From contig JAENRP010000038.1 in NCBI GenBank assembly GCA_024741835.1, positions 162,549 through 226,548 on the forward strand: a DNA stretch of 64,000 nucleotides. Direction: 5' to 3'. Made by a program: the position numbers and the translations under genes. A model generated the notes under the pieces. That model did no database searches, was not told the DNA's origin, and saw only the letters and a list, made by a program, of their open reading frames with translations. Source of the stretch: Diplocarpon mali. Its lineage: Eukaryota; Ascomycota; Leotiomycetes; Helotiales; Drepanopezizaceae. Shown here piece by piece: positions 1 to 64,000 of this stretch (positions are counted from its first letter, which is position 1; each line of letters begins with the position of its first letter).

Positions 1-579
1 GAGCGCCGCGGTTACTGCAGGGCGCTTGCAAGAGTCGCGGGAGTTTTGCGCAGAGCTCACGCGGATACTGATCGTTGATGCCATGGTAGCCAGAGACTGT
101 GCGGCATCAGCTTGCGCGGGGAGTGTGATCTCGGGGGTGGACTCTGCGTGCACTCGTCTCCCGATTCCAAGTCCATCAAGAGCATGTGCGGATGGGATGG
201 TGTCGCGCTGCTCCACCAATGCTTCGCGGCGTATCTCCCAAGATCCCCGTGCTGGGAAGACAGCCCGCGACTTGATGTGCGTGGATTCGCCGATCGCTTC
301 AGCGTTCTCTCCCGGGTCGTTGCTGTGCTCCAGCAGTGTCCTCGTCGTTGGCGTTGTTTTGCTTCCACCTCGTAGCCGGCTCGCTTGCCTCGCCTGGGCG
401 CTTCCCTCCACTGAGCCCAGCGGGGCGAGTCTTCCGACGTGAATGAAGCAGCTCAAGCGGAGCTTCAGTGGGTTGCTATACCCCCGAGCTTGGTGGCTGC
501 TGCCGAGACGTCGTGGAGCCGTTGGTCTTGGGGAATGGGGTTCGTAGGATGGAGACTTGGCCAAGTCTCCCGTCTGGTA
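1..579 (-). CDS. possible partial exon, hypothetical protein (runs off the left edge)
   Basis: On the minus strand a frame stays open for 193 codons from just after a TGA at 580-582 to the first base of the window. The frame has no early ATG, so if real it would be an internal or terminal exon reached through an intron. The middle of the translation is mixed in composition (for example ENAEAIGESTHIKSRAVF) and uses many C- or G-ending codons like the real genes nearby. No domain is recognisable, and chance open frames of this size occur in GC-rich DNA, so this is only a candidate. Confidence 0.27.
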
Positions 580-1445
580 TCAAGGCCCTCGGGATGAGTA
601 AAGCGAGCGTCGCGTCGGACATCCTCATCGTCAGAGTTCTGGGTGCAGCAAGACCGCCAGCGTCAGAGCATGTGGGGGCACCGGAGCAGATACCGTCTCG
701 AAGACATTTGATAAAGAGCCGGAGTCACGAACATCTCGAACAGGTCCTAAGCTGAGGTGCGATACCAGGATGCAGTAGGTATGCGAGCATCGGATCATAT
801 GTGTTTACTCTTGTGTGAGAAGTGGACCTGGTGAAGAATTTCAAGGGAGAGTCTCGGTGGGACTTCCGAGAGACTCGAAAGACTTGACGCTGTTACTGAT
901 GGAACGACTGCGCGATACTCATCCGACATTGCCCCAGGGATGTAGTCATAGAGCTAGAGCTTGGTGCTTCTGTTCAAGTTTCGAGGAAGCTGATACTCGT
1001 GGCTTATGAAGGAATAAAACACGGATGCGAAATATGACGAGCGCTTCATTTCAGGACAAGTGCGGCAGTGTCGGGCGTAGTTCATGAAGAAAATCTGAGA
1101 GGAAGATGCAAAGTTGCAGACTCAGAGGTCTTTCGAGTCGTGGAGCTGTAAGCGCTCACACATAGCCCTGGCCTGAGAGGTACCGGCACCACTACTCTGC
1201 TGAGACATGTTGCGATTCAATGCTAAAGACTGACGTTGAAGATGTAGACGTACCGACGATTCCGAAGAATGCCGATCAGTGGTTTTCCCAGGCAAGCAAA
1301 CGACTCGCCTTGAGTAGCACCATCAACAACCAGCAGCGTCGCGACGGCTCAGAGTTGTCACCTCACCATGGAATACGCAGCTTATACCAAGGCTTGAACT
1401 TCACTCGACTTGGACGAAAATACTGCCTCGAGAGTCTCAATTGTG
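580..1445. other. intergenic, no gene recognised
   Basis: Only short open frames without recognisable motifs are present on either strand. The right end is the 3' flank of the TSR3 gene. Confidence 0.5.
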
Positions 1446-2612
1446 CTACCATTTCTTTGGAGCTCCAACAATTGACCTAGAGAAGACAGCACTAGCAAGC
1501 GGCACCTCCTTGCTCCTTTCCTTCGCCTTGATGCCTATCCGATCCGTCACCGGCGTAGCATCGATGATGTTATCAAAATCATCATCATCCCCGTTATCTG
1601 AGTCGGGTTCAATATCCGAGTCAACCGCCAAAGCTGGCCGGGTTATCTTTTCGGGCTTCTTTTTGGTGCTGGTGTCTTGAGGATTGGAGAACGGCTTGGC
1701 GGCGAGAACCTTACGTCTCAGCTCGGCCATCTCCTCTTCGTCATCCTCGTCATCGGAGAGCTCGAACGGGTCTCGTTCTTCTTCCCGCTCGGTGTTTTCG
1801 GTTTTTGGCGACCTCTTGCCTAAGTATATCCCGTCGGCCTCTCCCTCGCCGTCCTCGCCGTCCTCGCCATCTGTGTCTTCGTCGTCGGAGCTGACGGGGG
1901 CTCGATGGTTTGAGTTTCCACCCTTCCACATATCCGTCTCTGGTCCGTTTTCGCCGTTTCCTCTGCTTTCTGCATACTCCTTCTCCAACCTTGCCATCCA
2001 CAACTCTTGTGCCTTCTTGATCTCCGCTTCATCTTTGCAAGCCGCGTACCTCTTGAGAATAGACGAATTGATCTCGAGGAAAGCCTCTCCGTACGTGAAC
2101 GGCGCCAGGATCTGCTCGGCCCAGTCAGGGTGTCCGCATATGAAGAATGCCGCGGCCAGCGCCTCGACGCAATTCAACCTCCACGGCTTGCCATAGTTGA
2201 CACTATTCGCGGCAACAAGGTATGGTAACAGTCTCTCGCACTTCCCCCCGATCTTTGGCCACGGCACTTCCGCGATCCTGGCCCACGAGCATTCCACCAC
2301 CGCTGCTCCGTACTGATCCATGAGCTCGCGGTCCGCCGGGGAGATGGTCTGCTTCGCGTTCGGACTGATGATGACTCCAGAATGTTTCTGCCCCACGTGA
2401 AGCTCGCGCATGAGTCCTTGCCTCATGAGTTTCTTCCCCGAGCATCTTTTCGGATCGCAGTGTCCTAGATCCCAGCAGGCAGCCTTGAAGGAGGGGCGAG
2501 ATGCGGGGTGCTCGTCCTCGTCGCCATCGGGGCGCGGGCCTTGTCTTCGGGGCGCGTTGCTGTGTCTCTTCCCTCCTCGAGACGAAAAGCCATCTTTCTT
2601 GTGCCGTACCAT
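1446..2612 (-). CDS. TSR3: 18S rRNA aminocarboxypropyltransferase (Tsr3 family)
   Basis: This is a single-exon gene of 388 residues. Tsr3 transfers the aminocarboxypropyl group of S-adenosylmethionine to a hypermodified pseudouridine of 18S rRNA, a late cytoplasmic step of small-subunit maturation (family knowledge). After a basic N-terminal tail of about 45 residues come the family blocks: CWDLGHCDPKRCSGKKL near 47-63, the segment with SPNAKQTISPAD, and then VVECSWARI, RLLPYLVAANSVNYGKPW and LNCVEALAAAFFICGH. These form the RLI-like N-terminus and the DUF367 methyltransferase-like fold. The C-terminal third is a low-complexity tail with several Asp/Glu runs, usual in fungal members. The start lies directly upstream of the conserved region. 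The gene is head to head with the GGA gene, with 272 bp between the start codons. Confidence 0.93.
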   Translation of the reverse strand: MVRHKKDGFSSRGGKRHSNAPRRQGPRPDGDEDEHPASRPSFKAACWDLGHCDPKRCSGKKLMRQGLMRELHVGQKHSGVIISPNAKQTISPADRELMDQYGAAVVECSWARIAEVPWPKIGGKCERLLPYLVAANSVNYGKPWRLNCVEALAAAFFICGHPDWAEQILAPFTYGEAFLEINSSILKRYAACKDEAEIKKAQELWMARLEKEYAESRGNGENGPETDMWKGGNSNHRAPVSSDDEDTDGEDGEDGEGEADGIYLGKRSPKTENTEREEERDPFELSDDEDDEEEMAELRRKVLAAKPFSNPQDTSTKKKPEKITRPALAVDSDIEPDSDNGDDDDFDNIIDATPVTDRIGIKAKERSKEVPLASAVFSRSIVGAPKKW

Positions 2613-2884
2613 GGTGAGGTTGCGCGGGTGCAGTGCGGTGTCGTGGTTGAAGGAGGGAGTGGAGGTTAGATATATATTGCTCCCAAACTCTCAGGCCGCA
2701 AGAGTTCCTCGCTTGGTTCCAGCCAGCATCAGCCAAGACCAGCTTCTAATACTCCCGCCGTGTCCCCCCACCAAAAACCTACTCATTCTGCGCCTCTCCT
2801 CCGCAACAATCTGCTGCGAGCACTGAGAACCCAAATCTGTCCCCTTTGTCCCCGCAGTGGTGATCATCATCCAGAGTCCTCCAG
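2613..2884. promoter_or_regulatory. shared divergent promoter region, TSR3 / GGA
   Basis: These 272 bp separate the two outward-facing start codons and must hold both promoters. A TATATATTG stretch lies near 2670, on the TSR3 side. Pyrimidine-rich sequence lies near 2755-2800, ahead of the GGA start. Co-regulation is not shown by the sequence. Confidence 0.5.
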
Positions 2885-5020
2885 ATGGAGGCAGCGTCCG
2901 CGCGGATGGCGGCTCGAGACCGCTTCAGCATGATGGGGGATCCAGGGCCTTCAACCCTACAGCGATACATCCAGCAAGCTTGCAGCCCCGAAAATTTCGA
3001 GCCCAACCTGGCCGTTAACCTCGAGGTAGCAGACCTGATCAATTCGAAGAAGGGGAACGCGCCCCGGGAGGCGGCCGTGGCGATCGTCAACTACATAAAC
3101 CACCGCAACCCGAACGTCTCCCTCCTCGCCCTCAGTCTGCTGGATATCTGCGTCAAGAATTGCGGATACCCGTTCCATCTGCAGATCAGCACCAAGGAGT
3201 TCCTCAACGAGCTGGTGCGCAGGTTTCCTGAGAGGCCCCCTATGAGGGCCACGAGAGTGCAGATGAAGATCTTGGAGGCGATTGAGGAATGGCGGGGTAC
3301 GATATGCCAGACGTCACGGTATAAGGAAGATCTAGGATTCATTCGGGACATGCACCGGCTGCTGAGCTACAAAGGATATGTGTTTCCCGAGGTCCGACGA
3401 GACGACGCCGCGGTCTTGAACCCGAGTGATGTGAGTAGGAGTGCCGAAGGCAGATGTGGCGGGGTATTGACTAATTGATGTAGAACCTCAGGTCCGCTGA
3501 GGAGATGGAGGAGGAGGAGAAAGCTGCTCAGTCCGCCAAATTGCAGGAACTCATTCGCCGAGGCGGACCCGAGGACTTACAGGAGGCCAATCGATTGATG
3601 AAAATCATGGCGGGCTACGATACTCGGCAGAAGACCGATTATCGGGCCAAGGCAGCCGAAGAAGTCGGCAAGGTGCAACAGAAGGCTCGGCTGCTAGAAG
3701 AGCGTCTCGAGTCGTTCAAAGCCGGCGATGTGATGACAGAAGGCGATGTGTACGAGGAGCTGGCATCTGCACTCCAGAGCGCCCACCCTAAAATCCAAAG
3801 GATGTGCGAAGAAGAGTCAGATGACACCGAGGCCGTGGCGAAACTTCTGGAGATCAACGATAGCATACATCGCACGGTCGAGCGGTACAAGCTCATGAAG
3901 AAGGGGGACGTCGAAGGGGCGGCCAAGATCGCAAAGGGGACGCTGGGCACCAGTACGGGGGTTGGAAAGAATGCCGACAACGAGTTGTCCCTGATTGACT
4001 TTGATGCGGATTTGGAGACGAACGGGCGCGCTTCTGGGCTCGAGTCTGTGCCTAGTCAGCCCGGCGGTTTGGAGGATGACCTGCTGGGCCTCTCTATGGG
4101 TGAGAGTAGCTTCGGGCAAGGTGGTGGCATTTCCCTTGGGTTTGGAAACAATACGCGTACGTCTCTCGCAGAAGTGTGTCGAGGGCGACAGGACTGACTT
4201 GTACAGACCTCCCAAGCCCGTCGTTACTCTCTTCAACATCGGAGCACAGTACAGCAAGAGGACCAACTCCCTCCCGATCGCCAGCGCCCCCTCCCGCGCA
4301 GGCGACTCCCGACTATTCTTCCTTCTCAGCATTTGCTTCCTCCAATGCCACATCAAAAGCAACAACACCACAGCCATCACTCTATCAGCAACCAGCAGCA
4401 CTGCACCAAGCCCAGGTCACGAGACCCCTTCCCCAAGCCGATCCTTTCGCCGCTCTCGCCTCTCCACGACCAGCCGCATCGCCAGCCTCTCCTTCAATGT
4501 TTGATTTCGGACCCAGCCATGCTGCCACTCCAGCACCAGCTGCGGCCGCGCCAGCTGCTGACGACGACGAGTGGGCATTCTCCTCCGCGTTACCAGAAGG
4601 GCTCCCATCTTCCAATACCATCCAGGTCAGCGAGACCGCCCTCGGTATCTCGCTCCACGCAGCGCGGGAAGCGCAAACACCCACCGTCATCACGATGTCC
4701 ATATCTTACTCCAATCACTCGGACCAAGCGCTCTCGGAACTGACATTCATGGCCGCCGTGACCAAGGTAACCCCGTCGTCTCCCATCTCCTCTTATGCCA
4801 GCTAACGAGTGGTGTCAAGGGGTACTCGCTCAAACTGCAACCCCAGAGCGGACGGCTGCTACAGCCACGCGAGCAGGCGGGGGTGAAACAGGTCATCTAC
4901 CTGCACGGCGTCGAGCAGGGAAAGGGGGATTCCGTGAAGCTGCGGTGGAAGGCTTCGTACAAGGTTGGGGCGCAGGTGGTGAACGAGCAAGGCGAGATCT
5001 CGAGCCTGGGGATTGTGTGA
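2885..5020 (+). CDS. GGA-type clathrin adaptor (VHS-GAT-GAE), four exons
   Basis: This is a Golgi-localised, gamma-ear-containing, ARF-binding adaptor for clathrin transport from the trans-Golgi to endosomes (family knowledge). I join exons 2885-3430, 3484-4156, 4207-4766 and 4820-5020; the introns are 53, 50 and 53 nt with GT-AG ends, and phases agree, giving 659 residues. The VHS domain is near residues 20-165 (TLQRYIQQACSPENFEPNLA, LLALSLLDICVKNCGYPFH). The GAT domain follows at about 185-310 (ELIRRGGPEDLQEANRLMK, LLEINDSIHRTVERYKLM). A Pro/Ser/Ala-rich hinge follows, then a gamma-adaptin ear ending in the last exon (GYSLKLQPQSG, VGAQVVNEQGEISSLGIV). The domain order is complete, so the gene looks intact. 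The fungal paralogues Gga1 and Gga2 cannot be told apart here. Confidence 0.93.
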
Positions 5021-6641
<1,621 letters not shown>

Positions 6642-7950
6642 AGTAAGGGTATCTCAAGCCGTGGACGCGGACCAGGTGAGCGCCGTGGGTCTGGCGTAGG
6701 GACAAGCTGTAGCAACTCCCCATGTCAGTGGGAGCAGAGGCCCAACCCGGAGCGCGCCTTGTTCGCAGGATCCGTCCTGATATCCGCTTGCTCGTGTCCT
6801 GGCAGGCCCGAGGCGTGTTTTTCGCGGGGGACGGAAATGGGTGGCTTCGCGACTCTGGCACTGCGCGGGTCGGAGTGGTGGGTGGGTGGTGTCTCGCTTT
6901 GGTGTTATCACCTCGAGGAGTCGGGGTTCGGGAGCTGGGTTCCCTGCCTCGCAAGCTGTCCATGCGATCTTGGGATGGTGACAGGCTGGGGGAGGCGTGT
7001 GGAGGGCGAATACACGGCCCCGCGGCGGGGTCCGCATCTCCATCCGGATGATTCTCCTGGATCTTGCAACATTCGAGCAATTCTCGCGGACTCATGAGTC
7101 AACAGTGCACAATCGTCGCCGCGGAGGGTTGGCTTCTCCTCCACATTGCCCTCGGTTGATCCTCTGAAACCTGCCCGGGATAGACCGCCATATCCATATC
7201 GGCCGTAGACAGCCCGTCCTAGACATCGAGGCGCCCTCGTGTGTGGAGTTCGCCAGCGAGGGCTGTTTGACTGCGTCGATGCCGGACTCGACAGCCGCCG
7301 TCGCTCGTGCAAGGCCGCTTATCCTCTCTCAGTCCTGACTACGCGTAGCGCGTCTTCCCGGCTTCTCGATCCACCCCCTCGACACCAACGAGACATGAGA
7401 GGAAATCGCGGCGGGCATCTTGTCGTATCTTTGCATCCGGGACTAGGAAACAAAGAGGAAAAGACTGGCTCCGCAGCTCTGGCTCGAACCCAACAGCGTT
7501 ATCTGCCCACCAGGTTCGAGATCTGACGGAAGAGTATGAGATTGCGCCATGCCGGCTGCTTGAGATGCATCCGAGAATGAAGTCACCACAGCTCCGGTGA
7601 ATCTTAAGCTGGGCAGAACATAAGAGAGCCTCGCATCTTGGTCTCAGCAGCCAGTGCCCGCGTATCAAACCAGGCGGCCGAGTCATTTGCGTAGCTGGAA
7701 ACGGCTTGCAACTAGCAACCCTCTAGCTTTTCAATAAATGCAGCAACCAATCCATATATCCCCACCCAAGAAGATTTAGCCCGGCTCCATCCCAGAGATA
7801 AAATATTCGGTCTTCGTTCAGGGTGATGCAATCTCATGAGTTAGTTCGGGGCGGACTGTAGCAGCGAGCTCGGCTAATTCGCCAAGAAAAACAACACCAA
7901 CCGCACTTGAGCACATTTCTCTGGCTCAGTCCGGAAGCAAATCCCCTTGC
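6642..7950. other. intergenic, no gene recognised
   Basis: Short open frames on both strands show no motif, splice structure or start context that I can support. The last 200 bp are probably the promoter of the following gene (CCAAT at about 7748). Confidence 0.5.
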
Positions 7951-7956
7951 TATAAA
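7951..7956 (+). promoter_or_regulatory. TATA box (TATAAA)
   Basis: A perfect TATAAA lies 98 bp upstream of the ATG at 8054. It argues that transcription starts after about 7975. That makes the in-frame upstream ATG at 7907 an unlikely start. Confidence 0.55.
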
Positions 7957-8053
7957 TCCATGGCCCCTCTTCGTGAAGACTCTCTCCACGGGATCACTCG
8001 TTCCATATCAAAGATACTGTGCTCTGTATTTCTCCGGCGCCACTTCAAACGTT

Positions 8054-8974
8054 ATGGCCCCAGCCCAGGTTCCCGGATCCACGAGCACGATCTTGAACGT
8101 AACCACGCAAGGATACACACCTACCCACGTCCCCACCACTCCTCCTGACACAGCAGAGCCGGCAGCTATCAAGCATCACGGTGTTCATACACCCGCCACG
8201 ATCACCGCTCGCAGGATCATGGCCCACCGCGGCCATCTCCACGGCAGGATGACTCGTGAGCACCGTTTCAGGATGTACAATAGTCGAGGGCCACCTCTCC
8301 AGCAAATTGCCGATCCCAAGCCGGCCAGGGGATCGCCTTACATCCAACCGAATTCCTTGGAGCCACGGGAAGCTGGTCTTGAACACGCCGCCTCCAGCGA
8401 CGCAGACTGGGAGGAAGTCAAGCCTGACAACAGAGCTGGAGTTCCTCGAGAAGAGTCGACCGAGGGCCCTCCCCGTCCCAGGCACGCATCTTCCCACCAC
8501 ACCAAGGCGACCGACTCCACCTCCGAGCAAGGTCTCGGGACCAAGCACAAGAACTCCACCAAGCTTGACACCCTGCGAGCCTCCGACCACCGCCTCATCT
8601 TGCACAACGGCACCAGCATCCGCATACCCGAGATCGAGCTCCCGTTCAAGCGCATCCTGCCAGCCACCCCGCGCCTCCACACCGGCTTCGAGCCGATCCC
8701 CGCCCCCGCTCCAGCTCTCAGCACGCAAGCTGCCGACGACAACCTCCACGTCTTCATCAGCACTGCCGTGCCTGGACGCCCGACCACCACGGAGCATGGT
8801 GTCGACTGGAGCAAGATCAAGGTGCTCGTGCTTCTTCTTCTCGGATTCTGCGTCGTTGCTGGCGCTCTTTCCTACATCAGGCATGCGGCTGCGAAGCGTC
8901 TGATCAAGGCCCAGGCGGAGAAAGGGGAGGGGAGGAAAGGCTTCTTCGTGATTGATGGAGTGGCGGTCTCTTGA
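8054..8974 (+). CDS. hypothetical single-pass membrane protein
   Basis: This is a 306-residue open frame with no recognised domain. The first 250 residues are polar and rich in Pro, Thr, Ser and His, probably disordered. A single hydrophobic helix (KVLVLLLLGFCVVAGALSYI, about residues 255-275) is followed by a basic segment (HAAAKRLIKAQ) and a short tail. No signal peptide is visible, so a tail-proximal anchor with the basic side in the cytosol is likely (inference). The frame is open further upstream to an ATG at 7907, but the TATA box at 7951 favours the start used here (MAPAQVPGSTST). Coding potential is supported by length and C/G-ending codons. Function unknown. Confidence 0.6.
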   Translation: MAPAQVPGSTSTILNVTTQGYTPTHVPTTPPDTAEPAAIKHHGVHTPATITARRIMAHRGHLHGRMTREHRFRMYNSRGPPLQQIADPKPARGSPYIQPNSLEPREAGLEHAASSDADWEEVKPDNRAGVPREESTEGPPRPRHASSHHTKATDSTSEQGLGTKHKNSTKLDTLRASDHRLILHNGTSIRIPEIELPFKRILPATPRLHTGFEPIPAPAPALSTQAADDNLHVFISTAVPGRPTTTEHGVDWSKIKVLVLLLLGFCVVAGALSYIRHAAAKRLIKAQAEKGEGRKGFFVIDGVAVS

Positions 8975-11139
8975 GGCGGCAGCCGGGCGTGTGAGACTCC
9001 TCTCGATCGGTTGTCGAAGTGTGGGGATGTGGCTCTTCGGATCGCTGGAATTTCATCTGAGCGAGTTCTTTTTGCGGGATGGAGCTGAGTGGCAGAAGAT
9101 TTGCATTTGCCGCGCCAAAAAAGAGGGTGTTTGTAAATTTAATCCCGAGTATCATTGCAGAGATCGTGAAAATCTCCCGAACAGCAAGTTGGTGGATCGC
9201 ATCCGTACCTCGTGACGCGGCTCTCAATCCCAGGCAGCGCCTGGTTGCACTGACATCAGAATCTGGCGGACTCCGTACTCTGCCATACCAACGCATCCGG
9301 TCCCACGAGGCGAACCCGTCTCGTCATCGAGCTATCCAAGGATGTCAAGCTTCGATCAAAGCCCACCGGCCGTTGCGCAGCTAGCCAAGCTACTAACAAC
9401 AGCCCGTCGGAGGTCCGCCGAAAAGCATCCCCACCGCCGAGGATCAATCTCCAGGGCGCAGACACAGAAAGAGGCCACAGGATCTCTCATCAAGGTCTAG
9501 ATCCTAAGCCTGCGCACGAGTTGATCCCGACAAGGAAATGCTCGAGTGCATCCCCTCTTACTATGCCGACGCCCGAGAAGCCGACGCCCAGCCGACGAAG
9601 CGCACTGGTTGACGCAAGCACCAGATGCATAGGTTGCAATGACCCCATACCCACCCGGCGCAGAGTGCGCGGTCGTCCTGGCCGCCTCGATCTTGAAGGA
9701 CGTTGTCGGTATCACGGGGGTTGAGGGAGGGCGAGGCACAATACAAGTAGGGGTTCCCGTATGTGTATTCAGTTGTGTCGAGTTTGTAGACCGAACGGCC
9801 TAAAGGGCCATGATATACTACTCGCCAAGGCTAGTGCTGAGGCTAAGCTACCTATCCACGTGACTTACACGTGACTTGTAAATGCATTCATTTCTCCAGA
9901 TGTCAAGGCGGGTGTCGCAGATGAGGATCGTAGGAGGAGATAAAGATGACAGAGCCCGCCCATCTCAAGCTGAAACGAATTTCTCCCCAAAGGATCGGTG
10001 TTTATATTCCGGTTCGTGAGGCATGGTGCATCGCGTACTAGCCGTGTGCCTTGGCACCAACCTCCAAAGGGTGTCCGCAACCCTTCGTACGTTTTCAAAG
10101 TGAAGGCTTGTTACAACTCTTACTGTTGGTATCACAGTAGGCGATTGTGTGCACAGGGGAAGCCCCTCTAATACATTGGATTATATTCGTGTGTAAAAAC
10201 TTGCTCTCTAAGCTACTCCTCGAGAGCGTAGAGTAGATACAGTATCTGCCAAGCCTTCCTTATCATGTGATTGATCACATGACCGTTGATCATATGATCT
10301 GTATGCCGACACTTACAACAGACAAAAAGCCTCTCGACAGGCCCTCAGTCGTCGCAGGCAAAGCTGCACACAGCGGACGCGCATCTTCCCGGAAAGCCAA
10401 GATGCCAGAGAAGACTAGGACCTCGAGTAGTAGCAGTAAGAACAACCATCCGTCAGAACTGAGTATCTTCGAATAACACCAACGTTCTATACATCGAAAG
10501 AATCAGTGATGCTTCGCCTAGTTTGAGGCACGACGTCTTGGTTTGGATGTTTGACTCGGATACACATACGTATCGAAGCACACTTCATGGAGCTCTCACA
10601 GAAGCGACCCGGGAGTCATCCAGCAGCGCGAGAGTGATGGAGAGTATCCATCGTAGCTCGCAGCCAAGGTGCGGAGGGATGACAGGTGCCATCTGCCATC
10701 CGATGTCAACATGCCTTTCGAGCCGTACGAGCCTGGATCTTCCCGGGGCTACGAAGCGACAGCGAGCTCACCCCTTGCCTCGAGTGGCACGCGCAAGAAA
10801 AAGAAGAGCAGAACAAGAACAGATGGGGTCTCTGCCTCTAGCCACCAAGCCATGAGTTGTAGACGGAGAAGATTCGTCGTAGGAGGATGGCGAGGACGTC
10901 ATTTTTTTCGAGTCGACGGATATCTAGTGGGAAATCGAGGCCCGACGCCGGCTAGCCTGCACCCCAAACCCCGAGCATCAGACTCGACGCCGACGCATAT
11001 AAGAACTCTCCCTTGGACTCGAGACTCATCCTTTCCGACCAACCCTTCTTCTTCTTCTTCTTCCGCCTTTCATCCGTTCAACAAAGCAACCCGACGACCG
11101 CCAGACGACCGCCACAGCCCCGAACCCCAACCCATCATC
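8975..11139. other. intergenic, no gene recognised; E-box-like motifs and a palindrome
   Basis: No supportable gene. Two CACGTGACTT copies lie 11 bp apart near 9857-9878. A perfect 8-bp-arm palindrome (CATGTGAT, 2-nt gap, ATCACATG) is at 10264-10281. The right end holds an ATATAAG box at 10997-11003 and a TTC repeat near 11045-11065 that fit a promoter for the next gene. Confidence 0.5.
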
Positions 11140-11780
11140 ATGAACTCGCCAAACCCAGGTATGGTTCGAGCTGATCGCTACGCCAGCGGCCCTGCCCCAG
11201 CATCCCGTGCTGACTCTGGACAGCCCAGGGCCCCGCCGGTGTGCTGGACGACAAACTCGCGCGGATGTTCTCGGCGCTCGGTCTCGGTGACCAGAGCCTC
11301 TCCCCTAGCCAGAAACCCAAGTCCCGTCGCCGGAGCCTCCCCCGGTGCAAGAAGCTCGTGAGCTGCCTGTAGAGGCCCGCGGCCCCGGTTCAACCTGGCT
11401 GACCTGGGCGCAGCTGGGCATCTTCCAGGCCCTGGAGAGGGACATCGAGAGCAAGCTGGCGGCCGCCGAGATATCGCCCCGCGACCTACAGCTCCTGGAG
11501 AGCCTGCCCGCCGTCGTGCCGATCAAGCAGAAGATGATTGTGCTCCTGGGAAGAGGCGGAACGCCCTGCCCGGGCGGGGACAACTTTGTACGTCCCAACC
11601 CCCCCGGCGCACGATGAGAGCAGCAGCGACGCTGGTGCCGGCGCCAGACCCGAGCTGATATTCCCGGCGACCCAGGTTGAGGTCTTGAGAAGCTTCACCG
11701 CCTACCTGGAAGCCATGATCGCTGGCTTCGAGACGGGGGGCGATCGAGGTGCAGACCCGATGGATGAGTCGGGGGACTGA
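11140..11780 (+). CDS. hypothetical small protein, four exons (model by splice sites)
   Basis: I could join four short open segments with standard sites: exons 11140-11158, 11224-11357, 11414-11587 and 11676-11780. The introns are 65, 56 and 88 nt, and CTGAC or CTGAT branch-like motifs precede the acceptors. Phases agree throughout and give 143 residues starting MNSPNPAQGPAGVLDDKLAR and ending GADPMDESGD. An ATATAAG box 140 bp upstream and the pyrimidine-rich leader support the start. The middle (FQALERDIESKLAAAEI, then RDLQLLESLPAVVPIKQKM) looks helical and charged; no domain is recognised. Exon 4 could use another acceptor. No function is proposed. Confidence 0.48.
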
Positions 11781-13890
11781 GGTGGCGCGAGGTAGGAGAT
11801 TCCCTCCCTGAAACTACCACGTCAAGACAATAACCCAAGGAACAGACGTATCCTTGCTCCATGCCCAACAGCCGCGGGAGGAAGTGCGCGAGGGGGGAAG
11901 CAGGGCGCCGAGAGCCAGCCAGAAGAACCTGACCTGTACCCTATGTCTTCTCTCTTGCTCAATCAATAGCGCCCTACTCTGCTTGGTGATTTTCCGTGCA
12001 ACGCTTGAGCAGCCCTTGTATGAACCAGCCAGCATGAGAGGCGAAATGGCGTCACGAGCCCAAAGTGCAATCTGCTCCGTAGCAACTCCAGAGCAGGCCG
12101 AGCTGCAGTCGAGAAGCCGGCATCGCGTTCTCGCCATCGTGCGAGCTAGGTAATCTGATCGCGTTATCCCAAGACGTCCTTCACGCGAGAAGTCCCCGCG
12201 GGCCTTGGCTGGTCATCACCGCCCCGAGAAAGACATCCTACTGCCCAGCCGCCACGGCCACCATACCGCCGGTCAGCCTCCCCCGAGAAACCAAACTCCC
12301 TCGGCGTCGGAGCTCCCTTGGAGCCAGGAAGACTCCCAACCCACGCCATTTTCCTTGCCACCGAGCTCTCTCCATCCCCCACTCCCTAGATTCTCCTTCC
12401 GACCAGGCCTCGGACGTGTCAGCCCAAGCTGCCAGAGCGAAACAAGCAGCCCAAGTATGGCTGCGCATCCAGCAAGGACGCCGTGAGGAAGATGGCCGAT
12501 GCTACTATTTACCATGGGATAAGCGTCGTCCGGACGACTCGACGTAGCGCGTTCGATTGTCCCTGCAAGTCTTCCTTAAGCGAGCCCCCTTGTCAAGCGG
12601 ATGCCGAACTCGTCGCTGGCCTAAGAGCCATTATGTATTCTCGAGCCTTTTACCAGACTAGCTGCAAGCGGAGAGGAAAAGAAGATCTTCTGGGCACTGT
12701 GTACAAGCCTGACTAACATCGCTGATTCGTTGAGATCTGTAGACAGTACATATGGTGCATATCTATTGTGTAGTGGTGGCATCTGGGCCTCAAAACATAA
12801 CGGTCGCAGGCTCAAAAATAACAAAACTATATGTCGCCCGGTGAGAGGCTCGAACTCACAACCTTAAGCTGATTTTGCATCAAGGTTCTATGACCTATCT
12901 GCTTAAAAGGCTTACGCGCTCTATTCATCCATATTAGAAATATCCCTTCCCTCGATCTGGGAGAACCTACAACCAATTGTGCCAACCGGGCATGACTAAC
13001 CCCCCTCCCGCATTACAATACATAATCCTTTCACAGCCTCCAGTCTGTGGCGAGCTTCTGCCGGCCCCGCCCTCCACACCCCAAGAAGCCACCCGCCACC
13101 CGCCACGCACCAGCCACCCAACCCAGCCCCTACCACGTCCTTCCCACCTCCGGGCGCGAGTAAACAAACCGTCTCGCCCAGACCCGACATCCTCTCTCCT
13201 ACTCACTCTCGGCACGCCTGGCTTTTTCCACAGTCAAGACAAGGCGCTCCCCGATTATATATCCTTCGACGCGTGCCGTATCCCTCGACGCGTGCCGAGG
13301 TACGTAGCCAAGGCGGCGTCTGCCTCGGATCCGACCTTTCTCCCACCATCTCGACCTCGGCTTCGCCCACGGTACGCACCAGGCGCGAGGCAAGTTAGGA
13401 TCAGGCACGGGTGTGGAGCAGGTCAATTGAGAAAATATATAGAAAAGTATGCAAGTAAAAGGACCCACGGCTCCCGGTGTTCGACCATAAGCCCCCCTCC
13501 ACCCCCTCAATCCGCAGCCAAGCGCATGCGTCCTCATCGCCCTCCGCCGCAACGCAGAGAGGGAGGGGCGTGGATACCGTCGAGGCGCGCGTTTGTGAGG
13601 GATGTTAGTGCTGGTGTAAGCGAGGCTGAGGCGAGAAGGTGTCGGTTCTCTCGTCTGGGGGTGCCGTGCGTGGGTATGGAGACTCGGAGAGGGAGGAGAG
13701 TCGATCGATCCAGGGGGAAGACCGTAGTCACGGGGGTCTCTGGCTCCTCTCCCTGTGCTGCGGCTCGCGCGTCGCCGTTCGAGAATCTAGGCACAAAGCG
13801 TACATATATACATGAGAGTGGTGTAGCTACAGATAACAAGGCCGACATGACTCCCGCCGAGACGCCTCCCGTCCTCTACGCATACAAAAT
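11781..13890. other. intergenic, no gene recognised
   Basis: A 319-codon plus-strand frame at 12977-13936 overlaps the last mtIF2 exon in antisense and is rich in Pro/Arg/Ser; it is treated as chance. A degenerate tRNA-like stretch lies near 12838-12935 (minus strand, B-box-like GTTCGAGCC) but does not fold as a tRNA. The right end is the 3' untranslated region of mtIF2. Confidence 0.5.
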
Positions 13891-16800
13891 CTACAGGTAT
13901 CTCTTCTCTTCCTTCTCCTCGTACGCCTGCACCTGATCACCGACTTGGAAATCGAACCACTCGTGGAAGCCGAGCCCGCACTCGCCCCCCTTCTTCATCT
14001 CCGCCACATCCTTCTTCACGTTCTTCAGCGAAGCAATCGTACCTAGACCCGTTAGCGATGCTCAATCAGAGAGGGAAAAGGGGGTGTACCATCAAACATC
14101 TTCACGCCACCCCGCATGACTCGGACCCTAGCAGTCTTGCTGATGGTGCCGTTCCGGACCTTGCACCCGGCAATCGACTTGTGCTGTCGGCCCTTCACTG
14201 TAATCTCAAAGATCTGGGCAATGTCGGCCTCGCCCAGCACACGTTGGGTGACCAGCGGAGCAAGATGCTTGCTCAGCTCCGCCCTGACATCGTCCACCAG
14301 CCGGTAGATGATGTTGTGATCGATGATTTGGACCTTGGCCCGCTCGGCCATCGTGCTAATGCTCGGCTCCACTGGCGTGTTGAAGTTGATCAGGTGACCC
14401 TTGGCTCCAGATGCATGCTCGACATCGAACTCGGAAAGCTGACCCACGCCGTATCTCAGGATATGGGGTTGCACCTCCTGGTTACCGAGCGCCGAGATCT
14501 GGTCCGTGACAGCCTCGACCGACCCGCTGACATCGCCCTTGACGATAAAGTACACCTGTTTCGGCCCCGTCGGTTTCGCGTCCCGAATCTTCTCGGGGAC
14601 TTCCTCGTCGGCGGCTTTCGCATCAGCCGCTGCTTGTGCCTCGGCCTTCTCGAGCTCTCTTCTCTCTTCCACTGCCTTTCTGTTCTCATTGATGGCGTCC
14701 ATGTCGTCGGCCAATCTGTCTCGCTCCTCCTTCTCGAGTCGGTACGCCACCACGCTCTTAGCCTTAGCCTCGTTCGGTGCTTGAAGCACTTCGTCACCGG
14801 CCAGTGGCTGTTCGCGCCACCCGTCAATCTCAACAGGCGTGCCCGGGCCGGCCTCCGCGATCTCGATGCCAGCTTCGTTCCGCAGGCAACGGATTCTGGC
14901 CCATGTCCTGCCCGCGACGATAAAGTCACCCAGTCGCATTGTTCCTCTCCGGATGAGTACCGTCGCAACCTTGCCCATGGACTTGATACTGGCTTCGACG
15001 ACCCATCCTTCGGCTTGTCCGTCAGTCTCGGCTCGCATGTCGAGAATCTCAGAGAGGGTGACCGCAGCTTCTTCCAATTGCGGCATACCCGCGCCGGTCT
15101 TGCCGCTGACACACACGACCTGGGTATCTCCTCCAAAATCCTCGATATCAACACCGTGGCGAGCTAGATCCTGCTTCACGCGATCGATATTCGAGTCTTG
15201 CTTGTCAATCTTGTTGATGGCGACAATCATGGGGACTCTGGCAGCCTTCGCATGGTTGATGGCTTCGATCGTTTGCGGCTTCACGCTATCATCTGCGGCC
15301 ACGACCAGGATAACAATATCCGTGATGTTGGCACCTCGCTGGCGCATGCTCAGGAAAGCAGCGTGACCAGGCGTGTCCAGAAAAGTGATGATCTTGCCGG
15401 AGGGCATAGGTACCGAGAAGGCGCCGATGTGCTGAGTGATACCGCCGTGCTCACTCGCAGCAACCGAAGATTTCCGCAGGTAATCCAGCAGAGTTGTCTT
15501 CCCGTGGTCAACGTGGCCCATGATGGTTATGACGGGGGGTCTTGGGGGTAGTGAAGAAGGGTCCTCGGGAGGAGCTCTCGCTCTCAAGTCTTCAGACACT
15601 CCTCGGTCGATGATCGGCTCAAAATTATATTCTTGGGCAATCAGTCCCGCATTCTCAGCATTCAGGATAAAGTCGTGGCTGGTGTCCTCAAAGCCTAGCT
15701 CTTCCATCTTCCAGACAAAGTCCTCGTATCGTACCCTGAGCGCCCCAGCGAGATTGGAAACGCTGATAAATTCGGGTAGGAGTATAGGAGTTGGCGCGGC
15801 ACGCTTCGCGGCCTTCTTCTCTGCCTTTTCGCGTTGGCGCTGTGCTTTTGCTTCAGCACGGGCAGCTGCCTCTTCAAGCTCGGCTTCCTCTCCTTCACAC
15901 ATAATGAATTGTTCACGTCTCCTGGCCTTATCCCGGCCTTTACCCTTCGGCTCGTCTTCGTACATTGTTTCCGCGGCCTGTCGCCCTCGACCTTTTCGTT
16001 TCCGTTCTTTTGCCGGCCGTGTGCTCGGTTCATCCCCACCCTCCTCGCCGGTCCGTTCCCAATCTTTCCGTCCCTCTTTCCCAGCCGCTGCTGACGGTGT
16101 GTTCCTTTCCGGGATCTCTGCAGATAAACTCCTGAAGGCCCCCCGGCCGCCGAGACTCGGTCGTTGAGCAGGAGTAGTCTGTCCGTTTTGAATTTCATCG
16201 TTTTTGGAATGATGGAAAGGCTCGTAACGTCTAGGGTGATACTGTTCGACTCTGAGTCGTTGCTCTTGGCCATTACTTTGGCGCGGAAGAAGTGGCGTAT
16301 ACCTCGCAAAGCCGGCCTGCTCTTCCCTTTCTGCCCGCCCTTGCGCAAAATCGATGCGTCTAAAGCTTCCGTCGTCCTCCGGTGAAGGTCGGGCAGTATC
16401 TCGCTGACGTTTCAACTGATTCCATCTCGAATCGTCCCTTTCGGTCGAGGGCCGAGCCGCCCATTGATCATCTCCCAGGACGTGCCGTATCCTAGGGCCC
16501 GCACGGATACTTGCTTCATCACCTGGGAAGTTCCTGCTCGTCCGCTGAGGATCCATTGCTTTCCGTTTTGCAATCTCACTTTGCGCATATCTAATCCTTT
16601 CTTCTTCTGTCCGTGGCACGTATCGCCCGTCACGGCTGGATTGCGGCCTACTTCCGAAACCATCTGTCCCTTTCCTCTGCTGTGAACTAGCCTCCCTCTC
16701 GAGCATCTTTGCGCGTGCCCGCTGTTCATGAGGGTCGAGTTCCCTGCCGCCGGCGGCCTGTGCCGCTTTGCCCTCCTGTGACTTTCTCTCTCTTTCAAGC

Positions 16801-17431
16801 ATCATTGCTCGAGCCTGCTGCTCATGAGGGTCGAGCTCCCTGCCAGCGGCCCCGATTCTCTCAGTGGCAGGAGTCGATGTCGCAACCGAACTTCGCCAAC
16901 CCGGAGTCTTCAACTGCTGCTCCGCGTTTGATTTCCCCGGTGATATTGGGCCTTCTCGCGACCCTGTATCCTGTGGCGAATGGGCCCTGATCTGAGCCGG
17001 AGGAGTGGGTGCTTGACCACTCGACGACTCTGGTCGCAACCTTAGCTCTGCGGCTCCCGACTGTTCAATCGCTGGTCTTGGAACACCCACGCCAGGTATA
17101 GAGCTTCCGACTCCTTTTCCCCAGCTGGGCCCAGCAGCAGGAGCCCCCCAACTTGGACCTAGGCCTGCTCTTGCGGGACGCCCCCAAGTTGGCTGCGGTC
17201 CCCGAGCGCCATCATCGTGAGCCGTAGGAGTGACCTCTCCAGGCGGTCTCGCGACGGGTCGAGAAGATTGGAGGAACCTGCGTGAAACGTGAGAAGGTTG
17301 TCGAGCTTGGCCCAGTCTGTGGGCGCAAAAGGCGCATAGAGATGGAGTGCTTGGGTCCTGTATGAAGTTATTATCCACGAGCTGAAACTGAAAAGACCTT
17401 GATATACCCGTAACAGACTGCGACCTCTCAT
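13891..17431 (-). CDS. mitochondrial translation initiation factor IF-2, three exons
   Basis: This GTPase brings initiator tRNA to the mitochondrial ribosome (family knowledge). I place exons at 17431-17408, 17357-14090 and 14042-13891, with 50-nt and 47-nt GT-AG introns; phases agree and give 1147 residues. The 8-residue first exon (MRGRSLLR) adds a basic, targeting-like N-terminus, and the last exon restores the family C-terminus (GLGFHEWFDFQVGDQVQ to EEKRYL). The G domain is at about 620-780: GHVDHGKT (G1, about 622), DTPGHA (G3, about 669), NKID (G4, about 723), then SGKTG. An IF2 N-terminal-like fold (SVSNLAGALRVR) lies near 540-590. The first 500 residues are low complexity, with a CAFC motif near residue 17 and a 31-residue tandem duplication (GRELDPHEQ). 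Confidence 0.95.
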
Positions 17432-17591
17432 GGTGGATGGGATGAGGCGTTCACCTCGTCACCGGGGGATGGGCTCAAAACTTTTTGTACACCACGGAGA
17501 CGGCGGATAGTTTTTCCGGATTCGTAGTTTTGTCACCGGCTTCGAGCCGCCCCCCTGAAGCCTCCAACAACCCACCGGCCAGGAGCTCACC
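17432..17591. promoter_or_regulatory. shared divergent promoter region, mtIF2 / membrane protein
   Basis: Only 160 bp separate the two outward start codons, so the core promoters must overlap or abut. No TATA box is evident in this interval. Confidence 0.5.
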
Positions 17592-18656
17592 ATGCGCGAA
17601 AAGGGCAGACAAAAGGCGCGGGCCTTCAGAGGCACAGATTCGACCTCTCAAGCCTCGGCAGCCGCGCTGGAGCCTCCCCCGCCCTTCCGCCGCGCCCCCG
17701 CAAGACTGACGCCCTTCCTCTCGGAGCTCGCGAAGCCGCACGTCTACATCACGCACGTCGACACGAAGCCGCGGGAGTTCAAGCGGAAGATCTTCCTGGT
17801 GCCGGCGCTCATGAACGCGGTCATCGGCGGCCTGATCGTGTGGCGGATCCGGGCCGTCGGCCCGTACTACCTGAAGATCTGCTTCTCGCTGATGGGGAGG
17901 CGTAACGAGACGACGATCGACACGGCCCAGATGGCCCTCCGCGACTCGCTGCTCGAGATCCTACGGCGCTTCGCCGTCTTCATGGTAGACCTCTTCATCT
18001 ACGTCCTCTTCTGGCCGTGGCCGCGGGCGTTCTTCACCGGCAGGATCATCGGGAATCCGGTCGCGTGGCGGTTCGCTGTGGGATTCCGGCCGCAGGAGAT
18101 CATCGTGCGGAGGAGCCGGAAATGGGACCGCTTGATTGGGAACGTCCTGGAGCAAGGCCCCGTGCAGCAGGAGCTGTTTGACATCATCCGGAGAGCCGTG
18201 GACCCCGTCTGGATGGCGGAGAAGACGGGCTATCTAATGCTCAGCAGGGAGTGGGACCTGGACTGGAAGACGATGATCACGGCTACGAGATTGGCGGATA
18301 CGGGGACACTCTCTATCCAAGACTTCAGGACGACGATACTTGTGCACAGCGAGGACTTTGGGTGGATGGTCATCGAGCGTGCGGATGCAGGGGGGAGTGC
18401 CGCGGAGCAACAGGGGCGGGAGAAGATCGTCGCTTTCAAGGACGAGCTGACAGCCCTGGGCAAGGAGAACTTGTTCTTCAAGTGGATCGAACTGGTACAG
18501 TACGAATCATCGAGGCCTGGCGGCTTCACCCCCGACAAGCAGGTTGACACTATCGCCCAGGCCAGGGAGATGTTCGAGGCTCAAGGAGTGGACTTTGACA
18601 AGTTCTGGGCAAAGATTGGTGGGATGGAAGGGATGCCCGGGATGGACCAGATGTAG
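17592..18656 (+). CDS. conserved-looking two-TM membrane protein, function unknown
   Basis: This is an intronless 354-residue gene. The start has a good context (CACCATGCG). After a basic, disordered N-terminus of about 40 residues come two hydrophobic segments, about 67-86 (IFLVPALMNAVIGGLIVWRI) and 127-146 (FAVFMVDLFIYVLFWPWP). The remaining 200 residues are a soluble, Trp-rich C-terminal domain (WDRLIGNVLEQGPVQQEL, AVDPVWMAEKTGYLML, FFKWIELVQYESSRPGGFTP), ending in a Gly/Met tail (GGMEGMPGMDQM). The balanced composition and codon use make it clearly a real gene, and it reminds me of uncharacterised fungal ER/nuclear-envelope-type proteins, but I cannot name it. It shares a 160-bp promoter interval with mtIF2, which by itself does not show a mitochondrial role. 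Confidence 0.85.
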   Translation: MREKGRQKARAFRGTDSTSQASAAALEPPPPFRRAPARLTPFLSELAKPHVYITHVDTKPREFKRKIFLVPALMNAVIGGLIVWRIRAVGPYYLKICFSLMGRRNETTIDTAQMALRDSLLEILRRFAVFMVDLFIYVLFWPWPRAFFTGRIIGNPVAWRFAVGFRPQEIIVRRSRKWDRLIGNVLEQGPVQQELFDIIRRAVDPVWMAEKTGYLMLSREWDLDWKTMITATRLADTGTLSIQDFRTTILVHSEDFGWMVIERADAGGSAAEQQGREKIVAFKDELTALGKENLFFKWIELVQYESSRPGGFTPDKQVDTIAQAREMFEAQGVDFDKFWAKIGGMEGMPGMDQM

Positions 18657-19259
18657 TAGACGAATCGAAGCAGCTTTCCTCAAATCAGCCTGCGGAGACC
18701 TGGGCCAGGTATTCCTCTTGATTTCTTTCTAACCCGCACTATGGGTCGTTAACGGCGAGGTAGCCGCGCTTGTTGAACGGTCCATCTCTCCCTCGGGTCG
18801 GCCACGAGAACAGTCTGTCGTCTTCAGGCCGCGCGTGGCTACGAGGCGCCCTGGTCATGCCTCATCTTTCTGGGTCATCCTCCTGTACGCTGGCCCGACA
18901 CCTCGCTTAGAGGCAAAAGGTATCTAGCTTCGGGCTTGTCACTCCGCACGTCTCTGATACCGCTTCGGCACAAGGCATTCGGCGGCAGTGCACGGCAGCA
19001 GATGCGAACACGTGTCCCTCGTCGGCCAGTGACCTGTAGCCATGCATCTGCACCACCAGTCCCAGCTGCTTCGGAAGCTTCGACGCCGCGTCCTGGTCTC
19101 TCCGAGAACGTCACCTGAGAAGCGAGTTCAATCGGCCCCTGGGGTCGCGTGCGTCGCCGGCGCTGGCGGGGCCCCCGTGTTGCCTCCCGGCTTCTGTCCG
19201 TAGCAGACAGTCCTCCGCCAGGTCAGTTCTTGCGCCTCGTGGTGCTGGGGAGAATGGAC
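18657..19259. other. intergenic between convergent genes
   Basis: This is the 3' flank of the two-TM gene and of the methyltransferase, which face each other. No gene is recognised. Confidence 0.5.
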
Positions 19260-20500
19260 CTACACGTTCTGGTAGGCATGGATATCTCTGTTCCGGAGAT
19301 CACTCCGGATATGTGCGCACAGCACCTCCACCTCCTCGGCCCTCCACTACCACCACCGTCAACAGGGTCGAGAGTGCGGCGGGAGGTCGAGCGGTACTCA
19401 CGCCAAGATACTGGGTCATCAAGAACATGGCCCAACCATGGATGCCCTCATTCCACGCCATCCTATTATACGCTCCGATCTCTTTCAACTTCTTGTCGGC
19501 CGTCCACGGCCCAATGGGCCACTTGAAGGTCCTCCTCACCACGTTGACGAATCCCGCCCTCTCCATAAAGTCCTTGCTCTCCTCGGCGATCTTGAAGCTC
19601 TTCCCGAACTTCTCCCCACACTCCCAGGCAATGGGGCCCCAGCTCTCCAGGTGCGTGCCGGCGAGGGATCCATCCTCTGACTTGGGGATGACCGATATCT
19701 CGGCCTGCTCGAACCAGCCGCCGGGCTTCAGGTGATCGAGCACCGAGGCGTAGAGGTCCGGATAGTCGGCCACGGAGCCGTAGATGCAGCGGGCGTGCAC
19801 GTAATCGAAGGTATCATGCGAGAAGGTCCAGGGGAGTGTAAAGTCGTCGATCTGGAATTCGAGATTCGGAGGGACATCCGCTGGCTGGATCGGGGAGAGG
19901 TCGGTCGCCACGACAGCCGCAGAGGGGAACTGATCCGCGAAATCAATGGCCCAGATGCCGGTGCCGGTGCCCAGATCGATCACTCGTTGGGGGTTGGGTG
20001 CTATGGGCGCGAGGAACAACCGGCCGTCGAACGTGAGGCTGAAGATGTGGTGGAAGAGATCGAGATTCTCCTGCGCGTTGTCGTCGTTCGGACCCCTGTA
20101 TAGATCACATGAAATAGTCAACATGGATCTCGCATACGTCTGTTTGATTTTTATTTTTTTTCCTCTCTCTTTTTATTTTTTCTCTCTCTTCTTCTCTTCT
20201 TCTTTTTCTTTCATCATCTTCTTCTTGGTCCGGAAGTCGTCCCATCTCTTACCAGTACGTCCCGGCGCGATAGCTGTGATACCTGCGCCCGTTCAGATAC
20301 ACGTGCCTGGTGATTGCGGAGTACAGCGATGTCGTCTCCGAGACCGTATCGCTGTCCCCTCCGTAGGAAGAGTCGTTGTCGTTGTCCACCCGGAGTGGAA
20401 GGTCGAGCGTAGGAGGCAGGGTTGGTTGTGGTTGTGGTTGTGGTGGAGGTTGGGGTTGAGGCAGAATGTCCCCACCGGTCGCCTCGGCCTCGTCAGCCAT
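19260..20500 (-). CDS. LaeA-like SAM-dependent methyltransferase, three exons
   Basis: Exons 20500-20253, 20095-19402 and 19346-19260 join in phase to 342 residues; the introns are 157 and 55 nt. Exon 1 has a Pro/Gln repeat (residues 14-30) and the family entry motif ETTSLYSA, NGRRYHSYRAGTYW. Exon 2 carries NDDNAQENLDLFHHIF, then SAM motif I (VIDLGTGTGIWAIDFA, about 121-136), DLSPIQP, PPNLEFQIDDF, FDYVHAR and LKPGGWFEQAEI. Exon 3 (LGWRAEEVEVLC, then RDIHAY) ends at a stop a few residues earlier than I expect for the family, a possible slight C-terminal truncation. Relatives include the secondary-metabolism regulator LaeA, but this subfamily is large and the substrate is unknown. The frame is open upstream of 20500, so a longer N-terminus is possible. 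Its first intron is purine-rich on the coding strand. Confidence 0.88.
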
Positions 20501-21005
20501 GGCCGAGATGTGGAAGATGGAGATGGTGCGACTCGGGAGGAGGCCTGGCTGCACGGCAGCGAGCAGGGCGAGAATCTCGGCGTGATATGTGATGTCACAA
20601 AGTTCTAGACCTCGCCAGAGCTGTACGTGATCCGCCGGCGGGAATACGCATCGTCCGGTCGCAGACGATGCGGGAGGTTGTGGTGTGGGTGGAGTTGGAG
20701 GAAGAGATGTGTTCTGCTCGGGGTCGGGGCGGTGGTAGACGGCGCAGAGCGGTGAGCGTGGTGGGTGAGGAAATCGAAGTCTCCCGACCTCTTGTGTGCG
20801 CAGCTCCGTTCTGCCGCCCATGCACGTCATCTGGTCTAGCCGGGTCACTTTTGTGTCTCCCAGTCTGGGATCGGCTGACTCGCCGAGAGAGCCGAGAAGC
20901 CGAGAAGCAGCGGGACGGGTGTCGGGCATCCCAGGAGGGACGTTGTCGGTTGTCGGTGTGGCATCGAGTTGGAAGCTTGGGGTAACGCGGAGGTTGCGAG
21001 ATCAC

Positions 21006-21047
21006 GTGTGTATATGTATATGTATATATATATATAGATATGCATAC

Positions 21048-21078
<31 letters not shown>

Positions 21079-21083
21079 TACAA
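21006..21083. repeat. microsatellite: TATATG/TA run then (TACACA)n
   Basis: A TGTATA/TA-rich run switches to about five TACACA units. It is a simple sequence repeat; open frames across it are artefacts. Confidence 0.9.
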
Positions 21084-21366
21084 ACCTCCCATCCACAGCT
21101 CTCCTTGTCCCGGGGCCTTGCGCATGCGGGGCCCCACGTGCCCGTCGTTCGGAACTCGCCTCGACCACCTTCCGAAAAGAGACATGGAGGTCTTTCCGTG
21201 GCCTAGCACACGGCGGGGCCAGACGGCGCGATTGGTGGGTTAGCCGAGTCCGGCTCCCGAGGCACGACTGCCGACCCGGGTACGTCGGAGCATCTGGGCT
21301 CGACGATATACCCGCTCTGATTGGCTCGTCGTCGCGCTGCACGTGGTTGTAGAAGCGTTGGTAGGA

Positions 21367-21430
21367 GATGGATGGATAGATGGATAGATGGATGGATGGA
21401 TGGATGGATGGATGGATGGATGGATGGATG
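21367..21430. repeat. microsatellite (GATG)n
   Basis: There are about 16 tandem GATG units, two changed to GATA. An AT-rich low-complexity stretch follows to about 21600, then a very GC-rich stretch (CCCCCGGCC runs near 21685-21725). Confidence 0.92.
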
Positions 21431-24400
21431 TATAGGATGTATGAGATTATGGATATGTATTGTATATATGAGATTATGGATATACATGATATATACGATA
21501 TATATATGTATAATATGTATTATGTGTATTATATATATATATATTACATATTACATATTATATATGAAATTATAGATACGTATGATATGTATAATATATA
21601 AACATCCATCTACATCCATCTACACCCATATATCTCCATACATTTCCATACATCCCGACACCTCTCCCCTCCCTGCGTGCCGGCTTTCCCCGGCCCCCCG
21701 GCCCCCCGGCCGCCCGGCCGCCCGCTTCCCGCGCGAGCCGAGTGGGCGTCCGGAACCCCGTCGCGTCGGCGTGCTGACTCCTGACTCGGCCTTCCCCGGC
21801 TCCCGAGAGCGCCCGATATTCCACCCCGCCCCGGCTCTCTCGGCACCGAAAGCGCGCGGATCGAGCGGGCCTGATTCTTCCCCGGGGCTTTCGGGACGAG
21901 CTGATCTCGTCGGGCACGTCCTTGCAGGCGACGTGCAAACCCAGACGAGCGTCAAATCCGAGGCGTAATGCAGTTTCCTGTGGTATCCATTACAACAGCG
22001 GCGGAGCACGTCTGAGGGACGGCGCATTCCACCCACCTGGCTGCGTGAGTGGATCAAGTGTCTGAAGTCCATACGCAAACAGTGCAGGGGTATCGACGCA
22101 GTTGTCCCCATGTCTCACATGAATGCAAGGGTGCCGTGGGGCAACCGTGGTTTTACATGAGAGCCATAGAACTCTCATCACACGATAGGAAATCCGTCTC
22201 CGAGGGGAAAGATCGTGATGCGGCGTGGCCGGCACCTAGACCCAACGTTGACCACTGCCAGAGACTTTCCGTCAGGCTGCGCAGGGGGTAAAACGATAAA
22301 TTGAGAGCAGATTGATAGTCCCCGTGCATACCACCATGCCTGAGAATGTACCCCCGTCCGAGTAGTCGTAGAGTAATCAGAGGGGAATCTTACCCGGCAG
22401 CCTCAGCCTTGTTTACTCACACACGGTATCCGGAATGTCGATAATCGCCTCCGCCTCTGGCCCAAGCACCTTGGGCGCGATGACTCTACTTGGTCTCGAG
22501 GTTTTTCTTCCCTTTTTTTCTTTTCCAAGTAGCCGGCCGCTTCCCTCGCCCTCGTGCATCAAAAGGGCGATATGCTACAGATCGCCTTGGACTCGTATGC
22601 TACCTCCCTCTCTCGATACTCCGCTCCAGCAGCTGGCCACTAGCTTGGTTTTCAGCTCCCAGTTGCTGATCAATCGCTCCGAAGCGCGTATAGGACAGGA
22701 ATCGTTCAAATCTGCAAGGAGCTCCTGGTCATTCCTGATATGCAGTAGTCAGAAGAACGACTGCCGAAGGACGCAACGCTGGAGAGACCGGGTTTTGACC
22801 GGAGTCATTTATAGAACGATGAAAGACATGTGGCGACGTGGGCTAGTAGAATCTCGATCATCAGATGGAGGTTTCTCGGGTGTTGTGGTCCAGCCGAGCG
22901 GGTCCGCGATGGCGATTCTCGCTTCAAGTATGGATTGCGGGGGCAAGCTTGATTTTACGTAGCATGGCCCCGGTGGCTATCTTTAGTAAGCAAGGTAGCG
23001 ATTAGGGGTTATCGAGAACCTGGACTGTACAAACCGGGGATAATTTGTATGACTATTGATGCCAGGTACCTACAGGTTGGAAATTCATGCAAGTAGGGTT
23101 TCATCCGAACACGCACATCCGAAACAGTGAGCTCTACGCGTAGACTTATTCCGAGTCTCGTTTGAACGGAGACCAGATATAGGTATGATTTGTAGTTGTT
23201 GGCATCACAAGGTATGCGTACAGGGGGAAAGAATCGATTCTTGGTTGTATTGGTTGTTGATGATCATTCTAAGAGGAGGTAGAGAGATCTAAAGTAGAGT
23301 AATGCTGCCTATGCCAAGGCTCTTCATGTGACCTTCCACGTGACCGATATCCACTCTTTTCCTAAAGTAATAATTCTGGAAGACACTGATAAATTAACCC
23401 ACGTGACACATCGCTGGAGTGTGACTGCACAGCTCGAATCAAGCGCGATCTCAATTCATTTGGTATCATCAATACCAATCGATCAAGTAGGGTTTCCGCG
23501 ACATGGTCCGGGTAATCTCTCGACACCAAGGGGCTTCGGCCTTGTGGGACTAGAGAGCTCGGTATGCAGCTCCGTACAGATTTCTCGCAAGGGACATCGG
23601 GATCCTGTACGGTGTTTTATGCAAGATTCAAAATTCCCCAACCGCTGCCAAAGCCTATGACGACAAGAAAAAAGAAGAAAAAAAGAAGAAGAAAAGGCTC
23701 TACAATCCACGGCAAGGAGATGCAGAATTCCACGGTTTTTCCAGATATTTCTTCGTATGAAGACTGTTTCGAGCCCCCCTTTCAAGCCAGGAATCTTCAG
23801 TCTCGACGCCCTGTATCGTGGGCTATCGGGTATGATCTGGCTGTATAGGGTTTCAAGGGGTGGAACCTTTTCTTGTTGATCGCTCCCAGGTCATCAGGTG
23901 GAGGTTCGGTAGGGTAGGGCGATCACTCTACGACGCAGGCCACTCTAAGGTGAGTTTTCGCAGAGCAGCAGTCATGAGAGGATTGAGATCAACATATCGG
24001 ATATTGCTTGTGAAAAAGTCTTCCGAGTGTATAGTAAAAATATCAAGAAATTAATAGAACACCGGAAACCGAGTAATAATGAGTCTGCCCAACGGGTCTC
24101 TGGTGCGGAAATGTAATGTTCCGTAGATGCGGACCTAAGCTGAGGAGCGAGGAAGCCTACCTACTAATGTTGAATGTGAAGATTATTTACGCGCTTAGTG
24201 CATATCACTTCGTGTCAATATCTTCGTATAATGGCCCCTTTTATAATAGCAAGTACCTCGTCGCAGGCTAAATAAGAGACAGCGTGTCGGTCACTTGCAC
24301 TGCGTCACAGACAACAGACGAACGTCCAGCAGTCTTCAACTAGCAAACCCTCTCCCTCTGCCCCCCTCGGTAGGATTGACGGTAACGTGATGTTTACTCG

Positions 24401-24552
24401 GCCCGCGGCGAGGCAAGTGGCCTGAGGATCTGCCGCAAGCGAGAAGTTCAACAACATATCGCCTCCCTCCCGGTACGAGATGGAGCTCTCACGTGAGGGG
24501 CAGGATGTAAATCTCTCGTCGGGTCATCTCGTTCGTGAACTCCCCTCGCCAC

Positions 24553-26427
24553 CTATCGCTCCGTGACCACAACGCGCACCCCTTTGGAATCCCACTTCGG
24601 ATATGGAACGAGATACGCGTGCGCCATCTGCACGTCCGAGAGGTCGGTCTCGTAGAGCTCAAAGGTAAAGCGGGTAAACACAACTGCCAGGGTGATGTAG
24701 AGCTCTGCTTGAGCCAGGCTCCCGTCGTCAGTCAACCGACCCATCCGCGGCGGAGAAGCACCTACTTGACGCCCGCGCAGGCCCGGGACCCCCTCCCAAA
24801 CGGCACAAAGTACCTCTCCAGCTCGGGCTTGCCGATCCAGCGCTCGGGGAGGAAGTCGTGCGGGCGCGGGAAGATGGCCGCGTTCGTGAGGACGTCGACG
24901 TTGGTCATGGAGACGGCGGTGTTGGGTGGGATGGTCCAGTCGCCGTACTGCAGGGCAGCGTCGGGCGCCCGGCGCGGGTCCCGAGTCGCGATGCCGTGGG
25001 CGAGCCGGACGCCCTCGTGGACACAGCCGCGGAGGTACGGGAGCTGCTCTAGCTTGTGCCAGTCGAGCGGCGTCGTCGGCGTCGAGCCGGCGTCGGCCAG
25101 CTCGCGGCGCAGCCTGTGCAGGATGGCAGGCCTCTTGCTGATGTGGAAGCTCGAGACGGCCAGGGCCCAGGACGTCGTGACGAGACCAGCCGCGATGATG
25201 AGCTGCGCCTCGTCTCCGAGACGGGCATCGGATGTCTCCTCCGGCGGCAGGTCGCTGAAGAGCAGCTCGTGGAAGATGGTGGGATGCGAGACGTGTTTGG
25301 GAGCCTCGTTCAAGCCGTCTCGGATTTCCCGGACTTGCTCGGCCATTTCCTACCGGCTCGTCAGCGCACGAGGTTCGAGGTCCAGCCCGGCCTGGAACGG
25401 GACCTTTCTCATGCCCACCACTGGCAGGATCTCTGGATGCGCTCTCCGGACCAGCCACGGGGGCAGGAGATCAAGGATCGGGAAAACGAAGGGGAAATGC
25501 AGCGCGAACTGCCCAACCGTGTAGACCGCAACCAAGGCCTCGTGGAGCGTATCCTGGAATCCTGGGCTGTCCAGCTGGTCATAGCTCCTCGCAAATGCAT
25601 ACTCCGTGATGATATCCGTCGTGAGTGCCATCAGGGCCCTGCTCAGCGGCAACACCTGGCCGTCCCGATACCTGCCGACCTTCTGGCAGAACTTCTCGAC
25701 CTTTTCCCGGATGACAGGCTGAAAGTCGTCGATCTTCTGGCCCGAGAACATCGGGCTCAGAGCTTTGCGCCTCTGGCGATGGAGATCATGATCGACCGTG
25801 GAGAACGTATCACTGGCGTGCCCGAACCGGCCGGAGAGATACGCATACTTGTGACGCTTGCCACCCCGGCTGTAGAGCGTGTCGTAGTAATCTGGATCGT
25901 CGATATGCAGCTCCGTCGGGGTGATGCGGATGATGGGGCCTGTTTCGCGTTACCCACCGAATCCCCCGCGGGTGCGTAGATATGTATGTGGAAATAGGTA
26001 TGTGCAGAGAGAAGGGCTTGCTGCAGCGACAAAAAAAAAAAAAAAACGCAGGGTCGCACGCACCGTATTGCTTGTGCAGCTGTTGAATCTTCCACGTGAA
26101 CTGTCCCTGCAGTACCACGTCGTAGTAGAACTCGTACCAGTTCGACAACGCCGCGAGCCTGGGGCCGGGGAAGGCCGCCAGCGGGCTCAGGTACAGTCTG
26201 CCCATCGCGATCGAGACGGCGGAGACGACGAGCCCGCACAGGAGGGCGACGGCCAGCTTCACCCTCAGCGCGTCCGGGTGATCCTGGCCCAAGAGAGCCC
26301 CCGGCCTGGGCTGGGCCTCGGGCGCGTGGAGTGGCATGTTCCCAAGATTCTGCTTGGATGCTTCGCGTCGGGGGAGATGGTGAGGATGGACCTCTTTATG
26401 CATCTCCGGGGCCTTGCTGTGCCCCAT
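24553..26427 (-). CDS. cytochrome P450 monooxygenase (trichodiene oxygenase-like class), five exons
   Basis: Exons 26427-26064, 25939-25404, 25349-24766 and 24718-24553 form the coding region; with three introns of 124, 54 and 47 nt the join is in phase, giving 549 residues (four coding exons). An N-terminal membrane anchor ([19 protein letters not shown], about 57-75) precedes the hinge [20 protein letters not shown]. Other motifs are [13 protein letters not shown] (helix C), [11 protein letters not shown] (I helix, about 353-363), EGVR (ExxR, 412-415), FLPERW and the haem loop [10 protein letters not shown] with Cys491. In the I helix the acid normally before the conserved Thr is Val. The anchor would be more typical in position if translation began at 26337 (MPLHAPEAQ, 519 residues). 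The first intron contains a T run of about 18. It resembles trichothecene-pathway-type fungal P450s, but the substrate cannot be inferred. It is 770 bp from the first repeat sequence. Confidence 0.93.
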
Positions 26428-27194
26428 GGCGCTCCTCTGAGGCGATAGGATGGTTTGATCGAGGAGTGGATCATGCGGGGGGCGACAAGGGCATTCTCGC
26501 CAGCACGCCGGGGCGCTTATGCGCTGCTTCTCAGATCCGCAAATCATTGGCCTCGAGATCGACGATTTGGGGGACGACAGCGGCCGAGAGGGCTTCAGAT
26601 CGGCACCGCGTCGAATCTGGTTGCTTCACGTACCAACAGTAGAGGCCGGACGGTTGTAGAGCTGAAGTAAACAAATTGTATGGTCCGAGCTTCCAAACTC
26701 GCTAAGCTTCTCACTTCATATACAGCGGGCCGTACTCTGCACACTGCTCAAGTATCGCGGCCTGTCAACCGCCGGGGAGGCCGTTTGCCTCGACAGAAGG
26801 TATTCGACGCGAGGCAATTGCTTGAACGGGCATCTGAACAAAACCGAGTGTCAACAGCATTTGATGTCGTAGGAATATAGTGAGTATATGTCACGTGGGC
26901 GGGCACGTGCAAAGTCTTGGCATTGGCAGCATTACTCTGCTCTAGACCTCTCCCTCCTCTTAGAATAATCATCAACAACAAATACTGTTGCAGGAATGCC
27001 CGTCACATGTTTGTCACATGATCTGTCACATGACACACCATACACATGATGTGTCATATGACTTGCCACATGACTTAGTGGCAGCCCTTATTAAATAGCT
27101 CGTAGTTAGAGAGCTCTTATGAATCAAGACACCTAACATCGTCGTTTGCACCTTATACTTCTTTGTGCCCTCTCTTCTAGTTTACTATCAAGTT
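26428..27194. other. upstream flank of the P450 gene and transition to the AT-rich block
   Basis: No gene recognised. It contains two CACGTG cores 15 bp apart (26891-26912), the CACATG cluster listed separately, and TATTAAATAG near 27090. Part of it could belong to a solo or terminal LTR (TGTTGCAGG at about 26993), but no second copy is in the window to test this. Confidence 0.45.
27002..27074. promoter_or_regulatory. cluster of CACATG boxes at the edge of the AT-rich block
   Basis: Five CACATG and one CATATG lie within 73 bp, most as TCACATGA or CACATGAC. Such half-palindromic E-box-like clusters occur in fungal LTRs and in promoters. Which applies here is not determined. Confidence 0.4.
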
Positions 27195-27700
27195 TATTAA
27201 GCTTAAGTAAGTCGGCGCAGTAGGTAAAGGAGGCTTCTAGAGGTCGATGGTCGATATATTGGTAAGAGTTAGGGAAGGAAGGTTACCCCTTTCTTTCCTA
27301 TAGCTATATATATATTAATATCCTACTGACTAAGCAGTAGGGTTATATAATAATATATTAGAGTGATAGCTATATTACCTATCTTAATACCCTTACTTAG
27401 ACCTTACTTTAATTGACTTATAGTTGGGAAAATAACAATTATCCTTTTGCGCTAATCCAACTCTTAGGTATCTCTTTAAATTAAAAACAATCAATTAATA
27501 GTAACCTTTATTAAAATCACCAATCTTACTCGCAAGGCGGGACTAGGAGTTAAATTTCTTAAAAGCGTTCCTTTATAAGACTATATGACTTGACTCGCGG
27601 TCTAGGCCTAAGAGTCGATTTAAAAACTTTCCTTTATAAGACTACGTGACCTAACTCGCAGGGCGGGCCTAGGAGTCGTCCTTAAGCCTACTAAGCCCCT
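27195..27700 (-). mobile_element. copia A1, fragment 1 (3' part)
   Basis: Colinear with 59883-60390 of copia A2. It stops exactly at the gypsy-1 LTR, carrying the left copy of the target duplication CCCCT at 27696-27700. It holds three copies of the 23-bp module. The terminal LTR boundary of the copia element could not be set. Confidence 0.8.
27528..27676. repeat. three copies of the 23-bp quasi-palindromic module
   Basis: Copies at 27528-27550, 27593-27615 and about 27654-27676. All run from ACT to AGT with a GGCGGGCCTAGG-like or TCTAGGCCTAAG-like centre. The same three occur in copia A2 at 60216, 60282 and 60343. Here spacing is 65 and 61 bp, not multiples of three, fitting a non-coding part of the element. 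Confidence 0.85.
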
Positions 27701-27993
27701 TGTGACGACTGGGAGTATAACCTCTGCTCGGCACCGATATGTATACGAATCATATAGCAATATTAATAGAACGTCTTAGTAATAACTTAGAATCAATAAC
27801 TACTAAGCCCTAAAGGAGTAGAAGGGTATAGAATATATATATAAAGAAAAGAGGGTTACCTGCTTAAGAGGATCTGAACCAGATGCTAACTAGGGGTAAC
27901 CCGGTTTTTTAGCCTATACTAAGATTGCGCCAAGCTGTAACCGAACCGGGTACAAACCGGGTATAAACTAGCATATAGTAATAATCTGTTATA
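27701..27993 (-). repeat. gypsy-1 3' LTR (left)
   Basis: It is 293 bp and pairs with 33768-34060. About three dozen differences separate the two, all transitions by eye. This copy kept the TGTG terminus. Confidence 0.93.
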
Positions 27994-29925
27994 TTATCCC
28001 CCCTTTTGAAAAAAGCTTGTCCTTAAGCGTCTAACTATAGGTTTATCATTACCTATTTCATTATAATTATCTATACTATTAGTGTAGGCCTATATTTAAT
28101 TAAGAAGCCTTGCGGGCGGGCTTAGGAGGTTTGGATTTTCCAAATGAAATTCGCAAAGCTTGAAAGGCGTATATATAAAATTAGAGGCTAGGTACTATTT
28201 TAAATCAATATTGCGGCCAACCTATAAGGCGCGGTATATAAGCGTACCGGCTTGCTTTTGTATAGTAAGCAGGCTCTCTACTTCGTATTCTTATTCTCTT
28301 ATAATATTAATAGTAAGAGGGGGTTTATTTACTTAATCATTTAGAGGGGTATTAGGGTCCCTTTAGAGGCGATTTAGGTAGAAGATATTATATACCTTTA
28401 TAAAGTTAAGTAGCTTTAATTAGTATAAATTAAACACTTTCTCTACTATCTTAAATGGGCCGGCTTTAGGGAAGCTAAGCTTTTTAAAAGGCCTATCTAT
28501 AAGGTAGGGATGCATATTTAAGTATACTAGATCGCCGACTTCGAAAGTAGTAGGGCGATAAGAGGTATTAGTGGCGTTTCGCATATATTCCTAAGCCTTA
28601 AGGATATAAGATTTAATAAGGGTTTAAGCTTTATAATATCTTGCGGAGTATTTAAAGGCGTCTTATCGATTAAGCTTTTAAAAAGGGGACTCCGAATTAG
28701 GTATATTAAGCTTTTAGTCTTAATTAGTACGCAGAGCGTACTTATGTACTACTTTAAATGGCGATAAGCCACCGAGGGAGTTATAGGGGAGCGTTAGCTA
28801 GGCGAAATCCATTATAGGTAAGAATTCGCTCTAATTGTCTTAATAGTAACTAATAAAGGGGCGGAGGCGTTGCGTAAGGTACTGATTATAATTCTTAGTT
28901 TAGCTGTCGGTTTCTGGGTAGTAGGCCGAACTAAGGGTCAGTTTCGTACTTAAAACGGAAGTAAAAGCTTTTTAAAAGCTTAAGATAAATTAAGGGCCTT
29001 GGTCTAAGGTGATTATTAAAAGGGGACTAAAGTAGCGATATATATAGTATATATAGAGTTAGGCTAACTGATATAAATTAGTAGTCTTTTAGTAGGGTAT
29101 TAAGATTGCCTACTTATTAAACCGATTGATAATTATAAGAACGTTATTATAGCTATGCTTATCTTTATTAAAACTTATATAATTTATAGTTATATGCTCC
29201 TAAGGTCGGCTTAATACTAAGAGGGGTTAGAGTAGACTAGGTTTCTTATCTTAAGGAACTTTACTTCGTCTATAGGTATAGCAGTTCTTATAGTACTAAG
29301 AGATATATCGGCGTAGATTCGGCTAGTAATACTATAAGGAGAGAAGCTAGTAGGTTTTACACGCGCTTAGATGCGCGATAGCAATTTGATTATAAACCTC
29401 TTATATAAGTAGCGTATAGAAGTAGTCTATATTAGGTACTACTAGCTTACTTTAAAAGAGAAGTAAATCTCCTTCTATTATCTAAGGGTTAGTCTTAGTT
29501 AGGGCTATATTAGACCCATTCTAAAGGGCTGCTTAGCAATAGACCTGGTAAGGCCTATATTATTAATTAGTAGCTAGTACTTAGTTAATAATATAGAAAG
29601 TAAAGGAGAAAGCCGAAACTTCTTTAATAGAGACTAGGTTCTTAGCTATAGTCTATTCGCAAAGCTATTTAAAGAGGATTCAAAGGTCAATCTAATCCTA
29701 GTATAATAATATTATAAGGCGGTTATTACGTTTTATTATATTTTGATTATCCAACTTATTAATATAGCGAGTTAGGGCATTAGCAAGAGGGTTTTTAAAG
29801 CCAGGTCGGTAGGTAATTGTAAAGTCGTATTTAGAGAAAAGCTCGGCCTAGCGGGCCTATCGAAAACTAAGGTTTTTTATAATTATAAAGTACTCGAGTG
29901 CTTTATAGTCTATATATACTATGAT

Positions 29926-30126
29926 TTAGTAGGGTGCTCTTGCGAGCTCGGCTTTGAAATGGCCAAATGATCGAATAATAGCTAGTATCTTCTTATTGTA
30001 TATAGCGTAGTTTAGCTCGGCCGGTATTATAGTCTTGCTATAGTAGGTAACTAGGAGCCATTCGGACCCGTATCGCTGTAATAATATAAAGGCGACTATA
30101 CTATTAGAGGTATTAGTTTCTAGCAT
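29926..30126 (-). pseudogene. gypsy-1 RNase H remnant
   Basis: A 66-codon open stretch reads YYSKTIIPAELNYAIYNKKI then LAIIRSFGHFKAEL, the characteristic Ty3/gypsy RNase H block. It lies on the minus strand about 420 bp downstream of the RT YLND motif. The flanking frame is broken by stops. Confidence 0.85.
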
Positions 30127-30549
30127 ATAAGGGAGGTCTTGCTTATAGTGCTAGAGGATTAAGGTATGCGTAAGAGCTTCTTACAGCTATAGGAAGCTTT
30201 GCTTGCATTCGGGAGTGAATCGGAAGGGAATATTATTCTTAGTAAGGTATATTAAAAGGATAGTAATAAGATTATAGTCTTAAATAAAATAATAATAAAA
30301 GTTGTAAAAACTAAAGAATGATTAAATACCTTTTATAATAGAGGGGTAGGTTTAATTCTCTACTACTACTACCTTATTAAGGTTAACCTAAACGCCTTCG
30401 GTAGTGATTATAAAGCTAAGGTACTTAGTCTTTATAATATTAAACTTATACTTCTTTAGGTCGGCCTGCAGTCTTGTATCCGATAATTGCTAAAGGACTC
30501 GTTTTATATGCGATTTATAATTAAGTCGGTTAGTAGAGTAAATAAGGAT

Positions 30550-30561
30550 ATCGTTTAAGTA
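30550..30561 (-). pseudogene. gypsy-1 reverse transcriptase active-site remnant (YLND)
   Basis: The minus strand reads DFYIVYLNDILIYSTN, the Ty3/gypsy RT palm motif with the first catalytic Asp changed to Asn, which needs a single G-to-A change. This substitution alone is expected to abolish polymerase activity. Confidence 0.88.
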
Positions 30562-33500
30562 GACTATATAAAAATCATTAAAGTAATCGAAAAGGATGTC
30601 GTTTATATACCTTTAATAGGTAGCAAGGCTATTAGTAAGGCTAAAAGGAAGTACCTTATACTTATATGCGCTATATTAAGTTCTGAAAGTGGTAAGCTCT
30701 TTAGAGTTAAGGTCCATTCGGATCCGGTAGAAAGCTTGCCGTATATCAAGCTTTATGAAAATCTAGGCGCTAGCTAATCGAGCTAGGGTCTCATCGATTA
30801 AGGGTAAGGGATATCGATCTTTATAAGTAAGGTTATTAAGCATATAGTAGTTAATATAGAATCGTAAGGAGCTATTAGCCTTTTTTACAAATAGTACTAG
30901 CGTAGCATAAAGGGCAGAGGAGGCCTTGATAAATCCTTTATTAAGGTTGTTAATAAGGTACGCCTTTACTATTTCCAGTTTAAGTATAGATATCTTATAT
31001 AAGGGGGAGTATTAGAGGGCCTTTTGAGCACCTTTGGCTATAAGCTCGATTTTATAATTATAAGGTCAATAGGGCGGCAGCGTATTAGAAGCGGCTTTCG
31101 AGAATATATATCAGTACTCCTTATAGGCGGTTAGAATCGGTTTCTCAATTGGTTCAAGGGAGGCAGTTAGAATAGCTATCGAAACCTCTTTATTATAGTA
31201 TCAGTTTAAGAGGGTATCAATTTCTTATTATTAAGTTAGATATTCTTAATTGTCTTAAATTAATTGATTAATTTTATAAAATAAGGTATTAAAAAGCTCT
31301 GCGCTTTGCTAATTCTTAGCTATTATACGAAAAGCATAAGCTGAAATTGCGCATATATTTAAAGATAAAAGGGGAATTTTGCACTTTGCTATCTACTTGC
31401 AGATGCGTTTCAAGGTTGAAATAGAGGAGGGAGCCGAGTTAGGCTTAGTCGTATTAAGCTCTTGCTTTATAATTAATATATTATAGGAGTAGTCCTTAGA
31501 AAAGGTATTACCTTTAACTTAAGGTGGAGTTGGGGTAGAATCGGTAAAAGAGTATTTAATTAAAATAGGAGGTGATTTAAAAGGGAGGTAGGAAAGGGTT
31601 TCCTAGCATCGAGCTTTATACTTAGAAAGGGACCGTTCTAGTGCTATATTATATTGAGTTGCATTTCGCTAATAATATTGATCTAAGTTTTATTATTTAA
31701 TATTAGTGATTTCGATATTCCTTATAAAAGAGACGGTAAGGGGATAGGAATCAGGCTAGGTTAGCTTATAAGAAGTATAATTAATAGAAACTTTATACTC
31801 CTTAAGCTAAGCTCTTTTTAAAATCACTTTATAGTTGCTGAGGTTAGTAATAAGAAAAGGAGTAAAAGATTAAATTTGCTAATTGATATATAGATTAAGC
31901 AGTATATAATAAGTGATAGTACTACCTTAAGAACCGTTGTATCCCTTAACTGAGAAGGGTATAGGGAGTATATAAATCAATAGTTTAAAGAAAGAAGATA
32001 AAGATTTAAGTAACGCCGAATTAATTAAAGTATACCTATTAGTACTTGTATTAATTAATGCTGATACCTTATAAGAAATACCATTCTTTAAAAGTAGGAT
32101 CCGTTTTATTATCGAATTGCCGCTAAGGAGGTTTCTTAAATCAAGGTATCGTATATTACGAAGTGCGCTTAAGAAGGAGGCTTTACTTAGGCAAGGGCGT
32201 TTCCCTTAAGAGTCGAAAGGGAAAAGGGAGCGCTACTATTATCTTATTCGGCCTTAGGGTCCTCCTCTTTATCGCTACTCTATCCTTGGCTATTATTATA
32301 CTTAAGCTTATTAATGCGAGAGTTATAATACTTAAGAGTAATAGAGGGGGATTTTAGCCGTTTATCAAACTGATTTTTTTAATCAGCTAGAGGAGGAGCG
32401 CTAAGGGTATCGGTCTAGCGCAGAGGAAACGAGGGGGTTCTGGACTTAGCGAAACCGAGGGTAGGGGTACTATACTAAGGTCGATTCGGATACGATTTAA
32501 AAAGGTTTCTTAGCAAGGGATTTGATTTATTATTATCTCCTTATTAGGCATTTTTACTAGAATTAGCTTTAGCTTTAATGCCTAATCTCTCTCTATATTA
32601 TATCTGATTATATAGCGTCCTCTTGGCGCGCTATCTGGCGTCTTCTTATTAAATAGCAGTAACCTACTCGTCTAATATCCTAGTCTTATGCCACTTCTAT
32701 ATAAGGGGAGTTCGGAGGCGTTTTAGGATTTTCTTCCTAAGGGCGTTATAAAGTCGACTATTATTATCGATCTTTATTATAGCAGCTAGTCGGGAGAACT
32801 TAAGGTAGAATTCCTAAAAAGACTTATTAGCCTTTATATAAAGGGTAGTAAACTCAATCTCAGCTTCTTTACGTTCTACTAAATTAGTTAAGAACTTAGC
32901 AAGTTGACTTACTAGGGTTTCGGCGGTGATTCGGGCGTCCCTATTAAGTACCTAAGGGGTTAGCCAGTCCTTAGCTATACCTTTAATCTAATTTAAAATG
33001 TAGTTAAGCTAGGCCTATTCCCTATAGAAGTAGGGGTAGTAAAGCTTTAAATTATTAAGTACGCAAGCCTCTTAGTATTTAGCATAGTAATTATAGCTAT
33101 CGGACAGTTTTTAAGTAAGGTTTAGTATATTATAAATATAGGAGAGGTTTGGCTATTAAGCTAGAGGCAAACTAATAGTATATCAATTAGAGGAAGTAGA
33201 AGAAGGATCGTCTTAATTATTGCATTGCTTACTGCGCGCGGTAGAGGAAATAGAAGGAGGTAAGTCGAAGTTTATAAAGCGTTAAGGACGCGTAAGTAAA
33301 CTAAAGGTATTTCGGAGTTTAAGTATAGGTATTTTCTTAATTAATCTTAGGATGCTTTCAAAGGCGCTTCGGAGGTTATTTAAATCTCTTTCTTAATCGA
33401 TTAACTATTAGTATATAGAATTCAGCTTACGGTTATACCTATTACATTCTTTTAATATAGATATGAGTTGTACCTATAGGGAATCTAGTTCGGCTTATAA

Positions 33501-33767
33501 TATAGTGACTTTAAGGCTATTATTATTAGCCAGTAGGAAGTTAGTAGGAAAGGTACTAAGGGTAATATTAGCACCTCCTTAGGGGGGAGAGCAAGGGGTC
33601 TTTAAAGACCGAGTGATAGGAGGAACTATTCTTTAAGCTTATAGCAAGAGCTTAGTATAGGTCTTTTAGTATATTATTATACTTGTTAGGGTTTCGGTCG
33701 ACTACTAGGAATAATATAAATAGATATTATAATGCTATCTCTAGCGAAGCGAAAGAGTTATTAATAA

Positions 33768-34060
33768 TATAACGACTAAGAGTATAACCTTTGCTCGGCA
33801 CTGATACGTATATAAATCATATAGCAATACTAATAGAACGTCTTAATAATAACTTAGAATTAATAACTATTAAGCCTTAAAGGAGTAGAAGGGTATAGAA
33901 TATATATATAAAGAAAAGAGGATCACCTGCTTAAGGGGATCTGAACCGGATGCCAATTAGGGGTAACCTAATTTTTTAGCCTATACCGAGATTGCGCCAA
34001 GCCGTAACCGAACCGGGTACGAACCGGGTACGAACCGGCATATGGTGACAATCCGTCATA
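33768..34060 (-). repeat. gypsy-1 5' LTR (right)
   Basis: It is 293 bp and pairs with 27701-27993. Its outer end CGTCATA is followed directly by the second CCCCT target copy. Its inner end TATAACG corresponds to TGTGACG of the left copy. Confidence 0.93.
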
Positions 34061-34676
34061 CCCCTACTATCTTCTATAACCTTAATATATCTTTAAATGC
34101 TTTAAACTTTGCAACTGTCTTTAATAGCTTTATAAATCCATCTGCTATTATTTGATCAATTAGGATATAAGTGATTAATAACTTATTTTTCGCAATAAGG
34201 TTGCGGATAAAGTAGTAGGTAATATCGATATATTTCGATCGCTTATATAAGTGTAAATTCTTTATAAATACAATTGCCTTTATATTATCTACTTAAAGAT
34301 TAATATAATTCCTATTTTATCTAATATATTTAGTAAAACCTATATCTTTTAGAACTTAGGCAATTTATAATCCTTGCTTGCAATTTGATAATATTAATAT
34401 ATATTCAGCCTTAGTGCTTGCAGTAGCTATTGATTTCTACTTCCTACTTCCTTATAATATAGGTCTACTATATAGTACTACTACGCTTTTAGATATACTT
34501 TTCTAACCTTTTATATTTGCCTAGTCAGAATCGGTATATACCTTAAGCTTTGCGCTTATATATTTCATTAGTCTATATCTTATCTTCTATATGATTATCA
34601 ATCGAAGGTACCTTCTAAGTCGCTTAACTGCATTCTTATATTAAATCGTTAGATCCTTTAGGTTTTGATTAAGTTG
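34061..34676 (-). mobile_element. copia A1, fragment 2 (RNase H region)
   Basis: It lies between gypsy-1 and gypsy-2, and both insertions leave target duplications here (CCCCT at 34061-34065, AGTTG at 34672-34676). The minus strand reads TDSDWANIKG, RKSISKS and KSIATASTKAEY with stops between. These are the Ty1/copia RNase H blocks. It is colinear with copia A2 up to 61000. Confidence 0.88.
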
Positions 34677-34928
34677 TATTACGGCTGGCTCTGGAGCGTA
34701 CAGTAGGGCGAGAATCGAACGCTGACTGTATTACCTCAAGAGGTACGCTATATAATTAAGAAGAAAAGATGAAGAAGAAGAGAGAGTCTCTAGTAGAGCT
34801 CCTCTAGAATAAGTACAGGTGCTTCGCTAGTATGCACGTAATCCAGCCACCTTGCTACCTTAGTATGCACCTGACTTCGATACGTAATATAACCGTTTAC
34901 GTAATATGCATATAATGCGGCTGTAATA
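34677..34928 (-). repeat. gypsy-2 3' LTR (left)
   Basis: It is 252 bp, starts TATTACGGCTGG and ends GCGGCTGTAATA. It pairs with 57261-57512. Confidence 0.93.
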
Positions 34929-36944
34929 CTACCCCCCCCCTTTGAAAAACTACGCCTGCGCAATTGTATCTATAGGCGTATTATCCTTTAGGTCCCTATA
35001 ATCGTCAACTCTATTATTATATGACCTAAGCCAGCTTAATAGCGCCTTTAATAGCCCTTTAGCCTAAACGTTTTTTAAATGGAAATCTTAAATAGCATAC
35101 GGCGCTATTATAGCATTAGAGCATAGGTACCATTCGAGGTCTTTATTAGCTCTTTTCCACTTAATCTAATATTCGAGCTTCTAAGCTCAAATATAAGATC
35201 CAATTATTACTTCTATCTCCTACTCCTCCTATTCTAATAGTACTTTAATTAGGGCAAGAGGTTCCCGAACTTATCCTAGCAAGGGGTTGGGAATATATTT
35301 ACGCAGTAAGTGCAAGTGGAAAATAGGGTAGATCGAATAGAGCGAATCAGGCAATTATAGCTTCTAGCTTTCTCTTAGCTTTTCTAGTACTTTTACTAGG
35401 CCGTACCACTTATTAGAAAGCTTTTAGCTCGGCCGATCGAGCTTCTAGTTTTTAATACTAATTAGTATATTATCTCCTATAGTCTAATCAACTGGCTAGC
35501 AATAGAGGTCTGCAAGCTATTTTATTTTAGCCTATTATACTTAAAGAGATAATTGAGCGAATTGGACTACTTTTTAAGCTCTAATAGCTATACAAAGCGC
35601 TATTTTACGATTTACTTTCTTAGTTGCTATCTATAAAGGCTCTAGGTTAATTAAATTCCAAGAGGAGCAAGCTTTATAGCCGTTTAGCACTTAGAAAGGG
35701 GAAATTTGCCCTAGCGATTCGTAAGGCAAGGTCAATTAGGCAATATCTATTAAAGGCAAGAGACGACTTTAATTATCTTAATAGTATAAGTAGAACAGTC
35801 TAAGGCGTTATTTTAAGTACTGGTTTATAATCTTAGTTTAGCTATCGATATTAAGGTTATAAGCTATAGTTAGCTTGACCTTTATACTTAGTATCTAATA
35901 GAGTTCTTTTTAAAAAGCAGAAACGAATTAAGCGCCTCTATCTAATAGAATCGAGTCGGGTATGCCGAAATAGCGTATCTAATGAATTAAAAACAATTCT
36001 ATAAGGCCTTTTGCATTAACCGTCTTATAGCATAGGATTAATACTGCCTTCTTTAATAATCGGTCTATTATTACTAATGCAAAGTCGTAGCTAAGTTCAT
36101 TAAGCGGAAGCTTTATAAAATCTATTATTAAGTATTAGTAAGCTCATTTAAGAATTAGCAAAGGTTATAAGAAACCGGGGGTCTTATTATAATAAGCTTT
36201 CATTCTCGAATAATAATAGTTCTAGATATAAGTGCTAACGTCGCTGCTAAGGCTTTTCTAATAGTATTTTCTTCCTATTAGAAGTCTTATTTTCCCAATT
36301 CTAGCGTATACGACGCAAGGTTACTTATATATATAACGAATTAGGGCTATCTGCAGTTTAGGAGGTTAGGATAGTATAATAAGTCTACCTTAAAAGAAGA
36401 GTTTGCCTTAGCTAAGTTTATAGTTAAGGCTATGGCTCTACGCCTTATCTCAGAACTTCTATAGCTTAAGGGAGGTCTTATTAGCTTAAATGACCTTATC
36501 GATAATATGGTAGTTCGCTATATTATACTCGACCTTAGACGTCAGGTTAGCAGGTGCCTCTATTAGTAAGATAGGCACAATCGTCACTTATGGGCCAGGC
36601 CTAGGAGTGGAATTGCCTTTAATAGCAAGTACTTCTATAGAGAGCTTGTTATTAGATAAGAGCTACTAGTGGCGTAAAGCTCGTTTCCTAGCCTTAAGAG
36701 GGGTTAGCTCCTAGTCTTAATATAAGAGTGTATTAGCTAGCGTATTTATTATACCTATTTAGTATATAATAAGGAAGTTAAAGTTAACGAAGAACTCCGC
36801 CTAGCGAGCTTGCTAGGCTATTAAGTCCTTAGTTATTATAAAGTACTTAAGGGCTTTATGATTTATATATACGTATACTATTTTCTAAGCCTTAAGTAGC
36901 TTTGCCTTATACTAATAGAACGATCTAAAAATCGCTAAGAGCTC

Positions 36945-37015
36945 CTTATTATAAATAGGGTAATTCAGCTCGGCGTTATTTATAGTCTTTAAGAAGTACC
37001 TAATTAGGTGGTAGT
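36945..37015 (-). pseudogene. gypsy-2 RNase H remnant
   Basis: The minus strand reads YFLKTINNAELNYPIYNKE, matching the gypsy RNase H block also seen in gypsy-1. The surrounding frame is broken. Confidence 0.8.
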
Positions 37016-37502
37016 TTTTATCTTCCTAGAGTTAAGAGAGTATGCTAGCGACTATTCTATTAAAGGCGTCGGTCTTAAGCCTTGTCTACTTCTAAGGGTA
37101 ATAGTAGCATAAGATTAAGGTTATTTAAAGGCTTAAGCGTAGAGCTTCTTAAGCTTCTTTATAAATGTTATTAAAGTTAAAAGGAACGTTTCCTATAAGA
37201 GCTATTAAGGGTCGGCAGATACAACTATAGCCTTTAATAAACCTTTAGTAGAAGTTACAAAACCTTAAGAAGCTTTATACACTATATACATTCTTAATAT
37301 ATTTCTACTCTTAAATAACTAAGACCTTATTAAGGTCTACCTTAATTTTATAAACTCTAATAATAAACCTTAGGAACTTAGTCTTAGTAATCCTAAACTC
37401 GCTTTTCTTAATATCTACTTAAAGGCTATAGTATTAAAGAATTCCTAAGATCTTCTTAATATAAATCTTATAATTAAAGGAGTTTTCTAAGTAGATTAGA
37501 AT

Positions 37503-37514
37503 ATCATTTAAGTA
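37503..37514 (-). pseudogene. gypsy-2 reverse transcriptase active-site remnant (YLND)
   Basis: The minus strand reads NDFYSAYLNDILI, with the same Asp-to-Asn loss as gypsy-1. Confidence 0.85.
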
Positions 37515-38487
37515 AGCAGAGTAGAAATCGTTAAAGTAGTTTAAAAGAATATTATTAATAAACTACTAAAAGGTAGCAGGCCTATTTATTAGCCTAAATA
37601 GTAAAACCTTATATTTATAGGTCTTATAACGCATGCGAAAGGTAATTAGGTCTTTAGCGTTAGCTAATATGCAAATATAGTAGAAGGCTTATTATATATC
37701 GATTTTTATAAAAATACAAGCTTTTAATATATATGCTATTATCTTATTAATAAAGGGAATCGGATAGGGGTCTTTCTTTATTAAGGCATTCAATTTCTAG
37801 TAGTCGACGTATAAATATAAGGAGCTATTAGCTTTCCTAATAAAGAGGATTAGGACTACCTAAGGGGAACTCGAAGCTTTAATAAATCCTTTATATAAGT
37901 TCTTAAGAATATAGCTTTTGACCTTTAAGAGCTATTTATTAGTAAGGCGATAGAGGGGTTCGATTATCAAGTTGTTCTCGCCTATTAGCTTAATTTTATA
38001 ATCTACCCTTAGCCTGGGTTTCGGCAGCTAATCGAAGGCCTAGCGACTAAAGATGTTCTTAAATTTAGTATATTAAGGCAGGAGCTTCTAGTCTATTAAC
38101 TTATTATTACTCTTATACTTAGCTTACAGCGCCGAACTAAGGCCAAAGGAGCTAATTTCAGCCTGCCTAACCGATTCTCGGCGATTGATTTCTTAGCAAT
38201 TGATTTCTTAATCTAGATTATAAATAAAGCTTATAAATATAAACTCTTTAGGCGCTAGTTCTTAAGTTTATATAGCTTATCTTACCCTAGTTATAAAGCA
38301 GTAATAGAAGGCGCCGATTGCTAAGGCTGAGATTAGGCTAATTTAATAAGCCGTCTTTAGTAGAGCGTTTCTCTTTATTAAAAGAAGGAGCAAAGAGTCT
38401 AGTACTCTTAATAAGGCCTTCTTTATATAGTTTAGATCTCTTTTCAAGTCTTTAAAGAAACTACTATCCCTAGGTTTATAAAAGGCC

Positions 38488-38600
38488 ACTTGCGGGCCAG
38501 GACTAGGAGTGAGATTTAAGTTCGCAGATTTTACTCGCAGGCTAGGACTAAGAGTGAGATTCGAGTTCGCAGATTTCACTCGCGGGCTAAGACCGGGAGT
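38488..38600. repeat. three 23-bp modules with a 45-bp period, in the coding part of gypsy-2
   Basis: Copies at 38488-38510, 38533-38555 and 38578-38600 are exactly 45 bp apart. On the minus strand the segment is one uninterrupted frame (38343-38630, 95 codons), the longest in this element, repeating LTPSPGLSPRVKSAN-like 15-residue units. Open coding survives here although the rest of the element is full of stops. Confidence 0.88.
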
Positions 38601-39317
38601 AGGATTTAAGGCGTTATTACTTGCTAGCACCGAGAGCTAGGCTTAGGCTATTCTTAAGTCTTTATCCTTAGTATCTATTATAGCTATTTAACGATCGACG
38701 TCTTGCTAGGCTATTAGGGGTTTTATTAGCTATAAGAGATCGATTAGTATGCGTTAATTAAAGTAGGAGATAATAGGTATATCCTTAAGCTAAGAGATAC
38801 TGTTTTTCCCCTTTTTATAAGATTGTTTAAGGTTATAGTACTTTAGGAACTTCCTATTAATTAAAACGTCGGTTGCTCTTAAGCTTATAATTAGGAAAGG
38901 GAAGTTTATTTATCGCCTATCGATTATAAGGGTAAGTAAGATAGCGAATCGAATGGTTTCTCCCTTAAGGCTATTATAGCTAATAGGGGTAATCGGTTTA
39001 AGTAGTTTAATAAACTTTACCTTAAGTCTTTAAAAGAGCTAGTAAGCTAAAGACGTTTTAATAATACCGAAAATATTAGCTCTACTATTAATATAAGTAA
39101 CTATTTTAATAAATGATCCATTTCGAGCTAGTTCTATAGGAATTAAGAACTGGCAGCCGCCTATTAATAGGTAGGAATTAAAATCTAAGTCTTTTTATAA
39201 ATTATAACCTATACTATAATAGAAGTCTTTACTATAGCTTAGTAGTTTCTTAATAGTAGGTCGTTTTCTATCTCAATTTTAGCTATTATAAACTCGCCTT
39301 ACTTCTTTAGCTTAAGG

Positions 39318-39360
39318 CAGTCTATTGCATAATGATTAAGGGCTTTGCAATTATAGTAGA
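39318..39360 (-). pseudogene. gypsy-2 gag zinc knuckle remnant
   Basis: The minus strand reads YYNCKALNHYAIDC, a CCHC zinc knuckle (C-x2-C-x4-H-x4-C) whose first Cys has become Tyr, again a G-to-A change. Confidence 0.8.
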
Positions 39361-40352
39361 GATTAAATAATAGCTTTAGGCTAGCAGACCTTTCTTAATA
39401 GGCCGCTGGCAAAGGGAAATAAGTATAAGGAGCTAAGGAAGTAGCTATAGCTATAAGTCTTTATAACTCCCTTTTTAATATACTAGGGACGCGGTCCTTT
39501 AAAAGGGAGAATGCAATAGCAGAAGTAACTTATCAAGCGTTATAAGCTTCCTCTTATTTGATATTATAGGCCTTATAGTCTGCAATAGCTAAGAACTTAT
39601 CTAAAGTAGTATAATTATTATTTATTTTATACTTCTTTACTTAAAGGTCATTCTTTAAGACTAAGGAGACCTTTTTATAAATGTTATCAAACTAATAAGA
39701 TTAATCGATCTTACTAGTTATAATAAGAGTAATAAATTTAAATTAGAACTTATTATATAATAATAAACCTATAGTTAGCCTATTATATTTAAGCTTAGTA
39801 AATTAAATATAATTATAGTTAAAGAACCTTTAATCTAAGACCTTAAGGATATTAATAGTATATATAAACTTATTAATAAAGATAGGATCTATATATTATA
39901 AGATTAAGTTTTAAACTTTACCTATTATATACTTAAAATAAGCAGTGATTTAATCCTCTTTTAAAGTAAAGTTGCTTAAGTACTTTTAAATAAATACCTT
40001 TATAGCTATCTTTTAAGCGTTATAGGTGATTTTGCCTTAGTAGTTGCTAAAATGGGTTTAAAGGTACTTAATTTAATAAAGGTCGATAGCTAAGATTAAA
40101 GGTTAGATAATTAAAAGGTAATAGTCTAAAGGAGGAAGCAAATTGGCGGTAAAGGACCGAGTATTTTAAGGGCTAGCACTTAAGGAAGAAGGGGCAATAG
40201 CATTATTTTAAAGAGCGGCGGCTATAGTAGCACTAATAAGGTTCGCGATTTCGGCCTGCTAAGCAGCTAAAAAGAGAGGGGCCGATATAGTAAGGGTAGA
40301 TATCAGTTCTTCTTTAACTTTAATTAATAGAAGGGGAGTATTTCAAGAATCC

Positions 40353-40375
40353 ACTTACAATCTAGGCCTAGGAGT
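40353..40375. repeat. 23-bp module, single copy in gypsy-2
   Basis: It runs from ACTTACAATC to GGCCTAGGAGT and lies toward the gag end of the element. Confidence 0.75.
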
Positions 40376-41257
40376 AAAATCGGTACTAAAAGAGGTTTCT
40401 TCTTAAGTAGGCTTAGGAGGAGGAATATCTCTAGGACTAGGGTTGGCAATAAGGCCTATAGAACTGGAACTGGTAGCAGTAAGGCCTATAGAACTAGTAG
40501 CAATAAGGCCTGGTAGTAGAGGTGCGGTTAACCTTTCACTTCTCTTAAGTGGTATAAGATTAGAAGTCATAAGTATTAACTCTTTTTATATTATCTGGTT
40601 TAGTCTAAAGGGACCTAATGCTAAATAGTAACCTATTTAAAAAGGGGAAGATCAGTATAAGCAGAGCTATATATGTTCTTAAAGCCTTCTAATAGAGTAT
40701 ATATTAAAGTATTATAGGTTTATAGATCTTAAGAAAGAAGGTTTTACTTTAAGATTACGTTTCTTTATTAATTAGGAGTTATAATAAGGTTGCTTAAAGG
40801 TATAGTGCAAATCTAGGGAAGTAGGGTTTAAGGATCTAAAGCTTATCACTTTACTAAAGTTGACCTAATCTTTAATAGTATAGTATAACCTACTTAAGCT
40901 GATTAAGTCTCTATATATATATATAAGTATAGGTCTTCTAATTTCATACCCGAGTGTTTCGAAGGAAGGAGTAAGGAGCTTTGAGAAGTATAAGAAGAGT
41001 TATTGATAAGTATAGGTCGATAGGGAGTATAAAGAAGGTCGATGACTTATTCGCAAGGAGGGTTCTTCGAAGAGTCGAGTTATATTTAAGGGAAGGAAGG
41101 AGTAAGGAGCTTCGAAGAGTAAAAGGAGAGTTATTAACAAGTATAGGTCGATATATTATAAAGTGTTTATAAGGAAGGGAGAGAGTCAAGAAGAGAAAAG
41201 TTATTATATTACTTTAGGCAGCAGCTTACGCTAGCGAAGCAAGGGTATAGTAAATAA

Positions 41258-41502
41258 TATAAAACTAAGGGGAGACAACACAAGAATAGGCCTAAGGGAA
41301 GACCTAAAAACAAGAGGAGGAAGCACCACAAGCGGGCTCTCTTAGACAAGATGTTAGGAATAAGTCCTAAGTATAGGGTATATTCAGTACTATAGCAACA
41401 CGCGCTGTCTCTATATATAGAAGATGGCCCTTTTATCCTCCTACTATCCTGCGTTAATTATATAATATATATTATAAGACCTATCTATCTTAGATCTTTA
41501 TA
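41258..41502 (-). repeat. gypsy-3 3' LTR (left)
   Basis: It is 245 bp, from TATAAAAC to CTTTATA (inverted termini). It pairs with 56737-56981. Several ACA sites here are ATA in the right copy, a CpA-to-TpA signature. Confidence 0.93.
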
Positions 41503-42049
41503 TATATCCTAAATAATAAAAGTAGTAGCCCCTACTACTATTAGTAAAGAATATAGAATAATATAGGTTAAGGCAATAGTATATTAATTACTAGCAAACC
41601 CTAAGTGCGAGAAAACTAATATATTAAAAGGCTTAAACTAGGGCTATATTATTATTAAAGGTAAAAGAAAAAAAGGAGAGTTTTTTTTTTTTTTATATAT
41701 GCGCTTTTCACCTATAGGCCGGGCCTAGGAGTCAGAAAAAGAAACTAGTAAAACAAATAAACAAACTATAGAATTGTAAAAAAAAACAATTAAAATAGAA
41801 CTAACCTAGGCGTTAGTTTTCCTTAGTTCTCTTTAAAGGATAGGGAGAACTATTACTAGATAATACTCTCTTTGCCAAACGACCACTTCTTCTTATAGCA
41901 TTGCTATTAGTGTTCAATAAGGTAGGTCTTGGTATAGCGGGAGCTTCTATACTCCTTACAGATGCTAGTATAGTATAACGGCTTCTGCTAATAGGGAGAG
42001 AGACTTATATAATAGCGTTATTATTATTATTATTGTTATTATCCTTAGG

Positions 42050-45000
42050 GGAATTGTCGGTAATAGAGGAGAGGGAGGCAGGAGATTCTATAGATACTAC
42101 TTCCTTAGCCTTGCCTTTTGATAGATCAAGTTGCAGGCTAGGCCTAGGAGTTATATCAAGTGTCTTTACATAAGGCTTCTTAATACTATACTTCTTAAGG
42201 AGTATTATCTTATCAATTATATTATTAGCTTTAATATTATCATCTATATCCTTAGTCTTTATCTAAGACTTATTACTATATAACTATAGCTCTAGTTATT
42301 AAACCAGCTTTTAAGTATTAGTAAAATCTTTAAAAAGTTCTTATTTGTACTTCTTTAGATATACTATCAGCTAAGATACGTCTTTTGCAAACAAATCCTT
42401 TATAATCATTACTACTAATAGATCACTTTATAATCGTCTTCTTATAAGAGCATCTAATAGTAGACTACCTTTTATTATATTAAGTGTTATATGAAACTTA
42501 GCTAAGGCTTCTTTAGTAATACTTTATCTTGCTATACTTAGTTTCTTTATATAAATGGAATCGATAATGAATTCTTCTAGGTCAGCGCTATTCTCAAGTG
42601 ATTCATTATTAATAACTTCTATATAGTTATTACTAATAGTAAGAAAACCACCCTTTCTAAGTTCTCTATCAGAATCCAGGTTAATAAAGGTGCCTTATCT
42701 TATAAATACTAAGAATGGAATAGTCTTATTAGAGATATACTCCTTTAGAATTATTCTATCCTTAGTATTTAATTCTTTCTATTAAGCTGCGCTTTATACT
42801 AGATTTAATAAGATCTATTAAGAGTTCTTAAGGCGATAGGGTATAAGTGTAGATGACTTATAAGACTTTTCCTATATAGCAAATTCTTTAATCGATTGTT
42901 TGACTACTAGAATCATATAGTAGTTAATAGTTCTATTATCGGGTGGATTGACCTGCGAGCTAGGCCTAGGAGTCAATCTTACAAATCTTATATTAGTATC
43001 AATCTTAATAGAAACAATTCGCAAATAGTAGTTAATACTTATAAACTATATAGGCTTAGGATATGCTACTAGCTTATATAAAGAATTATAATAAGTTAAT
43101 AGAGCACTAAGATATAGACTATAGTATATCCTTAAGGTCTATTGTATTAAGCTGTAAGTTATATTATAAAGGAAGGCAAAGGGGGGGCTTAGCTTCTTAT
43201 CTAAGGTCCGGAAATAGTATTAATACATTTCTAGCTCCTTTTATACTATTATTAAAAATGAATTCTTTTTACAATTACTATGACTATGCGTGCGTATAGT
43301 ACTTAGGAAAGCGTAGCTGAACAATTTAGGTATATTTAAAAAACCTTTACTATAAAGTAATATTAGGTTATTACTAGTTAGTATAGTATTATATTAAGCG
43401 GGAGTCTAAGCGATATTATAGAATAATTTTAAAGCTTTAGGCTTTACCTTAAACTTAGCGAAACTTAATAATATATCTTTCTTAACCTAGCTTACTATTC
43501 TATTGCTAGTGGCCATAATTGCATAATTCCTTAGGTATAGTAAAAACAACTTTAGGTCAAGTGTAATATAAAATTTATATATATTAAAGGAAACTTACTT
43601 ATTAGTTAGAGATACTATTATCAGCCTATAATATTATATATATTATCATTTATATAAAGTATAAAATTTTTCGAAACTGAAGTCCTTAAATATCCCTATT
43701 ATAAATTTACTTAATTGTATCTTTATCTTTAGTATTATTACAATCTTAAATCTATTATTATATTAAAGTATTATCTTAATATTAAGGGGAACTTTATAGC
43801 ACTCTATAAATATAATTATTATGCTATTTTCTAACTTTTCTTTAAGGATATAGTAGTCGCCCTTTGATTTCTTATGCTTAATAAAGAAATGCATGATATT
43901 ATCTATAGAAAATTCGTCTTATTATAGCTTTATAATTTATTTAATAGCTCTTGCTATCGCTTCCTATACTAGTAAAACTTCTCCTTGACCTTCCTTTTTC
44001 AAACGCTTTATTATTAACTTATAGAATTTTAAAATAAATTTTTATAGGTCTTTGGAAAAGGTTTGTATAATATCGGCTGTGTCCTTCTTAGTATTATTAA
44101 AAATTTCTATTATATTAGTGATAAGGTTATTCTCTTTATTTGTCAAATCATCTTTAGAGTCTATATCATTATATATTTTAACCTATGGGCTAGGCTTACG
44201 AGTCAACTTCTTTGCTACTAGTATTTTAGGTATTTAGGGTATCTTTAAGGATAGTGAATCAAACTCGTTTGAGTCTAATGATTAGTGATCGCAATAGTTA
44301 GCTATTTAAGTTTCAGGTATTATAGGCACCTTTAGCTTAGGGATATCCTCCTTATGTAATACTTTTACCTATAGGCTAGGCTTATAAGTCAAATTTTACT
44401 TATTAATTGAATCTTCTAAGGGTAGTAGCATTTTCTAAGCGGTAGGTATAATAAACTCCTATCTTTCTATCTTATTATTAAAGTAGTTTATAGTATACTT
44501 AGCTAGATAAATCATCTTTTCCTTTATAATAAGTAAATTATATTATGACTATTGCAAACCGAAGGTATCTAGAACTATTTAATCTGGCAATATAATATTA
44601 TTATACTAAGAGGGGCTGTCCTTTATAGTTTAAATGGCGGAGTGGATAATAGTATTTGAGAAACCTATAAATTTTCTACCTTACGCACTATTTCCCTATA
44701 GCTTTTTCATACCCTTTTAGATAGTGAAATGATTTAATACTTATATGGCCTTTACTACTAATTGGTATATCTTAAAAATTTTATTAAGCTCCTGTAAGGC
44801 GTTATTAGCGGTAATATTAGTTATAAAGTGTATCTGAAAAAGTGTACTATAGGTATTACTTATAAACTGCAATAACCTTTTTATATACTTATTTTTCTTA
44901 TTTCGATTCTTTTAAAATAGATTGATTGAATTAGTATACCTTTAATATTCTTATAAGAATTTTTCATAATCGATTCCCTTTATCTTAAGCTTATTCTTAA

Positions 45001-45232
45001 GAAAATCATTAAAGTTTAAAAATCCTTCTTCGACCGCAGAGATTCTATAATTCAATACTTTAATAAATGAGTTTAGGAATACCTATTATTCTATTTTACC
45101 TAATGTTCTATAAGTACTTACTATATCTTCTAATAATCTTAGTAACTTGCCCTCTTATAAAAAGCCACCCTCTAATATTAGCTTATTACTAATAGTATTT
45201 ATTGACTTGCTGCCTAAGGTAACGACTGACAT
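42050..45232 (-). pseudogene. gypsy-3 accessory gene 1 (unknown function)
   Basis: A degenerate frame can be followed from an ATG at 45230-45232 (MSVVTLGSKS, then INTISNKLILEGGFL) through VEEGFLNFNDFLKNK and LKIKGIDYEKFL, with scattered TAG/TAA codons that look like former Trp or Gln codons. Farther on it reads RELRKGGFLTISNNYIEV near 42640-42700. The left limit is approximate. Its position between integrase and 3' LTR is where some retroelements carry an extra gene. No recognised domain; it is not evidently an envelope. A diverged paralogue lies immediately upstream. Confidence 0.6.
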
Positions 45233-45849
45233 ATTCTTCTTAGGTATGGCTTTCTTATTTGAGCTTAATAGTACTATAATGAATTAGTTAGTAGGGGAGG
45301 TAGCTTTAAATAAAGAAATAATTATTTAAGAAAGATTAATAATATAAGAGGCCTATATTAGAAAAGATTGATAATAGAAAGATAATAGTAGTAGTGCTAG
45401 TATTATAGGTCTAGTAGGGTTATAGAGAAAGTAAAAAAGTAAAATCATTATATAGGAAGAGGCTTATTTATAGAGTTTGGAATCGCGCTAGTGTATAAAG
45501 GAAAAGTGGGTATAATAAGCTTAGAAGTAGGAATAAAAGTAGGGTATGACGTATATAAGGACTTATAATTAGTAAATGATAATTCTTTAAAGGTAAGGAT
45601 AATATTTCAAAGGTAAGCATTAGAAAGTTGTATATAAAGGAAATAATCAAAGGGTAGATTATATAAAGAACGAAGTAGAGTAAAGAATATATATAGAATA
45701 GAATAATAAATAGAGAATAAAGAGGTATAGGTATATAGAAAGTAGATAATCCTAAAAAAATTCAATATCTAATTCGCAATTTTTCTAAATGGTTTTTAAA
45801 AGAGGGATAGACTATGATTCTCTAGATCGAATCGACTTAATTGTTAGTT

Positions 45850-48800
45850 CTATTATTACTTTAGAGTCTTCTTCTTTTGCATTAGTTCTTATTTTTTAGC
45901 GATTTCTCAGCTTTAGGGACCTCTCTTAAAGGATCTTCTATTAGTACCCCTAGATTTGGTGACCGAGGTTCATCCGAACCTTCTTATAGGCTTAAGCCAG
46001 CTAAGTCCAACCTCACTCGTAGGCTGGGCTCGCGAGTTAGTCTTAGCGTTTCTAAACTTAAGGGTAAAAATAGGAGATTGGTTCCTAAATCAAGGTCTAA
46101 TACTATACTAGCGTCTCGGTTTATCTCTTTTTCGAATTTTTTTATAATAATGCCTTTATTAATCAGTGCATTAGGCTCTCGAATAGTATTTACTTTATCG
46201 CATTATCCTTAAGACTTGAGTTTATAAAGAAGCGACTTAGTATTTGTAACGTTCGTCTAGGCCTTAATAAAGGTATTAAAGAGCTTTTGATTATATTTTA
46301 CAAGGTGGATTTTCAATTCGTCTTTATTAAGAAGAAATAACTCTTATACTTCGATCATAACTAATAGATCTATTTAAGAGCGTCGACTAATAATGGCTTT
46401 AAAGAGGCTACTATAGTTCTTAAGATGAAAAGCTGCCTTAAAAGGTGTAGTAGTCTTACTTGTATTAATCTATTAAAGTACTAGAGGTTGCTTTAAAGTA
46501 GAAATTGAAAAGATAAAGTTGGAGATTTGAGTCTTATTTTCTAAGGTATTCTTATTGCAAATGGCTATATAGTTATTACAAAAGGCTATAAAACCACCAG
46601 TCTTATAAGGATTATCCGAAAGCATTTTAAGAAGGTATCCTTATTTTATTATCACTATAATTGGATTGCTATTATTAGTAATAGGTCGTAAGATCTCCTT
46701 TTGCTTTAATTTTGCAGTTATTTAAGCTAGTTGAGATTTTGAACCGAGTGCTTAAGAAGTCTATCGACTTATCTTCTTCGCAGATAGAATGAGTTTCACA
46801 TTCGATTAAAAGCCGACCTACCTATTAAGGCTTTTAAAAGCTGGCCCTTATTTAATCGGTAGGATTTGATAATCTAAGACTTGCTTTCTAATAAAATTGA
46901 CTTATAGGCTAAGACCGCAAGTGAAAATCGGAATTTCTTTATTAGCAGTACTTGCATCTTTCTTTATTAAAATGACTTAATTATAAAGACTAAGGCCAAT
47001 CAATTAAGGGGGTTCAAGGTAGGCTATAAGCTAATAGGTTCCTTTACTTCTTGCTATTATAACTGAGAGGTAGAGTCTATAGTGCATTTGAAGGACTTAT
47101 TAAATAAGACTAAATATTATATTATAAAGAAAATAAAAAGGTATAAAGGTTGCGCTATCCATAGGGCAGAAGTGATAAAGATACATCTTTGCTTCTTATC
47201 TTATAATAGAGAGGAATATACTTATAAAAGCACTATTATTAGTAGTAAAATTGTCAGTTAGGAAGCGGCATCTAAAGGGTTCAAGTATTACAATTGACCC
47301 TTCTTCCTCTATTTCCTCCTGCTATTTATTATTTAGTAATATTAATAAGAAGGAATTGTCCTATTCAATCGGCTTTAACGCCTTTAAGGCTTCGGGATCA
47401 GCCTTGAATTTTATAGCACTTAAAGATGCCTCTATTATTAATAGGTTGGATTTGCATATCTTTAAAGAGATAAAGAATTAATTATTAAAGTAGATTAGAA
47501 AAAGATCAATATCTTCTACTATATAAAGAAGTTTAAGGTATTTAATGATTTTATTAATATCAAATCCTTTATAATTAAGACTATAGTAAACTGAAAGAAA
47601 GCAAATATAAAGGTTGCAAAGTCTTCTTCCTTCGATTCCTACATTAAGAAGATATTATTAAAAGCAAGTTTTTATTATAAAGGACATTTGAATATTATAT
47701 TATTCTTTAAGTTCAAGGTTAAGAATAACCGATTGAGGCATATTGCTATAATTACAAATGTCTTAATTAATAGATTCCTCTTCGCATTTTCTTTCTTATA
47801 AGATAAAATAGTCCCGCTTAGTATCTAAGAGACTAGGTTCTTAATTTCTGCAATTATTAAAGAATTGAATAATATCTATAAGGGCGAACTCATTTAGGAT
47901 AAGCTATTAAATTTGTCTAATAGCTCTTTTAATTATCTTTAAAGCAAAAGGAATAGGGTCTTCTCCTATATTATCGTTTCTAAATCAGTTGTATATAGAT
48001 ATAAAGAAGTTAAGAACTAGCTCCTTTAAGTTATTAAAGAAGGAGTCTAAGCGAGCGCGCAATCCTTTAGTTTCAAATTGCAAATTAGCTAAGGTGGCTA
48101 TTAAATGATCTATCCTTTTTAAAGGTCGAGCTAAAATTGGTCGTTTAGCTAAAGGAGAGTCCTTTAAAGATTTTGAAAATTCTAAAGAGGCTGCGCTAAG
48201 CGTTTAAGCAATTTATTTAGTAGCAGTTTTTAAAATCATTTTAATAAGAGGCAGGTTAGGTCTAGTTTTAAAATTCTCGTTTTTAACTTTTAGTCTAGGA
48301 CTGCGAGTCAAATTATATAGTTTAGCGCTTATTATATCTTTAGGTTAAAAGGCGAATTTTAAGGCAGGCTTAATTATAAATAACTAATTCTCTTCTTTAT
48401 TATTAAAGAAATCTCATTTAAACTCTAGTATAAGAGTCTAGTTTTCTCTTAAAATAAGCAACCTATAAGCAAAAGCGCAAAGCCTTAGCATATTAATAAT
48501 AGTGCTATTAGATAGGGTAATATCTATAGCTTAATTTGATCTTTTTATAGCTTTATTAACTGCTATAAGTATTGCATTAGATAGGCCTATAAATCTACAA
48601 TTGCGAATTCGATTGCCTTAGAATTTTGCTACTCCTTCTTAAATGATAAAGAAATTGAGAATTTAAATAGCTCTAGCTATAGGAGTGTTTTCCTTAAGAA
48701 TTTTTAATAATACTCGCCTTCTATTATTAGAATTAATATTTATTAAAAAACGTAAATAAAACAGAAGTCCTCTCTTATTAATAGCTAAATTATCTAGTTA

Positions 48801-49160
48801 TTAAATAGATTCTTCCTTTTTATTTTAATCTATTTTAAAAGTATCGGCCAAGGTTATATATTAATTTGCGTCAGTTAAGAATTCCTCTCTAGAGATTCCC
48901 TTTAGTCTTAATTCTTCAGTTAAGAAGTTGTTAAATTAGAGAATTCCAAAGGCTACCTAGGTTAAAAGGTTACTAATAGTATTTGCGTAAGTTAAAAGGA
49001 GTTTTTATTACTTTATATCTCCTAAGGCTGCGTAGGTTGATTTAAAGCTCTCTAATAATATAATAGCTCTACTATCCTAAGAGAAGTTTATAACTAGTGC
49101 TTATTTATCCCTTATTGCAGTAGATAAAACTATTTATAAGTTCTTTAAAGGTATATTACT
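45850..49160 (-). pseudogene. gypsy-3 accessory gene 2 (paralogue of accessory gene 1)
   Basis: Matching blocks occur about 3.9 kb to the right of those in accessory gene 1: STYAALGDIK against STYRTLGKIE, FNNFL and LRLKGISREEFL against FNDFL and LKIKGIDYEKFL, and NPYKTGGFIAFCNNYIAI against RELRKGGFLTISNNYIEV. Similarity is clear at protein level and weak at DNA level, so the duplication is old relative to the insertion. Limits are approximate. Function unknown. Confidence 0.58.
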
Positions 49161-51229
49161 TATAAAAGATAGGGAGTATAAATAAGAGAGTTTAATAGGG
49201 TATAAGAATTAAAAGGGTATATAAGCTGTAATAGGTTTATTATATATATATTAAGGAAATTGGACTTTTTTATTTATTATTTAAAGAAAGTAATAGGAAT
49301 ATTGTAATTAAAGGCCAATATTAAGAATGTAAAATAAGTTAAAGCAGGTAAGAATTTAAGGTGATCTTAAAAGATCTATATCTTAAATAATAAAGGAGGC
49401 AACCTTGCTGAAAATGTAAAAATAAGGATTAAAGGAAGGTAAGATAATTAATAGGCTAAGAAATCGTTTAGTATTCCCGCTTACATTCTTTAGATATTTT
49501 AAGAATAATGATTTAGAGTTGCGATTAGTTAGGTATTTTAATATTCTTTACTTATAGGACTGGCTTATAAGTTAAATTGGAAAAATCTTAGTCTTTATCT
49601 AAAGGTTTAAAATTGCTTATATTGCTATTAGTTCTTATAGAAGATTCGGAGGTTATATCAATTTCTAATTCGTCTTTTAAAGGGAATAAGGTCTGGTCGC
49701 GTTAATAAAAGCGCTTTAGTTAGTTAGCTACAAAGGTTCCTTTAATATCGACTCTATTAAGTTCCTAAAGAGAATAGTATCCTTTTTCTTTCTATTTAAA
49801 CTTAACCTTAAATGGACTAAGCTATTAATAGTTAAGTTTAGTATCTACAGATATATTAATACTTCTTATAATATTATAGACTAGGATAAGATCATCTTTT
49901 TAAATAAGGTGCGTTTTAAGTACTTTAGAAGTAGCCTACGCTTTCTTAGCTTTTTCCTAATATTATTTCTTTTATAAAATGATTTCTTTTATATCTATAT
50001 CTTAAAGCTTAAGTTATTAGCATCTTATTATAAGTAAATCGGAATAGTTCCGAATTTGACTATAATTAAACAATCTTTAAATAGGCTATTAGGATTTAAA
50101 AGGGAGCTATGCCTCTCTACTATAGATAAGGAAGAATAATATAACTCTAATTAGTTTATAAATTATCGTTCGATAAGTAAAGAGTATTTTATAAAAGCGT
50201 TTTATCTAATCCTTAAATCCTTTATAAGTAACTTTAGATAGACTATTAAGAATATTATAGTATCCTTATTCTACTATTCTATTAGCTTTTGAGTTATATA
50301 TTAAGATTTAAACCCGTTTAATGCTATATTTTTATAAGAAAGCTTCAACTACTCCTTTGTTTTTAAGGCCTTTATTAATAGTTAATCTACTAAAAAGTCT
50401 ATAGCAATAGACTATATCTTCCTAAAGGAACTTTGCAATAGATTTAAAGTTAGCAGATCTTAAAGGTCGTCCTTTAGGCCATTTTAATAGGTCTTCCTTT
50501 ATTAAAATAAAATATATTATCCTATTCTCGATAGTTAGTACTTATATAATATTAAGGCTGACTTTATAGAAAAGGCCTAATGGCTAGGTTAAGAATAAGG
50601 GATTTTCCTTATAACTAGGTTTTCATTTCTAATAAGGGATGCAACTCTTTATAAAAGCTTTGCAGTCTTTAAAAGAGCCTTTTTAAAAGAATTTTCTTAA
50701 GAGTTAATAGTAAGTGGACTTAGCTCCTTAGTGGCCAGTTTCCTTATAAATATCCTAAATAGCCTTAGCCTTTAGTTTTTCGTTATCTAAGCAAAGTTGT
50801 ATAAGGAATAAGTTATCGCTCCTTTTAAATAATTATCTTTCTTATACTAGATAAATCAGAGCTTTAGCTTTGAATTTCTGAAAATCCTTAAGAGCAACTA
50901 TCTTTAATCGTTTAAGTATAATTAAAAACTTTGCGATTTCTTTAAAGTTACTTAAGTAATTAAGTAATAAAATTCTCTTATTTAATTCGCAGGCTAGGCT
51001 TGCAAGTCGAGTCCCTTTGAGGCAATATATTAATAGATAACCAACTTCGTTTTCTACCTACTTATTAATATCTGTTTCATCTTCTTTAATCAAATTAAAG
51101 GGGTAGGGCTGAGTTCTTCTTAAAAGGCCGTTTGCAATAGTGTTTTTCGTTCTTAGAATATATTTGACTTTAAAGTCCATTAGTCTTATTTAAGCAATCT
51201 ATTTTATTAGTAAGGCTTTAGGTAGGTCG

Positions 51230-51970
51230 CTTATAGCTTTATTTAATTGTTCTATTAATACTTTAGCATTAGTTTTAAAGATAAAGTAAGTGCTATAAAG
51301 GTCGCTTCTTATCTTTTTTATTGCTTTTAAGGCTCTTTTGCATTTTTATTTAATAGTATTATACTTTATTTCTACTAGATTCTAAAGACTACTTTTAAAG
51401 TGAGCTAGATGTCTTTTCTATTAGCTATTAGCTTATTAAAGGATAGCACCCTATTTAATTAAGCTTGCGTTAATTATTAGTATTATTGGCCTAGCGTCAA
51501 CTTTATAGTCTATTTTAATTAGATATAGCGCTTTAAGTAACGCTTACTTCAGTTGTTTTATAGCCTCTATTTGAGGTTCCTCCTATTGAAACTCAGCCCT
51601 TTTCTAAAATAAGGCGTAAATAGGCGCTGCCTTTTTAGCAAAATCCTTAATCTAAATACAATAGTATACTATAATGCTAATAAACGCGCGAGCTTTTGCT
51701 ATATTATCATACCTCTTCCATTTATCGATTTTGAGTACTTTAGCCCTTTAAGGACTTCGGCTATTAGAATTAGTAATAAAACTAATAATTTCCATTAATA
51801 GAAGATAGTATTATAACTTTAGATTAACTATTGCTTTTACCCTTTCGAATCGTATAAGCACCTAGTCTAAGTTTTAAATATATTCTATTATAAATCGTTA
51901 TATACTAGGAAGAACTTCTTTATAGTTATAGAATGATCTTGATCCTTTTACTCTTATATCATTTATATAA
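51230..51970 (-). pseudogene. gypsy-3 reverse transcriptase / RNase H remnant
   Basis: The minus strand reads SYINDIRVKGSRSFYN at the RT active site (catalytic Asp changed to Asn at 51958-51969). Further left it reads VEIKYNTIK, CKRALKAIKKIRSDLY and TNAKVLIEQLNKA, an RNase H of a different gypsy lineage from gypsy-1 and gypsy-2 (RVKG-type RT). Confidence 0.82.
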
Positions 51971-54900
51971 GAGAGCGCAATATTAGGTATATAATCTATT
52001 AGTATCTTATAGATTACTTAAACAAATTAAGCGATCGAATTTATAGCTCTTTAAGGTAATCTTATTATCTAAAGTAGCTTAAGAGGGGTTTGAATTACTA
52101 TTATATCTTTCGATTTAATATTAAGAATGAATTAGTTATATCTAAAGAAGAAGTTAATAAGAGAGCTATAGGTTAATCTTATAAATTCATTTAAGAACTT
52201 ATCTATATTCGAAGGAACGTTGGCGTCCTTAATAATTACTCGGTTTATCTCTACTACTACTATTATTAATTTGTAAGTTCCCTTCTCTTTCTTAGCAATT
52301 AAGAACCATTTATTCTTATAAGGGCTATTATAGAACTTGAGAACTCCTTACTTTAGCCTATCCTTTAATATTTCGATTACCTTTTCTTAAAGAGCTTTAA
52401 GGACCTTAAATGTTTTCTCTTACTAGGCTTTATAAGGTATTATCTTAATCTTAATATAAGGTATGACCTCTTCTTAAATCTGGCCAAGTTCTATTTAATT
52501 AAAAGCTAAGGCGTCCTTTCGATTTATTAAGGTTTTATAAAGTAGTTTGCATTCTTATTCTATTAAGTTATCTCTAATTTTTAGTATATTGAAATATTCT
52601 TTTATTAGCTAATATCTGATAGGTTTATTAGAAAATCTACTTATAATAAACTTATCGAATTTGCCACCTAGCTTTAGAGGTCGAAGCTTCTTATCTTATT
52701 TAAACCAATCGTCTAGTCCTTTAGGCTTTAAGCTATTAGAGATTCCCTAATCCACCGGTTGTACTTTATTAGCCTTGCTTTTATATATAGTTTAAATATT
52801 AGCTAGTACTATACTTCTTTGCTTCTTTCCTTTTTTATCAAATCCTATAAAACGGTCCGAATTTTCCTTTTTAAAAACAAATAAAAGATTTTCTAAGTTA
52901 TTAATTTGAAATGCGTAAATAGAAATATTATTAGTAATTTTATTGTTTTTCACTTATAGGTCTGGCTTATAAATAGTTTTTAGGTTTTTTAAAATGATTA
53001 GTGAATTATCGAAATTTATAAAACGAACTCTCTTTTCTACCTTATTTTTCTTTTTTCTTAATTATTAAGCCGATAAAACGCCGATTATACCATTTTTTAA
53101 AATTCTAGATTTGACTCTTAGTCTGGGACTATAAGTTAAATCGCTATTATTCAAAATCGGCAAACTCACCTTTCTTTCGCTATAACTCCTCGCTAGGTAC
53201 CTTCCTTTACTAGTATTAAGCTTAGCCCTTATGCTAGCTAATTGTTTTTTAAAACCTTATTTTAAAATTCGGCTATATCTTTTGTAATAACTATTTATCT
53301 TTTTAAAGATCGATCTATATTCTAAAGGCTAGCTTTTATAAGCCTATCTTTAAGATAGTTAAATATTAGCTAAGATTTTAAAATAAAGGGCATTTTTAAA
53401 AGAATATTATTTAAGGAATTCTTTATTATTAGAAAGTTAGTATAATTAATAATTCCTTCGACTCTAACCTTTACGTTTTTCACTTATCTATTAAAATTGT
53501 ATTTCAATTTAAAGATAGTCGAATAAATAAGAAGTCGATTGCTAATGATTATTAATCGAGCTATTTCTGCCACTTTTCTAATTATTATATTAACTTTTAA
53601 ATCATAATCGATCAAAGCCTTTGCTTTAACTAATTCTTTTATAGAATAAATAATAATAGGGCTTTTTATTGCAACTGCTAAACAATTTCAATTGATATTC
53701 TAAGATATTAAAGCTATTGCTATAATATTATAGTACCTTTGGGTTCTTTTATCTTTTGTAATCTAAAGATATTTAATTAAGGCTAGGTGCTTCTTAGAGT
53801 TCTTTTGTATTATAATTTCCATTTCCTTATTATTATTTAAATCTTTAAAAGCAACTGGGATATACTTTCTTAGTACTTTATTAAAGCGTCTAATTAAATT
53901 AAATAGGTCTTTGAATATAAGGTTAATTTGCTAAGCTATAACATTCTCTATAGCTTTCTTTATTGTAGTTGAACTAGCGTATTTATCGACGAATTTCTCC
54001 TATTTTAATATCTATCTCTTTTACTTAAGGTCAAGGGTTTGTGTAATAACTTTAACTTTTTAATTTTTAAGCTTAAAGCTATCTTTATCTATTATATCTT
54101 TAATCAATTCGTCTACTATATCGGCTTTATCTTCGTCTACTGCGGTTCTAGACTATTAAGTGTCTTTTAGCATTTGGACTTTATATTAAGATTCCTGAGT
54201 TGCACGCGTTGATTTCTGGACTTTGGCTGGTTTTATTAGTATTAGTAGAGTAGAAGATCTAGAAGGATGCTAAGAATTCTAAGGGTTCTTAAATACAGAA
54301 GTAGTATTAATATTAGTTGAAATATTATTATTAACCTATCTTAAGATAGAGATGCCTTTAACTTCTATAGCTGTTTGATCAAAAGCTAGGTCCTTAAGAA
54401 CTCCCTTAGGTAGATTGCTAGTTGGACCTATATATATATAAGTTAGAATTTTAGCGTTTATATTTATAATACGCTATCGTTCGACCAAATTCTTGTCCTA
54501 TTTTGTACTATATATTATCGTTTGAATAGTCTATAACTATAAGCGATTCTAGTGCTTTTTAATAGGAATAGCTTCTAGCCTAGGATCCCTAATGCAAAGC
54601 ATCCTATACTTATTAATATATATGACTTTAATATTAATAAAACAAAGGAAAAGAGGGCAATTGTTATAATACTTATATAAAGTGTAGTTAGGTTCTTTAT
54701 TATTGCAAAAGTTGCAAGTTAGTTGTCTTCTATTGCTATTCCCTTAGTACCTTATAGCATTAATATTAATAAAGTGCTAATTAGGATTAATTTCTCCTTT
54801 TTTAATTAACTATTGAGTTCTTATATTAGCAGGTTATTCCAAATAATAAGAAGCAGGAGTCTGGTAATAGGAATTATTATATTAGCTTATAGTGGCCGAG

Positions 54901-56736
54901 TTTTGCCTATTACTAAATTAAGGAATATGCTATTTTTCCTATAAGAGATTATTAATCCTAGTTTCTAAGCTCTAGATTTAGAGTTCTATAAATTAGGTCT
55001 TAAGTTCCTTAATTCTAAGGTTGGATTTCACTCCTAGGTCGGGCTTATAAGTGAAAGATATGACTATTAGGTTCTTCTTTGCCTTCTTTATAACTTCTAA
55101 AGCCTTTAAGTATTCTTGGACCAAGCTCTTAAGGTCTTTAATATAAGAGGGAGTAGGGGCTTTTTCTTACTCTATAGCATTAATGGTTCTTTTATTAAGA
55201 TCTGATTTTAAAGTAAAGGCTGCGAATTCCTTAAATAAGGCAAAGGTTATAAGGTCTTGCTTATCGATCTTAAAATACTTGATAATCTTATTTTAAAGTC
55301 TAGTAGGTAATCTAAGTAAGAAAAGGCGGCCTCTTTTAACTTTATTAAGTATTTTCTAGTTAATTAAGATATTTGATATATAAGTAAAAGTCCGATAGTA
55401 GTTCTTAAGTTCCTTAGGAGTATAAGTAATTAGAATAAATTCCTTTAAGAAAGCTAGGGTATTACGAATCTGCTATCTATCAAATTTGCGAAATTCAGAT
55501 TTAAGGGCCTTAATAAGGAGTTCTTATAAATTATAAGTTTTCTATTCAGGGAGGGACTTGATAATATCCTTGCTTATATAATTATAGTAGTAAGGAAGTC
55601 GAGAAATTATATCCTCTTATATAATATTAAAATTGTAATAAGTTTTCTTATATTGCTTAAGGAAATTAGTGATATTAGCGCCTATAAAGTAAGGAGCGCT
55701 AAGGGAACTAAGAAGGGGAAAGTGACTAATAATAGCCTTAAATGCGGCTATTATCGTTTTATATTAACCGTTTAGGTTAATAGAATCTATAAGAGGCAAA
55801 GGGAAAGCTTTAATATTGCGAGATTGATTATTAAAAGGAGTACTTCGAAATTCAAAAGGGCTTAAAGAATATTTAGAATCTGAGTTAATCTTAAAGTAAT
55901 TAAGATAAGTTTGAAAAGATTTAAATAAAGAGTTAGTAAAAAGTTTAAAATTATTATTATTTTTAGTATTTTCTAATATTAATATTGAAAAAGTAGGTAA
56001 TAGTCTTAAGTTATTTAAAGACGTCTTTTTATCCTTTTACTTATAGGCTAGGCTTAGGAGTGGAATTCCGGATTCTATTAAAAGTTTAATCTAAGTTTGC
56101 TAAGAGATTCTAAGTAGGTGCTAAATAGCTAATAGGAGCGTTGTAACTAATTGCAATAAGATAAGGTTTATCTAATTAAGGACTAATTTCTAAGATAAGG
56201 TTTATATCTAAGATTCTTCTTAGCCTTTAAGCTAATTCCTATTAGTCCTTAGAATAAAGGGGTCTTTAAAGACGATTCTAAGGCAATTTTTAGAGTTCTA
56301 TTAAGCTAAGGCGGCTGAATTATCGGATTCGGATTTCTAAAGATTCTAAAAAGGCACTTCTAATTGGAGTTTACGCTTAATATTACTTAAGTACTTAAAA
56401 CTACTGCTATTTGAGATTGCTATTATAGGGTTCGCTAAACTTTTCATACTAGGAAGCTGAAAATTCCGAAAATCTTAAAGTTAAAGAAGAAAATAGGGGT
56501 TTTCAAAGCAAAGCTGAAAAGGGAAAATCTAAAGTTATTAATAGTTATTAAACGAAAATCGATAGTTCTAAGTAACTAGGCGATTAAGGATAAGGGTTTT
56601 AAAGTTGATTAAAATGCTATAAGTGTTTCGAAGATGTATTCTTCGAAAGGCTAGTCTCTTATCTGCGAATTAAGAGATCGATAAGGTTGTATAAGGACGG
56701 AAATCTTAAGAAATCGGTCCTTGCGTAGGTTACTAA

Positions 56737-56981
56737 TATAAAACTAAAGGGAGATAATATAAGAATAGGCCTAAGGGAAGACTTAAAAATAAGAGGAGGA
56801 AGTACTATAAGCGGGCTCTCTTAAATAAGATGTTAGGAATAAGTCTTAAGTATAAGGTATATTTAGTACTATAGCAATACGCGCTATCTCTATATATAGA
56901 AGATAGTCCTTTTATCCTCCTACTATCCTGCGTTGATTATATGATATATATCATAAGACCTATCTATCTCAGGTCTTTATA
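56737..56981 (-). repeat. gypsy-3 5' LTR (right)
   Basis: It is 245 bp, pairs with 41258-41502, and is more heavily mutated than the left copy at CpA sites. Confidence 0.93.
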
Positions 56982-57260
56982 ATAATTTTTTCGAATTAAA
57001 ATTAAAGGTAAAATTCCGTTTGCTAAATAAAGGAGGTAAGGGGTCGAAAAAACGAGCTAATCTTATATTCGAAGGTCGTTTTTTCAGCTTTCTCTAAAAA
57101 CTAGATCAGTAAGATCTAGGCGCTATATATAAGTTGCTTAAGGCAGTTTATAGTAGAAGTCGAGATCGAGAGATCAAGTTGCTTAAGGCAGTTCGAAATG
57201 ATGATTCTAAAGGGGGTTAATATTAAGCTTCTTAGCAGAGGTTAAGTAGATCTTTTCTTA

Positions 57261-57512
57261 TATTATAGCTAGCTTTAGAGCGTATAGTAGGGCGAGAATC
57301 GAACGCTAACTGTATTACCTTAAGAGGTATGCTATATAATTAAGAAGAAAAGATAAAGAAGAAGAGAGAGTCTCTAGTAGAGCTCCTTTAGAATAAGTAT
57401 AGGTGCTTCGCTAGCGTGTACGTGATCTAGCCACCTCGCTACCTTAGCGTGCACCTGACTTCGATACGTGATATAACCGTTCACGTGATATGCACGTAAT
57501 GCGGCCGTAATA
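57261..57512 (-). repeat. gypsy-2 5' LTR (right)
   Basis: It is 252 bp, starts TATTATAGCTAG and ends GCGGCCGTAATA, followed by the second AGTTG target copy. Confidence 0.93.
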
Positions 57513-59053
57513 AGTTGCCTAATAATAAAGGCAATATCTGGTCTTATATATACCATAGTATATATAATCGCTCTAATATCCTATTAGTACTTCTTTAGAT
57601 CTCCTTTCTACTTATTTTTATTAGCAGGCTCTAACTTATTATACTTTCCTTCGATTGGAGTATACTTTGGCTTAAAGTTAGGAGTATAAGTAGAGAGTCC
57701 TATTCGGTCTAGGATCTTCTTAATATATTGCTCTTAATCTAACTAGAGTTCTTAAGTAGAACAGTTCCTTATGACGCAGATGCTAAAGATCTTATAAATT
57801 CCCCTTAGATCCTTAGTATTAAAATGTTTCTAAATCGTTATAAAGAACCAATCTAATTAAGTGGTTGTTTTAATAGTTATAGTAATATTATCAATATATA
57901 GTAGTAACTTAATTCTACGCTTAATATAAGTAAATAGATAAGGGTTAGTTAGATTCTAAATGAATCCTATTTCTATTAAAGTAGAGCTATATAAGAGGTT
58001 CTAGTTATAGGCTAATTGTTTAAGCCTATAGATACTATAAAGTATATAAAGAGAGTGGCTAGCGCGTATAAGAATACTATTAGGTTAAGAGAGAAAAATC
58101 CGTTCCTTTATAATCGCTTTAGTAAATGCATTTTTAATATTATACTATTTGCATTTAAAGTCCTTAGCAGCTACTATTACTATAAATATGCAAAGGGTAT
58201 CTATACAAACTATTAGCGCGAATGTATTAAAGTAGTCTTTTCCATACTATTAAAAGAAGCCCTTAGCTATAAGTTTTGCCTTATAATATTCTAAGGTCTT
58301 ATCTATATATATCTTAATTATAAAGACCTACTTTATTAATACTAAGTTTATATCTTTTAGCATCAGTTCCTCTATCTATATACTATTTGCAATAAGAGAG
58401 CTTATCTCCTCTTAGATTGCCTTATTTTATACTACTCTATTCTCTAGGTTATTAACAGCTTTATTATACATCTTTAGAAAAGAGATTTTCATTATCTTCC
58501 TAGCAGCTAGGAACGCATTATCTTTATTAAAGCTCTATTGAAGTTCGAGCTTATAGATCTTATGCACTATTATAGCCTAAATACGCTTAAACTCTCATTT
58601 ATCTAAGGTATCTTCTAGTTTTAAGTCTCTATTCCTCTTTAAAGACGTAGGTTCGGCTATAGGTTCTATAGGCTTATTATCTAAGGAACCGCTTTCTAGT
58701 AGTAGAGGCTTATTATTACTTATACCTATTTTAGGAATATCCTTTACTATAGGTACTTTAATTAAAGGGATAATAATATTAAAGTTATTCTATACTTTAA
58801 GTAGTTTGCAAACAATAGGAATGGTCTATTCGGCCTTTAGGCGACTAGCAGGTCGTTGATCAGCAGGTGCGCTTAATATGCCTAAGCTAAGAGAAAGGGG
58901 TTATTAGTTCGGCTTAATAGTATTACTATCAAGTGGTATACCTTGCGAATCTTTAGGTATATAGAGCTTTAAGGACAGCTCCCTCCTATTTCAAGATTTA
59001 TCGAACTCAACTACTAAGGATATAATTACTCGCCCTAAATCTAGCGCGTATAC
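57513..59053 (-). mobile_element. copia A1, fragment 3 (reverse transcriptase region)
   Basis: The minus strand reads MVYIRPDIAFII (copia RT/RNase H junction block) near 57510-57556, and the RT active site LLLYIDNITITI with YIDN at 57887-57898. The sequence is colinear with copia A2 61000-62540. It ends where the second gypsy-3 copy begins. Confidence 0.88.
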
Positions 59054-59882
59054 TATAAAACAGAAGGGGAGACAACATAAGAATAGGCCTAAGGGAAGAC
59101 CCAAAAACAAGAGGAGGAAGCACCATAAGCGGGCTCTCTTAGACAAGATGTTAGGAACAAGTCCTAAGTATAGGGTATATTCAGTACTTATAGCAATACG
59201 CGCTGTCTCTATATACAGAAGATAGCCCTTTTATCCTCCTATTATCCTGCGCCGATTATATGATATATATTATAAGACCTATCTATCTTAGGTCTTTATA
59301 TATATCTTAAATAATAAAAGTAATAGCCCCTACTACTATTAGCAAAGAATATAAAATAATATAGGTCAAAGCAATAGTATATCAATTATTAGCAAACCCT
59401 AAGTGCGAGAAAACTAATATATTAAAAAGCCTAAACTAGGGCTATATTATTATTAAAAGTAAAAGGAAAAAAAGAAGAGTTTTTTTTTTTTTTTTTTTAN
59501 GTTTTTTTTTTTTTTTTTTAATATGCTTTTCACCTATAAGCCGGGCCTAGGAGTCAGAAAACGAAACTAGTAAAACAAATAAATAGGCTATAGAATTGTA
59601 AAAACAATTAAAATAGAACTAACTTAGGTATCAGTTTTCCTTAGTTCTCTTTAAGGGATAAGGAGAACTATTGCCAAATAATACTCTCTTTATAGAACGA
59701 CCACTTCTTCTTATAGCATTGCTATTAGTATCCGACGAGATAGGTCTCGGTATTGCAAGGGCTTTGGTAGTTCGGGCAGATACTAGTATGCTTTAGTAGC
59801 TTCTACTAATAGGAAGAGAGACTTATATAGTAGCGTTATCGTTATTATTATTATTATTATCCTTAAAGGAATTATTAATAAT
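59054..59882 (-). mobile_element. truncated second copy of gypsy-3 (3' LTR plus about 580 bp)
   Basis: The LTR (59054-59300, 247 bp with two single-base insertions) and the following internal sequence match 41258 to about 42060. Similarity stops at about 59882, where copia A2 starts. A 23-bp module (59532-59554) matches the one at 41710. The T-rich run includes an undetermined base (n) at 59500. Confidence 0.88.
59481..59519. other. poly-T run with an ambiguous base
   Basis: Two T runs of about 17-18 flank AnG, with the n at 59500. The corresponding run at about 41680 is shorter. Length and sequence here are unreliable. Confidence 0.9.
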
Positions 59883-60215
59883 TATTAAGCTTAAGTAAGT
59901 CGGCGCAGTAGGTATAGGAAACTTCTAGAGGTCGATAGTCGATATATTAGTAAGAGTTAAGGAAGGAAGGTTACCCCTTTCTTCCCTATAGCTATATATG
60001 TATTAATATCCTATTAATTAAGCAGTAGGGTTATATAATAATACATTAAAGTAATAGCTATATCACCTATCTTAATACCCCTACTTAGACCTTACTCCAA
60101 TTGACCTATAGTTAGGAAAATAATAACTATCCTTTTACGCTAATCCAACTCTTGAGTATCTTTTTAAATTAAAAATAATTAATTAATAATAACCTCTATT
60201 AAAATCATTAATCCT

Positions 60216-60365
60216 ATTCATAAGGCGGGATTAGGAGTCAAATTTCTTAAAAGATATTCCTTTATAAGACTATATGACTTAACTCGCAGTCTAGGCCTAA
60301 GAGTCGATTTAAAAACTTTCTTTTATAAGACTATATAACCTAACTTATAAGGCAGGCCTAAGAGT
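60216..60365. repeat. three 23-bp modules in copia A2
   Basis: Copies at 60216-60238, 60282-60304 and 60343-60365 correspond one to one to those at 27528, 27593 and 27654 in copia A1. Confidence 0.85.
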
Positions 60366-63300
60366 CGTCCTTAAGCCTGCTAAGCCCTTACTATCTTCTA
60401 TAACCTTAGCATATCTTTAAACGCTTTAAACTTTGCAACTATCTTTAATAGCTTTATAAATCTATCTACTACTATTCGATCGGTTAAGATATAGGTAATT
60501 GATAACTTATTCTTTATAATAAGGTCGCAAATAAAGTAGTAGGTAATATTAATATATTTCGATCGCTTATATAAGTGTGGATTCTTTATAAATGCAATCG
60601 CCTTTATATTATCTACTTAAAGATTAATACAGTTCCTATCTTATTTAATATACTTAATAAAACCTATATCTTTTAGAACTTAAGCGATCTATAATCCTTA
60701 CTTATAATTTAATAATATTAATATATATTTAGCCTTAATGCTTATAATAGCTATTGATTTCTACTTCCTACTTCCTTATAATATAGGTCTGCTATATAGC
60801 ACTGCTACACTTTTAAATATACTTTTCCGACCTTTAATATTTGCCTAATTAGAATCAGTATATACCTTAAGCTTTGCGCTTATATATTTCGTTAGTCTAT
60901 ATCTTACCTTTTATATAATTATCGATCGAAGGTACTTTCTAAATCGCTTAATTGCATTCTTATATTAAATCGTCAGATCCTTTAGATTTTAATTAAGTTG
61001 CCTAGTAATAAAGGCGATATCTGGTCTTATATATACTATAGCATATATAATCGCTCTAATATCCTATTAATACTTCTTCAGATCTCCTTTCTACTTATTT
61101 TCATTAGCAGGCTTTAACTTATTATACTTTCCTTTAATTAGAGTACGCTTTAGCTTAAAGTTAAAAGTATAAGTAGAAAGTCTTATTCGGTCTAAGATCT
61201 TCTTAATATACTACTCTTAATTTAACTAAAGTTCTTAAGTAGAGTAGTTCCTTATAACGCAGATACTAAGGATCTTATAAATTCCCCTTAGATCCTTAGT
61301 ATTAAAACGTTTCTGAATTATTATAAAGAACCAATCCAATTGAGTAATTGTTTTTATAATTATAGCAATATTATTAATATATAGAAGTAATTTAATTCTA
61401 CGCTTAGTATAGGTAAAAAGACAAGGGTCAGCTAGGCTTTAAATGAATCCTATTTCTATTAAAGTAGAGCTATATAAGAGGTTCTAATTATAAGCTGATT
61501 ATTTAAGCTTATAAATACTGCAAAATATATAAAGAGAGTAGCCAGCGCGTATAAGAATACTATTAGGTTAGAAGAGAAAAATCCATTCCTTTATAGTTGC
61601 TTTAGTAAATGTATTTTTAATATTATACTATCTATATTCAAGGTCCTTAGCAGCTACTATTACTATAAATATACAAAGGGTATCTATACGAACTATTAGC
61701 GCGAATGTATTAAAGTAGTCTTCTTTATACTATTAAGAGAAGCCCTTAACTATAAGCCTTGCTTTGTAATATTCTAGGGTTCTATCTACATATATCTTAA
61801 TTATAAAGACCTATTTCATTAATATTAGGTTTATATCCTTTAGCATCAGTTCCTTTATTTATATGCCATTTGTAATAAGAGAGCTTATCTCCTCTTAGAT
61901 TGCCTTACTTTATATTGCTCTATTCTCCAGATCGTTAATAGCTTTATTATACATCTTTAGAAAAGAGATTTTCATTATCCTCCTAGCGGTTAAGAACGCA
62001 TTATCTTTATCAAAGCTCTATTAAAGTTCGAGCTCGTAGATCCTATGCGCTATTATAGCCTAGATATACTTAAACTCGCGTTTATCTAAGGTATCTTCTA
62101 GTTTTAGGTTTCTATTCCTCTTTAAAGACGTAGGTTCAGCTATAGGTTCTATAGGCTTATTATTTAAAGAACCGCTTTTTAATAGTAAAGGCTTATTATT
62201 ACTTATACCTATTTTAGGAATATCCTTTACTATAAGTGCTTTAATTAAAGGGATAATAATATCGAAGTTATTTTATACTTTAGGCAGTTTGCAGATAATA
62301 GGAATAGTCTATTTGGCCTTTAGGCGACTAATAGGTCGTCGATTAGCGGGTACGCTTAATATACTTAAATTAAAAGAAAGGGGTTATTAGTTCGGCTTAA
62401 TAGTATTACTATTAAGTGATATACCTTGCGAATCTCTAAGTATATAAAGCTTTAAGGATAGCTTTCCTTTATTTTAAGATTCGTTGAACTTAACTACTAA
62501 GGATATAATTACTTGCCTTAGATCTAGCGCATATACTATTTATTATTTTATTATCTATTTAATATACTTAACAAATATATACTCTCTACCTTAGTCTATT
62601 AGCTTCTTACTCTTTATACCCGTAGGCTAGGACTTCGGACTAATATAAGAGTAGTAGACGCTTTTAAAAACGCGGATATAATCTAGGCTTAGTTTCTATT
62701 TAAAATATACCTTATATAGCGATATTTAAGTGCTATTAACTATTAGTCTACTACCTATTCTATTTCATAAGTATATATCTGCTTTAACTACAAGGTCTTA
62801 GAATTCTAATAGTAGGTTAGCATCTTATAATAGAGTGCAATAGTCAGTCTTTGCTTACTAAATGCTTCGCTCAGCGATACTATTCTAATAAGAACCTTTA
62901 TATATTATAATTAGTTTATAATAAACTCCTTATTTTACCTATTCGTTAAGCTTTACCCTAATCTTTAATGTATTATTAAACCTAATAGCTATTAGCTTTA
63001 ATTAGGTTTAGCATTCCTTTATTACTTTCTAAGTTTTTAGCTTTTCTATAAGCTTAGATTTGGTCCTAGCGCAAATAGTCTATATCTATTAAGTAGAGTT
63101 ATCTATTATTTAAGAAAACTAATTATTTCCTTTAATTAAGGTTATAAATAATCTAATAGTATTAATAGATATTAGCGCTAATATCGAATCTTTTTATAAA
63201 TTAAGCTTAATTTATATCTAATTTTAAAGTTTTATTAGCTTGCAAATTTAGTACACTAGGCGATCCTTTAGTACTTAGATCTTCTATTTTAAGGTTAAGA

Positions 63301-63476
63301 CCTTATATAAGCCCTTTAATTTCTTTAGTCTTAAATGCGCGAATCTTCTATATATTAGCTAATACCTTAATAGGCTTTCGGCTTTTAATAGCTTTAGTAG
63401 CCTATTGTTAGTTAATACTTTATTATTAGCGGTTAAAAAGGACTAGTGATAGCAGTTTAAGGTTTTGCTATTTTCC

Positions 63477-63898
63477 AATTGCGAGCCTAGCTTAAGAGTC
63501 GTTTTTAGTAAAACCGCAAGATCTACTTACAGTCTTAACTTAAGAGTCGTTTCTAACGAATTTGCGAATTTCACTCGCGGTCCTAGCTTAAGAGTTATTT
63601 CCGCGAATTTCACTTATAATCCTAGCCTAAGAATTATTATTAGCAAATTTGCAAAATCTACTTGCGATCTTAGCCTAAGAGTCATTTCTACTAAATTCAC
63701 TTATAATCTTAGCTTAAGAGTTATCTTTAAGAATACCTTATAATCTACCTATAGTCTTAGCTTAAGAGTCATTTTCGCAAGTTTTATTTGCAATCCTAAC
63801 TTAAGAGTCTATTTATTATTCTTATCCTTGCTCAATTGTATTAAGGCAAAGAGTGCACTTTCCTTAAAGGAATCTACTTATAAGTCTGGCCTAAGAGT
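63477..63898. repeat. cluster of nine 23-bp modules, spacing always a multiple of three
   Basis: Copies start at 63477, 63525, 63573, 63612, 63660, 63699, 63747, 63786 and 63876. The steps are 48, 48, 39, 48, 39, 48, 39 and 90 bp. The centre is TCTTAGCTTAAG-like. Plus-strand codons read SLRV repeatedly; minus-strand codons read TLKLGPRVKFAN-like units, which fits the direction of the element. Most of the cluster lies in one 92-codon open frame, long for this block. Confidence 0.88.
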
Positions 63899-64000
63899 CA
63901 ATTTCTATAATATTACCTTTAAGATAATATAAAGTCTATCTTTAATTTTAGCCTTAAAGATCACTTTATAATTATTATTTATAAACTATATAAATTGATT

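What the first reader, a model, noticed from the sequence alone, without database searches (positions are those of the whole stretch)
27528..63898. A 23-bp quasi-palindromic module repeated about 36 times across unrelated retrotransposon families
Seen directly: a unit of near-constant 23 bp, ACT + 17 nt + AGT with centre near GGCTAGGCCTAGG, occurs in copia A1/A2, gypsy-1 (a weak copy at about 28108), gypsy-2, gypsy-3 and the truncated gypsy-3 copy. About 32 remain after removing copies explained by element duplication. The hosts are different lineages (copia, and two gypsy RT types), so common descent of the elements does not explain it. The unit is GC-rich in an AT-rich block and sits in LTR-proximal, gag, pol and accessory regions. 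Inference: a very short non-autonomous mobile module, or a sequence under selection in these elements (protein motif, RNA structure, or binding site).
Basis: partly seen in the sequence, partly recalled or inferred. Interest (0 to 1): 0.86.

Follow-up and report, generated by a model that had tools for sequence, protein, structure and literature searches.

The report
Shared palindrome in fungal retrotransposons
Thousands of copies of one short, near-palindromic DNA word sit inside several unrelated families of jumping genes in an apple-blotch fungus and have been kept almost unchanged, which suggests that these families share a recognition signal whose partner is unknown.

Summary
The repeat is real. 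A profile finds 35 copies in the AT-rich block, none in the 27 kb gene block and none in shuffles. Genome-wide, one strict pattern has 686 exact matches in 49.4 Mb against 0 for its reversed control; I extrapolate to about 9,500 copies. The genome is Diplocarpon coronariae.

All 28 loci sampled through two patterns lie in four LTR-retrotransposon families: two copia (copA, Y), two gypsy-like (X, G3). A fifth (G1) has one shorter variant. Less mutated copies fit ACTCSCGGKCCNGGMCCGSGAGT.

Recent mobility is not supported: 938 of 963 spanning alignments keep 23 nt, none shows a clean empty site, and one position is shared exactly by old paralogues. It is constrained as DNA: 2 of 580 fixed columns vary by transversion against 426 of 6,750 flanking columns, synonymous positions are fixed too, and copies also lie in 3' UTRs. 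Yet 14 of 15 clear coding positions share one reading phase, which is unexplained. A hairpin is disfavoured: pairing positions do not covary.

Best reading: a dispersed recognition site for an unknown trans-acting factor shared by unrelated LTR elements. Constraint is shown; factor and benefit are inferred.

The parts
27528..27550 (+). module, copA 3' UTR, unit 1
   Evidence: profile score 27.1; place in element
27593..27615 (+). module, copA 3' UTR, unit 2
   Evidence: score 31.1
27654..27676 (+). module, copA 3' UTR, unit 3
   Evidence: score 31.8
28108..28129 (+). variant module (22 bp) in gypsy-1, about 115 bp from its 3' LTR
   Evidence: same place in 10 of 10 G1 copies compared; below the profile cut-off
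36586..36608 (+). module in X, in the stretch between RNase H and integrase (by eye); 1 unit here, 2 in L004 and L059, 4 in C24
   Evidence: score 33.1; unit numbers
38488..38600 (+). three modules of X in 45-bp tandem (38488, 38533, 38578), upstream of RT, in frame on the minus strand
40353..40375 (+). module in X, 5' (gag) side
   Evidence: score 27.7
41250..56981 (-). G3, a 15.7-kb gypsy-like LTR element (LTRs 41250-41502 and 56729-56981), coding on the minus strand, 14 modules
41710..41732 (+). module, G3 3' end, after the ORF
42129..42151 (+). module, G3 3' ORF, end of paralogue B
42951..42973 (+). module, G3 3' ORF, paralogue B; aligns exactly with 46900
44181..44203 (+). module, G3 3' ORF, paralogue B, no counterpart in A
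44367..44389 (+). module, G3 3' ORF, paralogue B; aligns within 2 residues of 48286
46015..46037 (+). module, G3 3' ORF, end of paralogue A
46900..46922 (+). module, G3 3' ORF, paralogue A
48286..48308 (-). module, G3 3' ORF, paralogue A
49550..49572 (+). module, G3, after integrase; frame unclear
50985..51007 (+). module, G3, between RNase H and integrase (by eye), read in phase 2
52952..52974 (+). module, G3, between protease and RT, phase 0
53114..53136 (-). module, G3, between protease and RT, phase 0
55030..55052 (-). module, G3, gag side; frame less clear
56039..56061 (+). module, G3 5' region; frame unclear
59532..59554 (+). module in the truncated G3 copy (duplicate of 41710)
60216..60365 (+). 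three modules (60216, 60282, 60343), 3' UTR of the second copA copy
63477..63898 (+). array of nine modules (63477, 63525, 63573, 63612, 63660, 63699, 63747, 63786, 63876) in copA pol, between the Pol_BBD region and a region with a weak integrase match, phase 0 on the minus strand
27701..34060 (-). gypsy-1 (G1), 289-bp LTRs, inside copA; comparison element without a full module

Best explanation
The module is a conserved, nearly strand-symmetric DNA site: two inverted 11-bp half-sites, ACTCSCGGKCC, around one free base, with weaker AT-rich flanks. It is scattered along the bodies and 3' UTRs of several LTR-retrotransposon families. The most likely working is that a dimeric sequence-specific DNA-binding factor, from the host or from one of the elements, recognises it and that all these families profit, for example by escape from silencing or by better transcription. 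Families carry several sites roughly 1-2 kb apart, and local tandem duplication of 39-72 bp units adds more. Shown: sequence, copy number, carrier families, homologous positions within families, constraint on 20 of 23 positions including synonymous ones, placement in coding and non-coding DNA, no covariation of pairing positions. Inferred: that a protein binds it, that the factor is shared, and what the benefit is.
For: Counts and controls. Transversions: module 0.0088, flanks 0.0257. Around 115 sites that I classed as phase-0 coding, flank third codon positions change at 0.049, but module third positions 3, 6, 18, 21 at 0.0007, while 9, 12, 15 change at 0.053. Column count: 2 of 580 fixed columns against 426 of 6,750 flank columns, over the 29 of 35 window modules with at least 4 aligned copies; flanks partly overlap. 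Non-coding copies: copA trio between the end of the pol frame and the 3' LTR, G3 3' end, G1 variant. One clear coding copy in another phase. Both orientations to the coding strand: by my reading, 12 loci b-a, 4 a-b, 7 a-a. No covariation at 9-15: G-C 136, T-C 140, G-A 32, T-A 32. Spacing more even than random, combined P 0.0007 (G3 0.025, X 0.004, Y 0.14; copA left out, neighbours under 250 bp merged, tested after seeing the data). One position kept exactly across diverged paralogues.
Against: 14 of 15 clear coding positions are in one phase (P 2e-6 for a named phase; merging two paralogue pairs and the pair 3728/3890 leaves 11 of 12, P 5e-5); a pure DNA site predicts no phase. The free positions 9, 12, 15 are exactly synonymous ones in that phase. 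Sites with two b halves are almost absent (2 of 179), so the halves are not wholly independent, as a simple dimer site would allow. In the phase-2 cluster (F11, 7 sites) the module changes more than its flanks (0.025 against 0.003), all at positions 9/12/15. No binding protein identified. No related fungal genome could be searched. Homogenisation between copies could imitate constraint. Query sites were chosen by a profile, although their aligned partners were not.
Confidence: 0.4

Rival explanations
1. Peptide-level unit: the module encodes a short T-[PR]-x-P-G-[PL]-[RG]-V peptide that serves as linker, docking or processing site between domains of retrotransposon polyproteins; the DNA likeness is secondary.
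For: 14 of 15 clear coding positions in phase 0; placement between recognisable domains, partly by eye: upstream of RT in G3, X and Y, between RNase H and integrase in X, between Pol_BBD and integrase in copA; array spacings 39, 45, 48, 54, 72 are multiples of three; free positions 9, 12, 15 synonymous in that phase.
Against: Third positions 3, 6, 18, 21 are fixed. copA trio in a 3' UTR at 65-66 and 61 bp spacing; G1 and G3 3' copies non-coding. One copy in phase 2.
Confidence: 0.26
2. A very short selfish palindrome that once inserted into many elements, favouring AT-rich targets (weak RAYYYN flank consensus), and is now kept alike by gene conversion or template switching.
For: Shared by copia and gypsy at mostly non-homologous places; flank consensus; unit number varies 1-4 at one place of X and 2-4 in Y; position 15 differs among G3 copies at two places with almost unvaried flanks (window 50985 and 55030).
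Against: No clean empty site in 963 alignments; no target-site duplication seen by eye; 28 of 28 sampled loci inside LTR elements, none in about 44 kb of gene-rich DNA; a position older than the paralogue split.
Confidence: 0.2
3. RNA-level signal: palindromes in the element RNA pair within or between RNA copies (dimerisation, packaging).
For: Papers on Ty1 and Ty3 RNA that hold the terms dimerization and palindromic sequences are listed (listing and abstract starts only; that palindromes take part is recalled). The sites are within the presumed transcripts.
Against: No covariation at 9-15 genome-wide; at 5-19 only 50 of 179 copies can pair; up to 14 copies per element; no Rfam match.
Confidence: 0.1
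4. Artefact: a GC-rich remnant left because the unit has few CpA/TpG steps and so resists RIP, with no function.
For: Module CpA+TpG 3.7% of steps against 12.5% in the gene block; the block is depleted in CpA/TpG.
Against: The AT-rich block itself has 4.2%, so the module is hardly poorer; and it does not explain why one 23-mer recurs at over 20 places in four families, nor the lack of transversions.
Confidence: 0.03

Closest known systems
VANC target motifs of VANDAL transposons (Arabidopsis; PMC5735166, passages read)
   Same: Short motif repeated many times within elements, enriched in them, expanding by tandem repetition with gain and loss between copies.
   Different: VANC21 motif is 9 bp (YAGTATTAY), not palindromic, mainly non-coding, rare in other families; here 23 bp, palindromic, coding and non-coding, shared by copia and gypsy. 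No VANC-like gene identified.
Rickettsia palindromic elements (passages in PMC10969869, and PMC2996958)
   Same: Palindromic units found in frame inside coding sequences, typically in unstructured segments.
   Different: About 150 bp, in bacterial genes; here 23 bp, in retrotransposons, also non-coding, no empty sites.
PARCEL palindromic repeat-coding elements (PMC2996958, passages read)
   Same: Palindromic DNA that encodes tandem peptide repeats.
   Different: 75-nt units encoding a 25-residue amphipathic repeat; here 23 bp, also in non-coding DNA.
Short mobile palindromes and GC clusters of fungal mitochondria (listings; passages of PMC7218506)
   Same: Very short palindromes spread through a genome (GC-richness of GC clusters is recalled).
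   Different: Organellar, mobility stated in the title of PMC7218506; here nuclear, found only in LTR elements so far, no recent movement seen.
Palindromes in Ty1/Ty3 RNA dimerisation (listing and abstract starts only; role recalled)
   Same: Palindromes within LTR-retrotransposon transcripts.
   Different: Up to 14 per element here, shared by unrelated families, no pairing covariation.

Membership tests
VANC-type anti-silencing motif | Motif dense in the elements and rare elsewhere | tested here: met
   28 of 28 sampled loci in the four families; 0 in about 44 kb gene-rich DNA; the 3 hits of that GC class are the copA copies at the block edge
VANC-type anti-silencing motif | Tandem expansion differing between copies | tested here: met
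   X site 1, 2 or 4 units; Y array 2-4 units
VANC-type anti-silencing motif | Confined to one family and mainly non-coding | tested here: not met
   four families, mostly coding
VANC-type anti-silencing motif | Element-encoded protein binds it and removes methylation | not testable with these tools
   pieces of the G3 3' ORF have no Pfam match above cut-off
Mobile palindromic element (RPE, GC cluster, MITE) | Empty versus filled sites | tested here: not met
   938 of 963 alignments filled, no clean empty site; only copies within families could be compared
Mobile palindromic element (RPE, GC cluster, MITE) | Target-site duplication | tested here: inconclusive
   none seen by eye in listed flanks; no formal test; weak shared flank consensus
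Mobile palindromic element (RPE, GC cluster, MITE) | Scattered outside a single class of host sequence | tested here: not met
   samples only
Structured RNA element | Compensatory pairs | tested here: not met
   9-15: 168 pairable, 172 not; 5-19: 50 of 179
Structured RNA element | Match to a described RNA family | tested here: not met
   0 Rfam matches at gathering threshold in 27000-64000
Protein repeat/linker (peptide-level) | In frame in coding DNA | tested here: met
   14 of 15 clear positions in phase 0
Protein repeat/linker (peptide-level) | Synonymous positions free | tested here: not met
   9, 12, 15 free; 3, 6, 18, 21 fixed
Protein repeat/linker (peptide-level) | Only in coding DNA | tested here: not met
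   copA, G1, G3 non-coding copies

The most novel reading that the evidence does not exclude
One trans-acting system is shared by unrelated copia and gypsy elements of a genome: they converged on, or captured, the same 23-bp palindromic address, spread it along their bodies at 1-2 kb intervals, and fitted it into their reading frames as a P-G-rich linker, so that one factor handles most of the retrotransposons of the genome. This would be a common cis-code among competing transposons; my searches of the open-licence library (listings) showed no description of one.
Probability: 0.3. Interest if true: 0.9.

Novelty: new variant of a known kind. Interest (0 to 1): 0.72.

Why it matters
Sequence-specific signals of transposons are usually private to a family (my general knowledge). 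A 23-bp site kept under constraint by two copia and two gypsy-like families, inside and outside coding sequence, would mean that unrelated retrotransposons depend on a common factor. It would give a direct handle (DNA pull-down with a 35-mer) on how elements live with RIP and silencing in a filamentous fungus. The contrast between fixed and free synonymous positions also makes the DNA-versus-peptide question testable.

Tried and rejected
Mobile insertion with empty sites: looked for in 963 alignments, not found. Longer private palindromes around each copy: flanks of a site are on the whole no more self-complementary than flanks of different sites. Hairpin: no covariation. Hypermutable toggling of positions 9/12/15: striking in cluster F11, but over 29 references 7 of 87 such columns vary against 6.3% of flank columns, so I do not claim it. 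Clean insertion in X relative to module-free G1 at the RNase H-integrase linker: X looks longer there, but the linker aligns too poorly to place a border. Relatives elsewhere: a protein search with the window's array ORF found none at E 0.001 (136 candidates); the copA piece found two relatives, of which P0001 starts downstream of the array and P0002 (Podosphaera aphanis, 228 aa) shows no module peptide by eye. Viral and prokaryote scans gave 1 and 4 hits, not followed up. Pfam on ten pieces of G3, mostly of its 3' ORF, gave nothing above cut-off. Literature: listings unless said otherwise. A genome paper of the species (PMC11527701, passages) gives copia and Ty3 content and has 0 occurrences of 'palindrom' and 'rip' in its main text. 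Limits: the profile was trained on both strands of each site, so its perfect symmetry is by construction; asymmetry was judged on single copies. Coding frames come from stop density in single copies, read by me; RT, RNase H and integrase in G3 are by eye (protease above cut-off, integrase E 0.01). The species name rests on one protein. I labelled the copA trio 'LTR' in notes and before one search corrected it to 3' UTR.
Full report
What was checked. A profile built from 13 seeds and refined three times finds 35 sites in 27528-63898 of the window, 0 in 1-27000, 124 in 200 kb of another contig (C24), and 0 in Markov shuffles at a score above 14. Window sites score 16-33; the next best place scores 7.4. 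In the whole genome the pattern ACTYRYRRKCTAGGCYTARGAGT has 686 exact matches, 0 for the reversed control. Nine of the 686 lie in the first 200 kb of C24, where the profile finds 124, so I extrapolate to roughly 9,500 copies. This is rough.

Where it is. The window belongs to Diplocarpon coronariae: the mitochondrial IF-2 protein at 14055-17450 is 100% identical over 97% to the record of that species. The AT-rich block shows a RIP-like signature, CpA and TpG at about 0.4 of expectation and TpA at 1.3. All 8 loci cut by the first pattern search and all 20 that I chose from the stricter pattern fall in the same four families by sequence; these are pattern-chosen samples, not a census. copA is a 6.1-kb copia element (193-bp LTRs; RVT_2 and Pol_BBD above cut-off, gag just below). 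Y is a 5.6-kb copia element (261-bp LTRs at 94%; RVT_2). X is a 7.2-kb gypsy element (249-bp LTRs at 91%) whose RT pieces are 48-58% identical to those of gypsy-1. G3 is a 15.7-kb gypsy-like element with 253-bp LTRs (aspartyl protease); a search with one piece gave 460 first-look candidates, of which 150 were scored and listed. Gypsy-1 (G1) holds one 22-bp variant about 115 bp from its 3' LTR, in 10 of 10 copies compared (40 matches genome-wide). The elements are nested: G1 and X in copA, G3 in X.

What the unit is. Less mutated copies fit ACTCSCGGKCCNGGMCCGSGAGT: half-sites ACTCGCGGKCC (a) and ACTCCCGGKCC (b), joined as a-b or a-a, around one free base; b-b is almost absent (2 of 179). Common forms such as ACTTATAGG look like C-to-T and G-to-A derivatives. 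Flanks have a weak shared consensus, RAYYYN before and its complement after. CpA/TpG make 3.7% of steps in the module, 4.2% in the AT block and 12.5% in the gene block; this may help it to stay GC-rich under RIP but does not explain why it recurs.

Descent and mobility. Sites fall into 20 flank clusters, some of which merge neighbouring positions. Of 963 alignments that span a site, 938 have exactly 23 nt there (11 have 22, 6 have 24, 8 other lengths), and no clean empty site was found; some of the 963 pair units of one array. Arrays change length: 1, 2 or 4 units at one place of X (window, L004/L059, C24) and 2-4 in Y. The G3 3' ORF consists of two paralogous halves; with modules masked they align at score 930, against a maximum of 56 for 50 shuffles made with unmasked sequence. 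One module pair (C12 copy 9945 and 13896; window 46900 and 42951) aligns exactly and another (8559 and 12480) within two residues; B has one module that A lacks. These positions are therefore old.

Constraint. Without a profile filter on the aligned partner, transversions are 0.0088 in the module and 0.0257 in the flanks, ratio 0.34 (0.24-0.49 by resampling 169 sites, which are not fully independent). Transitions are not lower in the module (0.163 against about 0.11-0.14). In flanks of 115 sites classed as phase-0 coding, third codon positions change at 0.049 against 0.022-0.023 at the others, which supports the frame. Inside the module third positions 3, 6, 18 and 21 change at 0.0007, and 9, 12 and 15 at 0.053. 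In the groups classed as 3' UTR or element ends the module has no transversion (F1 20 sites, F6/F7 13 sites), as also in F10 (7 sites). The phase-2 cluster F11 (7 sites) goes the other way, 0.025 against 0.003 in its flanks, all at 9/12/15. Over the 29 of 35 window modules with at least 4 aligned copies, 2 of 580 fixed columns and 7 of 87 free columns are transversion-polymorphic, against 426 of 6,750 flank columns. Constraint thus acts on DNA letters that the protein does not need.

Coding or not. Stop-density maps of one copy per family, read by me, put 14 of 15 clearly coding positions in phase 0 (G3 3728, 3890, 8559, 10830, 12480, 12666, 13896, 14718 in C12 coordinates; X three; Y two; copA array one) and one (G3 5857, between RNase H and integrase) in phase 2; binomial P 2e-6 for a named phase. 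Left out as unclear: G3 803, 1812, 7292, 9945, 15133 and Y 5118; 1812 and 9945 would be phase 0 in the likeliest frame, 803 would not. Merging two paralogue pairs and the pair 3728/3890 leaves 11 of 12 (P 5e-5). The phase-0 peptide is T-[PR]-x-P-G-[PL]-[RG]-V. Non-coding copies exist: the copA trio downstream of the end of the pol frame at 65-66 and 61 bp spacing, the G3 copy near its 3' LTR and the G1 variant. So the peptide reading explains the phase, and the DNA reading explains the fixed synonymous letters, the non-coding copies and the phase-2 copy. I weigh the DNA reading higher and state the phase bias as its main unexplained fact.

Hairpin or dimeric site. If the two arms had to pair, positions 9 and 15 should covary. 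Genome-wide the four combinations occur 136 (G-C), 140 (T-C), 32 (G-A) and 32 (T-A) times, which is independence (symmetric sites can count on both strands, and element copies are not independent, which does not create a lack of covariation). At 5-19 only 50 of 179 copies could pair. So the halves vary independently at 9/15, as expected of a dimer's binding site, but not at 5/19, where b-b is missing. Sites lie in both orientations to the coding strand (12 b-a, 4 a-b, 7 symmetric, read by me). Spacing along G3, X and Y is more even than random, combined P 0.0007 (G3 0.025, X 0.004, Y 0.14), a test made after seeing the data, with copA left out and neighbours merged.

Verdict. A constrained, dispersed, palindromic DNA site shared by several LTR-retrotransposon families of one fungus. 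The nearest known thing in behaviour is the VANC target motif of VANDAL transposons, which it is not: other length, symmetry, element class and range across families. The factor is unknown and nothing here shows binding. Whether the site exists in other fungi could not be tested, because no related genome was available (the genome search states that this genome has no relatives held).

Noticed in passing
window about 41800-49000 (C12 copy 7860-15053): G3 carries a long extra 3' ORF region made of two diverged paralogous halves of about 1000 residues each, with no Pfam match above cut-off in the pieces tested; a candidate for the trans-acting factor.
   Followed up: partly
window 27654-27700: Gypsy-1 is inserted in copA 24 bp downstream of a module; a single case, other nesting junctions were not tested against modules.
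   Followed up: no
window 27193-64000: Deep nesting: copA interrupted by G1 and by X, X interrupted by G3, followed by a truncated G3 and a second copA.
   Followed up: partly
window 14055-17450: Intact mitochondrial translation initiation factor IF-2 gene in the gene-rich part, used to name the species.
   Followed up: yes
L059 about 4690-4818 and the C55 array (L042): Spacers between modules in the gypsy X array and the copia copA array also look alike (TTCGC..ATTTC before the module), hinting at transfer of module plus spacer between unrelated elements.
   Followed up: no
window 6434-6620: Four ACT-N17-AGT strings at 41- and 82-bp spacing in the gene block, unlike the module in sequence; perhaps a minisatellite.
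   Followed up: no
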